Positions 1-64,000 of a stretch of DNA of 64,000 nucleotides are shown here, piece after piece (positions within the stretch are counted from its first letter, which is position 1; each line of letters starts with the position of its first letter). The DNA lies in assembly GCA_946800325.1 (NCBI GenBank), contig OX326961.1:39856543-39920542 (forward strand), in the 5' to 3' direction. Source of the DNA: Luzula sylvatica. Taxonomy: Eukaryota; Streptophyta; Magnoliopsida; Poales; Juncaceae. The position numbers and the translations under genes were made by a program. Under the pieces are notes generated by a model, which did no database searches, was not told where the DNA came from, and saw nothing but the letters and a program-made list of their open reading frames with translations.

Positions 1-56
1 TTATCTTGTACTTGCTTTCTTTTTTCAGGGACAGATTTCTGAGTGTAAGGAAAAAA

Positions 57-247
57 CGGCGATTCTATGGTAGGATCTTTTTTTCAATTATTATACAAAT
101 TAACAAGGGTATTTTGGTATTTTTCAATTCTCTAGTTTAAATAATAATTAATGTAATGTTTGAAAAAAAAAAATTTAATTGACACGTTTTCAAAATAATT
201 ACTAATTCTCAAAATATCTTTTTGAAAAGGTTCTACCATAAAATCAC
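57..247. mobile_element. MITE-1 in copy A (Mutator-like, 9-bp TSD)
   Basis: A roughly 190-bp non-coding insert with inverted ends: GGCGATTCTATGGTAGGATC on the left, with its degenerate complement ending CTACCATAAAATCAC on the right. It is flanked by the 9-bp direct repeat AAGGAAAAA (47-55 and 248-256). The paralogous site in copy C (about 18450-18465) is empty, and copy B has the same insert. It therefore entered before A and B separated but after C split off. A 9-bp duplication suggests Mutator-type mobilisation. Confidence 0.75.
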
Positions 248-355
248 AAGGAAAAAATAAAGTTATATCCATGGAAATAAGAGATTTTCTTTTTCATAAT
301 GAGCTTACAACAAGTCTTTATTGTCAATGCATGAGTAGTTCTAAAATAGGAAACA

Positions 356-589
356 CGGGGAGTTCTATGATATACCTATTTTCTTATCATGGATCCATTT
401 TAAATTATTTTTTTCGAATATTGGTTAAATAATGATTTTTTTTTTGGTAAGATTCTAGTGTATATTTATCATTTAATGCTATCCCAAACATAAATTTTGT
501 ATAATTAATTAATAAATAGCTAAAATTCTTAAAATAATTTTTTCAAAGAATGTTCACGATAAGAAAATAGATTTATCATAGAACTTCCC
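356..589. mobile_element. MITE-3, long inverted ends, copy A only
   Basis: An AT-rich insert of about 234 bp, absent from copies B and C. The left end GGGAGTTCTATGATATACC and the complement of the right end (GGGAAGTTCTATGATAAATC) form inverted termini of roughly 35 bp. The flanks AGGAAACA and AAGAAACA look like a slightly diverged 8-bp target duplication. It has no coding capacity. Confidence 0.7.
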
Positions 590-654
590 AAGAAACAAAT
601 TTATCTTGAGTGTGTCACTGCTATTTGGGAGTGTCCATTACAAACTCAAGAGAG

Positions 655-800
655 TAATTTACAAGCACAAACGCAACACAAACGCAAATGCAAACACAAA
701 CACAAATGCATACGCAAACACAAACACCAAATAGTAATTTACAAGCACGAACGTACACAAGTGCAAAACACCAAAACAAATAGAAACGCAAACACAAACT
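655..800. repeat. CAAACG/CAAACA-rich simple repeat
   Basis: Degenerate hexamer-like repeats of the type CAAACGCAAACACAAA. The same stretch occurs in copy B (22381-22555, longer) and in copy C (18690-18800). The Cys/Val-rich reading frames across it are artefacts of the repeat. Confidence 0.7.
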
Positions 801-2499
801 CAAAAAGCACAATGCCCTAGTACTCAATGATAAGTACTCGCGGCTGGCGTGAGTTTCAACCTTGCCACTTTTATCAGGCGCTCATTTCTCTTCTATTAAA
901 TTCTTCTCCTCGGGAGCACTTGGAACGTGTGCTCGTTCTCAATGTTCTAGAGATTCTTCTTCTTTTTAAGGATATTTTAAGTTTTGAGTTTGATAGATTG
1001 TTAAGGATAAATTGATGAATATAGGATATATTTTCTTAATTAAGGAATATTCGATAGAAAAATAATTGCTGACTTACAACTCTCCATTTCGTCTATAATC
1101 GTGTTTGTTTTTGTATAATTAAATTGTATTATAACAGTTTAGTAATTACAACAAAATATATGGAAATTGGAATTTCTAGAAGGATGTTAATATAATCGAA
1201 CCTAATCAGTTTTAATGGAGTAACGACGGATTCATTACTCGTAATTGGTAGATATAATCGGATTGTTTGTAGTTAATATATCTGATACATTCCGTTTAAA
1301 GGTCATTCCGATAAATTCTCATTTAAGATAAAAAATATAAACAAAATGTCTAAAAATACATTGGCGGTAAGAATATCATATTTACTGAAAATAAGACCAT
1401 TGGGCTCCTTTTCCCTTTTTTCCTCTTCCTCTAAACCACCCTATATTGAGTTCTTTTTCTCAATTTTGAAAGAAATAAAAAAGAAAAATGGAAGAGGAAA
1501 AGGAAAAGCAAAAAGAAGAACAAGAAGAAGAGGAGAAAGTTTATAAGATAAAAGCATATAGATTAAAGGTGGTAATCGATTCGAATTTCGAAAATAGAAC
1601 TTGCGTAATTATCGAGAGCGGCATTAACAATGCCCTCATCCACAGCTCCCATCCATTCTCCGTATGGCTTCTCTTGCCTTTTTCGTCCTTTCAGCCTGCC
1701 AAAAAAAATGTATACGCATCAATTACACAATGATAAGTACAAAATAAATAAATTTATATGAATAAATTATCTAAATAGATTGCCTTTATATTAATTATAT
1801 CACAACGATAACATAGCTTTCGAGAGAGCCCATCTTATAAAACCACATGATGTATGTATCATAACTACTCGATTTCTCATATATAAACAAACAAGCTCAT
1901 AATTTCCCGTGAAATGCGACATCATTATATCAAGTTAATCATTGAATGCAAGGTACTAAATAAGTGAACATTTTTGTATAGAATTAGATGATCGTGATTT
2001 ACTAATTGTTTTCTCGACTTCAGATCATCAAACTCTCGAGAACAATTTTTGCGGCAATGTAAAAATCAATTTTGCAATTAATGCGATTCCATTTTGTAGG
2101 TGTATATCGTATAACTAATAATTAATTGAAAATTCGAAAACATATGTCGAACCGTATATAACAAAATTCGAAAGCTGCAATTTTCTACCTGATAATTCGT
2201 AGAACATTTCCTGGTCCATTCATTCTGAATTTGTGCTTATCATGTCCAATGAAGCATGAAAAGCTTAGAACTCTTTTCATCACCAAATATAAGTTCATTT
2301 TTATGGCAGGGGGTAAATTTCATATAGATGAAATTAGGCAAAGCCTATTTCACACAAGAAAAAAAGAGATGGAGATAGAAAATGAAGAATTCTTTGATAG
2401 ATGGAAAAATGGAAGAGGGTAAGATTCTAGTTTGGTTGCAATGGATATGCATTATGGTTTGGTTCCTTATATAAGAAATTAGGATATGCATCTACTGAG

Positions 2500-2589
2500 A
2501 GTTCAATGAACATAATAACCCAGTTCAATGAATTTTGATAGGTAGTTCAATGAACATAATAGCTTAGTTCAATGAATTTTGATAGGTTC
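2500..2589. repeat. About 44-bp minisatellite, copy A
   Basis: Two partial units of a repeat starting GTTCAATGAACATAATA and ending GAATTTTGATAGG. Copy C has about three units (19878-20045) and copy B one and a half (24260-24365). The LINE junction falls at the end of this repeat. Confidence 0.7.
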
Positions 2590-3803
2590 GAGGCATTAAA
2601 TATAATAAAAGAAAATTGGAGGTCATCTTACAAGGGTGCTTGCAAAGCAAAAAAATTTAATGCCAAAATCTTCAACGTCAAGAAAATATTGCGGTCATGG
2701 GCAAATACTAAATTCGACCACTTAAACCCCAAATTAGAAGTCGCCAAATATCTCATCACTCAACTCGATTTGGCAGAGGAAACACGCAATCTATCTCCAG
2801 AAGAAACTAAGTTAAGAATCTTTCTAAAAGAGGAAGCTTTGAAACTGGCAAATATCCAGGAACAAAAGTGGAAGCTTCGATCGGCATGTAATTGGTTGAA
2901 ACTAGGAGACCAAAATACATCTTACTTTCATGCCATAGCATCCCTAAAAATCCAAGGTAACCATATCCCCAAAATAAACTTACAAAACGAAGAAATAACT
3001 TCAACCTCCGAAATACTAAGGGCTTTTACAGAATATTATGAGTCGATCCTAGGAACGGAATTCAAAACACCAATCCAGTATAATCTCTCAACTATTTATA
3101 CATCTCCATTGGTGACGCTCACAACCCTCTCCTCCCCCTTCACGGAAGAAGAAATTAAATCATCCATCATGAACATATCCAAAGGCAAAACCTCCGGACT
3201 AGATGGCCTACCAATAGAATTTTTCCAACTTAACTGGCAAGTAATAAAATCGGACGTTCTGGATATCGTCTCAAGCTTCCAAAACCACACTTTGGATCTT
3301 AGACCGATTAACCAAGCACAAATAACCCTTATCCCAAAAATACAAGGTGCTCACACTCTCCAAGACTTTAGACCAATAAGTATTATCACGGCTATGGTCA
3401 AAATCTTATCGAAAACGTTGGCGTCAAGGCTGCAACCTCTACTACCATCCCTAATAAACCAGCGCCAATCAGCCTTCATCAAAAAAAGGTCAATTATCGA
3501 AACCTTCTTAGTGGCCAGAGAACTACTCTCCAACTTTCATAAAAGGAAAATTCCGGCAGTTATGATTAAGTTAGATTTCACAAAAGCTTTTGATAATATT
3601 TCATGGGATTTCCTTCAGCAAGTTCTTATCGCAAGAGGATTCCCGAACACATGGATACTATGGATATTATCTATCCTAAAATCCTCATCATCCATAATAA
3701 AACTCAATGGACAAGAAGGACCATCAATCAAACACCAAAAGGGCCTTAGACAAGGTGATCCCTTATCTCCTCTACTTTTTAATCTAGTAGTAGACACACT
3801 ACA
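2590..3803 (+). pseudogene. LINE reverse transcriptase, N-terminal half
   Basis: An open frame of about 400 codons that begins in the endonuclease-RT linker (LKLGDQNTSYFHA is the usual motif just before RT). It continues into RT with SGLDGLPIEFF, LIPKI, DFRPIS, IKLDFTKAFDNISW and GLRQGDPLSPLLFN. The frame is open back to an ATG at 2572 in the host flank, but that ATG is not an original LINE start. It stops at the Copia-1 insertion, just before the FADD catalytic block, which resumes at 12557. Before that insertion the RT frame looks to have been intact, so loss of function came from 5' truncation and then from the Copia insertion. Confidence 0.9.
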
Positions 3804-4774
3804 TGAAAGAAATACAGTTTCGGATCAACCGTAAAAGTGTACACAAGGATAAACGAATGTAGTCGTACATTCGTGGCCATAACTTTCAGTGGGAAAATCC
3901 AATTAGAATGGTTCAAATTGGGTTAGATAGATAATGAGATTATCTACAACCTTCATATAGAAATATATTTCATATGAACGAAGTATAAGTGTCGTTTCTG
4001 TGAAATACCGAAAGGGTGCAACAGTATGACATACAGTTAGTAAAACAGTCATAACTTTTGCATACGAACTCCAATTGGGCTGGGCCAAATTGGGGTGAGT
4101 AGATAATAAGATTATCTACAACTTTCGTGTTGGTTGAGTTTCTGCCAGAGAAATTTATCAATTTCGTCTGGACAGAATACTGAACAGGTTCATACAGTTT
4201 TCTGTGTGAAAGGGTGTATATTGGATATACATGCCTTTTGGCTAATCCTTATCCTATTAGGTATAAATAGGATTTTCTCTCTCATCTTCACTAAGGGAAT
4301 TCAGAAGTAATTCAAAGCAATATTCTGCCCAAGACACAAGAAAAAGAGCAAATTCAGATTTGATCTTTTGTGAGTGAAAAGGCACGAAGAGAGATTAATA
4401 GAGAATCGATCGAGATCAAGCAAGTGCACCGATACATCATCTAGGCAGGTGTATCCGTGTCCGGCGTCTTCCGACTCAAGGTGGATACGTGTGGAGGAGC
4501 AACACTTGGGGCTCTCCGTTGTGATCGAACCGAAGGATCGAAGAACGGGAACGAACGGTGAAGGACGCACGGTGTGGGACGCGCGTAAAGTCACCAACGT
4601 GACCGGAGGAATAGGAGGCAGCGATCAACCCTTCGTGTTCCATCAATTTGGAACTGGTATGGATCTAACCTTCTATTTGCATCGTACCCTCGAAGTCGTG
4701 GCGTGATCTCGGGAATCGGGGAATCGGACCGGGCCTACATATCCGCTGCGCGGGCCCGGGGATATTCCCCAACA
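3804..4774 (+). repeat. Copia-1 5' LTR
   Basis: Runs TGAAAGAAATACAG...CCCCAACA, with TG/CA ends. The U3 part (3840-4200) carries two degenerate units of about 170 bp, each with a run like GATAATGAGATTATCTACAA and a stretch like CAATTGGGCTGGGCC. A TATAAATA box lies at 4262-4269. The 3' part is GC-richer and ends GCGCGGGCCCGGGGATATTC. Confidence 0.95.
4262..4269 (+). promoter_or_regulatory. Copia-1 LTR TATA box
   Basis: TATAAATA inside the 5' LTR; the same box is at 12033-12040 in the 3' LTR. Position suggests that U3 ends about 30 bp downstream. Confidence 0.75.
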
Positions 4775-4790
4775 GTGGTATCAGAGCGAT
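4775..4790 (+). other. Copia-1 primer-binding site
   Basis: TGGTATCAGAGC begins 1 bp after the LTR. This is the standard plant Copia site complementary to the 3' end of initiator Met-tRNA. Confidence 0.95.
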
Positions 4791-5084
4791 CGCCATCGAT
4801 TCGAGGGTCGAATCATAGTCGTATATTAGATATACGCACGGGTTATCAAAATTCGTACCCGTTTGCATGATGTTACATATTTAGAATGTCAAATTCCATT
4901 AAAATCACAAGTGAAATTCGCTAGAGATCGATCAATAGTTGATTGAGAGTATCTAGGAATAATCGTGAAAAGATTTCATGATTGATCGTTTTGGAAACGA
5001 GCGAAAACAGCAGTGCAAAAATCGCAACGGACACTGTAGCAAATACAGGAAATTGAGAATTTTTCGAAAAAACACATATTCTGT

Positions 5085-5535
5085 TATAACGGACTTGGTG
5101 TCCGTTGTAACGGACCCTGTATAGGATGCGGGGGTGTGAGGAGGACCGTGAAAACTGCATATTCCGTTGTAACGGACTTGGAGTCCGTTGTAACGGACCT
5201 TGTATCTGATACGAGGTTGCGGGGATGCCTAGGGTGTCTATTGGAGTCCGTTGTAACGGACTGGGTCCGTTGTAACGGAGCTCTACACAGTTGGTCCGTT
5301 GTAACGGACTGTATGTTGCGTTGTAACGGACTGGTCTCTGGAAATTTGGACGAAAGTTTGCAGAAAATAGCGTTGTAACGGACCTAGGTTGCGTTGTAAC
5401 GGACATGTTTCTGGCAAAATTTGGCCAAACTCCGAAATAAATAGCGTTGTAACGGACTGGACTTCCGTTGTAACGGAGTGCCAAGTATACTGGAGGTCCG
5501 TTGTAACGGACTATGTTGCGTTACAACGGACTGGT
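5085..5535. repeat. Paired palindrome array in the Copia-1 leader
   Basis: About 14 copies of a near-perfect dyad, GTCCGTTGTAACGGAC or close variants (a few start GCGTT, one has GTTATAAC, one GTTACAAC). Most come in pairs whose starts are 19-22 bp apart, typically 21. The pairs themselves are irregularly spaced. The array lies between the PBS and gag. Its reading frames are not coding. Confidence 0.95.
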
Positions 5536-6315
5536 TTCTGGTTGCTGATTTTGTTTTCGTGATAACTTTGGCTACACAACTTGGAATTTTGAGTTCTTTA
5601 TATCGATTTGATCGGCATCAATCATACTAGCATATAATTAGATAATTATTTAGAATAATTAGACTCCCAAATAAATACATATGCATTTATGAAAATCTTG
5701 TGATTGTGATATAATTGGATTATGTCACGGATTTAGAAACATGCAATGGCATGATCCCTCATAATATTTAAGTCATGGCAATGCCTTCCATATCCACAAC
5801 CATCGAGATTGATATGACATAGTGCGTGGTTTCAGGCCATAGTCGGGCACGTACTATTGTATATATTGGTGCGGGTGGTAAGCGTTAATTGGGGACTCAC
5901 GTGGTTTCAGGCCATAGTCGGGCACGTGAGTAGTTCAATTGAACGATACGATGGATATGGTTATGACTTAACCGTCCAAGCCAATCCGATTGGAGTTCGG
6001 GGCATAGATAGGATGCACACACGGAACTGGGATTGTATTGGATACGATCCATCACCGAAATCCTATAAAGGTTCAAGAGTCGTATTGGATACGATTGGAT
6101 TTAATCCTACCTAAAATATCGAGATCTCATTTGTCGGCCATAGTCACTTATGGGAGGATCGTAAAATATGGGTCTTGAGTGTTATGGACTTGGAGTCCCG
6201 TATCGGTATGAGGGTTATCGATTCGATAAAATAACACTATCATATAATCATCATATAAGCCCTATAAGATAAGTACGCAACGTTAGTAATCAATCTTTCA
6301 CTTCATTTGTAGATC
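5536..6315 (+). other. Copia-1 leader, remainder
   Basis: Non-coding leader between the dyad array and gag. It is clearly homologous to the minus-strand leaders of Copia-2 (about 37160-38000) and Copia-3 (about 60480-61260). It contains repeated short blocks of the type GGTTTCAGGCCATAGTCGG (about 5830 and 5905, with a shorter one near 6134). In Copia-2 and -3 the matching block reads GGTTAAGGCCAAAGCCGAC. Confidence 0.75.
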
Positions 6316-9300
6316 ATGTCTTCTAGTAACACCAACACCATGTCGATTAGATCGACTTTAGAAAAGGATAAGCTAGTGGGTCGGAACTATTTTGACTGGC
6401 ACCGAAACCTGAGAATAGTTCTCAGGCAAGAGGGCAAGAGTCACGTATTGGATACGGAACTAGTGGAACCGGGCCCCGATGCTACGGCCGAAGAAAAGGC
6501 CGCGTTTGAGAAACTTAAGAAGGACTCAAATGATGTTACGTGCCTCATGTTGGCATGTATGGACGCTAGTCTTCAAAAGCAGTTTGAGGACTCGGATGCG
6601 CACATCATAGACGTTGTGCTCAAGGAAATGTTCCAAGAGCAGGAGCGTATTGAACGGTTCAGTACGCTCAAAGAGTTGGTAAACTGCAAGATGCCTTCGG
6701 GGTCTTCGGTTAGCTCTCACGTTTTGAAGGTGCAAGCTCTCATAGACCGTCTTGAGAAGCTAGGAGAGAAATTGTCGAAGATTATGCAACAAGATTTGAT
6801 CTTGTGTGCATTTCCTCCAATGTTTTCTCCGTTCGTGACTAACTATCACATGCATTCGATGGATAAGACGATCCCTGAGCTTCACGGAATGCTCAAGAAT
6901 TTTGAATCAGAGACGTTAAAGTCGTCCGGAGAGAACAGGGCAAGAGTTGCCGGAAATGTTCTCACAATTCAGAATAAGGATCGTAAGAGATCAAAGTCCA
7001 AGGGCGGATCGGCTAAGAAACGTTCGAAGCCGAATAAAAAGGGAAAGGAGAAATCCAAGGATGAGACGTGCTTTCATTGTCACAAGGCTGGACATTGGAA
7101 GCGCGATTGCAAGTCTTACCTCGAGGAGGTGAAGAAGGGCAAGGCGGTTTCAGCGACCGGCCTCTCAGGTATTAACGTTATTGAAGTTAATATTTCAACT
7201 ATGACTAATTGGGTATTGGATACCGGTTGTGGGACTCATATTTGTCGAAATATGCAGGTTCTTCAAAATAGTCGAAGGTTGGAAAAGGGTGAAGTCGATC
7301 TACGCGTCGGGAATGGAGCAAGAGTTGTTGCGTTTGCCGTAGGAGTAGTTAATTTGACTTTACCTAGTGGACTTATTTTAGTACTAAATAATTGTTATTA
7401 TGTACCGACATTATGTAAGAACATAATAAGTGTGTCGAAACTGGCCAATGATGGCTATGAATTCGTTATTAGGAATAATGAGTTTTCGATATGTAAGGAT
7501 TCTATTATCTATGGAAATGTTCTGTTAGAAAATGGTCTTTATGTGTTGGATTTCGATCACGGAAATAATAAGTCGATATATAACGTTAATGTAAAAAGGA
7601 TTAACTCTAAAGTTGATAATCGGACTTTCTTTTGGCATTGTCGTCTCGGTCATGTGAATGAGAAACGCATTGCTAGACTCCATAAAGATGGAATGCTAGA
7701 CTCATTTGAATTGGATTCATTTGGGAATTGCGAATCTTGTTTACTTGGCAAGATGACTAAGGCGCCGTTCTCCAAGGTCGGAGAGCGGTCCAACGATCTA
7801 TTGGAACTCATACATTCCGATGTGTGTGGACCGATGAGCATCGAGGCAAGAGGAGGCTATCGATACTTTGTTACGTTTACGGACGATCATAGTAGATATG
7901 GATATATCTATTTGATGCGTACTAAAGCGGAGACCTTTGAAAAGTTCAAAGAGTTTCAAAACGAAGTTGAAAATCAACTTGGCAAGAAAATTAAAGCCAT
8001 TCGATCGGATCGAGGTGGCGAATATTTGAGCTATGAGTTTGAAGATCATCTAAAAGATTGTGGAATAGTTCCACAATGGACTCCGGCAGGAACACCACAA
8101 TGGAATGGCGTGTCCGAGAGGAGGAATCGGACCTTGTTGGACATGGTTCGCTCTATGATGAGTCAAACTTCCCTTCCAAAATCGTTTTGGGGATTTGCCC
8201 TTGAGACAGCGGCTTTCTTGTTGAACCGCATACCTTCTAAATCGGTACATAAGACGCCATATGAGATGTGGTTTGGAAATTCTCCAAAGTTGTCTTTTGT
8301 TAAGATTTGGGGTTGTGAAGCATATGTTCGAAAATTGATTTCGGATAAGCTCGAACCCAAATCTGAAAAATGTTTATTTGTCGGGTATCCTAAGGAAACA
8401 AAAGGATATTATTTCTATCTTCCAATCGAAAATAAAGTTTTCGTAGCTCGAAGAGGAGTCTTCCTTGAGGAGGATTTTATCTCTAGGCGAGTGAATGGGA
8501 CTGAAATAGATCTTGAAGAAATTCGAGACCCGCAAACGAATGTTGAACCGATGAACGCTGATCCGATTTCCTCAAATGTTGAGGATCCGGAGTCAAGTGC
8601 ACAAGGCGCAGTTCGTAGATCGGGTAGGATTCGTCAAGAGCCTATACGATATGGTTTTATCGTGGCAAATGACGATGAAGTCGAATTCATAGATGATGAA
8701 CCGACATCTTATCGCGAGGCTATGAAAAGCGAAGATTCCGATAAGTGGCAAACTGCCATGAAATCCGAGATTCAATCCATGTACGATAATCAAGTTTGGA
8801 ACTTGATTGATCCACCTCCCGGGGTTAAACCAGTGGGATGTAAATGGGTCTTCAAGAAGAAGACCGACATGGATGGGAATGTAAACACTTATAAAGCACG
8901 GCTTGTGGCGAAAGGTTTCAAACAAATTCATGGTGTAGACTATGAAGAAACGTTTTCTCCAGTAGCAATGCTTAAATCCATACGGATCTTACTTGCTATT
9001 TCTGCGTATTATGATTACGAGATTTGGCAAATGGATGTCAAAACCGCATTCCTTAACGGGAACTTAGAAGAGGATGTGTACATGACACAGCCCGAGGGTT
9101 TTGTCGATTCGAAGAGTCCGAATAAAGTGTGCAAGTTGCAACGATCCATTTATGGATTGAAGCAAGCTTCTCGGAGTTGGAATATACGTTTCGATGAAGT
9201 TATACGAGAATATAATTTCGTGAAAAACGTAGAAGAACCTTGTGTATACAAGAAGGTTAGTGGGAGCCGCGTAGTATTTCTTGTACTATATGTAGACGAC

Positions 9301-10268
9301 ATCTTGATCATAGGAAACGACATTCCGATGCTTACGGATGTTAAGAAGTATTTAAATACTCGTTTCGCTATGAAAGATTTGGGCGAGGCCGCTTATATAT
9401 TAGGCGTGAGGATTTATAGAGATAGATCCAAGAAGTTACTCGGCTTGAGTCAAAGCACGTACATCGACAAAGTGTTGAAACGGTTTTCAATGCAAAATTC
9501 GAAGAAAGGACTTCTTCCAATGTCGAGTGGCATATCGTATTCTAAAGCTCAATGTCCGACATCGAGCGAAGATAAGAATGCGATGAGTATTGTTCCATAC
9601 GCTTCGGCGGTTGGATCAATTATGTATGCCAATATTTGTACGCGCCCCGATGTGTCGTATGCATTGAGCGTCGTTTCGCGTTACCAATCTAATCCAGGGG
9701 ATATGCATTGGATCGCGGTTAAGAACATCCTTAAGTACTTACGAAGAACTAAGGATCAATTTCTAATTTATGGTGGAAAGACATCCGGGTTGGTCATCAA
9801 TGGATATACCGACGCCAGTTTCCAAACATGTGTCGATGACTTTCGATCACAAAGCGGATACGTGTTTTGTCTAAATGGTGGAGCGGTAGTTTGGAAGAGT
9901 TCCAAACAACCCACGATAGCAGACTCTACAACTGAATCGGAGTATATTGCGAGGCGGTTTGGATCAAGAAGTTTGTGTCGGAGCTTGGTGTAGTCCCGAG
10001 CATCTCGGAACCTGTAGTTGTGTATTGCGACAATACGGGCGCAATAGCACAATCCAAGGAACCGAGGGCACATCACCGCTCCAAGCACATACTCAGAAAA
10101 TTTCACTTGATCCGTGAGATTTTGCAAAGGAAGGATGTGATCATTGAGAAGATTGATACTGACAGGAATGTTGCGGACCCGTTTACTAAGCCACTCTCGC
10201 AAGCTAAGCACGATTATCATGCGAAAGCTATAGGTTTGAGATACCTAGAGGAGGAAGAGAGTAGTTAG
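6316..10268 (+). pseudogene. Copia-1 gag-pol polyprotein, frameshifted in RNase H
   Basis: A single frame of 1225 codons (6316-9993), followed in another frame by the last 97 codons (to 10268). In order it contains: an N-terminal gag domain (about residues 1-210); a CCHC zinc knuckle, CFHCHKAGHWKRDC (about 250); an aspartic protease with WVLDTGCGTHIC; the pre-integrase HHCC region (FFWHCRLGH); integrase with D, D and E in HSDVCGP, IRSDRGGEY and NGVSERRN; RT with WQMDVKTAFLNG and LYVDDILI; and RNase H with DSTTESEYIA. Just after that motif the frame shifts: about 19 nt appear deleted between two GCG-type codons, and the true frame resumes as AVWIKKFVSELG-like sequence. All other catalytic motifs look intact. 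The deletion probably abolishes RNase H, so this copy is likely dead despite its youth. Confidence 0.92.
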
Positions 10269-11308
10269 TTATCTAAAACGATAATTTCGTAGGACGAGAT
10301 TAGTCTAATAGATTAGTAAACGTTGTATCACCCCAAACTTATCTTATAGTAATGCAATTTCAGAATTTTAAAATTTTTCATTTTTGCATCTATCTTATAT
10401 GCAAATTGTGTGCTGGGTTGTGTAATATGATTGTTACATGAACCTTGATTTGAACTTGTGTGGACGTCGACATGGTTGAGGACCATGTGCAGCGAAACCG
10501 TCACACTTAAAGTGTCATTTCTAAACATCCCTAGTCGCGGATCAGCTTGCTTAAGAGAGAAGCATTTCTATTATTAGATAATAGACTGAACGCGTACACT
10601 AGTACGTTTGCCGAGGAGATGATTATGTTTTGCTAATCATGGGACAAAGGAGTTTGTCGAATCGGGAACGTAGATATATGTTAGGTTACATGTATTGGAT
10701 ATGACCGAAGCCGCGAGACCATGACATGGTTTAGTCATTATAGATGGACTTGCGACGGATGGGGTTTTAGATTCTTCATACTTGAGGGGATCATTGATTG
10801 TGTTACGTGCGTAACACAATGCTTTGATATGATCTTACGCTTACCGTAACAGGGAGTTAAAAGGGTCATCGTTGGGTATTGTCCGAAACACGGAATTCAA
10901 TGTGAGTCTCCAAGATAGGAATTGTTTATTCCGAAAGGAAGAGATATCTCTTAGGCGCCGCTCGATGAGTCGATTAACGAAAACTGTGGCCACAATCAAT
11001 GATATTAATGGTTAATATCGATTGAAATTTGTTAACTCAACTCGGAATCGGGGAATAAGTGTAGTTAATCAAATTATAAGGATGACTATTACCATGCCTT
11101 TTGATTAACGGATATCGTAAACAAGAGAACTAGTAACCGCTATTCGAGATAGGCACAATGATCACAATCATTTTTCGTTTAACATGGGTAGCTATGATGG
11201 AGTGACTAGATCCCGCTCATGAGCTTGTAGGCATTGGAAACAACCTACTACCATATTTAAGTCGAACCTACATGGTCACACAACGAGTCGTACTAAGTCG
11301 GGCTTGAT
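10269..11308 (+). other. Conserved non-coding block after Copia-1 pol
   Basis: About 1 kb without a convincing ORF. Most of it (about 10450-11300) is nearly identical to the reverse complement of 32700-33610 in Copia-2, even though Copia-2 pol is badly decayed. Shared landmarks include GGCGCCGCTCGATGAGTCGA and GTTACGTGCGTAACACAATG. Normally this block runs into the polypurine tract and 3' LTR; here it breaks off at GGGCTTGAT. Confidence 0.85.
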
Positions 11309-11574
11309 CATAAAAGGAAAATTCCGGCAGTTATGATTAAGTTAGATTTCACAAAAGCTTTTGATAATATTTCATGGGATTTCCTTCAGCAAGTTCTTAT
11401 CGCAAGAGGATTCCCGAACACATGGATACTATGGATATTATCTATCCTAAAATCCTCATCATCCATAATAAAACTCAATGGACAAGAAGGACCATCAATC
11501 AAACACCAAAAGGGCCTTAGACAAGGTGATCCCTTATCTCCTCTACTTTTTAATCTAGTAGTAGACACACTACA
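11309..11574 (+). repeat. 266-bp LINE segment copied next to the Copia-1 3' LTR
   Basis: Identical by eye over 266 bp to LINE positions 3538-3803, ending in the very target site CTACA that flanks the 5' LTR. It replaces the end of the Copia internal region and its polypurine tract. It encodes part of LINE RT again, but only as a duplicate fragment. Confidence 0.95.
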
Positions 11575-12551
11575 TGAAAGAAATACAGTTTCGGATCAAC
11601 CGTAAAAGTGTACACAAGGATAAACGAATGTAGTCGTACATTCATGGCCATAACTTTCAGTGGGAAAATCCAATTAGAATGGTTCAAATTGGGTTAGATA
11701 GATAATGAGATTATCTACAACCTTCATATAGAAATATATTTCATATGAACGAAGTATAAGTGTCGTTTCTGTGAAATACCGAAAGGGTGCAACAGTATGA
11801 CATACAGTTCGTAAAACAGTCATAACTTTTGCATACGAACTCCAATTGGGCTGGACCAAATTGGGTTGAGTATATAATAAGATTATCTACAACTTTCGTG
11901 TTGGTTGAGTTTCTGTCAGAGAAATTTATCAATTTCGTCTGGACAGAATACTGAACAGGTTCATACAGTTTTCTGTGTGAAAGGGTGTATATTGGATATA
12001 CATGCCTTTTGGCTAATCCTTATCCTATTAGGTATAAATAGGATTTTCTCTCTCATCTTCACTAAGGGAATTCAGAAGTAATTCAAAGCAATATTCTGCC
12101 CAAGACACAAGAAAAAGAGCAAATTCAGATTTGATCTTTTGTGAGTGAAAAGGCACGAAGAGAGATTAATAGAGAATCGATCGAGATCAAGCAAGTGCAC
12201 CGATACATCATCTAGGCAGGTGTATCCGTGTCCGGCGTCTTCCGACTCAAGGTGGATACGTGTGGAGGAGCAACACTTGGGGCTCTCCGTTGTGATCGAA
12301 CCGAAGGATCGAAGAACGGGAACGAACGGTGAAGGACGCACGGTGTGGGACGCGCGTAAAGTCACCAACGTGACCGGAGGAATAGGAGGCAGCGATCAAC
12401 CCTTCGTGTTCCATCAATTTGGAACTGGTATGGATCTAACCTTCTATTTGCATCGTACCCTCGAAGTCGTGGCGTGATCTCGGGAATCGGGGAATCGGAC
12501 CGGGCCTACATATCCGCTGCGCGGGCCCGGGGCCGGGGATATTCCCCAACA
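11575..12551 (+). repeat. Copia-1 3' LTR
   Basis: 977 bp, TGAAAGAAATACAG...CCCCAACA. It differs from the 5' LTR by six substitutions and a 6-bp duplication in the GGCCCGGGG tract near the end. The first substitution is about 70 bp into the LTR. TATA box at 12033-12040. The CTACA target duplication follows. Confidence 0.95.
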
Positions 12552-12556
12552 CTACA

Positions 12557-13904
12557 ACCGATCATCTCAAATCTCAACTCTCTACTAGACACGTCAATCA
12601 CTAGGTCACCTACCGCTCTACAGTTCGCAGACGATACACTCATCTTCATGGAAGCCTCTCCACGGAATATGAAAGTTCTTTCGTTAGCACTCAAATTATT
12701 CTCTTCTATATCTGGGCTACAAATTAATTGGGCAAAATCAAGCTTCGTCCCGATAGCGATCCCTAATCAATACCATGAGATGATTAAGGACATATTGGGT
12801 TGCAAGAAAAAATCTTTGCCAATTTTATACCTAGGACTCCCCCTATCAATAAGGAAACCGACGCGCATCACGTTCCAACCCCTCCTTACTAAGATACAAA
12901 GTAGGCTATCAACATGGAAAGGTAAACTACTCTCGCCAGGGGGTCGCCTCACACTGGTCAAGTCGGTTCTAACGGCACTACCACTACACTACATGCAAGC
13001 CATGACTCTACCCAAATGGCTTGTGCAGGAAATTGACAAGACCTCGCGGAGCTTCCTCTGGCGAGGAAAAGAATCATGTTCAGGGGGTCACTGTCTAGTT
13101 AATTGGAACAAGGTTACCTTACCGCAACTCCATGGAGGTCTAGGAATCATCCACCTACCAACCCAAAACAACTCCCTACTCCTAAAATGGCTATGGAAAC
13201 TACAAAATGAACCGGACGGATTATGGGCACAAACCATACGTTCCATTTACCAAAAAGAAACTCCACAAGAGTTAGGCTCAACCTCTAATACCTACTCCTC
13301 ATACTTCATCAAGGATCTCATCAAGCTACTGCCTTTCTACAACATCTCTGTTAAGCGGGACCAGGACACATGGAAATGGAATTGGTCAGCCAATGGAAGC
13401 TTCACATCCGTATCAGCATATCGGATATGGAGAAACCCAGGAATCCTCATAAGATGGAATGCCAAACTATGGAAAATAAAGGTGCCCTCCAAGATCAAGT
13501 TCTTCGCATGGTTGCTTTTTAATCAAAAGTTACTCACTGCGGATAACCTAACCAAAAGAGGTTGGCCAAATCAAACTTCATGTCCAAACTGTACGTTCAA
13601 CATGGAGGAAACCACAAATCACCTATTTCGTGATTGCCAGTTTGCGAAGCAAATATGGCATAAATTATCTAGCACCTTAGGATTCAACGTATCGGTGGAG
13701 GAAGACCTAAAATCTATGTGGCTCTCCAACAAAAATAAATTCCCGCAAAATCTTCGATCATTATGGGACAAAACGTTCATGGCTTGTATCTGGCACATAT
13801 GGAAACGTAGGAACCTAGCCATCTTCACAAGCAAGAGAATGCCAAATGCGACCACCTTCAACAACGCAATGACAGAGGCAAGGAATTGGACTACTTTAGG
13901 TTAA
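12557..13904 (+). pseudogene. LINE reverse transcriptase, C-terminal half and zf-RVT
   Basis: Continuation of the LINE frame from 3803. It starts with the catalytic block FADDTLIF. It then has GLQINWAKSSF, YLGLPLSI, GRLTLVKSVL and SFLWRGKES (the thumb/connection region of plant L1 RT), and a C-terminal zf-RVT region with CPNC...TTNHLFRDCQFAKQIW. It ends ARNWTTLG and a stop at 13904. The frame is open throughout. The apparent start upstream at 12474 lies inside the Copia LTR and is spurious. Confidence 0.92.
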
Positions 13905-14058
13905 ACTTGACCTAAAAATCAAGATAGGGTAGTTAAGAAGTTAGAGATTAGGAAACGGTAGTAACGGCCCTACGGGCTGGAGCTCCATACCTGTAATTAT
14001 TATAACGTTATTAATATAAATCCGAACAACGTAATTACGTTGTTCATTCAAAAAAAAA
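13905..14058 (+). other. LINE 3' UTR and A tail
   Basis: About 150 bp of non-coding sequence ending in nine A residues (14050-14058), immediately followed by copy A host sequence (TAACTTAATTA). Confidence 0.85.
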
Positions 14059-15541
14059 TAACTTAATTATAGTTAATCTCGTTTCTAGTTGATGGTTTCT
14101 TTTCATGCAGGAGTACAAACATTGTTTTGATATTATGCAGGGATAATCTTGAAATGATGTGTTATTATTCTAATAGAAATCAAGATTTAAATCATAGCCC
14201 AATTAGGCCCGCTATCGATCAATTTATTAATAACATGGAGATGTATCTCATTCCGGTTTTTTTTAAGAAGGTTGCCCTCCCTCAATATATTAAAAAAACA
14301 AAATGGGTTGGTTCATTTATAATTTGGAGCCGAGAAGGATCGGATAACAGAGAAAGGTGAAGGGGTGAGACAAAAGTCTCGAAACCATCTAGTCATGACT
14401 ATTCCAATTAGGACATGTTTGGATAACTGTATTAGAAATTACATCAAGTAAATTAATTTTTCGTAAATTGACTACTCGGAAATGCATTTCAAATTCAAAT
14501 ATTTGGATTCACGAAAGTAAAACTACTGGATTTATAGTTTTTATGTTTGGTTTGATGTAATTAAACTATGAAATTTCAAGATTTGTATGTAAATTTGCAA
14601 ATAAATTTAGAGAAAGTTTTATAAGAAGACACAATATGTTTCATATTCATTAAAATAGACTAAAAATTTTGAAAATTTGAGATATGACGCTGAAAGGTCG
14701 AGAGATTACTGAAAATTATAATTGTTTCTACCAATCTTCGTAGATAGGTGAGAAAAAATATTCTCTCTCAAAAAAAAAAAAAATAGAGACCATATATAGT
14801 TATATTTTTATTTAATTTTTTTGTGACATGAGTTGAAGAAATTCTAGAAAATAAATTGAATGTCGTCTTTGTAGTTAGGAAAATGACGTTGTGACAATAC
14901 ATACATTATTGGATACACTTCAAACTTTGCGTACTTAGCTAAAAAAATGTTTTCTTTGAATTTTACTATTATATAATTTATTCAATGAAGTGTTTATGTG
15001 TTTTTTATTTTTTTATTTCCTACTTGCATATACAATTATTATGGGCAGTTACAAACATGATTGACCCAATGGTCGAACGACTCGGCGAATGATTTATCCG
15101 GAATTTGAACTTGAATGATTTAATATGGAAAGACCCCATAATCGGAACCTGTCGGGCTTCCAGAATATGTTGTTCGATGGGTGTCGATACATACAATACA
15201 TCTGACCAAAAAAACTAATACATACATACAATATATTATACTTTCAAGATATGTAAATATATGCGCAAATTATATTACGTACTGGTGTGGAGATTGTTTT
15301 TATAAGACAAAAATACATGTGAATTATTTATATCATATGCATGTGCATGTCACATACTTTATACTTTTACATTATAGTCATGTAAAAGATTATATTTAAC
15401 ACAACGAATTGGGCCATAAAAAAAAAAATTTCTCCTGCCACGTGTCAAGTGAGAGTTGCTTTCATTAAATTTTAATATACAGTATATATTTGAAACAAAA
15501 AATTCTTTCTTGCTAATAGTGGAGAGACCAACTGCTGAAGT
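14059..15541. repeat. Duplicated SDR downstream flank, copy A (right part)
   Basis: Collinear with 24360-26103 in copy B, apart from a 262-bp SINE/MITE-like insert there. It is AT-rich and non-coding; the 60-80-codon reading frames shared with copy B contain no recognised motif. Homology to copy B ends at the sequence CTGAAGT, where copy A meets a LINE fragment and copy B meets an LTR. Confidence 0.8.
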
Positions 15542-16345
15542 CCCCTAAGATTAGTGTCGTTAGGCTCTGGATCAATAGGGCCTTTGAAGAGAAAATTGGG
15601 CGGTTCTTTTCTTTCCAAATTCTCCATAAAATCGCCAGTTATAGAGTACTCCAATGCGGGTTGTGTTCCTTTTGGCCTTTCTTCAAATTGGATAACCACA
15701 GAGTTTTATGTCATTTGCATGATTAACAAGGTCGTCGCCCACAGAGATGAGGGTTTTGTGGCAATGTTGTCTGAGAGATTTCAGGAGTAGAGCCTTATTA
15801 TGGACGTTCAGATGATGAATACCCAGGGCGCCGTGTTTTTTCGATAAAAAGACGTTCTCCCACTCGACCAAATAGTGGTCCGATTTGCAAATTATGTCAC
15901 CCCTCCATAGAAAAGTTCGCAACAGCCCCCTCGATTTGATCGGTTAGCCATTTCGGCAATAACATGGCTTGCATACGTTATATGGGAGTTGCGGCCAGAA
16001 CCGCCTTCGCTAGGACCAGTCTGCCCCCGGTTGAGAGAATTGTGTCTTTTCAAGTGGCTAATCTCGATTGTAAGCGTCTAATTATGGGGAGCAAACATAC
16101 ACGGATAGGCTCTCTATTGAAAGAGGTAATCCGAGGTATTTCTTTAGTAATTCTCGTTTTGGACATTGTAAGATATGCGCGATTATGCCATGCAACTCGG
16201 TTGGCGTAGCAATTGGAATAAAAGAGCTCTTCATTTTGTTGATAATTAAACCGGATATTTTGGCAAAATTGTCGAGGACCAAAGATATAATCCTTAAGTT
16301 TTGAATCTGAATTAATGTGTGTGCGATATGCATTGGCATATTTTT
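15542..16345 (-). pseudogene. Decayed LINE RT fragment
   Basis: On the minus strand three reading-frame pieces give plant L1 RT C-terminal motifs in order: KISGLIINKMKSSF and YLGLPLSI (about 16080-16339), then FLWRGDIICKSDHYLVEW and HGALGIHHLNVHNKALLLK (15683-15922), then residual sequence to about 15542. Frameshifts separate the pieces. No A tail or target duplication is visible, so this is an internal fragment. It is unrelated in age and orientation to the LINE at 2590. Confidence 0.82.
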
Positions 16346-16361
16346 AGTTAGATCTGAAAAT

Positions 16362-16823
16362 GACTGTTTAAGTAAGAAAAGAATCTGCCTTAATTTTTTT
16401 GAAAATGAAAATGAAAATTATATTATATTTATAGTTAAATTACCGGAATTTCTCCAAAAATTCCTAATTTATTTTTGGTTTAAACAATTTACTGTAGTGC
16501 GTGTGCGTCCCTTATTTTTATGGTTACTGGTTAGGAACTGTACAATATATATGATTATTTTTTGTTTTTAAAATACTTGAAATAATTATTAATATAATAT
16601 ATAAATTTGTAATTGATGTTAAAAGGTCAAGTAAGTATATGAAATATAATATAATAATTTTTAGAATTCTGCAAGCGAACGAAAAAAATTCGAACAATAA
16701 GGCAGAAACTCGTTAATAGGAAAATATCTAGAGGGGGTCGATGGTTCTAAACGATCTAGAAAGGATAAATAGATAGATAATTTTAATGGTTTACTCTATA
16801 TACCTAATTAATATCAATATCAA
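16362..16823. repeat. SDR upstream flank, also present at 50548-51221
   Basis: AT-rich sequence starting GACTGTTTAAGTAAG that is repeated nearly unchanged at 50548-51221, where a SINE/MITE-like insert interrupts it. Its position 0.6-1 kb before the SDR start indicates that the downstream copy is the remains of another SDR unit. No gene seen. Confidence 0.8.
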
Positions 16824-17379
16824 ATTGAATTTTAATTCGTTGGTCAGTTGTACGTATGATTCGAATCATGCACCTCTAAAAAGTGAGACTAGATATCATT
16901 CGCTTGAACTATCAAAACGATGGTAAATCAATTAATTTTTGCTAACGTTAAAAAGTGATGACCTAGTTAAGTGGATAGTTACTATCAACTTTAATTATAT
17001 TTTATTCTCTAGTCGACAAAATCGAATATCACAAATACATATTTCTTCGGAGAGAGAGAGATGAATACTTGCTAGGGAGGGATACTTGCTAGGTATCGGA
17101 GGAAAGAGAATCACAAAGTAAAAGTAGGCAAAATCACTATTTCGGTGGTTCATAGTCTAATAGATCAAAAGGGCCCTCATCAGAATAGTCAAAGCCTCTG
17201 TTATAATTTTCATCTGAACTATATTGGATTATATTAGCCATGTATATTAGGAAGGGACTCGAATATACATGGGCCTTCTTGTGGGATATAAAACATATTA
17301 TCATTTTATTACAACCCATTTATTTGTATAGAGGAACTATCGATTGGACCCGGAGTAATTGCAGAACAATTTCGCAGAA
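16824..17379 (+). promoter_or_regulatory. Upstream region of the SDR gene
   Basis: Non-coding and AT-rich. The best TATA candidate is TATAAAAC at 17287-17294, about 90 bp before the ATG. A short reading frame on the opposite strand here has no recognised motif. Confidence 0.4.
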
Positions 17380-18377
17380 ATGGACAGAAGCAGCAGTGAT
17401 AGTGGGAGGAAGACGAGAGCGAGATGGTCACTGGAGGGCATGACTGCTCTCGTTACCGGCGGTACCCGCGGAATCGGGTAATTCCCTCAACGCCCTTTTC
17501 TTCTCTTTCTCCTCCTTGCACAATTGAGCTACAAAAATAATGGATTATTTAATCTCGGCAATTTTCTGATTGAATAGGCATGCGGTGGTGGAAGAACTGG
17601 CGGCTCTAGGAGCAAAGGTGCATACTTGTTCTAGAAAAGAAGGGGAACTAAACGATTGCTTGAAGAAATGGGAGGGCGAAGGGTTTAGCGTCACTGGTTC
17701 TGTTAGTGACTTGTCCGTGTCTGATCAGCGTGAGCAATTGATGAATGAAGTCTCCTCCCTCTTTAACGGGAAGTTCAACATTCTGGTAGACTCATAGTTT
17801 TCTTCTTGCACTTCAACTGTTTGTTCATATGCCCACGAGAGCTAACTTATCAATTTATCCACAGATTAACAACGTGGGCACAAACATAAGGAAGCCCACA
17901 GTGGAATACTCATCAGAGGAATATTCCTTCCTGATGAGCACAAATCTGGAATCCGCATACCATACATGCCAGCTGGCACATCCTCTCCTCAAAGCATCCG
18001 GATCCGGCAGTATTGTCTTCATATCTTCTGTTGCTGGCCAGGTGGCCATTTCTACCGGCACAATTTACGCTGCAACCAAAGCTGCGATAAACCAATTGAC
18101 GAAGAATCTGGCGTGCGAGTGGGCAAAGGATAAGATACGAGCAAATTGCGTGGCTCCTTGGTATATCCGCACTTCTCTCGTCAAACCTTTGTTAGAGAAC
18201 AAGGAATTTGAGGAGAGGATGGTAGCGCGGACCCCGCTTCGCAGAGTGGGAGAGCCAGAGGAGGTGGCCTCGCTCGTGGCGTATTTTTGCTTGCCCGCAG
18301 CTTCTTATGTTACAGGGCAAACGGTATCTGTAGACGGTGGAATGACTGTTAATGCATTCTATCCTTCTAGTGACTAA
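17380..18377 (+). CDS. Tropinone-reductase-like short-chain dehydrogenase (3 exons)
   Basis: A classical SDR predicted to be NADP(H)-dependent and cytosolic; the substrate cannot be told from sequence. Exons at 17380-17477, 17578-17785 and 17865-18377 give 272 residues, the usual family size, and both introns are short with GT/AG ends. The start is the ATG whose product reads into [19 protein letters not shown], the typical N terminus of the family. The nucleotide-binding glycine motif TGGTRGIG is at residues 26-33. HTCSRKE after the second strand suggests NADPH preference. INNVG is at 103-107. The catalytic residues are Asn129, Ser157 (in ISSVAG), Tyr170 and Lys174 (YAATK). The C terminus has DGGMTVNAF. 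No stop or frameshift interrupts it. It is one unit of a tandem array whose other members are stubs or flanks. Many family members do not act on tropinone. Confidence 0.93.
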
Positions 18378-18457
18378 TTCGTTGCGTCTACTTATTGTAA
18401 GTTATTTATCTTCTTCTTGCTTTCTTTTTTTCGTGGACGGATTGATGAGCGTTAATG

Positions 18458-18463
18458 AATAAA
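18458..18463 (+). terminator. Possible SDR polyadenylation signal
   Basis: AATAAA about 80 bp after the stop codon; position fits a plant near-upstream element. Not tested by any other signal. Confidence 0.35.
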
Positions 18464-18562
18464 TGAAGTTATATCCATGGAAATAAGAGATTTAATTTTT
18501 CATAATGAGCTTACAACAAGTCCTTATTACCAATGCATGAGTAGTTCTAAAATAGCAAACAT

Positions 18563-18628
18563 GGGTGATTCTATGGTAGGATCTTAAAAAAATCTATCAT
18601 AAGAAAAAGATCTTACCATAGAATCACC
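18563..18628. mobile_element. MITE-2, tiny foldback in copy C
   Basis: GGGTGATTCTATGGTAGGAT and its near-perfect complement flank a 20-bp centre, 66 bp in all. The insertion point (AAACA/TATTT) is the same as that of MITE-3 in copy A. The ends resemble those of MITE-1, so it may be an extreme internal deletion of that family. Confidence 0.7.
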
Positions 18629-19877
18629 AACATATTTATCTAGAGTGTGTCACTCTACTAATTGGGAGTGTCCGTTACAAACTTCAACAAATAATTTACA
18701 AGCACAAACGCAATCGCAAACTCAAAATACTAATTTACAAGCACAAACACAAACAAGCGGAAAACACCAACACAAATAGAAACGCAAACACAAACTCAAA
18801 AAGCACAATGCCCTAGTACTAAATGACAAGTACTCGCAGCTGGCGTGAGTGCCCTGCCTTGCCATTTTCATCAGGCACTCCTTTCTCTTTCATTAGATTC
18901 TTCTCCTCGGGAGCACTTGGAACGTTTGTTTGTTCTCAATGTTCGAGAGGAGGATTTTTGAGAACCTCTGTCAGATCAAGAAGCATAATGCCCTTGTCCA
19001 CGGGTCCCAACCATTCTCCGCGTGGCATCTCTTATATTTTTTCGTCCTTTCAGCCTGCCAAAAAATTGTATACGCATCATTTACACAATGATAACTACAA
19101 AATAAATAAATTTATGTGTATAAATTATATTAATAGACTGCATTTATATCGTTTATATCACAATGATAATACAGCACGCGAGAGCAAACATTTGTCCGCC
19201 CCATGACTCATGGAGGCTGGAGAAAGGACCTCGTTTGATTATATAAACCAGCTGTTCGATTTCACATAAATAAACAAACAAGCTCATAATTACTCGTAAA
19301 ATGTGACAGCGATATATCATGAATGCGATATAGTAAATAAAGAAACTTTTTGTGTATAGAATTTAGATCATCGCGATTTACGGACCATTCTCTCAACTTC
19401 AGATCATTCAACTCTCGAGAACAACTTTTGCGGCAATGTAAAAATCAATTTTGCAATTAATGATTTTATTTTGTAAAAGCGTGTCATATAACTAATGATT
19501 AATTTCAAAATCGAAAATGCATGTCAAAATCATATAATAAGAAAGTCGAAAACGGCAAAGTTCTACCTGATAGTTCGTAGAAATTTTCCTGGTCCATTCA
19601 TTCTGAAATTGTGCTTTTCATCTTCACTGAAGCATGAAAAGCTTAGAGTGATTTTCATCACCAAATATTAGGTCAATTTTATGGTAAAATGTAACTTTCA
19701 TATGGATGAAGATAGGAAAAGCCTGTTTCACACAAGAAAAAGAGAGATGGATATAGAAAATGAGAACTATTTGACAGATGGAAAACTAAAAGACAGTAAG
19801 ATTCTGATTTGGTTGGCATGGATGTGCATTATGATTTGGATTCTTATATAAGAAATTAGGGTATGCATCTACTAAGA

Positions 19878-20045
19878 GTTCAATGAACATAATAACTCAG
19901 TTAAATGAATTTTGATAGATAGTTCAATGAACATAATAACTCAGTTCAGTGAATTTTGATAGATAGTTCAATGAACATAATAACTTAGTTCAATGAATTT
20001 TGATAGGCTCAAGTATCTAATTTAGTTCAATGAACATAATAACTT
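19878..20045. repeat. 44-45-bp minisatellite, copy C
   Basis: Three and a half tandem units of the type GTTCAATGAACATAATAACT...GAATTTTGATAGATA. Copy number differs in copies A and B. Confidence 0.85.
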
Positions 20046-20212
20046 AGTTACAGCTAATCTCGTCTCTAATTAATGGTTTCTTTTCCTGCACGAGTACATG
20101 CGTTATTTTGATATTATAGAGGGGGTACATTTGAAATGACGTGTAATCCAAATCAAGGTATAAATCATAGCTGAATTAGCCCCCCTATCGATCAATTAGT
20201 AACATTAAGATG

Positions 20213-21150
20213 TGTTAATTGATTGAATCTCAAATTGAAGTGCAATTAAGATTGTTTAACAGTAATTAGTTTAAGAGAGAGAAGAGAGTAAATTGCTTAA
20301 AATATTTTCTTGTTCATTAATTGATTTACAACTGATTACAGATCCTTTAAATAGAGATTAGGATTAACTAACTATTATCCTAAACCAATTATACAATGAC
20401 ACTTGTACAATAATCATTTGCTAATTACAACTCAATAACATGCTGACACTTGTACTACTAAGAAAGTGGATTTATCCACTTAGAGAGATGTGATCATTGT
20501 GTGATATCCACGCGTATAGTTTGATAACTAATTTACTGCTTTAGAGGAGATCCGTTGATTTTATGGATAATACATCACAGCCATTGATTAATAACTCAGC
20601 CCAAATACACATAATAAAGCCCAGTACTCACGAGACAGTTGTAACTGTCTGAAAGACTGGACCATCTCTCTCAACACTCCCCCTCAAGCGAAAGAGGGGA
20701 CCGTGACACTCTGAGCTTGGAACGAAGGTACCGAAAGCGTTGTGCGGATAATCCTTTGGTAAAAATATCAGCTATTTGATCTGCAGAACATAGAAATTTT
20801 ACCACCAGAGATTTAGAGGCAACTCTCTCACGAACAAAGTGATAATCTATCTCTATATGTTTGGTTCTGGCATGGAAGATAGGATTCGAAGCAAGGTAGG
20901 TTGCACCTATGTTGTCGCAATAGAGGGTTGGAGATGAAGAACAGGGAATATATAGCTCATGAAGAACGTATTGTAACCACATGGATTCAGAAGTAGCAAG
21001 AGCTAACGCCTTGTATTCTGCTTCTATACTCGAGCGAGCAACAGTAGGTTGTTTCTTAGCAGACCATGAGATCAGATTTTGACCCAAGAAAACCCCGTAC
21101 CCGGTAGTAGACCGGCGATCATCTGGACAGCCAGCCCAGTCAGCATCGGA
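20213..21150 (-). mobile_element. Truncated Copia element (LTR plus RNase H)
   Basis: An LTR of 464 bp (20213-20676, TGTT...AACA) followed by a polypurine tract (complement of CTCCCCCTCAAGC, 20677-20690) and the 3' end of pol. The remainder of the element is missing from about 21150. It belongs to a different Copia group from the other elements here. It is inserted in copy C of the SDR flank. Confidence 0.88.
20671..21148 (-). pseudogene. Copia RNase H C-terminal fragment
   Basis: The minus-strand frame begins around [18 protein letters not shown] and contains [43 protein letters not shown] and [10 protein letters not shown], the RNase H signature of Ty1/copia pol. It ends inside the LTR edge. 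Reverse transcriptase and everything upstream are missing. Confidence 0.92.
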
Positions 21151-21943
<793 letters not shown>

Positions 21944-22027
21944 GATTCGTTCTATATGTTAATTGTAAGTTATTTATCTTCTACTTGCTTTCTTTTTCAG
22001 GGACAGATTTATGAGTGTAAGGAAAAA

Positions 22028-22222
22028 CGGCGACTCTATGGTAGGATCTTTTTTTCAATTCTTATACAAATTAACAATGATATTTTGATATTTTTCAATT
22101 CTCTAGTTTAAATAATAATTAATGTAATGTTTGAAAAAGAAACTAATTTAATTGACACGTTTTCAAAATAATTACTAATTCTCAAAATATTTTTTTGAAA
22201 AAGTTCTACCATAAAATCACTC
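22028..22222. mobile_element. MITE-1 in copy B
   Basis: Same insert and position as 57-247, flanked by AAGGAAAAA (22019-22027 and 22223-22231). Ends CGGCGACTCTATGGTAGGAT and its degenerate complement. Confidence 0.75.
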
Positions 22223-25200
22223 AAGGAAAAAATGAAGTTATATCCATGGAAATAAGAGATTTTCTTTTTCATAATGAGCTTACAACAAGTCTTTATTGCC
22301 AATGCATGAGTAGTTCTAAAATAGGAAACATATTTATCTTGAGTGTGTCACTGCTAATTGGGAGGGTCCATTACAAACTCAAGAGCGTAATTACAAGCAC
22401 AAACGCAAACACAAACGCATACGCAAACGCAAACACAAAATAGTAATTAAACACAAACGCATACGCAAACGCAAACACAAACACAAAATAGTAATTTACA
22501 AGCACGAACATAAACAAGTGCAAAACACCAAAACAAATAAAAACACAAACACAAACTCAAAAAGCAGAATGCCCTAGTACTCAAACACAATGATAAGTAC
22601 TCACGGATGGCGTGAGTGTCCAGCCTTGCCACTTTTATCAGGCACTCCTTTCTCTTCTATTAAGTTCTTCCCCTCGGGAGCACTTGGAACGTATGCTCGT
22701 TCTCAATGTTCTAGACATTCTTCTCCTTTTTAAGGATATTTTAGGTTTTGAGTTTGATAGATTGTTAAGGATAAATTGATGAATATAGGATATATTTAAT
22801 TAATTAAGGGATATTTGATAGAAAAATAATTGCGGACTTACAACTCTCCATTTCGTTTATAATCTTGTTTGTTTTTGTGTAATTAAATTGTATATTACAG
22901 TTTAGTAATTACAACAAAATATATGGAAATTGGAATTGCTAGAAGGATGTTAATATAATCGAACCTAATCCGTTTTAATGTAGTAACGGCGGATTCATTA
23001 CTCGTAATTGGTAGATATAATCGGATTGTTTGTAGTTAATATATCTGATACATTCCGTTTAAAGGTCATTCCAATAAATTCTCATTTAAGATAAAAATAT
23101 AAACTAAATGTCTTAAATTATATTGGCGGTAAGAATATCATATTTACTGAAGATTAGACCGTTGGGCTCATTTTCCTTTTTTTCCTCTTCCTCTAAACCC
23201 TATATTGAGTTTCTTTTTCTCAATTTTGAAAGAAATAAAAAAGAAAAATGGAAGAGGAAAAGGAAAAGCAAAAAGAAGAACAAGAAGAAGAGGAGAGAGT
23301 TTTTAAGATAAAAGCATATAGATTAAAGGTGGTAATTGATTCGAATTTCGAAAATAGAACTTGGGGAATTATCGAGAGCTGCATTAACGATGCCCTCATC
23401 CACAGCTCCCAACCGTTCGATGTATGCCTTCTCTTGCCTTTTTTTGTCCTCTCAGCCTGCCAAAAAAATTTATACGCATCAATTACACAATGATAAGTAC
23501 AAAATAAATAAATGTATATGTATAAATTATCTAAATAGATTGCCTTTATATTATTTTTATCACAACGATAACATAGCTCGCGAGAGCAGCCGTCTTATAA
23601 AACCACCTGATATATGTATCATAACTACTCGATTTCTCATATATAAACAAACAACCTCAAAATTACCCGTGAAATGCGACATCATTATATCAAGTTAATC
23701 ATTGAATGCGAGGTACTAAATAAATGAATATTTTTGTATAGAATTAGATGATCGTGATTTACTGATTGTTTTCTCGACTTCAGATCATCCAACTCTCGAG
23801 AACAATTTTTGCGGCAATGTAAAAATCAATTTTAAAATTAATGCGATTCCATTTTGTAAGTGTATATCGTATAACTAATAATTAATTGAAAAATCTAAAA
23901 CATATGTTGAACCGTATATAAGAAAATTCGAAAGCCGCAATTTTCTACCTGATAATTCTTAGAACATTTCCTGGTCCATTCATTCTGAATTTGTGCTTAT
24001 CATGTCCAATGAAGCATGAAAAGCTTAGAGCTCTTTTCATCACCAAATATAAGTTCATTTTTATGGAAGGAGGTAAATTTCATATAGATGAAATTAGGCA
24101 AAGCCTATTTCACACAAGAAAAAAAGAGATGGAGATAGAAAATGAAGAATTCTTTGATAGATGGAAAAATGGAAGAGGGTAAGATTCTAGTTTGGTTGGA
24201 ATGGATATGCATTATGGTTTGGTTCCTTATATAAGAAATTAGGATATGCATCAACTGAGAGTTCAATGAACATAATAACTCAGTTCAATGAATTTTGATA
24301 GGTAGTTCAATGAACATAATTGATAGGTTCAAGTATCTAACTTAGTTCAATGAACATAATAACTTAATTACAGTTAATCTCGTTTCTAGTTAATGGTTTC
24401 TTTTCATGCAAGAGTACAAACATTATTTTGATATTATGCAGAGATAATCTTGAAATGATGTGTTATTATTCTAATAGAAATCAAGATTTAAATCATAGCC
24501 CAATTAAGCCCGCAATCGATCAATTAATTAATAACATTGAGATGTATCTCATTCCGGTTTTTTTAAGAAGGTTGCCCTCCCTCAATATATTAAAAAAACA
24601 AAATGGGTTCATTTATAATTTGGAGCCGAGAAGGATCCGATAACAGAGAAAGGTGAAGGGGTGAGACAAAAGTTTGGGAAACCATCTAGTCAGAACTAAT
24701 TCCAATTAGGACATGTTTGGATGACCGTATTAGAAATTATATCAAGTAAATTAATTGGGCTATGATTTAAATTCAAATGTTTGGATTTACGAAAGTGAAA
24801 TTACTGGATTTATAGTTTTTATATTTAGGTTGATATAATTAAACTATGAAATTTCAAGATTTATATGTAAATTTGCAAATAAATTTAGGAAATATTTTAT
24901 AGGAAGACACAATATGTTTCATATTCACTAAAATAAATCAAAAAAATTGAAAATTTGAGATATGACGCTGAAAGGTCGAGAGATTACAGAAAATTATAAT
25001 TGTTTCTACCAATTTTCGTAGATAGGTGAGAAAAAATATTCTCTCCACAAAAAAAAAAAAAAAATAGAGACCCTATATACTTATATTTTTATTTAATTTT
25101 TTTGTGACATGAGTTGAAGAAATTCTAGAAAATAAATTGAATGTCGTCTTTGTAGTTAGGAAAATGACGTTGTGACATTATAGACATTATTGGATACACT

Positions 25201-25636
25201 TCAAACTTTGCGTACTTAGCTAAAAAAATGTTTTTGCTGAATTTTACTATTATATGATTTATTCAATGACGTGCTTATATGTTTTTTATTTTTGTATTTC
25301 CTACTTGCATATACAATTATTATGGTCAGTTACAAACATGATTGACCCAATGGTCGAACGACCCGGCGAATGATTTATCCGGAATTTGAACTTGAATGAT
25401 TTAATACGGAAATATCCCATAATCGGAACCGGTCGGGCTTCCAGAATATGTTGTTCGATGGGTGTCGATACATACAATACCTCTGACCAAAAAAACTAAT
25501 ACATACATACATACATACAATATATTAGACTTTCAAGATATGTAAATATATACACAAATTATATTACGTACTGGTGTGCAGATTGTTTTTATTAGACGAA
25601 AATACATGTGAATTATTTATATCATATGCATGTGCA

Positions 25637-25898
25637 CATTGGCGGATCTCGGGGTGGGGGGGGGGGGGGCGATGTATTAGCGAAAAAATAAGACGATTTT
25701 GTTCTATTGAGAAGTGATAAATATAATAAATTTGTAAGTATTTCACAAAGATTAGTGCAGTCTAGTGGTCAAATTGTTGTTTTGGAGATGAGAGTTCTTG
25801 AGTTCAAGACCCTCAGGTCACATATTTTGATTTTTTTTTTAATTTTGGCCCCCCTATAAAATCCGGCCCACCCTATATATAGATCCTGGATCCGCTCC
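25637..25898. mobile_element. 262-bp SINE/MITE-like insert with GGCGGATC ends
   Basis: Absent from copy A and flanked by TGCATGTGCA (25627-25636 and 25899-25908). The ends carry imperfect inverted GCGGATC motifs and there is a 13-G run near the left end. An internal stretch has TAGTGGTCAAA followed about 30 bp later by GAGTTCAAGACC, resembling pol III A and B boxes, and then a T-rich run. A relative lies at 50718-50973. Whether it is a SINE or a DNA-type MITE is unresolved. Confidence 0.65.
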
Positions 25899-26103
25899 TG
25901 CATGTGCATGCCACATATTTTATACTTTTTCATTAGAGTCATGTAAAAGATTATATTTAACACAATGAATTGGGCCATAAAAAAAATTCTTTTCTACTGC
26001 CACGTGTCAAGTGAGAGTTGCTTTCATTAAACTTTAATATGCAGTATATATTTGAAACGAAAAATCCTTTCTTGCTAATAGTGGAGAGACCACCTACTGA
26101 AGT

Positions 26104-26499
26104 TGTAGGGATTTCTCCCGATCCCGGACCCGCGCAGCGGATATGTAGACCCGGTCCGGTTCCCATAACTCGAGATCACGCCTCGACTTCGAGGATACGA
26201 TGCAAAGTAGATAGACAATTACCAGCGTGAAATTGATTACACGCACGATGGGTTGATCGCTCACATCTTTCTCTTCTTCGGTATCACGTTGGTGACAAGC
26301 CAGTGCGTCCCATACCACACGTCTCCTACCGTCTTGACACGTCTCCGATTGTCTTCGTGCGTCTCATTTCCACACGCTTCCACAGCGTTTTGTTCCTTTA
26401 CTTTTCCGATTTGATCACAAACGAAGAGTCACAAAGTGCGAACTACTCAATCCATATTGACCGTGAGTCGTAGCACCTCGGTCACGGATGCACCGCCTA
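26104..26499 (-). repeat. Truncated LTR related to the Copia-3/-4 LTRs
   Basis: Begins TGTAGGGATTTCTCCCG, then CCGGACCCGCGCAGCGG, matching the 3' end of the Copia-3 and Copia-4 LTRs on the minus strand for about 400 bp. It breaks off at 26499 within the region equivalent to 62110. No internal sequence or target duplication remains. Confidence 0.85.
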
Positions 26500-26687
26500 C
26501 ACGTGTTGATTAAAAAAGGAGCCGTGCCCCATCCATTAGGTGGTGACTGGTGACCCTTTCAAAAAGCTATGTAGACGAGGAGTCGGGCCATAATTGGAGA
26601 TCCCCTTGATAGATCTCAGGTGATTGTAGGTAACGTGGAGGGATTATACTGGATAGACAAAGACACGTGCTAGGGAATGGAAAAGGA
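26500..26687. other. Short unassigned flank left of the Mutator element
   Basis: No gene or repeat recognised. It is presumed contiguous with 49275-49341 before the Mutator-like element inserted, because the 9-bp target duplication joins the two. Confidence 0.5.
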
Positions 26688-26696
26688 AAAGAATTA

Positions 26697-27010
26697 GAAA
26701 AAAGCTCACTTTTGCCTCCTGAAGTGTTCGAAAAATTGCAACTTGCCCCCCAAACTCTAATTTTGTTCATTTTGCTCCCTAAACTCTCATTTTTGCTCAC
26801 TTTTGCCCCCTCCATCAGTTAAGTGCCCAGTCAGCAGTTAAGTGATGACGTGGCTGTGATGACTTGGCAATTTTTTGATGATTGTACTGCTGACGTGGCC
26901 AAATTTAAATTATAATATTACATATCCAATAACAAACAAATAAATTCAATAACCCATTATTTGAACCCAATAACCCATTAACCCAATAACCAAATAAACC
27001 CATTTGAACC
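26697..27010 (+). repeat. Left terminal inverted repeat of the Mutator-like element
   Basis: About 314 bp, complementary to 48951-49265. It contains two TGACGTGGC motifs (26846-26854 and 26891-26899), an ACGT-core sequence typical of plant bZIP sites, and ends in a run of AACCCA-type repeats. Confidence 0.92.
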
Positions 27011-27344
27011 TGTGGGTTCAAATTTCCTGATAGTTTGATTATTTCAAAACACTGTCATTACTAATGTATACATCCAGAAAAGTGCAGGATAACATAGGTA
27101 CGATACGAAGATGAAGGAGGACTTGTAAAGGAGGACTTCATTGGATTACATCAAGAATCAGGACATGAAGTCTCAACATAAACAAGAAAAGAAGAACACA
27201 AGGAAGGCCATTGGAATACATCAAGACTCAAGATGTTGAAGCCTTCCGTGAGTGGGATACGCCACAAATAAACCATAGGTACAAACCTAGTAGAACTCAA
27301 GTAAAATCATGTTCAAAATAACAAAGAGTTCAGTCAAGCAGGAA

Positions 27345-27915
27345 GTGCGTTCTGAACGAACTCAAAGTCCGTTCAGAACGGACTTGCTAAATATCAAAGC
27401 TTTAAAGCTTGATTAGAACCAAACGTGTCACAGGGATGTGTACGTTCGAACGAACAATCATGTCCGTTCGAACGGATAATTATAATCCGTTCACCCACCT
27501 TCTGAGTGCGTTGAACGGACAATCTTTCCTGTGAACGAAAAGTGTCACAGGGATGTGTACGTTCGAACGAACAATCATGTCCGTTCGAACGGATAATTAT
27601 AATCCGTTCACCCACCTTCTGAGTGCGTTGAACGGACAATCTTTCCTGTGAACGGAAAACGTCACAGGGATGTGTACGTTCGAACGAACACACATGTGCG
27701 TTCGAACGGACAACCTGGAATCCGTTCACCCACTTTTCAGTGCGTTGAACGGACTCTTGTTCCTGTGAACGCAAAATGCTATGTATAATTGAGTCCGTTA
27801 CGAACGGACATTGTCCGTTCGAACGGACCCAAGATGTACTTGCACGTTATTTTGAAACGGCTAGTGCAAACTTCAAGTGCGTTCTGAACGGACTGTATGC
27901 GTTCGAACGCACTGC
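27345..27915. repeat. Paired palindrome array in SIRE U3 with a 117-bp tandem repeat
   Basis: Dyads such as GTCCGTTCGAACGGA, GTGCGTTCTGAACGAAC and GTCCGTTACGAACGGAC occur in pairs whose starts are 20-22 bp apart. Within 27427-27777 three 117-bp tandem units each carry one such pair plus single half-sites. The last dyad ends about 30 bp before the TATA box. The same array is at about 44600-45170 in the 3' LTR. The 126-codon minus-strand frame across it is a repeat artefact. Confidence 0.95.
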
Positions 27916-27943
27916 AAGTTTTCTGAAGGATTTCTATAGAGAG

Positions 27944-27951
27944 TATAAATA
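27944..27951 (+). promoter_or_regulatory. SIRE LTR TATA box
   Basis: TATAAATA just downstream of the U3 palindrome array, followed by a CT-rich probable transcription start region. Confidence 0.75.
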
Positions 27952-28534
27952 GAATCCTTCATGGGTCTCTCTCTCCCACTTCCTCAATTTCAAACTTTCA
28001 AACCTAAAAGAGAGAAACCCTAAGCTGTGATTTTCTATATCCATTGATAGCTTGAGAAACCTCTTTAGATCGTTGATCTACTTTCGATATTCTCCACTAA
28101 TCGTATCCCACTCACGTGACCGATCACGTTGTAGCTCGATTAGTGAAAAAGTGTAATAGGCTAGTGCAACAAAGTATAAAGAGCCTAAGCTATAGATCGA
28201 TAGAAGCGTGTAAATCGATCTAGGCAAATCCTTGTAATCGGGTTGAGTTGGAATTCAATCGAAAGCCAAAAAGAGGCACAAGGCATTCCCGGAGACGTAG
28301 GTACTCGCAAATAATTGAGTCGGTCAATTAAGCGAGTAAAGGGTGAGTTAAAGCTACAAAGCAACCACCTACCGAACTTCGTAAACAAACATCTTGTGTC
28401 AAAGTGTTTGTACGGTATCATCTTTATCATCTAAATTATTATTTATTCCGCACCGTAAATTAGGTTTAAATCTAAACTAAGTGTAAGTTAGATTGCCAAA
28501 TTTACCCCCCTCTAGGTTAGAATTAACCAACAAT

Positions 28535-28550
28535 TGGTATCAGAGCAGGG
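28535..28550 (+). other. SIRE primer-binding site
   Basis: TGGTATCAGAGC two bases after the LTR end, matching initiator Met-tRNA. Repeated at about 45791 after the 3' LTR. Confidence 0.95.
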
Positions 28551-28601
28551 TACTAACCATCTCTTAAATTTATTAAGGATAAACTTGTACCTTACGATCT
28601 A

Positions 28602-29807
28602 ATGGCTGAAGTTAATCCCTTGAGCGCAGTGGAAGCAGCCATTCACTCTCTCCGTATTGAATGAGGTCTAACTTCGACACACCACCAGCCCATAATTGTA
28701 GACGCAGAACCTTCCTCTCCCACTCTAAGCTCGACACATGACAAAAGTTATGAGGTACGTACTAACTCTCTGTATGGTATAAAATCTTTACCTAGACCAG
28801 AATTTTCTCCCGCATCCAAACTAGAACTCGAATCTTGTGACGAGTTTCTTAGGGATGAAGGTAACTCTCAACTAAATGAGGGTAAACTTGAAAGTTCCAC
28901 CCAAGCTCTCAAGGATAAGGTAGCTTCTCTTGAACTATCCATCTTGGCATACAAAACTCAAATAAATGAATTTAAAGGATTTTCAAAATGTGAATGTAAA
29001 ACCCTGAAATGTGAGATTTCTCATTTAAAAGTAGAAATTCAAACTATGAAAGTTGAGAATGAGTCCTTGAAGAGGGCATGTAAAATGATAGCATTGAGTC
29101 CCCCTTCATTGGATGATGCCTTAAAATCGTCATTCACGGGACAAAAGCCAAATGATAAATTCGGTTTAGGACATAAGAAAATTAATGGTAATAATCCCTA
29201 CCTTTCAATATCTCAAAATCAAAAATCTAAATGGGAAAACCATAAAGTAAGGAGTCATGGAAATGCTTTTATGTACCATGACTACAACAAAGGTAAATAT
29301 GCTAAAAATGAACAACCTAAACGTGTCAATAATAATTATAGGAACAATCATTTTACACAAAATTCACAACCTAGACATAATAATGTAGGACGAACCGATT
29401 GTTTGTTCAAAAGGGGACCAAATGGATATTTCTATGAAGTGACAAACTACACCGAAGCTTCATATCAACAAGAGTCCCCCAAACATTTCACCAAGTCATA
29501 CAAACAATTTAAACAAAATATTGTTAAGCAAACTAAATTTAAATCAAATAACCTTTATCAAATGCCAAAATCGATAACTTCTAAGAGAAGTAATCCTAAT
29601 AAACTCTCGGACTATTTTGTGAAGAGTACCACACCCACAAATAAGCCCACCGTAGCATTTTGTAACTATTGTTGCAAAATCGGTCATGTCTCAACCGGGT
29701 GTAATCTTCGCAATCCAAAAGTGGCATCAAACGTCATGTGGATGCGTAAAGATCGTCACTCAATGGGTTCCTCTACCTCCTTTGGTATAGGACCCCCTAG
29801 GGTGTAA
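28602..29807 (+). pseudogene. SIRE gag, defective
   Basis: The frame starts MAEVNPLSAVEAAIHSL, meets a TGA after about 20 codons, then continues open in the same frame to 29807. The remaining part has a heptad-rich coiled-coil segment (about 28905-29080), a basic Asn/Lys-rich linker and one CCHC knuckle, CNYCCKIGHVSTGC. The large N-terminal gag (UBN2-type) domain expected between the start and the coiled coil appears to be missing, leaving a gag of about 400 codons. The duplicate at 45859-47063 has the same TGA and the same deletion, so the lesions predate that duplication. Confidence 0.85.
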
Positions 29808-29942
29808 AACCCTAACTTGAGACACTATACTCCCTAGTATACCATACCATAAGCCAAATATTTAGGGGGAGTATAGTTAGTAAGAATTCATATTAGTCAA
29901 TTTCAATTTCTTTATGTTTTAACTAATATGAATTTCTTATAG

Positions 29943-31495
29943 ATGAGCCTAACTTCCAGAACAAAGTCATCAAAATGGTGTCTAGATAGTGGTTGCTCTA
30001 GACATATGACTTGGGATCGAGAGATGTTCAAATCTCTCGAACCGTTCAAGGGAGGAGACGTTACCTTCGGAGGAAATCAAAAAGGTAAAATTATCGGTAT
30101 CGGTTCAATAGGTACCTCAAATTGGACTTTAGAGAATGTCTATCTTGTAACTGGACTTAAACATAATTTAATTAGCATAAGCCAATTATGTGATGCCGGA
30201 TATTGTGTGAAATTCGATCAACTCTCATGCTTGATTGATCGAATGAAAGACAATACCACAGTATGCAAAGGAACCCGACACGAAAATCTCTACTACTTTG
30301 ATTTCGAATCATTCGTGCCGGGAATCCATTGTCTCACTGTATCAGAATCAGTATCTCGATTATGGCATAGACGGTTAGGTCACATTTGCATGAAAACTAT
30401 ACATAGGTTGTCCAAAAAGCAATTAGTTAGAGGACTTCCCTCACATAAACTTGAACTAGAAGGATTATGCGATGCGTGTGAAAAAAGTAAGCACACTAGA
30501 TCGTCCGGGTTTAAATCAAAGAACATGGTCACCACGAATCGACCTCTTCAACTCATCCATCTTGATCTTTGCGGACCAATGAGCGTTACAAGCATAGGTA
30601 ATAAAAGGTATATTTTTGTTATTGTGGATGATTATTCACGTTTCACATGGATACATTATTTACTTCATAAAAGTGAAACGTGTGACAAATTCATCAAATT
30701 TTGCACTCTCGTTGAAAATGAAAAAGGCACCTCAATTATCACCATTCGAAGTGACAATGGAGGTGAATTTCGAAATGCAAAATTTGATGAATTTTGTCAT
30801 AAAAAGGGATATATACGCGAATTTTCGGCTCCTCGCACACCTCAACAAAATGGTGTGGTTGAACGTAAAAATCGAACGTTAATTGAACTTGCCCGTACCA
30901 TGCTAAGTGAGCATCCTTCTCCAAAATACCTTTGGGCCGAAGCCACTAACACCGCATGTCATGTGGTGAATAGGGTTAGCTTAAGGCCTATTTTGAAGAC
31001 GACGCCATATGAGCTATGGTATGGGGGAAATCCAAATGTCTCTTACATGAGAGTATTTGGATGCAAATGCTATATCTTGGATGAATTGAGTAATCGAGAC
31101 AAACTCGATCCAAAATCCATTGAAGGAATATTTGTCGGTTACTCAAGCACAAGTAAAGCATACCGAGTTTACATACGATCAACACGAGTCGTATGTGAAT
31201 CCGTTCACGTACATTTTGATGAAACTAACAAGGGAGCCGAGAAAGGTAGCTTAAATGCAGGTGAAGTCACGGAAACAATTGCTAAATCACCGAGAAAACA
31301 AGCCGAGCTGGAATATCAACACATCGACATAACTCTTGATGAACCTCAGAGAGAAAACAATGATCCTCCAGAAGAGGAAGAACAGGAGGAAGAGGAAGAA
31401 GAGAGTGAAACTCCTTACCAAATCCCCGAGGTTCTCCGAGAAGTACCCCACCATCCTCTCACAAACGTTGTTGGAGATCCCCGAGAAGGTGTACG
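29943..31495 (+). pseudogene. SIRE pol part 1: protease and integrase
   Basis: The frame opens with MSLTSRTKSSKWCLDSGCSR, holding the protease DSG. It continues through the pre-integrase HHCC region (LWHRRLGHICMK), then the integrase core with D, D and E in LIHLDLCGP, IRSDNGGEF and QQNGVVERKNR, and the C-terminal region (LWYGGNP, FVGYSS). An acidic Glu-rich linker follows. It is in the same phase as gag but separated by several stops over about 135 bp. Copia-2 interrupts it in the linker before RT; residues read beyond 31495 belong to the Copia-2 LTR. Confidence 0.93.
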
Positions 31496-32588
31496 TGTTG
31501 GGGAATATCCTCGACCCCGGGCCCGCGCAGCGGAATGAAGGCCCGGTCCGATTCCCCGATTCCCGAGATCACGCCACGACTTCGAGGGTACGATGCGAAT
31601 AGAAGGACAGATTCATACCAGTGCCAAATTGATGGCACACGAAGGGTTGATCGCCGCCTTCTATTTCCTTCGGTGTCACGTTGGTGACTAGCCCGTACGT
31701 CCCATACCGCACGTCTCCCACCGTTTCGACACGCCTCGGGTTGTCTTCGTGCGTTCCATGCCCGCATGATTCCACAGCCCGTTACTCGATTACTTCTCCG
31801 GTTTGATCACAACGAAGAGCCACATGTGTCGCTCCTCTACCCGTATCCACCGTGCGTCGTAGCACCTCGGTCGCGGATGCACCTGCCTAGACGATGCACC
31901 GGCGAACTTGCATGATTGCGTTTCGATTCTCTAGACGGAGAAAATTCTTTTCTCCTTCTCTCTCAATCTCTTCGCACTCTTTCATCAAGTGATTAGAGTC
32001 TCTTAATTTCTGGATTAATTCTAAATTAACTCCATTAATTTTCTGGTTGAACTAATCTAATTATTCAACTGGTTGGACTGATGAGAGAGAGAGAAACATC
32101 CTATATATACTCCATAGGATAAGGATGGGCCAAAAGGTATGTATATCTTCTATACACCTTTTCAAACAGAAAACTGCATACACCCTTTCAGTAATCTGTC
32201 AGAACGAAAATATTAAATCGTTCCAACCGACTTTGAACATTTACGAAAGTTGTCGATAATCTAATTATCTTTCCAACCCAATTTGGCCCAGCCCAATTGG
32301 AGTTCGGACCCAAAAGTTACGGCCGTTTTACTGACTGTATGTCAAACTGTCGCACCCTTTCGGTATTTCATTAGAACGATACTGATACTTCGCTCAAATG
32401 AAATATATTACAACATGAAAGTTCTAGATAATCTCATTATCTAACGAACCCAATTTGAACCATTCAAATCGGAGTTTCCTACGGAAAGTTATACCAGTTT
32501 TACTAATCTGTTTCGTATGCCCACGAACGCGTACGTTCGTTTGTCCTACGTACCATTTTAGCGATGATCCAAAACTGTATTTCCTTCA
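31496..32588 (-). repeat. Copia-2 3' LTR
   Basis: In sense it runs TGAAGGAAATACAG...ATATTCCCCAACA. A TATATATA box is at about 32102-32109 (minus). U3 (32150-32580) has two or three degenerate ~170-bp units like those of Copia-1. The polypurine tract is the complement of GTCTCCCACTCAG at 32589-32601. Confidence 0.93.
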
Positions 32589-32601
32589 GTCTCCCACTCA
32601 G

Positions 32602-33620
32602 TTTCAGATTTACCTAAAAGGTACTCATGTATATCACATATACACTATATCAGAGAATCTGGCCCGCGTATCAAATACGCTAAAGCCATGCACATGCAAT
32701 GTGCAAAAACTTGCAATCAAGCCCGACATAGTACGACTCGTTGTGTGACCGTGTAGGTTCGTTTAACGATGGCAGTAGGCCGTTTCCATGGCACTACAAG
32801 CCCATGAGCGGGATCTAGTCACTCCATCATGGCTACCCATGTTAAAACGAAAAATGATTGTGATCATTGTGCCTATCTCGAATAGCGGTTACTAGTTCTC
32901 TTGTTTGCGATATCCGTTAATCAAAAGGCATGGTAATAGTCATCCTTATAATTTGATTAACTATACTTATTCCCCGATTCCGAGTTGATTTAACAAATTT
33001 CAATCGATATTAACCATTAATATCATTGACTCTGGCCAGAGATTTCGTTAATCGACTCATCGAGCGGCGCCTAAGAGATATCTCTTCCTTTCGGAATAAA
33101 CAATTCCTATCTTGGAGACTCACATTGAATTCCGTGTTTCGGACAATACCCAATGATGACCCTTTTAACTCCCTGTTACGGTGAGCGTAAGATCATATCA
33201 AAGCATTGTGTTACGCACGTAACGCAATCAATGATCCCCTCAAGTATGAAGAATCTAAAACCCCATCCGTCACAAGTCCATCTATAATGACTAAACCATG
33301 TCATGGACTCGCGGCTTTGGTCATATCCAATATATGTAACCTAACATATATCTACGTTCCCGATTCGACAAGCACCTTGTCCCATGATTAGCAAAACATA
33401 ATCATCTCCTCGGCAAACGTACTAGTGTACGCGTTCAGTCTATCCAATAATAGAAATGCTTCTCTCTTAAGCAAGCTGATCCGCGACTAGGGATGTTTAG
33501 AAATGACACTTTAAGTGTGACGGTTTCGCTGCACATGGTCCTCAACCATGTCGACGTCCACACAAGTTCAAATCAAGGTTCATGTAACAATCATATTACA
33601 CAACCCGCACACTGTTTTCA
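32602..33620 (-). other. Conserved non-coding block of Copia-2
   Basis: Nearly identical, in reverse complement, to 10450-11300 of Copia-1. No ORF. It lies between the decayed pol and the 3' LTR. Confidence 0.85.
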
Positions 33621-33959
33621 TATAAGGTGAATGCATATTTAATTTAAGTAAACAAAATTTTTAAAAGGAATGCATTCATATGGACTAAGTATTTGGGTGA
33701 TACAACGTTTACCTATGGGTATCTCCATACCCATAACCTGCGAGGACTATCGTATTAGATAACTACACTCTACTCTCTTCTTCCTCCTCTAGGTATCTCC
33801 ATACCCATAGTCATCGCATGACAGTCACGCGCGACTAGAGAGAGCGGTCTTGTAAACGGGTCCGCACGTTCCCGCTAGTGTTAATCATCATCAGGATTGG
33901 AATATTTCCAATACCTACGATCACATCTTTTCATAAAATTTCATGGATCAAATGAAATT

Positions 33960-36900
33960 TTCTGAGTATTGGCTAGAAGTGGTTGTGACCTCGGCATTTT
34001 TGGCTTGTACTATTGCGTCTCACGCAATAAACAACCATAAATCCGATAACTCGTGACTACTAGAATTTGGTCATGTATCCTTGATCCATACCACTTCCTT
34101 TTGCGATTAATAACCTCAATATACTCGCCACCGTAAATAGAATCATAAACTATTGGTCTTGTGGAACATTTCCACATAACCGTGTTTTCATTTAAGCAAA
34201 ACATGTACACACTTTGTGATCGAAAGTCGTGCTACATATTTGGACGTGCTTCATCTTTGGAAACTTTTGTTTGTTATAACTCTTTATAACCAACACGTCC
34301 TCCACACCATTATAGATAATAAATCCTGAATTCTTTCGCAAAGTATTCAAGGATAAACTTCACCTCTATCAATACAAATCCCGATGGGTTTTAAATATAC
34401 ATAACCATTATGTATATATTTGTATAACCATTATACAATCACAAGAGTTAGTCTCATGTAATCGAATTACATTCAAACTCATGTGATTCCCATGAATTTT
34501 ATTGACGGTGAACTAGACGCTTTATTTGTATGACAGATAGCCACATACATATCACGACAGATATAATAGATTCTAACATCAAATGTAAGGCATCATATTA
34601 TTACTTTTCGCGCTGCTTGATATCTCACATCGAGCCGTTGAAAATTTCTGCCATTCGACATTTCGATTTATCTCCTCCAAGGAGTTTACATGTTGAAAAC
34701 CATTTTCAACAATATGTTGATATATGTGCTATAACATAGAACGAGGAACTTCTTAGATCTATCCTATAGATCTTCACGCTTAATTCATAAGTGGTCTCGT
34801 CTAAATCCTTTGTCGTTACAAGAAATATAACGCAGCTCCCACTAACCTTCATGTGTACACAAAGTTTCCATTCGTTTCGATAATTTTATAACAGTTTATA
34901 ATTTTGTCAAAACGAATATTCCAATTCCGAGAAGCTTTCTCTAATCCATCATATTGATCGTTAAAGCGTGCATATCTTATCCCCGATTCTTATGAATCGA
35001 CAAAACCGTAAGGTTGTGTCAAGTACACATCCTTTCATAAAATTTCTGTCAAGAAATTCGGTTTTGACATCCATTTTGCCACATCACATAGTCATAATAT
35101 GCGACCATGGCAAGCAGAATTTCGAGAATGTGAAAGCATGGCAACATGCGAAAACGTTTCTTCATAGTCCGACTATGAATTGCTTGAAACTCTTCGCAAA
35201 AAGCCTCGCTTTACATATATGCGTATTCCTATCCATGTCGGGTCGTCATCTTGAAAAACCCACTCACATTTCACGGGTCTAACCCAGAAAGTAATGAAAT
35301 CAAGTTCTGAACTTGATAATTTACATGGATCGAATCTCAGATTTCATGACACCATGTCATGTGGAATCAACTTTTCATAGCATCCTTGTAGGATATCGAA
35401 TCATCATATGATTTCGATCTATCATCATTAGCCTCGATAAATCCGTATTTACCGGCTTATGATATAGCCTACTTGATCTACGAAAAATTCCTTTGTGTGT
35501 TCGACTTGCGTTCATCAACTCTGGATGAAGCCATGTCAAATTTCATCGGTACAATGTTCATTTTCAAATCACGAACTCTTTCGAGATTTATTCTACTCCC
35601 ACTAGCCCGCATAGAGATAAATGATACCAAGTTCCAAACTTGTGCGCATCTTGTCCTCCTCCAAGAAGGCATCTCTTCGAGCCACGAAAATTTCATTTTC
35701 GTCGGGACGTTAGAACTAATACCCTTTAGTTTCCTTAAGGATAAACGAACAATTTCCAGATTTGGGATTGAGTTTAACCGAAACAAATTTCGAAATACAC
35801 TCACATCCTCAAATCTGTACAAGTGACAACTTCGGAACCATTCCGATCCATATCTCATATGGCGTCTTTTGTACCGATTAGAAGGTTTATGGTCCATATC
35901 TTATATGCAACCATTCATTAGTGCCGCTGTCTCAAGGGCGTATCCCCAAAACATTTTGGGAGATCCTATTGACTTATCATTTATCGAACCATGTCCAACA
36001 TGCGTTCATTTCCTCTTTTCGGACACATCTCAATGTTCCGAATAAAGGCAATCGTGAAATGATTCCACAATCATAAATGATCATCAATATTCATAACTCA
36101 AATATCGCCTCTTCGATCCTATCGAAAGGTTTAGCTCAAATACTTGCCTTCTCGATCCTATCGAAAATCTTTGATTTTCTTGTTTAGTTGATTTCGTATT
36201 TCGTTTTTGAAACTCTTTGAACCTTTCAAAAGTCTCCGTTTCGGCACGCATTAAATAGATATTTTCATATCTACTTTAACCGTCCATAAACGTAACAAAA
36301 TACCGATAGCCTCCTCTTGCCTCGGAACTTATCGGAACATTACATCTAAATGTAATTTCCAATAATTCGTTGGATCTTTCTCCAACCTTTGGAGAATGAT
36401 GCCATTGTCATCTTGCCTAATAAATAAGTATCGCATTAATCAATCGAATCTAATTCGGATGATTCTAGCAATCCATCATATGTAATCTAGATACGCGAAT
36501 CTCGTTTATATTGCCAAGACGGCAATGCCAAAAGAAGCAATCAACCTCTTGGTTTAATCCTCCTCGGATTTCACCATTCTTTGAGTCATTAGTTTGGACA
36601 ACTCTTTGTCCGAACTTTCTGTTTGGAAAACATTTTCCCAAAATACCCTTAGACATACATTTCTTTCGATCCCTTCTTTGAATTACAAGGACATCCACGC
36701 ATCTATATACATTGGATTCCTCGGATACTCCGAGCATCTCCAATTCAATTTTAAATCACATCTCATGCAATTTCGGGATCGACTTATTTATCGAATGCAT
36801 ATGATATTCGGTCACGACGATCAAATCTCGTACCATCAACACACGAGTGTTAATCCAAGACCCATAAGGCGTCTCAAAATTAACCTACTCTTTGAACCGC

Positions 36901-37135
36901 ATCGAACCATTCAACGCGCTCTAGCTCTTGAAACTATTTCATGAGCGTTGTGTTTGACTTTCATATACACCCGAATTCTCAAAACAATTTTGAGAAATAT
37001 GCGTCTATACATGCCACCACAAGGCACGTAATATCGTTCGATTCCTTCTGAAAGTTTATCGAACCCGGCTTTCTCTAAAGCCATAGCATTGAGCCCCGAA
37101 TCTACCATTTCCGTGTCCAACACGTTCCTTTAAGT
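33960..37135 (-). pseudogene. Decayed gag-pol of Copia-2
   Basis: On the minus strand, pieces of Copia-1-like protein appear in the correct order but full of stops and frameshifts. There is a gag N terminus (LDTEMVDSGLNAMALEKAGF, about 37080), pre-integrase (CFFWHCRLGNINEIRVSRLH, about 36500), and integrase C-terminal sequence (about 35480-35900). RT is recognisable at nucleotide level (complement of 35013-35125 matches Copia-1 near 8990-9095). RNase H (MYMFCLNENTVMWK) is at about 34150-34210. Total length is some 0.8 kb shorter than Copia-1 gag-pol. Copia-3 shares many of the same changes. Confidence 0.85.
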
Positions 37136-37159
37136 CTAAGAACTATTCTTTGACTATCA

Positions 37160-38986
37160 AGGTTAATAACGGTAATTCCGGCCCAAAAGCCATCTATCAT
37201 ATCGATCTCATCGATATATTTGGTGTTGCTTGAAAACATAATTCTAAACGGATGATGAAGATTAACTCCTAACCGTACGTACTTAATCTATATGCTTATA
37301 TGATGAATATATGAATGTGTTATTTTTATCGAATCGATAACCCTCATACCGATACGGGACTCCAAGTCCATAACACTCAAGACCCATATTTTACGATCAT
37401 CCCACAAGTTGCTTTGGCAGACGAGTGGGATCTCGCTATTTAGGTAGGATTATATCCAATCGCATCCAATGCGACTCTCGAACCTTTATAGGATTTCGGT
37501 GATGGATCGTATCCTATACAATCCCAGTTCCGTGTGTGCATCCTATCTATGCCCCGAACTTCCAATCAAGTCGGCTTTGGCCTCAACCCTTACTGGCTTG
37601 AACGATTAAGTCACAACCATACTCATCGTATCGTTCAAATAAACTACTAATAAGTCGGCTTTGGCCTTAACCCTTATCAGTCCCTATTTAACGCTTGCCA
37701 CCCCGTCGATGACTACAATAACCCATGTCGGCTTTGGCCTTAACCCATGTGAGACGTAGTACCGATCATAGTGGTTGTGAATATGGAAGGCATTTCCATG
37801 ACTTAAATATTATGAGGGATCATGTCATTGCATGTTTCTAAATTCGTGACATAATCATATTATATCACTATCACAAGATTTGTAAATGCATATGATTTAT
37901 TTAGGGAGGTTAATTATTCTAAATAATTAATTATCTAATATGCTAGAATGTTTGATGCCGATCAAATCGATATAAAGAACTCAAAATTCCGAGCTTCGTA
38001 GCCAAAGTTATCGCGAAAACAAAAACAACATCCAGAGAAGGGTCCGTTATAACGGACTGCCCCATCCGTTGTAACGCAGGGGCCACGGGGCGCGAGAAAA
38101 CCTCGCCCGGGACGCGTCCGGGGCGCCAAAAACCGCCCCCGGGGCGGCAGAAAAACTATTTTTCTGCACCCTTTCGTTATTTCATTAGAACGACACTAAT
38201 ACTTCGCTCAAATAAAATATATTACAACATGAAAGTTCTAGATAATCTAATTATCTAACTAAAACAATTTGAACCATTCAAATCGGAAATTTCTACTGAA
38301 AGTTATACCAGTTTTAGTAAAATACGAACAAACGAAAAGGTAAGTATATCCAATATACACCTTTTCAATCAGAAAACTACAGACACCTTTTCAGTATTCT
38401 GTTGAAACAAAAATATTAAATTGTTCCAACCGACTTTGAACGTGAACGAAAGTTCTATATAATCTTATTATCTAACTAACCCAATTGGATTGGACTCAAT
38501 TGGAGTTTCGATGTGACATATACGGACGTTTTAGTCTCTGTATGTCAAACAGTCGCACCCTTTCAGTATTACATAAAAACGACACTGATAATTCGTTCAA
38601 ATGAAAACACTTTCTGTATCAAAGTCATAGATAATCTCATTATCTAACTACGCCAATTTGATCCAATCAATTTGGAGTTTCCCACTGAAAATTATCTTAG
38701 TTTTACTCACTGTTTCGTATTCTAACTTTCTGCAGATTTTGCCGTTTCGTCCGTTTTCGCTCGTTTCCAAAACGATAAATCATGAAACTTTTTCATGATC
38801 ATTCCTAGATACTCTCAATCAACTTTTGATCGATCTCTAGCGAATTCCACTTGTGATTTTAACGGAATTTGACTTTCTCTATATGTAACATCATGCAAAC
38901 GGGTACGAACTTTGATAACCCGTGCGTATATCTAATATACGACTATGATTCGACCCTCGAATCGATGGCGATCGCTCTGATACCAC
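37160..38986 (-). other. Copia-2 leader with GC-rich block and U3-like repeats
   Basis: Read on the minus strand from the PBS: about 38150-38710 contains three degenerate copies of the ~170-bp U3 unit, with blocks such as GATAATCTCATTATCTAACT and CACCCTTTCGGTATT. Then comes a GC-rich stretch (about 38075-38150) and two remnant dyads (GTCCGTTATAACGGAC at 38042-38057 and CCGTTGTAACG at about 38069). Then follow Copia-1-like leader blocks including three copies of GTCGGCTTTGGCC (plus strand, about 37575, 37655 and 37729). Confidence 0.8.
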
Positions 38987-40079
38987 TGTTGGGGAATATC
39001 CTCGACCCCGGGCCCGCGCAGCGGAATGAAGGCCCGGTCCGATTCCCCGATTCCCGAGATCACGCCACGACTTCGAGGGTACGATGCGAATAGAAGGACA
39101 GATTCATACCAGTGCCAAATTGATGGCACACGAAGGGTTGATCGCCGCCTTCTATTTCCTTCGGTGTCACGTTGGTGACTAGCCCGTACGTCCCATACCG
39201 CACGTCTCCCACCATTTCGACACGCCTCGGGTTGTCTTCGTGCGTTCCATGCCCGCATGATTCCACAGCCCGTTACTCGATTACTTCTCCGGTTTGATCA
39301 CAACGAAGAGCCACATGTGTCGCTCCTCTACCCGTATCCACCGTGCGTCGTAGCACCTCGGTCGCGGATGCACCTGCCTAGACGATGCACCGGCGAACTT
39401 GCATGATTGCGTTTCGATTCTCTAGACGGAGAAAATTCTTTTCTCCTTCTCTCTCAATCTCTTCGCACTCTTTCATCAAGTGATTAGAGTCTCTTAATTT
39501 CTGGATTAATTCTAAATTAACTCCATTAATTTTCTAGTTGAACTAATCTAATTATTCAACTGGTTGGACTGATGAGAGAGAGAGAAACATCCTATATATA
39601 CTCCATAGGATAAGGATGGGCCAAAATGTATGTATATCTTCTATACACCTTTTCAAACAGAAAACTGCATACACCCTTTCAGTAATCTGTCAGAACGAAA
39701 ATATTAAATCGTTCCAACCGACTTTGAACATTTATGAAAGTTGTCGATAATCTAATTATCTTTCCAACCCAATTTGGCCCAGCCCAATTGGAGTTCGGAC
39801 CCAAAAGTTACGGCCGTTTTACTGACTGTATGTCAAACTGTCGCACCCTTTCGGTATTTCATTAGAACGATACTGATACTTCGCTCAAATGAAATATATT
39901 ACAACATGAAAGTTCTAGATAATCTCATTATCTAACGAACCCAATTTGAACCATTCAAATCGGAGTTTCCTACGGAAAGTTATACCAGTTTTACTAATCT
40001 GTTTCGTATGCCCACGAAAGCATACGTTCGTTTGTCCTACGTACCATTTTAGCGATGATCCAAAACTGTATTTCCTTCA
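38987..40079 (-). repeat. Copia-2 5' LTR
   Basis: 1093 bp, about six differences from the other LTR by eye. Adjoined by the PBS at 38974-38985 and by the GTACG target duplication at 40080. Confidence 0.93.
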
Positions 40080-40084
40080 GTACG

Positions 40085-41669
40085 AACTCGGTCTCGTGTC
40101 CATAACTACGTAGCTCATTGCGCATATCTTTCTCACACCGAACCAAAATCCTTCAAGGAAGCCAATCTAGACGAAGATTGGATTATCGCAATGCAAGAAG
40201 AATTGGAACAATTTGAAAGAAATCAAGTGTGGATGTTGGTTCCAAAACCCATGAATCGTTCGATCATTGGGACTCGATGGATCTTTCGAAATAAACTTGA
40301 TGAACACGGAAACGTAGTACGAAACAAGGCGAGACTCGTCGCTCAAGGATTCAAACAACGAGAAGGGATCGATTTCGAAGAAACCTTTGCTCCAGTGGCT
40401 CGTCTAGAAGCGATACGACTCCTCCTAGCTTACGCCGCTATTGAGGGGTTTACACTATTTCAAATGGACGTCAAGAGTGCATTTCTAAATGGTGAAATCG
40501 AAGAAGAAGTCTACGTTGAACAACCACCGGGATTTAAGGATCCTAAATTCCCCGATTACGTGTGCAAACTCTCAAAAGCCCTATACGGATTGAAACAAGC
40601 CCCACGAGCATGGTACGATCGACTATCCTCATTTCTCACCTCAAATGGTTTCGTGAGAGGTATAATCGACACCACCCTCTTCACACGTAAAAAGGGAGTA
40701 TCCATTTTACTTGTTCAAATTTACGTAGATGATATTATTTTTGGATCAAGTGATGCGGCTCTTGCCGAAGAATTCTCTATTCTTATGCACAGTGAATTTG
40801 CCATGAGTATGATGGGAGAGTTAAAATTCTTCTTGGGTCTTCAAGTCACACAATCAAGTGAAGGAATTTTCGTCAACCAATCAAAGTACACTCGCGAATT
40901 ATTAAAGAGATTCGAGTTGGACCAAACTAAAACGAGTGACACTCCAATGGCAAAGGAATCAAAATTGGATGCGGATGAAGAGGGCGAATCGTTCGACATT
41001 ACGTCCTATAGAGGAATGATCGGGAGCCTCCTTTATCTAACGGCAAGTCGTCCCGACATCATGTTCGCCGTATGCTTGTGCGCTAGATTTCAAGCTAACC
41101 CCAAGGTATCACATTACACGGCCGTAAAACGCATATTTCGTTATTTAAAAGGTACAATTGAGCTTGGGATATGGTACGGACATAGTGGGAACCTAAACCT
41201 AGTAGGATACACTGATGCGGATTTTGCCGGATCCCGAGTTGATCGAAAAAGCACTAGCGGTACATGCCAATTTTTGGGAGGTTTACTTGTATCATGGTCA
41301 AGTCGGAAACAACACTCGGTAGCCTTATCGACGGCCGAAGCCGAGTATGTCGCCGCAGGAAGCTGCTGTGCTCAATTACTGTGGTTGAACCAAACCCTCG
41401 GAGACTACGGTTTGAACTTCCGTAAAATCCCCATATTGTGCGACAACAATAGCGCAATATGCATCTCGAAAAACCCGGTCCACCATTCACGAACCAAGCA
41501 TATCGACATACGTCACCACTTCATTCGGGATCACGTGGAAAAAGGCGATGTTAAACTCGAATGGATAGAGACTCAAAATCAAATTGCCGACATCTTCACA
41601 AAACCGTTACCATTTGCTCCTTTCTCCGATCTACGACTAAAGCTAGGTATGTTATCTCTTAAGAATTAA
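40085..41669 (+). pseudogene. SIRE pol part 2: reverse transcriptase and RNase H
   Basis: Continuation of the SIRE pol frame after Copia-2. RT contains [69 protein letters not shown] and the catalytic VDDIIFG. RNase H contains [51 protein letters not shown] and [10 protein letters not shown]. There are no stops from 40085 to 41669. The break at the Copia-2 site is the only lesion seen in pol, so pol was probably open when the element inserted. Confidence 0.93.
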
Positions 41670-41790
41670 AATTCAGCATATTGGGTCTAGTCTCATGTAG
41701 TTGCATCATGGTATAATCATAAGTACAAATAGAGTTGTTGAACTAGGGTCAGTGGTTTGGGTCAATACATCCGGGTCTCAGCTCAGTATC

Positions 41791-41995
41791 AAGTCCGTTC
41801 GAACGAACAAAAGAGTGCGTTTGGAACGGACAAATGAAGTCCACAAACACCATCCTTCCAGACTCAAGTCCGTTCGAACGAACAAAAGAGTGCGTTCGGA
41901 ACGGACAAATGAAGTCCACTAATACCATCCTTCCAGACTCAAGTCCGTTCGTACGAACAAACAGTGCGTTCGGAACGAACAGATGAAATGTATGA
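41791..41995. repeat. 75-bp tandem repeat with paired palindromes after SIRE pol
   Basis: Three units starting at 41791, 41866 and 41941. Each has a GTCCGTTCGAACGAAC-type dyad followed 22 bp later by GTGCGTTCGGAACGGAC or a variant. Further dyads follow at about 42040-42060 and 42118-42150, before the extra ORF, and at 43946-43984 after it. Confidence 0.93.
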
Positions 41996-42366
41996 TTATG
42001 ACTGCTTTTCATATTATGGCGCCTTTCCCAACAGTTGCAAGTGCGTTCGAACGAACTCGAAAACCTCTCACCTACAACGCAAACCCAAACAATGGAGCCT
42101 TTTACCCAGAAGCGTGTACGTTGGAACGCACATGAATGTCCGTTCGAACGAACTCGTCGTAGTTACTCTCCATCTGCATGCAACCGACCCTCATCAATGG
42201 ACGCTTGGTTCTTCCTCTCGTACGAAGAAACTTAAAGAGACACGATTTACGCTCTTGAAACCCTTCACCTTATCTTCTCTTTCCAAAACTCTTTCTCCTG
42301 TATCAGAAGAGAACAGGAGAAAGCTCGAAAGCTCAAGAAATACCACCGACTCCATCGATTGTTCAC

Positions 42367-43734
42367 ATGAAGAGGGGCACGCCAGCCAACAGACCTAATC
42401 ACAGCGCACGAATGGAAGCAGATTACGATTTCACTAATCCGAATAACGATTATCTCTTTCGAAACCAGGAAGCCGGACTCCTTTTCAATAGCGTTGTGGT
42501 AAGGAGACCCCTCTCAAAATCTTACTATTACGAGTTTCCACGAAATTGTTCTATTCTTTCCAACAAGATCGAGGAAATCGAGAAAAAATGGGGATTTGCA
42601 AACCTTGCGCGTCTCAACGAGAGGTCGTATGAGATCATCACTCGGCTATTCTATGCAAACGCCACTTTCGATCATGCCCCAGATAAGATAACCTCGTTTA
42701 TTCTCGGTGAGGAAGTTGTAATCTCGGTGCAGAATTTGTGCGACTTGTTCGGGCTCAAAGATGATGGAGAGAAGGTGTACAACGACCGCAGGGGGAAAAT
42801 TGAAATCGAAGGGTTCGAAACCATGAAGAAAGTGGTCACGAATAAATACGCATCACAATCAGCAGTGTCACACTTGGCCGCTCCTGAAAAATTCGTCTGG
42901 ATAATTGGTAATAACATTCTCGCTCCAGTTGAAAAATTGAGAGTAAACCTCGAAGATCGAAATATCTTGTGTTTATATCGCATGTGGTACGAGGACCAAC
43001 TGCCCATCCATGTGCCTCATCTCATATTAAGCCACATGGAAAGCGCCATGAAGCTTAGGAATGCGTCGTTACCCTATGGAACGTTGATTGCTCGAATGTT
43101 GAACCTCCAAGGAGTCTCGATACCGGCGGAAGATTGGGATTTCCGACCTGAACCACCTATCAACCTCTCGTCAAAATTAAATCTTCTGCGTCAAAGGTTT
43201 CGGTATTCGGCACAAGCTCATGAATGGATTATCGATCACCCAGATGAAGAGGGAGCGTTCCACCTTCCTCCAAATCCTACCCGTTGGTTGGAGAGTGAAG
43301 CTCCATCCGATCAGAGCAGTGCAAACCAGGCTCGACCACGTGAGAGGAGTGAGAGTGTAAGAAGTTCGAACGTCCCGATGGAAAGGGATGAAAGGCGGTT
43401 CGCTCACATAACGTCGTTGCTAGAGGAAATGAATAAGCGTATGGAGCGACATGAACGAGGGATTCGAAATGAAATTCGAGAGGGCATGCAAGTTTCCGAG
43501 ACAAGGATGCTCGAGAGAGTAGAACGTCAATTTTCCGACCTTTACGGTCATCTTGAAAACCGTTTCGGGTCCTACCCTGAACCTCGAGAACAAGCCAATC
43601 CTCCTCCTCCAGCTAATCCCACCGCAAATCCGTCGAGGTCCCATTCGGGAACTTTCAACGTCGACGACTTCTTTGCGTCCGGTCCAAGCTATCATCCCGA
43701 CCCGAACCCTTACCCCGGTCCCAACGAGATGTAA
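42367..43734 (+). CDS. Additional ORF of the SIRE-like element (plant transposon-domain-like)
   Basis: An intact 455-codon frame between pol and the 3' LTR, in the position of the env-like gene of SIRE elements. It shows no signal peptide or transmembrane segment. Residues ~55-260 form one globular region containing KKWGFANLARLNERSYEII, FYANATFD, SFILGEEVVISVQNLCDLFG and WIIGNNILAPVEKL. This layout (a helical segment, 'FYAN', then 'G..V..S...L..L.GL') resembles the uncharacterised plant transposon-protein/plant-mobile-domain families, as I recall them. Residues ~340-400 are a charged coiled coil, and the tail is Pro/Asn-rich. A second possible start is Met17 (42415). Function is unknown; a gag-like or DNA-binding role is only a guess. 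Confidence 0.7.
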   Translation: MKRGTPANRPNHSARMEADYDFTNPNNDYLFRNQEAGLLFNSVVVRRPLSKSYYYEFPRNCSILSNKIEEIEKKWGFANLARLNERSYEIITRLFYANATFDHAPDKITSFILGEEVVISVQNLCDLFGLKDDGEKVYNDRRGKIEIEGFETMKKVVTNKYASQSAVSHLAAPEKFVWIIGNNILAPVEKLRVNLEDRNILCLYRMWYEDQLPIHVPHLILSHMESAMKLRNASLPYGTLIARMLNLQGVSIPAEDWDFRPEPPINLSSKLNLLRQRFRYSAQAHEWIIDHPDEEGAFHLPPNPTRWLESEAPSDQSSANQARPRERSESVRSSNVPMERDERRFAHITSLLEEMNKRMERHERGIRNEIREGMQVSETRMLERVERQFSDLYGHLENRFGSYPEPREQANPPPPANPTANPSRSHSGTFNVDDFFASGPSYHPDPNPYPGPNEM

Positions 43735-44253
43735 TCACCGGTGGTAGTATAAGTGTCTTGTGTTGTAGTGTCTATTTTTATATGACATGCATGTGTGTGA
43801 AAACGTGTGGTTATTGTGTTTGTTGTGTATGGAGTCTTTGTGTCATGCCATGTTGTGAACAAACTGTTTTATGGTCATATTGTCAGTTTAAACTGTTGCA
43901 TCTATGTTGGATTTTTATTTTTATAACCTATCAGTCCAGAAGCAAGTGCGTTCGAACGCATTACGTTTTCCGTTCGGAACGCACACACACAAAACTGTTA
44001 TATTTTCTTAAAAATCTGCTAAAATTTTGAAAAGATTGTCATCATTCAAAACAAAAGAATTTGATCATATTTACGAGCTCATACATTCATCAATTCATTC
44101 TTTGAGGGGGAGCTCGCATTTAGGGGGAGCCTTCCGTTGTTGAAGTCTCCTTGGCCCTTTTGATCTCTTTCAAAATGGGGGAGAAACGATCGTACGGAAA
44201 GTTCTCAACTAAATGGTGAAACTCTCCAAACCGACAGTGTTTTGAAAGTAATC
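43735..44253 (+). other. SIRE 3' untranslated region
   Basis: Non-coding. It contains one dyad pair (43946-43984), then several G-runs of the type GAGGGGGAGCT and TAGGGGGAGCC, and leads to the polypurine tract. Confidence 0.7.
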
Positions 44254-44266
44254 AAAAGGGGGAGTT
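44254..44266 (+). other. SIRE polypurine tract
   Basis: AAAAGGGGGAG directly before the 3' LTR; start site of plus-strand DNA synthesis. Confidence 0.85.
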
Positions 44267-45788
44267 TGTTGGTTCAAATTTCCTGATAGTTTGATTATTT
44301 CAAAACACTGTCATTACTAATGTATACATCCAGAAAAGTGCAGGATAACATAGGTACGATACGAAGATGAAGGAGGACTTGTAAAGGAGGACTTCATTGG
44401 ATTACATCAAGAATCAGGACATGAAGTCTCAACATAAACAAAAAAAGAAGAACACAAGGAAGGCCATTGGAATACATCAAGACTCAAGATGTTGAAGCCT
44501 TCCGTGAGTGGGATACGCCACAAATAAACCATAGGTACAAACCTAGTAGAACTCAAGTAAAATCATGTTCAAAATAACAAAGAGTTCAGTCAAGCAGGAA
44601 GTGCGTTCTGAACGAACTCAAAGTCCGTTCAGAACGGACTTGCTAAATATCAAAGCTTTAAAGCTTGATTAGAACCAAACGTGTCACAGGGATGTGTACG
44701 TTCGAACGAACAATCATGTCCGTTCGAACGGATAATTATAATCCGTTCACCCACCTTCTGAGTGCGTTGAACGGACAATCTTTCCTGTGAACGGAAAGTG
44801 TCACAGGGATGTGTACGTTCGAACGAACAATCATGTCCGTTCGAACGGATAATTATAATCCGTTCACCCACCTTCTGAGTGCGTTGAACGGACAATCTTT
44901 CCTGTGAACGGAAAACGTCACAGGGATGTGTACGTTCGAACGAACACACATGTGCGTTCGAACGGACAACCTGGAATCCGTTCACCCACTTTTCAGTGCG
45001 TTGAACGGACTCTTGTTCCTGTGAACGCAAAATGCTATGTATAATTGAGTCCGTTACGAACGGACATTGTCCGTTCGAACGGACCCAAGATGTACTTGCA
45101 CGTTATTTTGAAACGGCTAGTGCAAACTTCAAGTGCGTTCTGAACGGACTGTATGCGTTCGAACGCACTGCAAGTTTTCTGAAGGATTTCTATAGAGAGT
45201 ATAAATAGAATCCTTCATGGGTCTCTCTCTCCCACTTCCTCAATTTCAAACTTTCAAACCTAAAAGAGAGAAACCCTAAGCTGTGATTTTCTATATCCAT
45301 TGATAGCTTGAGAAACCTCTTTAGATCGTTGATCTACTTTCGATATTCTCCACTAATCGTATCCCACTCACGTGACCGATCACGTTGTAGCTCGATTAGT
45401 GAAAAAGTGTAATAGGCTAGTGCAACAAAGTGTAAAGAGCCTAAGCTATAGATCGATAGAAGCGTGTAAATCGATCTAGGCAAATCCTTGTAATCGAGTT
45501 GAGTTGGAATTCAATCGAAAGCCAAAAAGAGGCACAAGGCATTCCCGGAGACGTAGGTACTCGCAAATAATTGAGTCGGTCAATTAAGCGAGTAAAGGGT
45601 GAGTTAAAGCTACAAAGCAACCACCTACCGAACTTCGTAAACAAACATCTTGTGTCAAAGTGTTTGTACGGTATCATCTTTATCATCTAAATTATTATTT
45701 ATTCCGCACCGTAAATTAGGTTTAAATCTAAACTAAGTGTAAGTTAGATTGCCAAATTTACCCCCCTCTAGGTTAGAATTAACCAACA
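44267..45788 (+). repeat. SIRE-like 3' (middle) LTR
   Basis: 1522 bp, TGTTGGTTCAAATTT...TTAACCAACA, about five differences from the 5' LTR. It is followed by another PBS and internal region instead of host DNA. Confidence 0.95.
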
Positions 45789-47084
45789 ATTGGTATCAGA
45801 GCAGGGTACTAACCATCTCTTAAATTTATTAAGGATAAACTTGTACCTTACGATCTAATGGCTGAAGTTAATCCCTTGAGCGCAGTGGAAGCAGCCATTC
45901 ACTCTCTCCGTATTGAATGAGGTCTAACTTCGACACACCACCAGCCCATAATTGTAGACGCAGAACCTTCCTCTCCCACTCTAAGCTCGACACATGACAA
46001 AAGTTATGAGGTACGTACTAACTCTCTGTATGGTATAAAATCTTTACCTAGACCAGAATTTTCTCCCGCATCCAAACTAGAACTCGAATCTTGTGACGAG
46101 TTTCTTAGGGATGAAGGTAACTCTCAACTAAATGAGGGTAAACTTGAAAGTTCCACCCAAGCTCTCAAGGATAAGGTAGCTTCTCTTGAACTATCCATCT
46201 TGGCATACAAAACTCAAATAAATGAATTTAAAGGATTTTCAAAATGTGAATGTAAAACCCTGAAATGTGAGATTTCTCATTTAAAAGTAGAAATTCAAAC
46301 TATGAAAGTTGAGAATGAGTCCTTGAAGAGGGCATGTAAAATGATAGCATTGAGTCCCCCTTCATTGGATGATGCCTTAAAATCGTCATTCACGGGACAA
46401 AAGCCAAATGATAAATTCGGTTTAGGACATAAGAAAATTAATGGTAATAATCCCTACCTTTCAATATCTCAAAATCAAAAATCTAAATGGGAAAACCATA
46501 AAGTAAGGAGTCATGGAAATGCTTTTATGTACCATGACTACAACAAAGGTAAATATGCTAAAAATGAACAACCTAAACGTATCAATAATAATTATAGGAA
46601 CAATCATTTTACACAAAATTCACAACCTAGACATAATAATGTAGGACGAACCGATTGTTTGTTCAAAAGGGGACCAAATGGATATTTCTATGAAGTGACA
46701 AACTACACCGAAGCTTCATATCAACAAGAGTCCCCCAAACATTTCACCAAGTCATACAAACAATTTAAACAAAATAATGTTAAGCAAACTAAATTTAAAT
46801 CAAATAACCTTTATGAAATGCCAAAATCGATAACTTCTAAGAGAAGTAATCCTAATAAACTCTCGGACTATTTTGTGAAGAGTACCACACCCACAAATAA
46901 GCCCACCGTAGCATTTTGTAACTATTGTTGCAAAATCGGTCATGTCTCAACCGGGTGTAATCTTCGCAATCCAAAAGTGGCATCAAACGTCATGTGGATG
47001 CGTAAAGATCGTCACTCAATGGGTTCCTCTACCTCCTTTGGTATAGGACCCCCTAGGGTGTAAAACCCTAACTTGAGCCCAAAA
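45789..47084 (+). repeat. Second SIRE internal start (tandem copy), with defective gag
   Basis: Repeats 28533-29829 with only about three substitutions, including the PBS and the defective gag frame (45859-47063, same early TGA, same CCHC). It stops at AACTTGAG, where unrelated sequence with a minus-strand PBS begins. It therefore lacks pol and a third LTR. Confidence 0.92.
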
Positions 47085-47801
47085 ATTCTAAAATTTCTCA
47101 AATTATAAAATTCTAATCTACAAATCTGAAAATCTAATTTTCGATGGTTTTAACAAGCAATTGCTCTGATACCACTGTAGGATTATACACACGAATTTAG
47201 AGGTTTGCAGCGGAATTATTTCGTATGTATAACATAATTCTACCCTGGATCATACTCGAAAACCACGAAAAAGGAAGAGTTATTCAGAATTTTACCTCGT
47301 ACAAGTTAGTACGTGAAGCCTACTTATCCAGATTTCGTGAACCTTCTCCAAGGATTGCTCTTGCACTCCCTCTACTCGTGTCCACCTTGATTTCGTCTAA
47401 TCGAAACCGCCAACACCGTTCTAGTCGATGTCACGATTATTCCTCTCAAGAACTTGCTCAGAAACTCTGCTCAAAAACTCTCCAGATCTCAGTTTCGGTT
47501 TTGTGTGAAAGAGAGAAAATTCGGCAGCCGAATTAGGTCAGAAAATTGGAGAGAGAAGAGAGAGAAAAATGAAATTCTGAATATATATATAGGCAATTTT
47601 AGGTTAAATCCGAAATTAGGTTAAGAAACCCTAATTTCAGAATTAAAGCCCAAAACTAAATAAAATCAGAATAAGCCCAAAATTCTAATTAAAATCTAAT
47701 TATTGGAAATTAGATTAAAATCCTAAATTCTGAGCGGGCCCAGATTATGAACTGGCCCAATTCTGATTGTATATTTGCCTAATTATATAAATTCTTCCAA
47801 G
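47085..47801 (-). mobile_element. Fragment of a further Copia-type element (leader and LTR)
   Basis: GCTCTGATACCA at about 47163-47174 is the complement of the initiator-Met PBS, so the element runs on the minus strand. Its LTR starts TGTAGGATTATACACACG at about 47177, with a TATA-type run (ATATATATATA, about 47580-47592). The outer end is uncertain, about 47801. Only about 90 bp of leader remain on the left. No coding region. Confidence 0.75.
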
Positions 47802-47826
47802 TTAATTCTTAAGCCATATTTTCTTT

Positions 47827-47957
47827 CATCCCCCCCACGCCCCAGGCCCCTTCCCCCTTCCCCCCCGGTCCACGCCCCAGGCCCGTCCCGTCCCCCACCC
47901 CCCCCCCCCCCCCCCCCCCCACGCCCCTGGCCCTGCCCCCGTCCCCCACACACCCCA
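47827..47957. repeat. C-rich low-complexity tract
   Basis: About 130 bp that is mostly C on the plus strand, including a run of about 22 C near 47900-47921. G-quadruplex potential on the minus strand. The proline-rich reading frame is an artefact. Confidence 0.85.
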
Positions 47958-48950
47958 TTAACGAACATTAAAAATTTGCGATAAAAATAGTCACGATAAT
48001 CATTACAAATTTGCGATAAAAATAGTCACGATAATCATTACAAATTTGCGATAAAAAAAAGTCATTACTAAAGCATTACAAATTCCATAAACAAAACCAT
48101 GAAAATCAATATAATAACAAGCATTAAATATCTTGAATGAGCTTCTTCGCCTTTTTCGCCTTTTTGTTGAACTTTCGAATCGACGTTTCTTGAATGAGCT
48201 TCTTCGCCTTTTTCCAACGAAGACGACATAGAAACCTTCTTTCACCATTACCTACTTCGCTGAAATTGGACAAAAAAAAACCCTAATTTGGTGAAATTGG
48301 ACAAATAAATATGCTAATTTGCTATTTTTTTTGCTGAAATTTACCCTAATTTGCTGTTTTTTTGGCTGAAATTGACCCTAATTTGGTGTTTTTTTGCTGA
48401 AATTAACCCTAATTTGCTTTTTTTTTTTTGCTGAAAATTGCTGTTTTTTTGGGTGAAGATACCCTAATTTGCTATTTTTTTTGCTGAAAATTGCTGTTTT
48501 TTGGGTGAAGATACCCTAATTTGCTGAAAATTAACCCTAAAATTCAACTCAAAACCCTAATTTCACAAAACCCTAATTTCAAAAAACCCTAATTCCACGC
48601 AAAACCCTGAAATTAACCTAAAATTCCATTAAAAATCCTAATTTCAGAAAAAAAGGAGAACAATGGCGAGAAAGAGAAGGAGAAAGAGCCAGCGAAGAAA
48701 AAGAGGAGCTAACCTTACGACGTTGGCGACGGACCGGCGACGAGGGGACAATGGCGACGGACGAGGGAACAATGGCGACGAGACAGAGAGAGCACGAGAG
48801 AGAGCTTGGCGACGAGGGAACAATGGCGACGAGTGACCGGCGACCTTGGCAATTTTGGACGGAGAGGTGAGAGCTTGGCGAGTGAGAGAGGGGGCGAGTG
48901 AGAGAAGCTCGGTTTAACGGTGAGTGAAGAGGGTCATGTGAGAGAGAGAG
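47958..48950. other. Interior of the Mutator-like element
   Basis: Contains a 35-bp tandem repeat (about 47970-48055, unit AAATTTGCGATAAAAATAG...), a direct repeat CTTGAATGAGCTTCTTCGCC (about 48132 and 48191), and a series of CCCTAATTTGCTG-type repeats (48285-48540). It also has a cluster of AAACCCTAA telo-box motifs (48540-48600), then a purine-rich GGCGACGAGGGAACAATGG repeat. No transposase. Sequence of the same type, inverted, occurs in the second Mutator-like element (52140-52520). Confidence 0.7.
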
Positions 48951-49265
48951 GGTTCAAATGGGTTTATTTGGTTATTGGATTAATGAGTTATTGGGTTCAA
49001 ATAATGGGTTATTGAATTTATTTGTTTGTTATTGGATATCTAATATTATAATTTAAATTTGGCCACGTCAGCAGTACAATCATCAAAAAATTGCCAAGTC
49101 ATCACAGCCACGTCATCACTTAACTGCTGACTGGGCACTTAACTGATGGAGGGGACAAAAATGAGCAAAAATGAGAGTTCAGGGGGCAAAATGAACAAAA
49201 TTAGAGTTTGGAGGTCAAGTTGTACTTTTTCGAACACTTCAGGGGACAAAAATGAACTTTTTTTC
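48951..49265 (-). repeat. Right terminal inverted repeat of the Mutator-like element
   Basis: Complement of 26697-27010, with its two ACGT-core motifs (GCCACGTCA at 49062-49070 and 49107-49115). Followed by the target duplication AAAGAATTA. Confidence 0.92.
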
Positions 49266-49341
49266 AAAGAATTATTATTGCTGTTTGTGGATTTGATTTT
49301 GGACCCGTTTGGAAGGAAGAATATTGACACGTTAAATGTTA

Positions 49342-50213
49342 CTAGGGAAATAGCCCGCGCTTCGCTGCGGGATATAGTATTTGATAAGAAATAATATAAT
49401 AAGCAAAAGTAATAATTTTATATATTATTTGATATATTATTTCGTTGCGGGATATATTATTTGATATATTATTTGATAAGAAAATAGAAATATTTCTTGC
49501 GCTTCGCTGCGATTTTTCAAAATTTTTTATGATCATAAAATAATAATTTTATCTAAAACGTTACAAGTGCAAAACAAAAGTAATCTTCATAAATGTTAAT
49601 TTAAAAAAAAAAGCTGATATTAAATAGTCTCACAAGTATTATGCAATAAATGCAAATTTTTTTCTTGCTAAAAAAATAAGCATAAATGTTAATTTAAAAG
49701 CAAAAGTAATATTCATAAATGTTATGATAAGCATAAAAAAAAATAATACCAGCTCAGGCTAACAAAAAGTATTTTGTGTGAATAGTTTTTTATTAACACT
49801 AAAATTATAGTATACAAATTATATTTATTAATACGATGAAAAATTCAAATATTTTATTTAGAACACAAGACATATGTCAATTATATTTATTAAAAATTCA
49901 AATATTTTATTTAGAACACAAGACATATGTCGAATAAAATAAAATTAAAAAAAAAAAAAAAAAAAAAAATATGATGAACAGTACCCGGGTGAACAGTGCA
50001 AAACAGTGCGGGTGAACAGTATCAAACAGTACCGGGTGAACAGTAACAACTGGGTGAACAGTACCAAACAGTGCAGGTGAACAGTACCAAACAGTGCGGG
50101 GTGAACAGTGAACGATGACGTGGCTGAACAGTACCAAACAGTGCGGGGTGAACAGTGAACGATGACGTGGCCTCACCAGGTGCTTGGTATTCAAAATTTA
50201 AAGGGAGGAGAGA
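49342..50213 (-). mobile_element. Non-autonomous Helitron
   Basis: On the minus strand it starts TCTCTCCTCCCTTT (complement at 50200-50213) and ends CTAG (49342-49345). A GC hairpin, CCCGCAGCGAAGCGCGGG, lies about 8 nt before the end. It sits between A and T (49341 A, 50214 T on the plus strand), as Helitrons do. There is no Rep/helicase. Two degenerate copies of the hairpin sequence lie inside (about 49440 and 49500). A tandem array of GAACAGTACCAAACAGTGCG units fills 49977-50165. Confidence 0.8.
49977..50165. repeat. GAACAGT tandem array inside the Helitron
   Basis: About eight degenerate units of 20-24 bp, such as GGTGAACAGTACCAAACAGT. Two copies of TGACGTGGC (50116-50124 and 50163-50171) lie at its right end. 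Confidence 0.85.
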
Positions 50214-50547
50214 TTATTAATCAATTGATTTGTTTGACGTTTCAATCAAAACATAACTTGAATCCCAATTCCCAATTCAAATGTGCTGCGTATATAATTT
50301 GGTGTAGTGATCATGTTGGATGGATATTGTTGTTTAATAACTTGTTACGTATTTAGGCACATGATTTTGATAAGGGGAAATGGTACGGGGAAGATGGAAG
50401 GGGGCTGAGTCGGTCGTCGAGGAGCGACACGTAGTAATGGAATATCATGTCATAGGACTCCTGAGTAAGACCGTAACGCCACGTTTCTCTCTGATCTAAA
50501 TCGCTATTTTGAATGGACTATTATAACAATTACAATTCTCAGAAGAA
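50214..50547. other. Unassigned host-like sequence
   Basis: No gene, terminal repeat or known element seen; contiguous with the SDR upstream flank that follows. Confidence 0.45.
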
Positions 50548-51221
50548 AGACTGTTTAAGTAAGAAAAGAATCTGCCTTAATTTTTTTGAAAATGAAAATT
50601 ATATTATATTTATAGTTAAATTGCGGGAATTTCTCCAAAAAAATCCTCATTTTTTTTGGTTTAAACAATTTTACTGTAGTGCGTGTGCGTCCCTTATTTT
50701 TATGGTTACTGGTTAGGTCAGCGGCCCTCCCCCGTATGAAATCGAAAACATATTTATTATCTATCGAAATGAGAATTTTGCTGTTTTTGAAACAATAATT
50801 ACGTTCAATTTTTATATATTTTACAAAGATTGAAGTGATGTAGGGATAAAATGTGTGCTTTGAAAGTGAGAGATCTCAAATCCGAAATCCTCAAACAATA
50901 TATTTTGAATTTTTTTCAGTTCGGCCTTCCTATAAAATTCGATCCCTCTATAAACTGATCCTGGATCCGCCCTAAAATACTTGAAATAATAATTAATATA
51001 ATATATAAATTTGTAATTGATGTTAAAAAGGTCAAGTGAGTATTTGAAATATAATATAATAATTTTTAGAATTCTGCAAGCGAACGAAATTTTTTCGAAC
51101 AATAAGGCATGAAACTCGTTAATAGGAAAAATATCTAGAGGGGGTCGATGGATATAAACGATCTAGAAAGGATAAATAGATAATTTTAATGGTTTACTCT
51201 ATATACCTAATTAATATCAAC
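50548..51221. repeat. Second copy of the SDR upstream flank
   Basis: Matches 16362-16823, interrupted by an insert at 50718-50973. In the intact unit the SDR gene starts about 560 bp further on. Here a Mutator-like element starts at 51222 and no SDR exon follows, so the gene of this unit is lost or displaced. Confidence 0.82.
50718..50973. mobile_element. Relative of the GGCGGATC SINE/MITE-like insert
   Basis: Ends ATCCTGGATCCGCCC like 25637-25898 and shares the internal order (a B-box-like region, T-rich run, then CGGCC...CCTATAAAATTCG). More decayed. It replaces about 35 bp of the flank. Confidence 0.6.
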
Positions 51222-51510
51222 AAAAAAAAACTCACTTTTGCCCCCTGAACTCTTCAAAAAAGTACAAGTTACCTCCCAAACTTTAATTTGTTCATTTTTA
51301 CCTCTTGAACTCTTGATTTTGCTCACTTTTGTCCTTTCCGTCAGTTAACTGCATAGTCATCAGTTAACTGATGATGTGACACTGTGACATGACATTTTTT
51401 GATTAATTTGAACGATGATGTGACAAAATTTGGAATATAAAATTATACATCTATTAACTCATTAAATTGAATCCATTAATCCATTATTTTAACTCAAACC
51501 CATTATTTTA

Positions 51511-51555
<45 letters not shown>

Positions 51556-51571
51556 CATTAACACATGTGCC

Positions 51572-52139
51572 CACTGTTGTAAAAAACGGTGAAAAACGGT
51601 GTTTCGGTGGAAAAACATTCCGTTTTTTACAAGACAGTTTGAAAAAATGGTCAAACGTTTTTTTACCGTGTTTGACCTTTTTTTTTGGGAAAAACGTTTT
51701 ACGGTTCGAAAAACGGCCGTTTTTCACAACAAAAAAATTGGACTTTTGATTATTTACCGTTTTTCAGCCCATTTTTTTTTCCAGCCAAATAAAATTATCA
51801 TTTTTTTAACTTACGGTCTTCCCGAATGATGTTAATGATTTTACTATTTAGTTTATGTTTGGATTTAAGTTTATATTTTGATGTTACGTTTTGTTGGACA
51901 TTCGTTTTGATGGTACGTTTATGTTAGACATTCGTTTTGAAGTTATGTTTTATGTTGGATATTATTTATGTTATTTTCTTACTATTAAAAAGTTAAATTA
52001 TTATATATTTTTTTGGTTTCATCTATAAATTTTAATTAAATTATTATCGATTTCGGTGACCGTTTTTTCACCGTTTTACGGTAATCCCGTTTCACGGTCC
52101 CCGACCGTTCCGTACCGTTTTCCGTATTTTACAACATTG
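51572..52139. mobile_element. hAT-type MITE, 568 bp
   Basis: Inverted ends CACTGTTGTAAAAAACGG and CAATGTTGTAAAATACGG (complement of the right end). The near-identical 8-bp flanks are CATGTGCC (51564-51571) and CTTGTGCC (52140-52147). Internal sequence is full of ACGGT/ACCGT motifs. No transposase. Confidence 0.82.
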
Positions 52140-52215
52140 CTTGTGCCTCTCTCTTTCTCTCTCGCGACGCCATTAGTGAAGGGAAGCTCCTCTCTTCCTC
52201 TCTCTCTCGCGACGC

Positions 52216-52228
52216 CAAACTCGAAGCT

Positions 52229-52278
<50 letters not shown>

Positions 52279-52327
52279 TCTCTCTCTTGTGTCGTCAATC
52301 TCCGTCGGCTCTCTCGTGACTAAGGTC

Positions 52328-52419
<92 letters not shown>

Positions 52420-52420
52420 A
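52216..52420. repeat. Long CT/TC microsatellite tracts
   Basis: Two long TC runs (about 52230-52288 and 52331-52418), plus a shorter one at 51514-51553, within the Mutator-like interior. The Arg/Glu-rich reading frame across them is an artefact. Confidence 0.95.
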
Positions 52421-52632
52421 CTCATCTCTCTCTTTCTCTCGATTTAGTGAAATTTATCCCAATTTTCTGAAATTAGGGTTTTTAGTGGAATTTCAGGGTT
52501 ATTTTCAGCAAAATATCAGGGAATTTTCACCGATTTCGTATGGAGGGTTCATCATCAATAGGTATATATGTTCAATTTGTTTATTATTTGTAATTTCAAT
52601 TTGTTTTGTAGATAAATTTGGAAAATGCACGG

Positions 52633-55375
52633 TGAAAACTCGAATTTTAAGCGTTGTTTTAATATCTTAATTTGAGTCTTTCAACAATTAATTACTTTTC
52701 TAAGCTTTGCACAATGATAAGCAAAGGGTATCGATCCTCTGAGAAATACGGTGTACAATTAAGATTTTAATTCTAAAAATTGTTTTCTAACTCCAAAAAT
52801 TCACGAAAAATTATCTCGATGTCTTTTGGAAACACACAAGTATAAGGGCCAAGTTTTAAGTTCAAATTCAAATCACAAAGAGTCTCACAATTTTCCAAAC
52901 TCAACAATATAATTGATCCAATGCAGAATTTAACTCGTCACAATTAAATGTGCAATAAACCAAAAATCATGAATCAAATTTCCAAACTTTTTTCACAAGA
53001 AGATCAATAATAATCGAAGTGATTTTCAAAATTTCAGAGTTTATTAATGCATCAATTAATTTCTAAAATTCATCAAACAAGCAGTGTTCAAAATCTGGAT
53101 CACAAAACAAATCTCAATTCAATAATTTTTACAGATCGATTCACAACTCCAAATTAATTGAAACTTTTATGACAGATCAAAATCCAAACAATCAAGAGAT
53201 CATATTTTTTTATAGAATTTTTTTATGCAATAATTAATTAACTAAAAATATGAGATTAAACACTGGACAGAAAAGTTAGAGACTCAGAAACTAAACTTCA
53301 AAAATGGATAACAAATCTAAAACAAAAGGAAATGAGGTGCAATAAATTTGTGCACAAACTAGACATGATCTAGAGTCAGGAATATATCTTATGGATTTTA
53401 TATGCAAAGATGAATTAACTAAAAATGGAAGAGTGATTACTGGACAGAAAAAGAAAACTCAGAGAGACACAAATTAAATCCTAGAAAATAGGAAATGAAT
53501 GCAAAAATTACCAAATTTGACATGGATGATCTACAGTATTTAAAATACCTAAAATGAATTTTTATGGATTTTTTCTAGATTAAAAAATATTTTATTTACA
53601 ATTCCTAAACAGAAATTCAGATTTTAAACTTTGAAAATATATAACAATTAGAAAAATTTAGGAAATAACATGGAATAAAATCCTACAGAAACTAGACATC
53701 ATAGATATTCAGAAACATATTTTTAAGAGATTTAAATGTATATAAAACTATTTTTAACCTAATTTCTAAACAGCACTAAACAGAAACTCAGGAATTCAGG
53801 ATCTAAACTTTGAAATTGAATAACAAATAGGAAAATGGATGAATTGACATGAACTAAAATTATACTGAAACTATAAAGTGTAAAGATTCAGAAAAGCATT
53901 TAAAAGAAATTTAACTATATCTAGAACTATTTTTAACCTAATTATCAAAACTGATCAGAATTAAAAGCAATTTCATAAGAACAAATATTATAAAATTCCA
54001 AAAAGAGAAAATGAATGTTTCTATCACTAAACAAGATTCAAAAGTTCAACAAATAACAGGAATAACAAGAATAACAAGAACTCAAACTGCCAAATTACAA
54101 AAATACCCCTACAAAGAAAGATAATACGAGGAAGAAGCTTGAGATGAAGTGAGGCCTTATTGATCCATTCTTATCACTCCAATAAAGCTTGAGAAGCACC
54201 ATTTTGAAGCTTGAAGGGTGTGGGACCCACTGAACCTCCTTGTCAGAACTGAATCAGGACTTAAAATGAGAAAGCTCGAATCTTGGCCACTAATTGATCA
54301 AATTGAGGGTTGAGATAGATTCAGGGGATGGGTATGAAGGTGTAGAGAGCTTGAGTTGAGAATGAGGTGGAGTAAGGAGAGAGTTTGGGTCAGGACTTGC
54401 TGTGGTGATCCAAATCTGAGAAAGCTCGAAGAAATGGATCAAGTCACTGATGGAGAGGGATGTGAGGGTATCAGGGAGAGTGAGAGCTGTGAGGCCCTCT
54501 GAATGGGTTCCTTGAAGCTTCACCATGGCAGATCTTAAATAGGCTCTTTTTGATTGGAGAAAGCTCGATTCAGGTCAAATTGAGAAGAGAAAAATCCCCA
54601 ATGGGGTCCACACAGGGGTACGAAGGTCATGGAGATAAGAGAAAGGTGCCACGGAGGCTGTACGACGCTCTGGAGGCGAGCGAAGCCAGATCAGAGTCGT
54701 TAATTGCAAGGCGTTGAAATTTCAGAACACCTCCAGATCAATTGCTCGAGAAGAATTTCATAGAAAGAGTTCAGTTCTTATTACTGAAGAAACCAGGGAA
54801 ATGGAGGTGTCCGGTGCTGTCATCACTAGAGAGAAAGAGAGGCGGGATAATTCTGTTGGAAATTTGTTTAGAAAGTACCAACGATCTTCTGTTGGCAAAC
54901 TCATGTAGCTGTTCGTGTAGTAGTTTTGCTTGAGAGAGAGAGAGGGTTTGTAGTGAGGTTCACGTGATCTGCATGCCACAGAGGATCAGGCATGGAATAA
55001 AAAGTTTGAGATGTGAACTGGGTTGTAACGAGTCATCTTTGACCCTTTATAGCCTTCTGTGCAGTGGATCATGGTTATGGATCATCTGGATCTGCTGTTA
55101 GGTTTTCTTTGTGGTCTTTTGTGTAGCAGGTCAATTTGAATAGGTTTTGGGTCGTCTGGATCTGGTACACCGATATCTTTGTAGGTTTTCGTGTAGCGGG
55201 TCATTTTGAATAGGAATTCTGACCCGTTTCACTAAACCCTTCATAACTTTCACGTACTTCCACCAATTTGCAAGATCTTTATATGAAAATTGATCGTCTC
55301 AATGAGAGGAATCCAGGCATGGGATTGGTCTGTGGAGATTTGGTCTTTTTTACCTGAAATAAACACAAATTCCTA
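52633..55375. repeat. Long LTR-like element, right end lost
   Basis: Starts TGAAAACTCGAATTTT and aligns end to end in layout with the 2267-bp solo LTR at 57353-59619. Shared features are GATAAGCAAAGGGTATCGATCC-type sequence about 90 bp in, long A-rich stretches, a GACCCGTTT motif, and TTTTTACCTGAAATAA near the end. It breaks at 55375, before the expected terminal ~150 bp. There is no coding region; short frames such as 54290-54526 (minus) carry no recognised domain. Probably an LTR of a Ty3/gypsy-type family, but this is inferred from style only. Confidence 0.6.
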
Positions 55376-55484
55376 AATAAGACCCGCTACACGAATTTGT
55401 GTTTATTTCAGGTAAAAAAATACCAAATCTCCGATGTAAAGACACATTTTCTGCCATTAAATAGACGCTTTATGTGATTCCTCT
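55376..55484. other. Rearrangement junction with inverted filler
   Basis: The segment reads GACCCGCTACACGAA, the complement of 55193-55208. It then reads TTTGTGTTTATTTCAGGTAA...AAATCTCC, the complement of about 55336-55374. A short stretch AGACGCTTTATGTG, which also occurs at 55546, follows. It joins the broken LTR to the broken Copia-3. Confidence 0.7.
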
Positions 55485-58400
55485 TATGTAATCGCATTAC
55501 ATTCAAACTCGTGTGATTCCCTTGGATTTTATTGACGGTGAACTAGACGCTTTATGTGTACGACGTATAGATACATACATATCATGACAGATATAATATA
55601 TACTCACATCAAATGTAAAGATTCATATTATTATTTTTCGCCCTGCTTGATGCCTCACATCGAGCCGTAGAAAATTTCTGCCATTCGACATTTCCATTTA
55701 ACTCCGCCAAGGAGTTATATGTTGAAAACCATTTTCAACAATATGTCGATATACGTGCTATAATATAGAACGAGGAACTTCTTAGATCTATCATATAGAT
55801 CTTCACGCTTAATTCATAAGCGGTCTCGCCTAAATCCTTTGTCGTTACAAGAAATATAACGCGGCGCCCACTAACCTTCATGTGTACACAAAGTTTTCAT
55901 TCATTCCGACAATGTTATAACAGTTTATAACTTCCTCAAAATGAATATTCCAATTCCGAGAAGCTTTTTCTAATCCATCATATGGATCGTTAAAGCGTTC
56001 ATATCCTATCCCCGATTCTTATGAATCGTCAAACCCGTAAAGTTGTGTCAAGTACACATCCTTTCATAAAATTTCTGTCAGAAAATTCGGTTTTCACATC
56101 CATTTTGCCACATCACATAGTCATAATACGCGACCATGGCAAGCAGAATTTCGAGAATGTGAAAACATGGCAACATGCGAAAACGTTTCTTCATAGTCCG
56201 ACTATGAAATACTTGAAACTTTTCGCTACTAACCTCGCTTTGTAATATGCGTATTCCTATCTGTGTCGGTTCTCATCTTGAAAACCCATTGACATTTCAC
56301 GGGTCTAACTCAGAAAGTAATGAAATCAAGTTCTAAACTTGATAATTCACACGGATCGAATCTCAAATTTCATGACATCATGTCATGTGGAATCGTTACT
56401 TCTCATAGCATCCTTGTAGGATATCGAATCATCATATAATTTCGATCTATCATCATTAGCCATGATAAATCCGTATTTATCGGCTTATGATATAGCCTAC
56501 TTGATCTACGAAAAATTCCTTTGTGTGTTTGACTTGCGTTCATCAACTCTTGATGAAGTCGTGTCAACTTTCATCGGCACAATGTTCATTTTCATATCTC
56601 GAACTCTTTCGATATTTATTCTACTCCCATCAGCCCGCGTAGAGATAAATGGCATCAAGTTCCAAACTTGTGCGCATCTAGTCCTCCTCCAAGAAGGCAT
56701 CTTTCCGAGCCACGAAAATCTCATTTTCGTCGGGACGTTAGAACTAATACCCTTTAGTTTCCTTTAGGATATATGATAAATGAACAATTTTCAGATTTGG
56801 GATTGAGTTTAATCGAAACCAATTTCGAAATATACTCACATCCTCAAATATGTACAAATGACAACTTCGGAACCATTCCGATCCATATCTCATATGGCGT
56901 CTTTTGTACCGATTAGAAGGTTTATGGTCCATATCATATATGCAACCATTCATTAGTGCCGCTGTCTCAAGGGCGTATCCCCAAAACATTTTTGGGAGAT
57001 CCGTTTGACTTATCATTTATCGAACCATGTCTAACATGCATTCATTTTCTCTTTTCGAATACATCTCAATGTTCCGAAATGAAGATAATCGTGAAACGAT
57101 TCCACAATCATAAATGATCATCAATACTTATAACTCAGATATCGCCTCTTCGATCCTATCGAAGTGCGTAGCTCAAATACTCGCCTCCTCGATCCTATCA
57201 AAGGGCTTTGATTTTTTTGCTAAGTCGATATTGTATTTTGTTTTTGAAACTCTTTAAACCTTTCAAAAGTCTCCGCTTCGGCACGCATTAAACATATATT
57301 ACCGTATCTACTTTAACCGTCTGTAAACGTAAGAAAATACCGATAACCTCCTTGACAACACGTACAATAGGTCGTTAAAATGTGTAATTTCAATTTCACG
57401 AGTTAATCAAAACAATTTATAACAAATACTAATCATAGTGATAAGCATAGGTTCGTTCCAAAGAAATTTAGCGTATAATCGAAATTGCAATTCAAGAATT
57501 ATTTCTATTGATCCAGAGACTATAATATTTTGTCACAATCAAGATCTAAACTTCACAAAGCTCTGGTCAAAATTTTACTTTCACACATACACAAGTTTCG
57601 AATTTAAATGTTTCTCACAAAATTATAGATCACAAACTAAGATCTCAAATTTGCCACAAACATTCACAATTGTATTATGAGACTAGGGACAAACGAATCA
57701 CACTATTTCGAATTATGAGTAAAAAGTTATGAACAGATTACAAACAGCTCCCTGGAAATTCACAGAAAAGTCCAGAAAGTTTTGAGATTGAGTAGCAGTT
57801 TTCAAAAATTCATATCAAATTAAAAATCAATCAAAAAGTTCTCAACCAAAATTCTAAATTCAGATTGATTCTAGATCTACAAGCACATGCAAAGTTTCTA
57901 TTTTAATCAGATCTAGAAATTATTTAATGAACAGGGACAAAAAGGTCCAGAACTGGATTTTTACTAATTTTACAGTTTAGTCCCTAACACATAGTTTTTT
58001 TGTAAAATCAATAACAAATAGAAAATGGTAGGAAACTGATTTATTCAAAAACTATATTAAACTACAGATCTAGACATAAACAGTGATATTGAGAAAGGAT
58101 TATTTTTGAATCTTTTTCTATTTTAAATTGAATTAACAAAACAGCACTGAAAAGATTGAGTATTTCACAAAGTAAAAATAGGAAAAAATCGAGATAAAAT
58201 CCACAAAAAATTCTACAAATTGTATTTTTCTATATAGAACAGATTCACATACAAGGTTTATTCAGATCTACAATTTCCTAATTAAATTGCAAGAAAATGT
58301 AAAAGAAAGTACCGAAAAAGGGGAATTCGAGTCCAAGATCCGGTTTTGGCGAGGTTCTCGAGCCTTCACGTCTTTAGAGGAGACGAGAGGACGAGAAGAA

Positions 58401-60460
58401 CAATCTTGTATCCGATGCGGAGAAGGTGGAGAGAGAAAAAGCTCCTCGGAACGGCCTCGGAAACCGTGCTAAGACACGATTTCCTTGGCGAAAATGGCTC
58501 GACGACGAGCAAGAAGGAGATTCGAAGCTCTAACAATGGAGGGGGAAGAGGCTAAGACCTTACCTTCCCCCAAGAATGGAAGGGTTGACCAATGAGGACC
58601 AATGATATTTGAAAGAATAGGCTTTGATTCTCTTTTATAGGAAATTGAGATTGCTAACAGACAAGATTCGAGTTGCAACTTGCATGTTCTGATAGAGAAA
58701 GTTGCAATGAATCCAACGGTCCAAACCTCATCTAAATCGGTTAAGGGATGAGGGAGAAAACCCAAAATTACCCTTGAGGATATTCCTCCAAGATTCAGAA
58801 TAATTCTTCTTAAAATCATCCGAAATTCAGCATAAAATTCGGTTCACCTCCATTTGAGCTGAAAATGGACAGAGATAGGCTTTTCTTTTTCTTCTATATT
58901 CCTTCTTATGGGCTGGTAATGGTGAGGTCCAGGAAAACATGGATTGGAGAGGAGTTTTAGGGTTGTTGGAGCCAAAAGAGTTTGTTCAAACAACCCTTGC
59001 TGATTTTCTGTGGCGTTTATACTATAGCTACGCGTGTAAAGAGAAGAGAGAGAGGGATGTCAGTGCCTTGCAGCGTGGGTTACACACTCTATAATTCATA
59101 CGAGATCGCGCGCACAGTCTTCTGTTGACTGGTCAGCATTTGATCCGCTGCAAAGAGAGTTGGTGTCGTCCTCCGTGTGGCGAACAGAGGCCAGAGAGTA
59201 AAACGGGTCTGTTGGTTGGTCGCGGGTCTTCTTCCGTCACAGGGGATCTTGATAGGTTATTTTAGATCACTGATTTGTTGGCCTTGGTGAGTTGAGTCAG
59301 TTTTGACTCATTTGCGTCCATTCGTATAACGAGTAACTCTCTTTGACCCGTTTGGAATAATAGCTCGATTTCTCTCTCATGCTTCCGTCAAATATCATCA
59401 TATGATATATCAAATCGATCGGCGAGATGAGACGGATCCATCTACAGTCCTGGTTTTGCGAGATCCTGCGGTTTTTACCTGAAATAAGACAAAAACACAT
59501 CTTAAAGTATTTTATCTCAATACATTGGAATTATGAATATTTGTTATACTTTAATCATGTTTATGTGTTTAAATTCTATATTTTATGTATATAAAAGGTG
59601 ATGAAAAATCTCCTTATCACTCCTCTTGCCTCGGAATTTATCGGATCTTTTATATCTTAATGTAATTTCCAATAATTCGTGGGACCTTGCCAAAGCAACT
59701 TGTGGAGAATGACGCCCTTTGTCGTCTTGCCTAATAAATAAGTATCGTATTAATCAATCGAATCTAATTCGAATGATTCTAGCAATCCATCATATGGAAT
59801 CTAGATACACGTATCTCGTTCATATGGCCAAGACGGTAACGTCAAAAGAAGCAATCAACTTCTAGGTTTAATCATCCTCGGATTTCACCGTTCTTTGAGT
59901 CATTAGTTTGGACAACTCCTTGTCCGAACTTTCTGTTTGGAAAACATTTTCACAAAATACCCTTAGACATTTATTTCTTTCGATCCCGCCTTTGAATTAC
60001 AAGGACATCCACGCATCTCTATGCTTTGGATTCCCCGGATACTCCAAGCACCTCCTATTCAAATTTACATCGCATCTCATGCAACTACGGGATCGACTTA
60101 TCTATCGAATGCATATGATATTCGGTCACGCAGATCAAATCTCGTACCAACAACACACGAATGTTAATCAAAGACCCATAAGGCGTCTCAAAATTAACCT
60201 ACTCTTTGAGCCGCATTGAACCATTCAACGCGCTCTAGCTCTTGAAACTATTTCATGAGCGTTGTGTTTTACTTTCGTATGCACCCGAATTCTCAAAATA
60301 ATTTTGAGAAATTATCGTCTATACATGCCACCACAAGGCACGTAACATCGTTCGATTCCTTCTTAAAGTTTATCGAACCCGGTTTTCTCTAAAGCCAAAG
60401 CCTCGAGCCCTGAATCTACCATTTCCGTGTCCAACACGTTCCTTTCAATCTAAGAACTAT
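55485..60460 (-). pseudogene. Decayed gag-pol of Copia-3 (split by a solo LTR)
   Basis: Only short homologous pieces remain. Examples are an integrase region reading MISQTDLPKMFWGYALETAA (about 56957-57016) and the sequence matching the Copia-2 RT remnant at 56042-56160. Many differences from Copia-1 are shared with Copia-2, so both descend from an already damaged copy. No open frame over about 100 codons is credible. Confidence 0.82.
57353..59619. mobile_element. 2267-bp solo LTR in Copia-3
   Basis: TGACAACACGTAC...CTCCTTATCA, flanked by CTCCT (57348-57352 and 59620-59624). The uninterrupted target is visible in Copia-2 at about 36320. No second LTR, PBS or polypurine tract is visible inside, so it is best read as one long LTR left after LTR-LTR recombination. 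Related to 52633-55375. Confidence 0.75.
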
Positions 60461-61723
60461 TCTTTAACTATCAAGGTCAATTATGGTAATTCCGGCCCAA
60501 AAGCCATCTATCATATTGATCTCATCGATATATTTGGTGTTGCTAGAAAACATAATTCTAAACGGATGATGAAGATTAAGCTCCTAACTGTGCGTACTTA
60601 ATCTATATGCTTACGTGATGAATATATGAAAGTGTTATTTTATTGAAAATCGGTAACCCTCATACCGATACGGGACTCCAAGTCCATAACACCCAAGACC
60701 CATATATCACGATCCTCCCACAAGTTGCTTTGGCAGACGGGTGGGATCTCCCTATTTAGGTAGGATTATATCCAATCGCATCCAATGCGACTCTTGAACC
60801 TTTATAGGATTTCGGTGATGGATCGTATCATATACAATCCTAGTTCCGTGTGTACATCCTATCTATGCCCCGAACTCCAATCGTATTGGCCTGGACGGTT
60901 AAGTCACAACCATATCCAACGTATCGTTCAAATAAACTACTAATAAGTCGGCTTTGGCCTTAACCCTCATCAGTCCTTATTTAACGCTTGCCACCCCATC
61001 GATAGCTACAATAACCCATGTCGGCTTTGGCCTTGACCCATGTGAGACGTAGTACCGAAAATAGTGGTTGTGAATATGGAAGGCATTTCCACGACTTAAA
61101 TATTATGAGGGATCATGATATACATGTTTGTATACGTGACATAATCGTATTATATCACCATCACAAGATTTGATTGATAATTAACCTTTAATAATCATTT
61201 TATATGATAGTATGAGAGATGCCGATTCTATCGATATAAAGAACTTAAATTTTCGAGTTTCGTAGCCAAAGTTATCGCGAAAACAAAAAACAGCATTATG
61301 CCAACCAGGGGACAGTCCGTTCCAACGAACTGAGGTTCGTTCGAACGAACCTATCCCTGTCTTTCAAGACCCTTGGTCGCATCTCCGCATACCCGGTTCG
61401 TTCGGGACGAGCTGGCCAGTCAGTTGGAACGAACTGGCCCCTGGAGACCCTGAAAACCCTGTTTTCGTGTAGTTTTTCGCCGTTTTTCCGTTTTCGCTCG
61501 TTTCCAAAACGATAAATCATGAAACATTTTCATGATCATTCCTAGGTACTGTCAATCGTCTCATGATTGATCTCTAGTGAATTCCACTTGTGATTTTAAC
61601 GAAAAATTAAACTTATAAATATCTAGCATCATGCAAACGGGTACAAACTTTGATAACCCGTGCGTATATCGAATATACGACAATGATTCGACCCTCGAAT
61701 CTCAGCGCTTGCTCTGATACCAC
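60461..61723 (-). other. Copia-3 leader
   Basis: Homologous to the Copia-1 and Copia-2 leaders, including GTCGGCTTTGGCC blocks (about 60947 and 61018). A small dyad group lies at 61313-61440 (GTCCGTTCCAACGAAC, GGTTCGTTCGAACGAACC, CAGTTGGAACGAACTG). PBS complement GCTCTGATACCA at 61711-61722. Confidence 0.8.
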
Positions 61724-62903
61724 CGCAGGAAATTATCCCGTCCCCGGGCCCGCACAATGGATATGAAGGCCCGGTCCGGTTCCCAAATCCCGAGATCACG
61801 CTTCGATATCGAGGGTACTATGCAAAGTAGGATAGACGATTACCAGCGTGAAATTGATCACGCACGACGGGTTGATCGCTCGCATCCTTCTCTTCTTCGG
61901 TGTCACAATGGTTACTAGCCCGTGCGTCCCATACCACATGTTTCCCACCGTCTTGACACACCTCCGGTTGTCTTCGTGCGTCCCATGTCCACACGCTTCC
62001 ACAGCCTTCCACTCCTTTACTTCTCCGGTTTGATCACAAACGAAGAGCCACAAAGTGCGAACTCCTCTACTCGTATCCATTGTGAGTCGTAGCACCTCAG
62101 TCGCGGACGCACCTGCCTAGCCGATGCAACGGAGAACTTGCATGATTGCTTTCGATTCTCTAGGCGGAGAAAACTCTTTTCTCCTCTTTTCTCTTTCTCT
62201 CTTTCTCTTCGCACTCTTTCAACATCTCAACGACTGAATCAATGTCTTGAATAGATTAGACTGCTTCGAACAGAGTAGATGAGAGAGAAACATCATATTT
62301 ATACTAAATAGGATAAGGATTGGGTCAAAGATTGTGTATATCCAATATACACTTCCAGCATGAGGTTAGTTGGAACTCACCTTGAAGTCAGTTGGAACTA
62401 ACCTTGAGGTTAGTTGGAACGAACCATAAGGTTAGTTGGAACTAACCACTTTCTGGAATGAGTATGTATAAAACCATTTTATACACGAAGAGGTCAGCTG
62501 GAACGAACCATAAGGTTAGTTGAAACGAACCACTTTCTGGAATGAATATGTATAAAACCATTTTATACACGAAGTGGTCAGTTGGAACGAACCATAAGGT
62601 CAGTTGGAACGAACCATCTTCTGCCTCTTTTATGTGTTAATTCCAAATTAAATTCGTAGTAGTCTGTTCTAACGAACCATAAGGTTAGTTGGAACGAACC
62701 ACTCTTTGGAATGAATATGTGTAAAACCATTTTACACTCGTGGTGGTCCGTTCGAACGGACCCGATGGTTAGTTCGAACGAACCACTCTCTGGAACTTAA
62801 CTTTGCACAATCCAATTATGCATTTAATCAACCCATGAACATTCATGTTCATATATCCTTATATGTACATTTTTACGGTTGATCCGAAACTGTATTTCTT
62901 TCA
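61724..62903 (-). repeat. Copia-3 5' LTR
   Basis: About 1180 bp. The outer TG is changed to CG at 61724 on the plus strand (Copia-2 has TGTTGG there). A TATA-type box is at about 62295-62303 (minus). U3 (62360-62790) is filled with palindromes of the GGTTAGTTGGAACGAACC type. Ends ...GAAACTGTATTTCTTTCA at 62903. Confidence 0.88.
62360..62790. repeat. Paired palindrome array in Copia-3 U3
   Basis: About a dozen dyads: GGTTAGTTGGAACTAACC, GGTTAGTTGGAACGAACC, GGTCAGTTGGAACGAACC and GGTCCGTTCGAACGGACC. Neighbouring dyads are about 20-23 bp apart start to start. Groups are separated by a repeated spacer with AATATGTATAAAACCATTTT. Confidence 0.93.
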
Positions 62904-63077
62904 AAACGAACCTACACGGTCACACGACGAGTCGTACTATGTCGGGCTTGATTACAAGAATTGGCACATAGGATGTGCATGTCTTGGTATTTTGATACGC
63001 GAGCTATATTTTCTAAGATCGTGCATATTGGATATGAATGAGTACTTTTTAGGTAGATCTGAAATTGAGTGGGAGAC
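62904..63077 (+). other. Copia-4 internal 3' end and polypurine tract
   Basis: AACCTACACGGTCACACGACGAGTCG... matches the last part of the conserved block in Copia-1 and Copia-2. It ends in the purine tract GAGTGGGAGAC (63067-63077) directly before the LTR. The rest of Copia-4 is not found in the window. Confidence 0.85.
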
Positions 63078-63186
63078 TGTAAGAAATGCAGTTTTGGATC
63101 AACCGTAAAAGTGTACACAAGGACACACGAACGTACGCGTTCGAGAAGACGGTCGGATGCACAATAGGATTGTGCAGAATTGGGCG

Positions 63187-63410
63187 AAATAACACTGTGC
63201 GTCATGACGTACGATATGGTGCGTCATGACGCACCTAGTGTGTTCAGTCTGCAATGGTTGTGGATTTAGCGAAATTCAGGAAAAATACGGTCGTGCATCA
63301 TGACGGACCATATGGTGCGTCATGACGCTAGGATGCGTATTTTGTCCAGAAACTTTTTGACATCGTCAGTCATGACGCACCATATGGTGCGTCATGACGC
63401 ACTGTGTTAA
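63187..63410. repeat. TGCGTCATGACGCA palindrome pairs in Copia-4 U3
   Basis: Three pairs at about 63189, 63297 and 63368, each made of two CGTCATGACG-type dyads whose starts are 22 bp apart. They are centred on ATATGG or CCATATGG, so a whole pair is itself palindromic. The array ends about 85 bp before the TATA box. Confidence 0.93.
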
Positions 63411-63491
63411 AAAGCTGTTTTCTGGCAGTTTTTGGTACACACGGTTTGGTGTGTCTAAAACGTGCCTTTTGGGTGTCCTTATCCTATTTAG

Positions 63492-63499
63492 TATAAATA
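63492..63499 (+). promoter_or_regulatory. Copia-4 LTR TATA box
   Basis: TATAAATA downstream of the palindrome array, followed by a CT-rich region. Confidence 0.75.
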
Positions 63500-64000
63500 G
63501 GATAATTCTCTCTCTTTCTCTGTGTATGGCAGATTTAATCCAGATCATTCTATTCTAAGAGAGACACTTTTTCATAGAGTGAAAGGGTGCGAAGAAAGAG
63601 AGAAACGAAAAAAGGATTTTTCTCGGTTCAGAGAATCAATTCAATCAAGCAAGTTTACCGGTATATCGTCTAGGTAGGTATATCCATAACCGAGGTGCTA
63701 CGACTCACAGTGGATACACATAGAGGAGCGACACTTGTGGATCTTCGTTGTGATCGAACCGAAGGAGCGAAAACTGTTAACGAAGCGATGAGAGACGTGT
63801 GGGCGTGGGACGCGCGTTTTGTCACCAACGTGACAAGGAGAAAGGAGGATAAGTGATCAACCCTTTGAGCGTGATCAATTTCACGCAGGTAATTGACTAT
63901 CCTACTTTGCATCGTGCCCTCGATATCGAAGCGTGATCTCGGGATTTGGGAACCGGACCGGGCCTTCATATCCGCTGCGCGGGCCCAGGGTCGGGATAAT

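Follow-up and report, generated by a model that had tools for sequence, protein, structure and literature searches.

Paired, helically phased palindrome arrays in the LTRs and leaders of Luzula sylvatica Copia retrotransposons

Several retrotransposons within one 64-kb stretch of Luzula sylvatica DNA (the window, which is the whole stretch analysed) carry rows of short palindromes, and the question is what these rows have in common and what might bind them. A sequence-only reading had listed several such arrays and proposed that their dyads are mostly paired about two DNA turns apart. Our own scan gave 61 dyads in eight arrays, with an LTR duplicate array left out of the count. Every listed array was found, and the phenomenon proved stronger than claimed; two pairs, centred at 38049.5/38071.5 and 43953.5/43976, had been overlooked. 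The palindromic arrays share a frame, a pairing and a helical phase, and they occupy particular positions: in U3 before the TATA box, in the leader, and before ORF3.

The arrays and the elements that carry them

With few deviations, the dyads follow the common frame GTNCGT(T/C)-N2/3-(A/G)ACGNAC. Searching for GTNCGTNNNNACGNAC with at most one mismatch gave 51 matches in the window, compared with a mean of 0.88 and a maximum of 3 in 100 shuffles. A plain scan for perfect dyads (arm of at least 6) found 184 in the window versus 41-61 in 20 shuffles; because 146 of the 184 fall outside the eight arrays, such a scan cannot by itself pick out the arrays, a task that the frame-specific GTNCGTNNNNACGNAC test does perform. 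Rfam returned no matches. The array of CGTC-AT-GACG dyads had been credited with a separate half-site. Its sequence does differ, but the frame is identical, with T changed to C in each half, and GTGCGTC-AT-GACGCAC and GTGCGTT-CG-AACGCAC are both among the genome-wide frame matches listed. The features are as follows.

3804-4774, plus strand: E1 5' LTR, TATA at 4262
5079-5531, plus strand: E1 leader array, 14 dyads, RY centre (mostly GT)
6313-9993, plus strand: E1 gag-pol frame of Copia type (Retrotran_gag_2, rve, RVT_2)
About 27009-45790, plus strand: Sirevirus element, PBS at 28535
27345-27912, plus strand: Sirevirus 5' LTR (U3) array, 12 dyads with 2-3-bp centre, ending 32 bp before the TATA at 27944
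38042-38079, minus strand: E2 leader dyad pair, the remaining pair, 22 bp
41793-42153, plus strand: Sirevirus internal array, 9 dyads, located after pol has ended and before ORF3, with a footprint in 9 copies
42259-43734, plus strand: Sirevirus ORF3 (ENV position), downstream of the RT frame at 40059-41669
43946-43984, plus strand: extra Sirevirus dyad pair after ORF3, 22.5 bp
44601-45168, plus strand: 3' LTR copy of the Sirevirus U3 array, TATA at 45200
61315-61434, minus strand: E3 leader array, 4 dyads, one of them weak (12/14)
62365-62783, minus strand: E3 5' LTR U3 array, 12 dyads, TATA at 62303 (minus)
63197-63402, plus strand: E5 3' LTR U3 array, 6 dyads GTNCGTC-AT-GACGNAC, TATA at 63492

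The Sirevirus has the PBS TGGTATCAGAGC at 28535, which we take to be a tRNA-Met site, and PPT copies (GGGGGAG) at 44106, 44123, 44177 and 44258, before its 3' LTR. The PBS and multiple PPTs that mark Sireviruses are thus present, as is the optional gene in the ENV position after pol. On the plus strand, no TATA was found between the internal array and ORF3. Three further dyads with a 1-bp centre lie in the U3 array near 27513, 27630 and 27747 and are seen in homologous loci too. The proposal that three arrays end shortly before a TATA box held, with ends at 27912, 62365 (minus) and 63402 and TATA boxes at 27944, 62303 (minus) and 63492.

In the case of E1, the array reported at 5085-5535 is present but does not belong to the LTR: it lies in the 5' leader, between the PBS at 4776 and the gag-pol frame from 6313, about 800 bp downstream of the TATA. 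Its gaps are 19-22 bp and then 29, 33, 52, 53, 62 and 63 bp. The E1 U3 has AGATAATNNNATTATCT dyads instead of the frame. The arrays given as 62360-62790 and 61313-61440 are the U3 and leader of a single minus-strand element, E3, whose U3 array consists of 22-bp pairs set 62-63 bp from pair to pair, with one half often GTYAGTT. The gaps in the E5 U3 array are 22, 74, 22, 50 and 22 bp. That more than one Copia group carries arrays was borne out, with the Sirevirus on one side and E1, E3 and E5 on the other. Judged from sequence, E1, E3 and E5 are of another Copia lineage, since E1 has a single gag-pol frame, its RT part is 38% identical to that of the Sirevirus (related yet distinct), and E2 and E5 have a different PPT.

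Spacing, helical phase and conservation

The genome (445 Mb) holds 39,846 matches to the core GTNCGT-N4-ACGNAC, compared with 352 for the reversed control, and 30,577 to TCCGTTNNAACGGA versus 4. Genome-wide there are 14,425 pairs of cores at a distance of 22 bp and none in the control, so the genome-wide test of spacing that had been suggested shows it not to be random. At 17 bp there are just 17 core pairs genome-wide; a steric excuse is possible at 17 bp and absent at 26 bp. Two-turn pairing is also seen in the window, where 31 of 53 neighbour gaps are below 26 bp, all of them 19-22.5 bp (mean 21.5).

The longer gaps, a point absent from the earlier reading, bunch at multiples of 10.5 bp. 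For 40 distinct gaps, drawn from a total of 11 arrays or families (29-146 bp, one entry per distinct value per family, omitting gaps below 26 bp, gaps of 159 bp or more, and repeats), a scan of periods from 6 to 20 bp peaks at 10.5, and 35 lie within a quarter turn of a multiple; the off-phase gaps are 45, 69, 70, 76.5 and 87 bp. In a conservative set of 30, in which values judged homologous were merged under the same limits, 25 lie within a quarter turn (p=1e-5; period scan p=4e-4). Nineteen gaps from 10 genome-wide frame-match places outside the loci already used gave p=0.014 at the preset 10.5 bp, with 39 and 68 bp off phase, although this set is not wholly independent, because at least two of the 10 places (C1:919 and 947 kb) resemble one Sirevirus family. 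The 12 of these gaps up to 100 bp gave p=0.049 at the same preset. Gaps of 26-26.5 bp occur in three of nine Sirevirus copies; these and the 71-bp gaps of the nine copies stand outside every phase test. The clustering of longer gaps at 10.5-bp multiples implies that the arrays occupy one helical face.

Centres also follow a rule. Among the first 100 core-pair places listed, none of 34 distinct 22-bp pairs combines an RY with a non-RY centre, a table that leaves out at least one further RY-RY pair in the list. E1 shares the RY code with a Sirevirus-type LTR at C1:133-137 kb. The best explanation is that arrays keep one 'centre code' and that element families differ in code.

Nine Sirevirus copies diverge by 1.2% in the frame, 6.8% in the spacers, 13% at the free third base and 21% in the centre, with the frame below the spacers in all nine, and a diverged relative differs by 4.8% in the frame and 25.6% in the spacers; as the frame was chosen in the window copy, its conservation may be inflated up to about twofold. 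In E1, 25 of 29 copies (four at 87.6-91.3% identity were dropped) have 5 shared and 16 private changes in the frame versus 25 and 17 in the spacers (p=0.009), and all 29 have 5 and 21 in the frame, third base included, versus 26 and 17 (p=0.001), where per-cell p-values across copies are not independent. The eight shared centre changes in the 25 copies are all transitions, so every centre stays R-Y. In three young LTR copies (L066-L068), the contrast between frame and spacers is absent. The proposed comparison of dyads with flanking sequence, like that of spacing, came out on the side of function, positive in most copy comparisons and negative in these three. Of the rapid half-site change that had been suggested, the part that stands concerns the centre and third base in the nine Sirevirus copies and the centre in E1; the frame itself is held. 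An arms race does not follow, since switching between partner proteins would give the same pattern. The pattern fits sites kept by selection as targets of a dimeric protein that binds cooperatively.

It could be argued that a chance palindrome was tandemly duplicated and spread, without function, by recent retrotransposon bursts, and there are indeed clear tandem units of 117, 75 and 84 bp and numerous near-identical copies. We disfavour such a by-product and think it very improbable, as the frame is more conserved than the spacers in the shared, not the private, changes of E1 copies, the 10.5-bp phase is common to different families, and two Copia lineages have one frame.

Folded palindromes might instead matter as RNA or DNA hairpins, whether as a source of small RNAs or as leader RNA structure. 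A hairpin role was suggested for maize Sireviruses, and small-RNA hotspots lie at their palindromes, according to the available portions of PMC5311732 and PMC10760457. As RNA, two of our arrays give much stronger folds than their shuffled versions do, with z values of -9.5 and -14.9. Among 47 distinct dyads, in a test that pools arrays of differing make-up, there is a weak excess of complementarity at the third base (21, 14.7 expected, p=0.026) and at the fourth (38, 33.4 expected, p=0.007). Across all 61 dyads, however, the third base is complementary in 28, and in the pre-ORF3 array in none of nine. Third base and centre vary freely in the nine Sirevirus copies while the frame is held, and DNA helical phase has no evident meaning for RNA folding. 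As the third base need not pair, the hairpin is disfavoured as the selected feature, and we consider this account improbable.

Candidate binding proteins

To our knowledge, the frame fits no nameable factor. The R2R3-MYB consensus is AAC followed by G two bases further. The E1 half-sites, mostly AACGG, agree with the plain MYB site that had been suggested, but such a site is not supported, in view of the free fifth place in the two large Sirevirus arrays (the base after AACG, in other-strand reading, is C12 G5 T4 A3 and C6 T6 G5 A1) and of E5, which has GAC for AAC. For NAC proteins, the available text of PMC4081100 gives a half-site TTNCGT[G/A] with CGT-N7/8-ACG spacing, and a barley study also models spacings of 5-10 (PMC4106437, in part). 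TNCGT is common to both, with T or C as the following base here, and the CGT..ACG spacing is 4-5. On these sources a plain NAC assignment was rejected for its spacing, the half-site agreeing in part.

From symmetry and spacing, the dyads would be dimer sites, or tetramer sites where paired, much as the sequence-only reading proposed. A platform encoded by the elements themselves can be envisaged, with the arrays bound in trans by Gag-Pol or by the protein that the Sirevirus ORF3 encodes, like VANC of the VANDALs, which are DNA transposons; such a protein would oppose silencing or activate its own promoter, and other lineages would parasitise it by means of the same sites. The internal array lies immediately upstream of ORF3, which is under purifying selection (dN/dS 0.21-0.35 versus 9 copies) and is open in 81 and interrupted by an internal stop in 12 of the best-scoring 93 genomic matches, a scoring that favours intact copies. 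VANC targets are likewise short motifs, densely packed in tandem arrays that evolve fast and lie outside the coding parts of related elements, although the motif there is YAGTATTAY, the protein is element-encoded, and the available text does not mention palindromes (PMC5735166, in part). Against ORF3, its product has only a sub-threshold Pfam match (PF20167) and no DNA-binding domain was found, the structure model (pLDDT 35) being unusable; a protein search found a single relative, P0001. The ORF at 42367 (ORF3), whose product had been suggested for binding tests, may encode a binder for the Sirevirus itself, but it has no relative elsewhere in the window, so E1 has the same frame without an ORF3-like gene. 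From the end of RNase H (10268) to a LINE-like fragment at 11297, E1 has no additional ORF above 79 aa, and thus nothing eligible beside gag-pol. We regard an element-encoded binder as unlikely.

A host factor would be the likeliest array-binding protein, given that E1 lacks such an extra ORF and that the RY code occurs in both E1 and a Sirevirus-type LTR. We moderately favour the reading that the arrays are cis-regulatory platforms for a dimeric, sequence-specific DNA-binding protein, most likely of the host. Each array would be a row of 15-17 bp palindromic sites, in which two turns separate the dimers of a pair and about a whole number of turns separates one pair from the next; by this placement the bound proteins would sit on the same side, able to touch or to share a partner, and binding may be cooperative. 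It may drive element transcription and, from the internal array, that of ORF3. The host may supply a single transcription factor, or a small set of paralogues differing in centre preference, which separate Copia lineages took up independently or via recombination. Points counted against such platforms are the E1 U3 without an array, the stretch before ORF3 without a plus-strand TATA, and the off-phase gaps.

Known systems and what the arrays may mean

The nearest known feature is the RM boxes of Sireviruses, palindromic repeats before the TATA and the third ORF (Bousios et al. 2010; PMC2829016, in part), and the arrays at 27345-27912 and 41793-42153 lie in just these positions. As in that description, palindromic dyads in many copies, with element-specific sequence, stand in the LTR before the TATA and before the ENV-position gene, with linker copies where that gene is present. 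RM boxes have a CGG..CCG core round the axis, whereas here CGT..ACG flanks a 4-5 bp centre; many halves read GTCCG, yet the fixed axis is CGT..ACG, and CGGAC..GTCCG arises only across neighbouring dyads at variable spacing. The available RM description mentions neither pairing nor helical phase, and its authors found no shared site that would suit one factor. It calls RM boxes Sirevirus-specific and absent from classic Copia, a restriction that fails for the leader and U3 arrays of E1, E3 and E5.

Other systems offer partial parallels. The maize Copia motif CACCGGACNNNGTCCGGTG also forms palindrome clusters in the LTR, said to define a cis-regulatory region (PMC10760457, in part, citing Bousios 2016), but its half-site is another, and it is seen as hairpins and small-RNA targets, whereas symmetry is unnecessary at some positions here. 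In ONSEN, a transcription factor of the host, HSFA2, binds a site in the LTR and switches the retrotransposon on; the site is a heat-responsive element, and the part of PMC3907296 available describes no long phased array. EBNA1 at EBV oriP has dimer sites in pairs, their centres 21 bp apart, and LANA of KSHV binds cooperatively and precisely phased (PMC3798644, in part); these are unrelated viral proteins with a replication or tethering role, and the likeness is one of analogy alone. With them as a model, it is conceivable, if rather doubtful, that a dedicated DNA-binding family, host or domesticated, occupies retrotransposon sites in their tens of thousands as a cooperative filament, or a row of tetramers, in phase with the helix, and that two Copia lineages depend on it while switching between a few centre codes (RY, CG, CATG). 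If true, the arrays would record a recognition system common to competing elements, beyond one element's enhancer.

Within the titles and abstract openings of a limited open-access literature, helical phasing of LTR palindromes is undescribed, and the sole match joining plant LTR retrotransposon, palindrome and helical turn is a ciliate paper. Apparently new, then, are the arrays in the leader and U3 of another Copia lineage, the helical phasing, and the centre codes that cross lineages. Sirevirus LTR palindromes have been known since 2010, with no binder named in the available text of PMC2829016. With a strict frame, a phase of 10.5 bp and about 40,000 frame matches in a single genome, the question of what binds can be put to direct test. 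That separate lineages of Copia use one frame points to a partner in common. The contrast of a fast centre and a frozen frame amounts to a natural experiment in the evolution of a code for DNA recognition.

Nested Copia elements and their palindromic sites

Nested Copia elements crowd the window (G000:C6:39856543-39920542, in a 445-Mb genome of 37 contigs). Common LTR and leader sequence marks four of them, E1 (+), E2 (-), E3 (-) and E5 (+), as related; a further one is a Sirevirus.

E1, + strand: PBS at 4776; gag-pol frame 6313-9993; LTR ends at 4774 and 12551
Sirevirus, ~27009-45790, split by E2 at 31496-40081: PBS at 28535; four GGGGGAG tracts upstream of the 3' LTR; third ORF (ORF3) downstream of pol

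Judged by RT identity, PPT type and ORF layout, E1 would be a non-Sirevirus Copia, since its RT is 38% identical to that of the Sirevirus, the PPT type in its relatives E2 and E5 is GAGTGGGAGACTG, gag-pol occupies one frame and no third ORF was found in it. ORF3 itself looks like a real Sirevirus gene, with 81 of the 93 genomic matches scored (the best 93 of 1139 candidates) free of stops and a dN/dS of 0.21-0.35 against nine copies (simple Nei-Gojobori count). Inside the Sirevirus, E2 has an apparent 5-bp target duplication, GTACG, at its sequence ends and an LTR pair of 99.5% identity. A direct repeat of the Sirevirus (27011-29821 and 44267-47077; 2811 bp, 99.7%) spans LTR, leader and part of gag, so that a second, truncated internal region follows the 3' LTR. 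In E1, stretches 3537-4774 and 11308-12551 are 99% identical; a LINE-like reverse-transcriptase ORF fragment (named by eye), expected as flank only at the 5' LTR, precedes both LTRs (3537-3803, 11308-11574) and is an odd duplication or recombination.

Scoring with GTN[C/A]GTT-N2/3-AAC[G/T]NAC at 12 or more of 14 positions gave 55 dyads in the window, the 3' LTR copy of the Sirevirus array excluded, and a separate core search added 6 in the E5 U3, for a total of 61.

Dyads per array (pattern scoring)
E1 leader: 14
Sirevirus LTR: 12
Sirevirus pre-ORF3: 9
After ORF3: 2
E2 leader: 2
E3 leader: 4
E3 U3: 12

Over the 122 halves, positions 1-2 are G (104) and T (118), the third base is free (C56 T32 G29 A5), and positions 4-7 are C (105; A 15, mostly from E3 U3), G (121), T (121) and T (108; C 13). 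The E5 site keeps the outer frame GTNCGT..ACGNAC, with one base per half differing. A genome-wide search for the frame, leaving the 4-bp centre free, gives 39,846 occurrences, versus 352 of the reversed pattern. Of 38 sites typed within the first 100 places listed, 23 have a TNNA centre and 11 a CNNG centre. Outside the arrays, the window holds 146 perfect dyads (arm at least 6), with ~50 expected in all. The E1/E2 U3 region also repeats another dyad, AGATAATNNNATTATCT, in many cases at intervals of 172 bp; the window has 15 matches to it at up to 2 mismatches versus 1.16 expected. This dyad may be a U3 equivalent of the arrays in elements without them.

Examples of AGATAATNNNATTATCT
3929-3945
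4101-4117
11700-11716
32254-32270
32426-32442
38240-38256
38629-38645
39917-39933

Spacing and helical phase

Short centre-to-centre gaps of 19-22.5 bp make up 31 of 53 in the window, and the remaining 22 peak at 10.5 bp, the DNA helical turn (mean cosine 0.687); after deduplication, which leaves 15, p is 0.0007 for 10.5 and 0.036 when periods of 7-16 bp are scanned. Among the first 100 places listed on C1, largely the same families as already used, 19 of 75 gaps are short (19-22 bp), and the 26-110 bp range contributes 16 distinct gaps, for which p=0.002 at 10.5. When arrays from further loci are pooled in, the resulting 40 distinct gaps have their maximum at 10.5 (0.622, against 0.23 for the next unrelated peak), and 35 lie within a quarter turn; merging homologous gaps leaves n=30, with p=1e-5 and scan p=4e-4. 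In a later set, 19 gaps taken from 10 places, the peak falls at 10.6, with p=0.014 for the preset 10.5; for the 12 of these that are no longer than 100 bp, p=0.049. Core pairs number 14,425 at 22 bp and 17 at 17 bp genome-wide, a contrast that is no proof of phase by itself because 17 bp is sterically tight.

Signs of selection on the frame

Compared with 25 genomic copies, the E1 leader array has 5 shared changes in the frame (168 sites) versus 25 in the spacers (237 sites), set against 16 and 17 private ones (Fisher p=0.009); the similar private load of frame and spacers would be expected if the active lineage is the target of selection. Its centres (28 sites) have 8 shared changes and 1 private; all 8 shared are transitions, keeping purine-pyrimidine, and six centres are GC in one copy group versus GT or AC in the window copy.

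Identity (%) to homologous loci
E1 and L062: frame 97.6, spacer 90.2, centre 75
E1 and L061: frame 85.0, spacer 71.7, centre 67.9
E1 and L064: frame 99.4, spacer 96.7, centre 89.3
E1 and L026: frame 99.4, spacer 98.4, centre 96.4
Sirevirus and L065: frame 95.2, spacer 74.4, centre 66.7, third base 77.8

The frame-spacer contrast is absent in three young LTR copies (L066-L068; frame 99.2%, spacer 98.0-99.7%). Across nine copies of the pre-ORF3 array, differing sites number 10/814 in the frame, 143/2091 in spacers, 18/136 at the third base and 33/155 in centres, and frame divergence is below spacer divergence in all nine. Gap lengths in this array are mostly constant (22.5, 52.5, 21.5, 76.5, 75 and 22 bp); three copies depart from them with gaps of 26-26.5 bp, two with 71-72.5 bp and one with 76 bp.

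Centre codes across lineages

Among 34 distinct 22-bp pairs typed (first 100 places listed), 20 are RY/RY, 14 are CG or related, and none mixes an RY with a non-RY centre. E1 carries RY arrays, and so does a Sirevirus-type LTR at C1:133-137 kb, where GGGGGAG appears three times and 178 bp match the window Sirevirus; CG arrays occur in the window Sirevirus, and E3 has CG and GG. The centre code is thus not bound to lineage. RY-centre arrays also lie at L001-L016 (C1:87877-100128), where a similar pair is separated by 8.9 kb; the DNA that holds them matches none of the window elements.

PMC2829016 describes palindromic repeated motifs in Sirevirus LTRs upstream of the TATA box, and also upstream of the ENV-position gene; its authors report that classic Copia elements lack them and were unable to say what binds them. 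The window Sirevirus arrays therefore add another case of a feature already described. As far as a limited literature search shows, what is new is the strict frame, the two-turn pairing with a 10.5-bp phase over whole arrays, leader and U3 arrays in a Copia lineage other than Sirevirus, evidence that selection holds the frame while the centre changes fast, and codes common to separate lineages. We infer that protein may bind the arrays, cooperatively and with an effect on transcription, and a code shared across lineages would favour a host partner.
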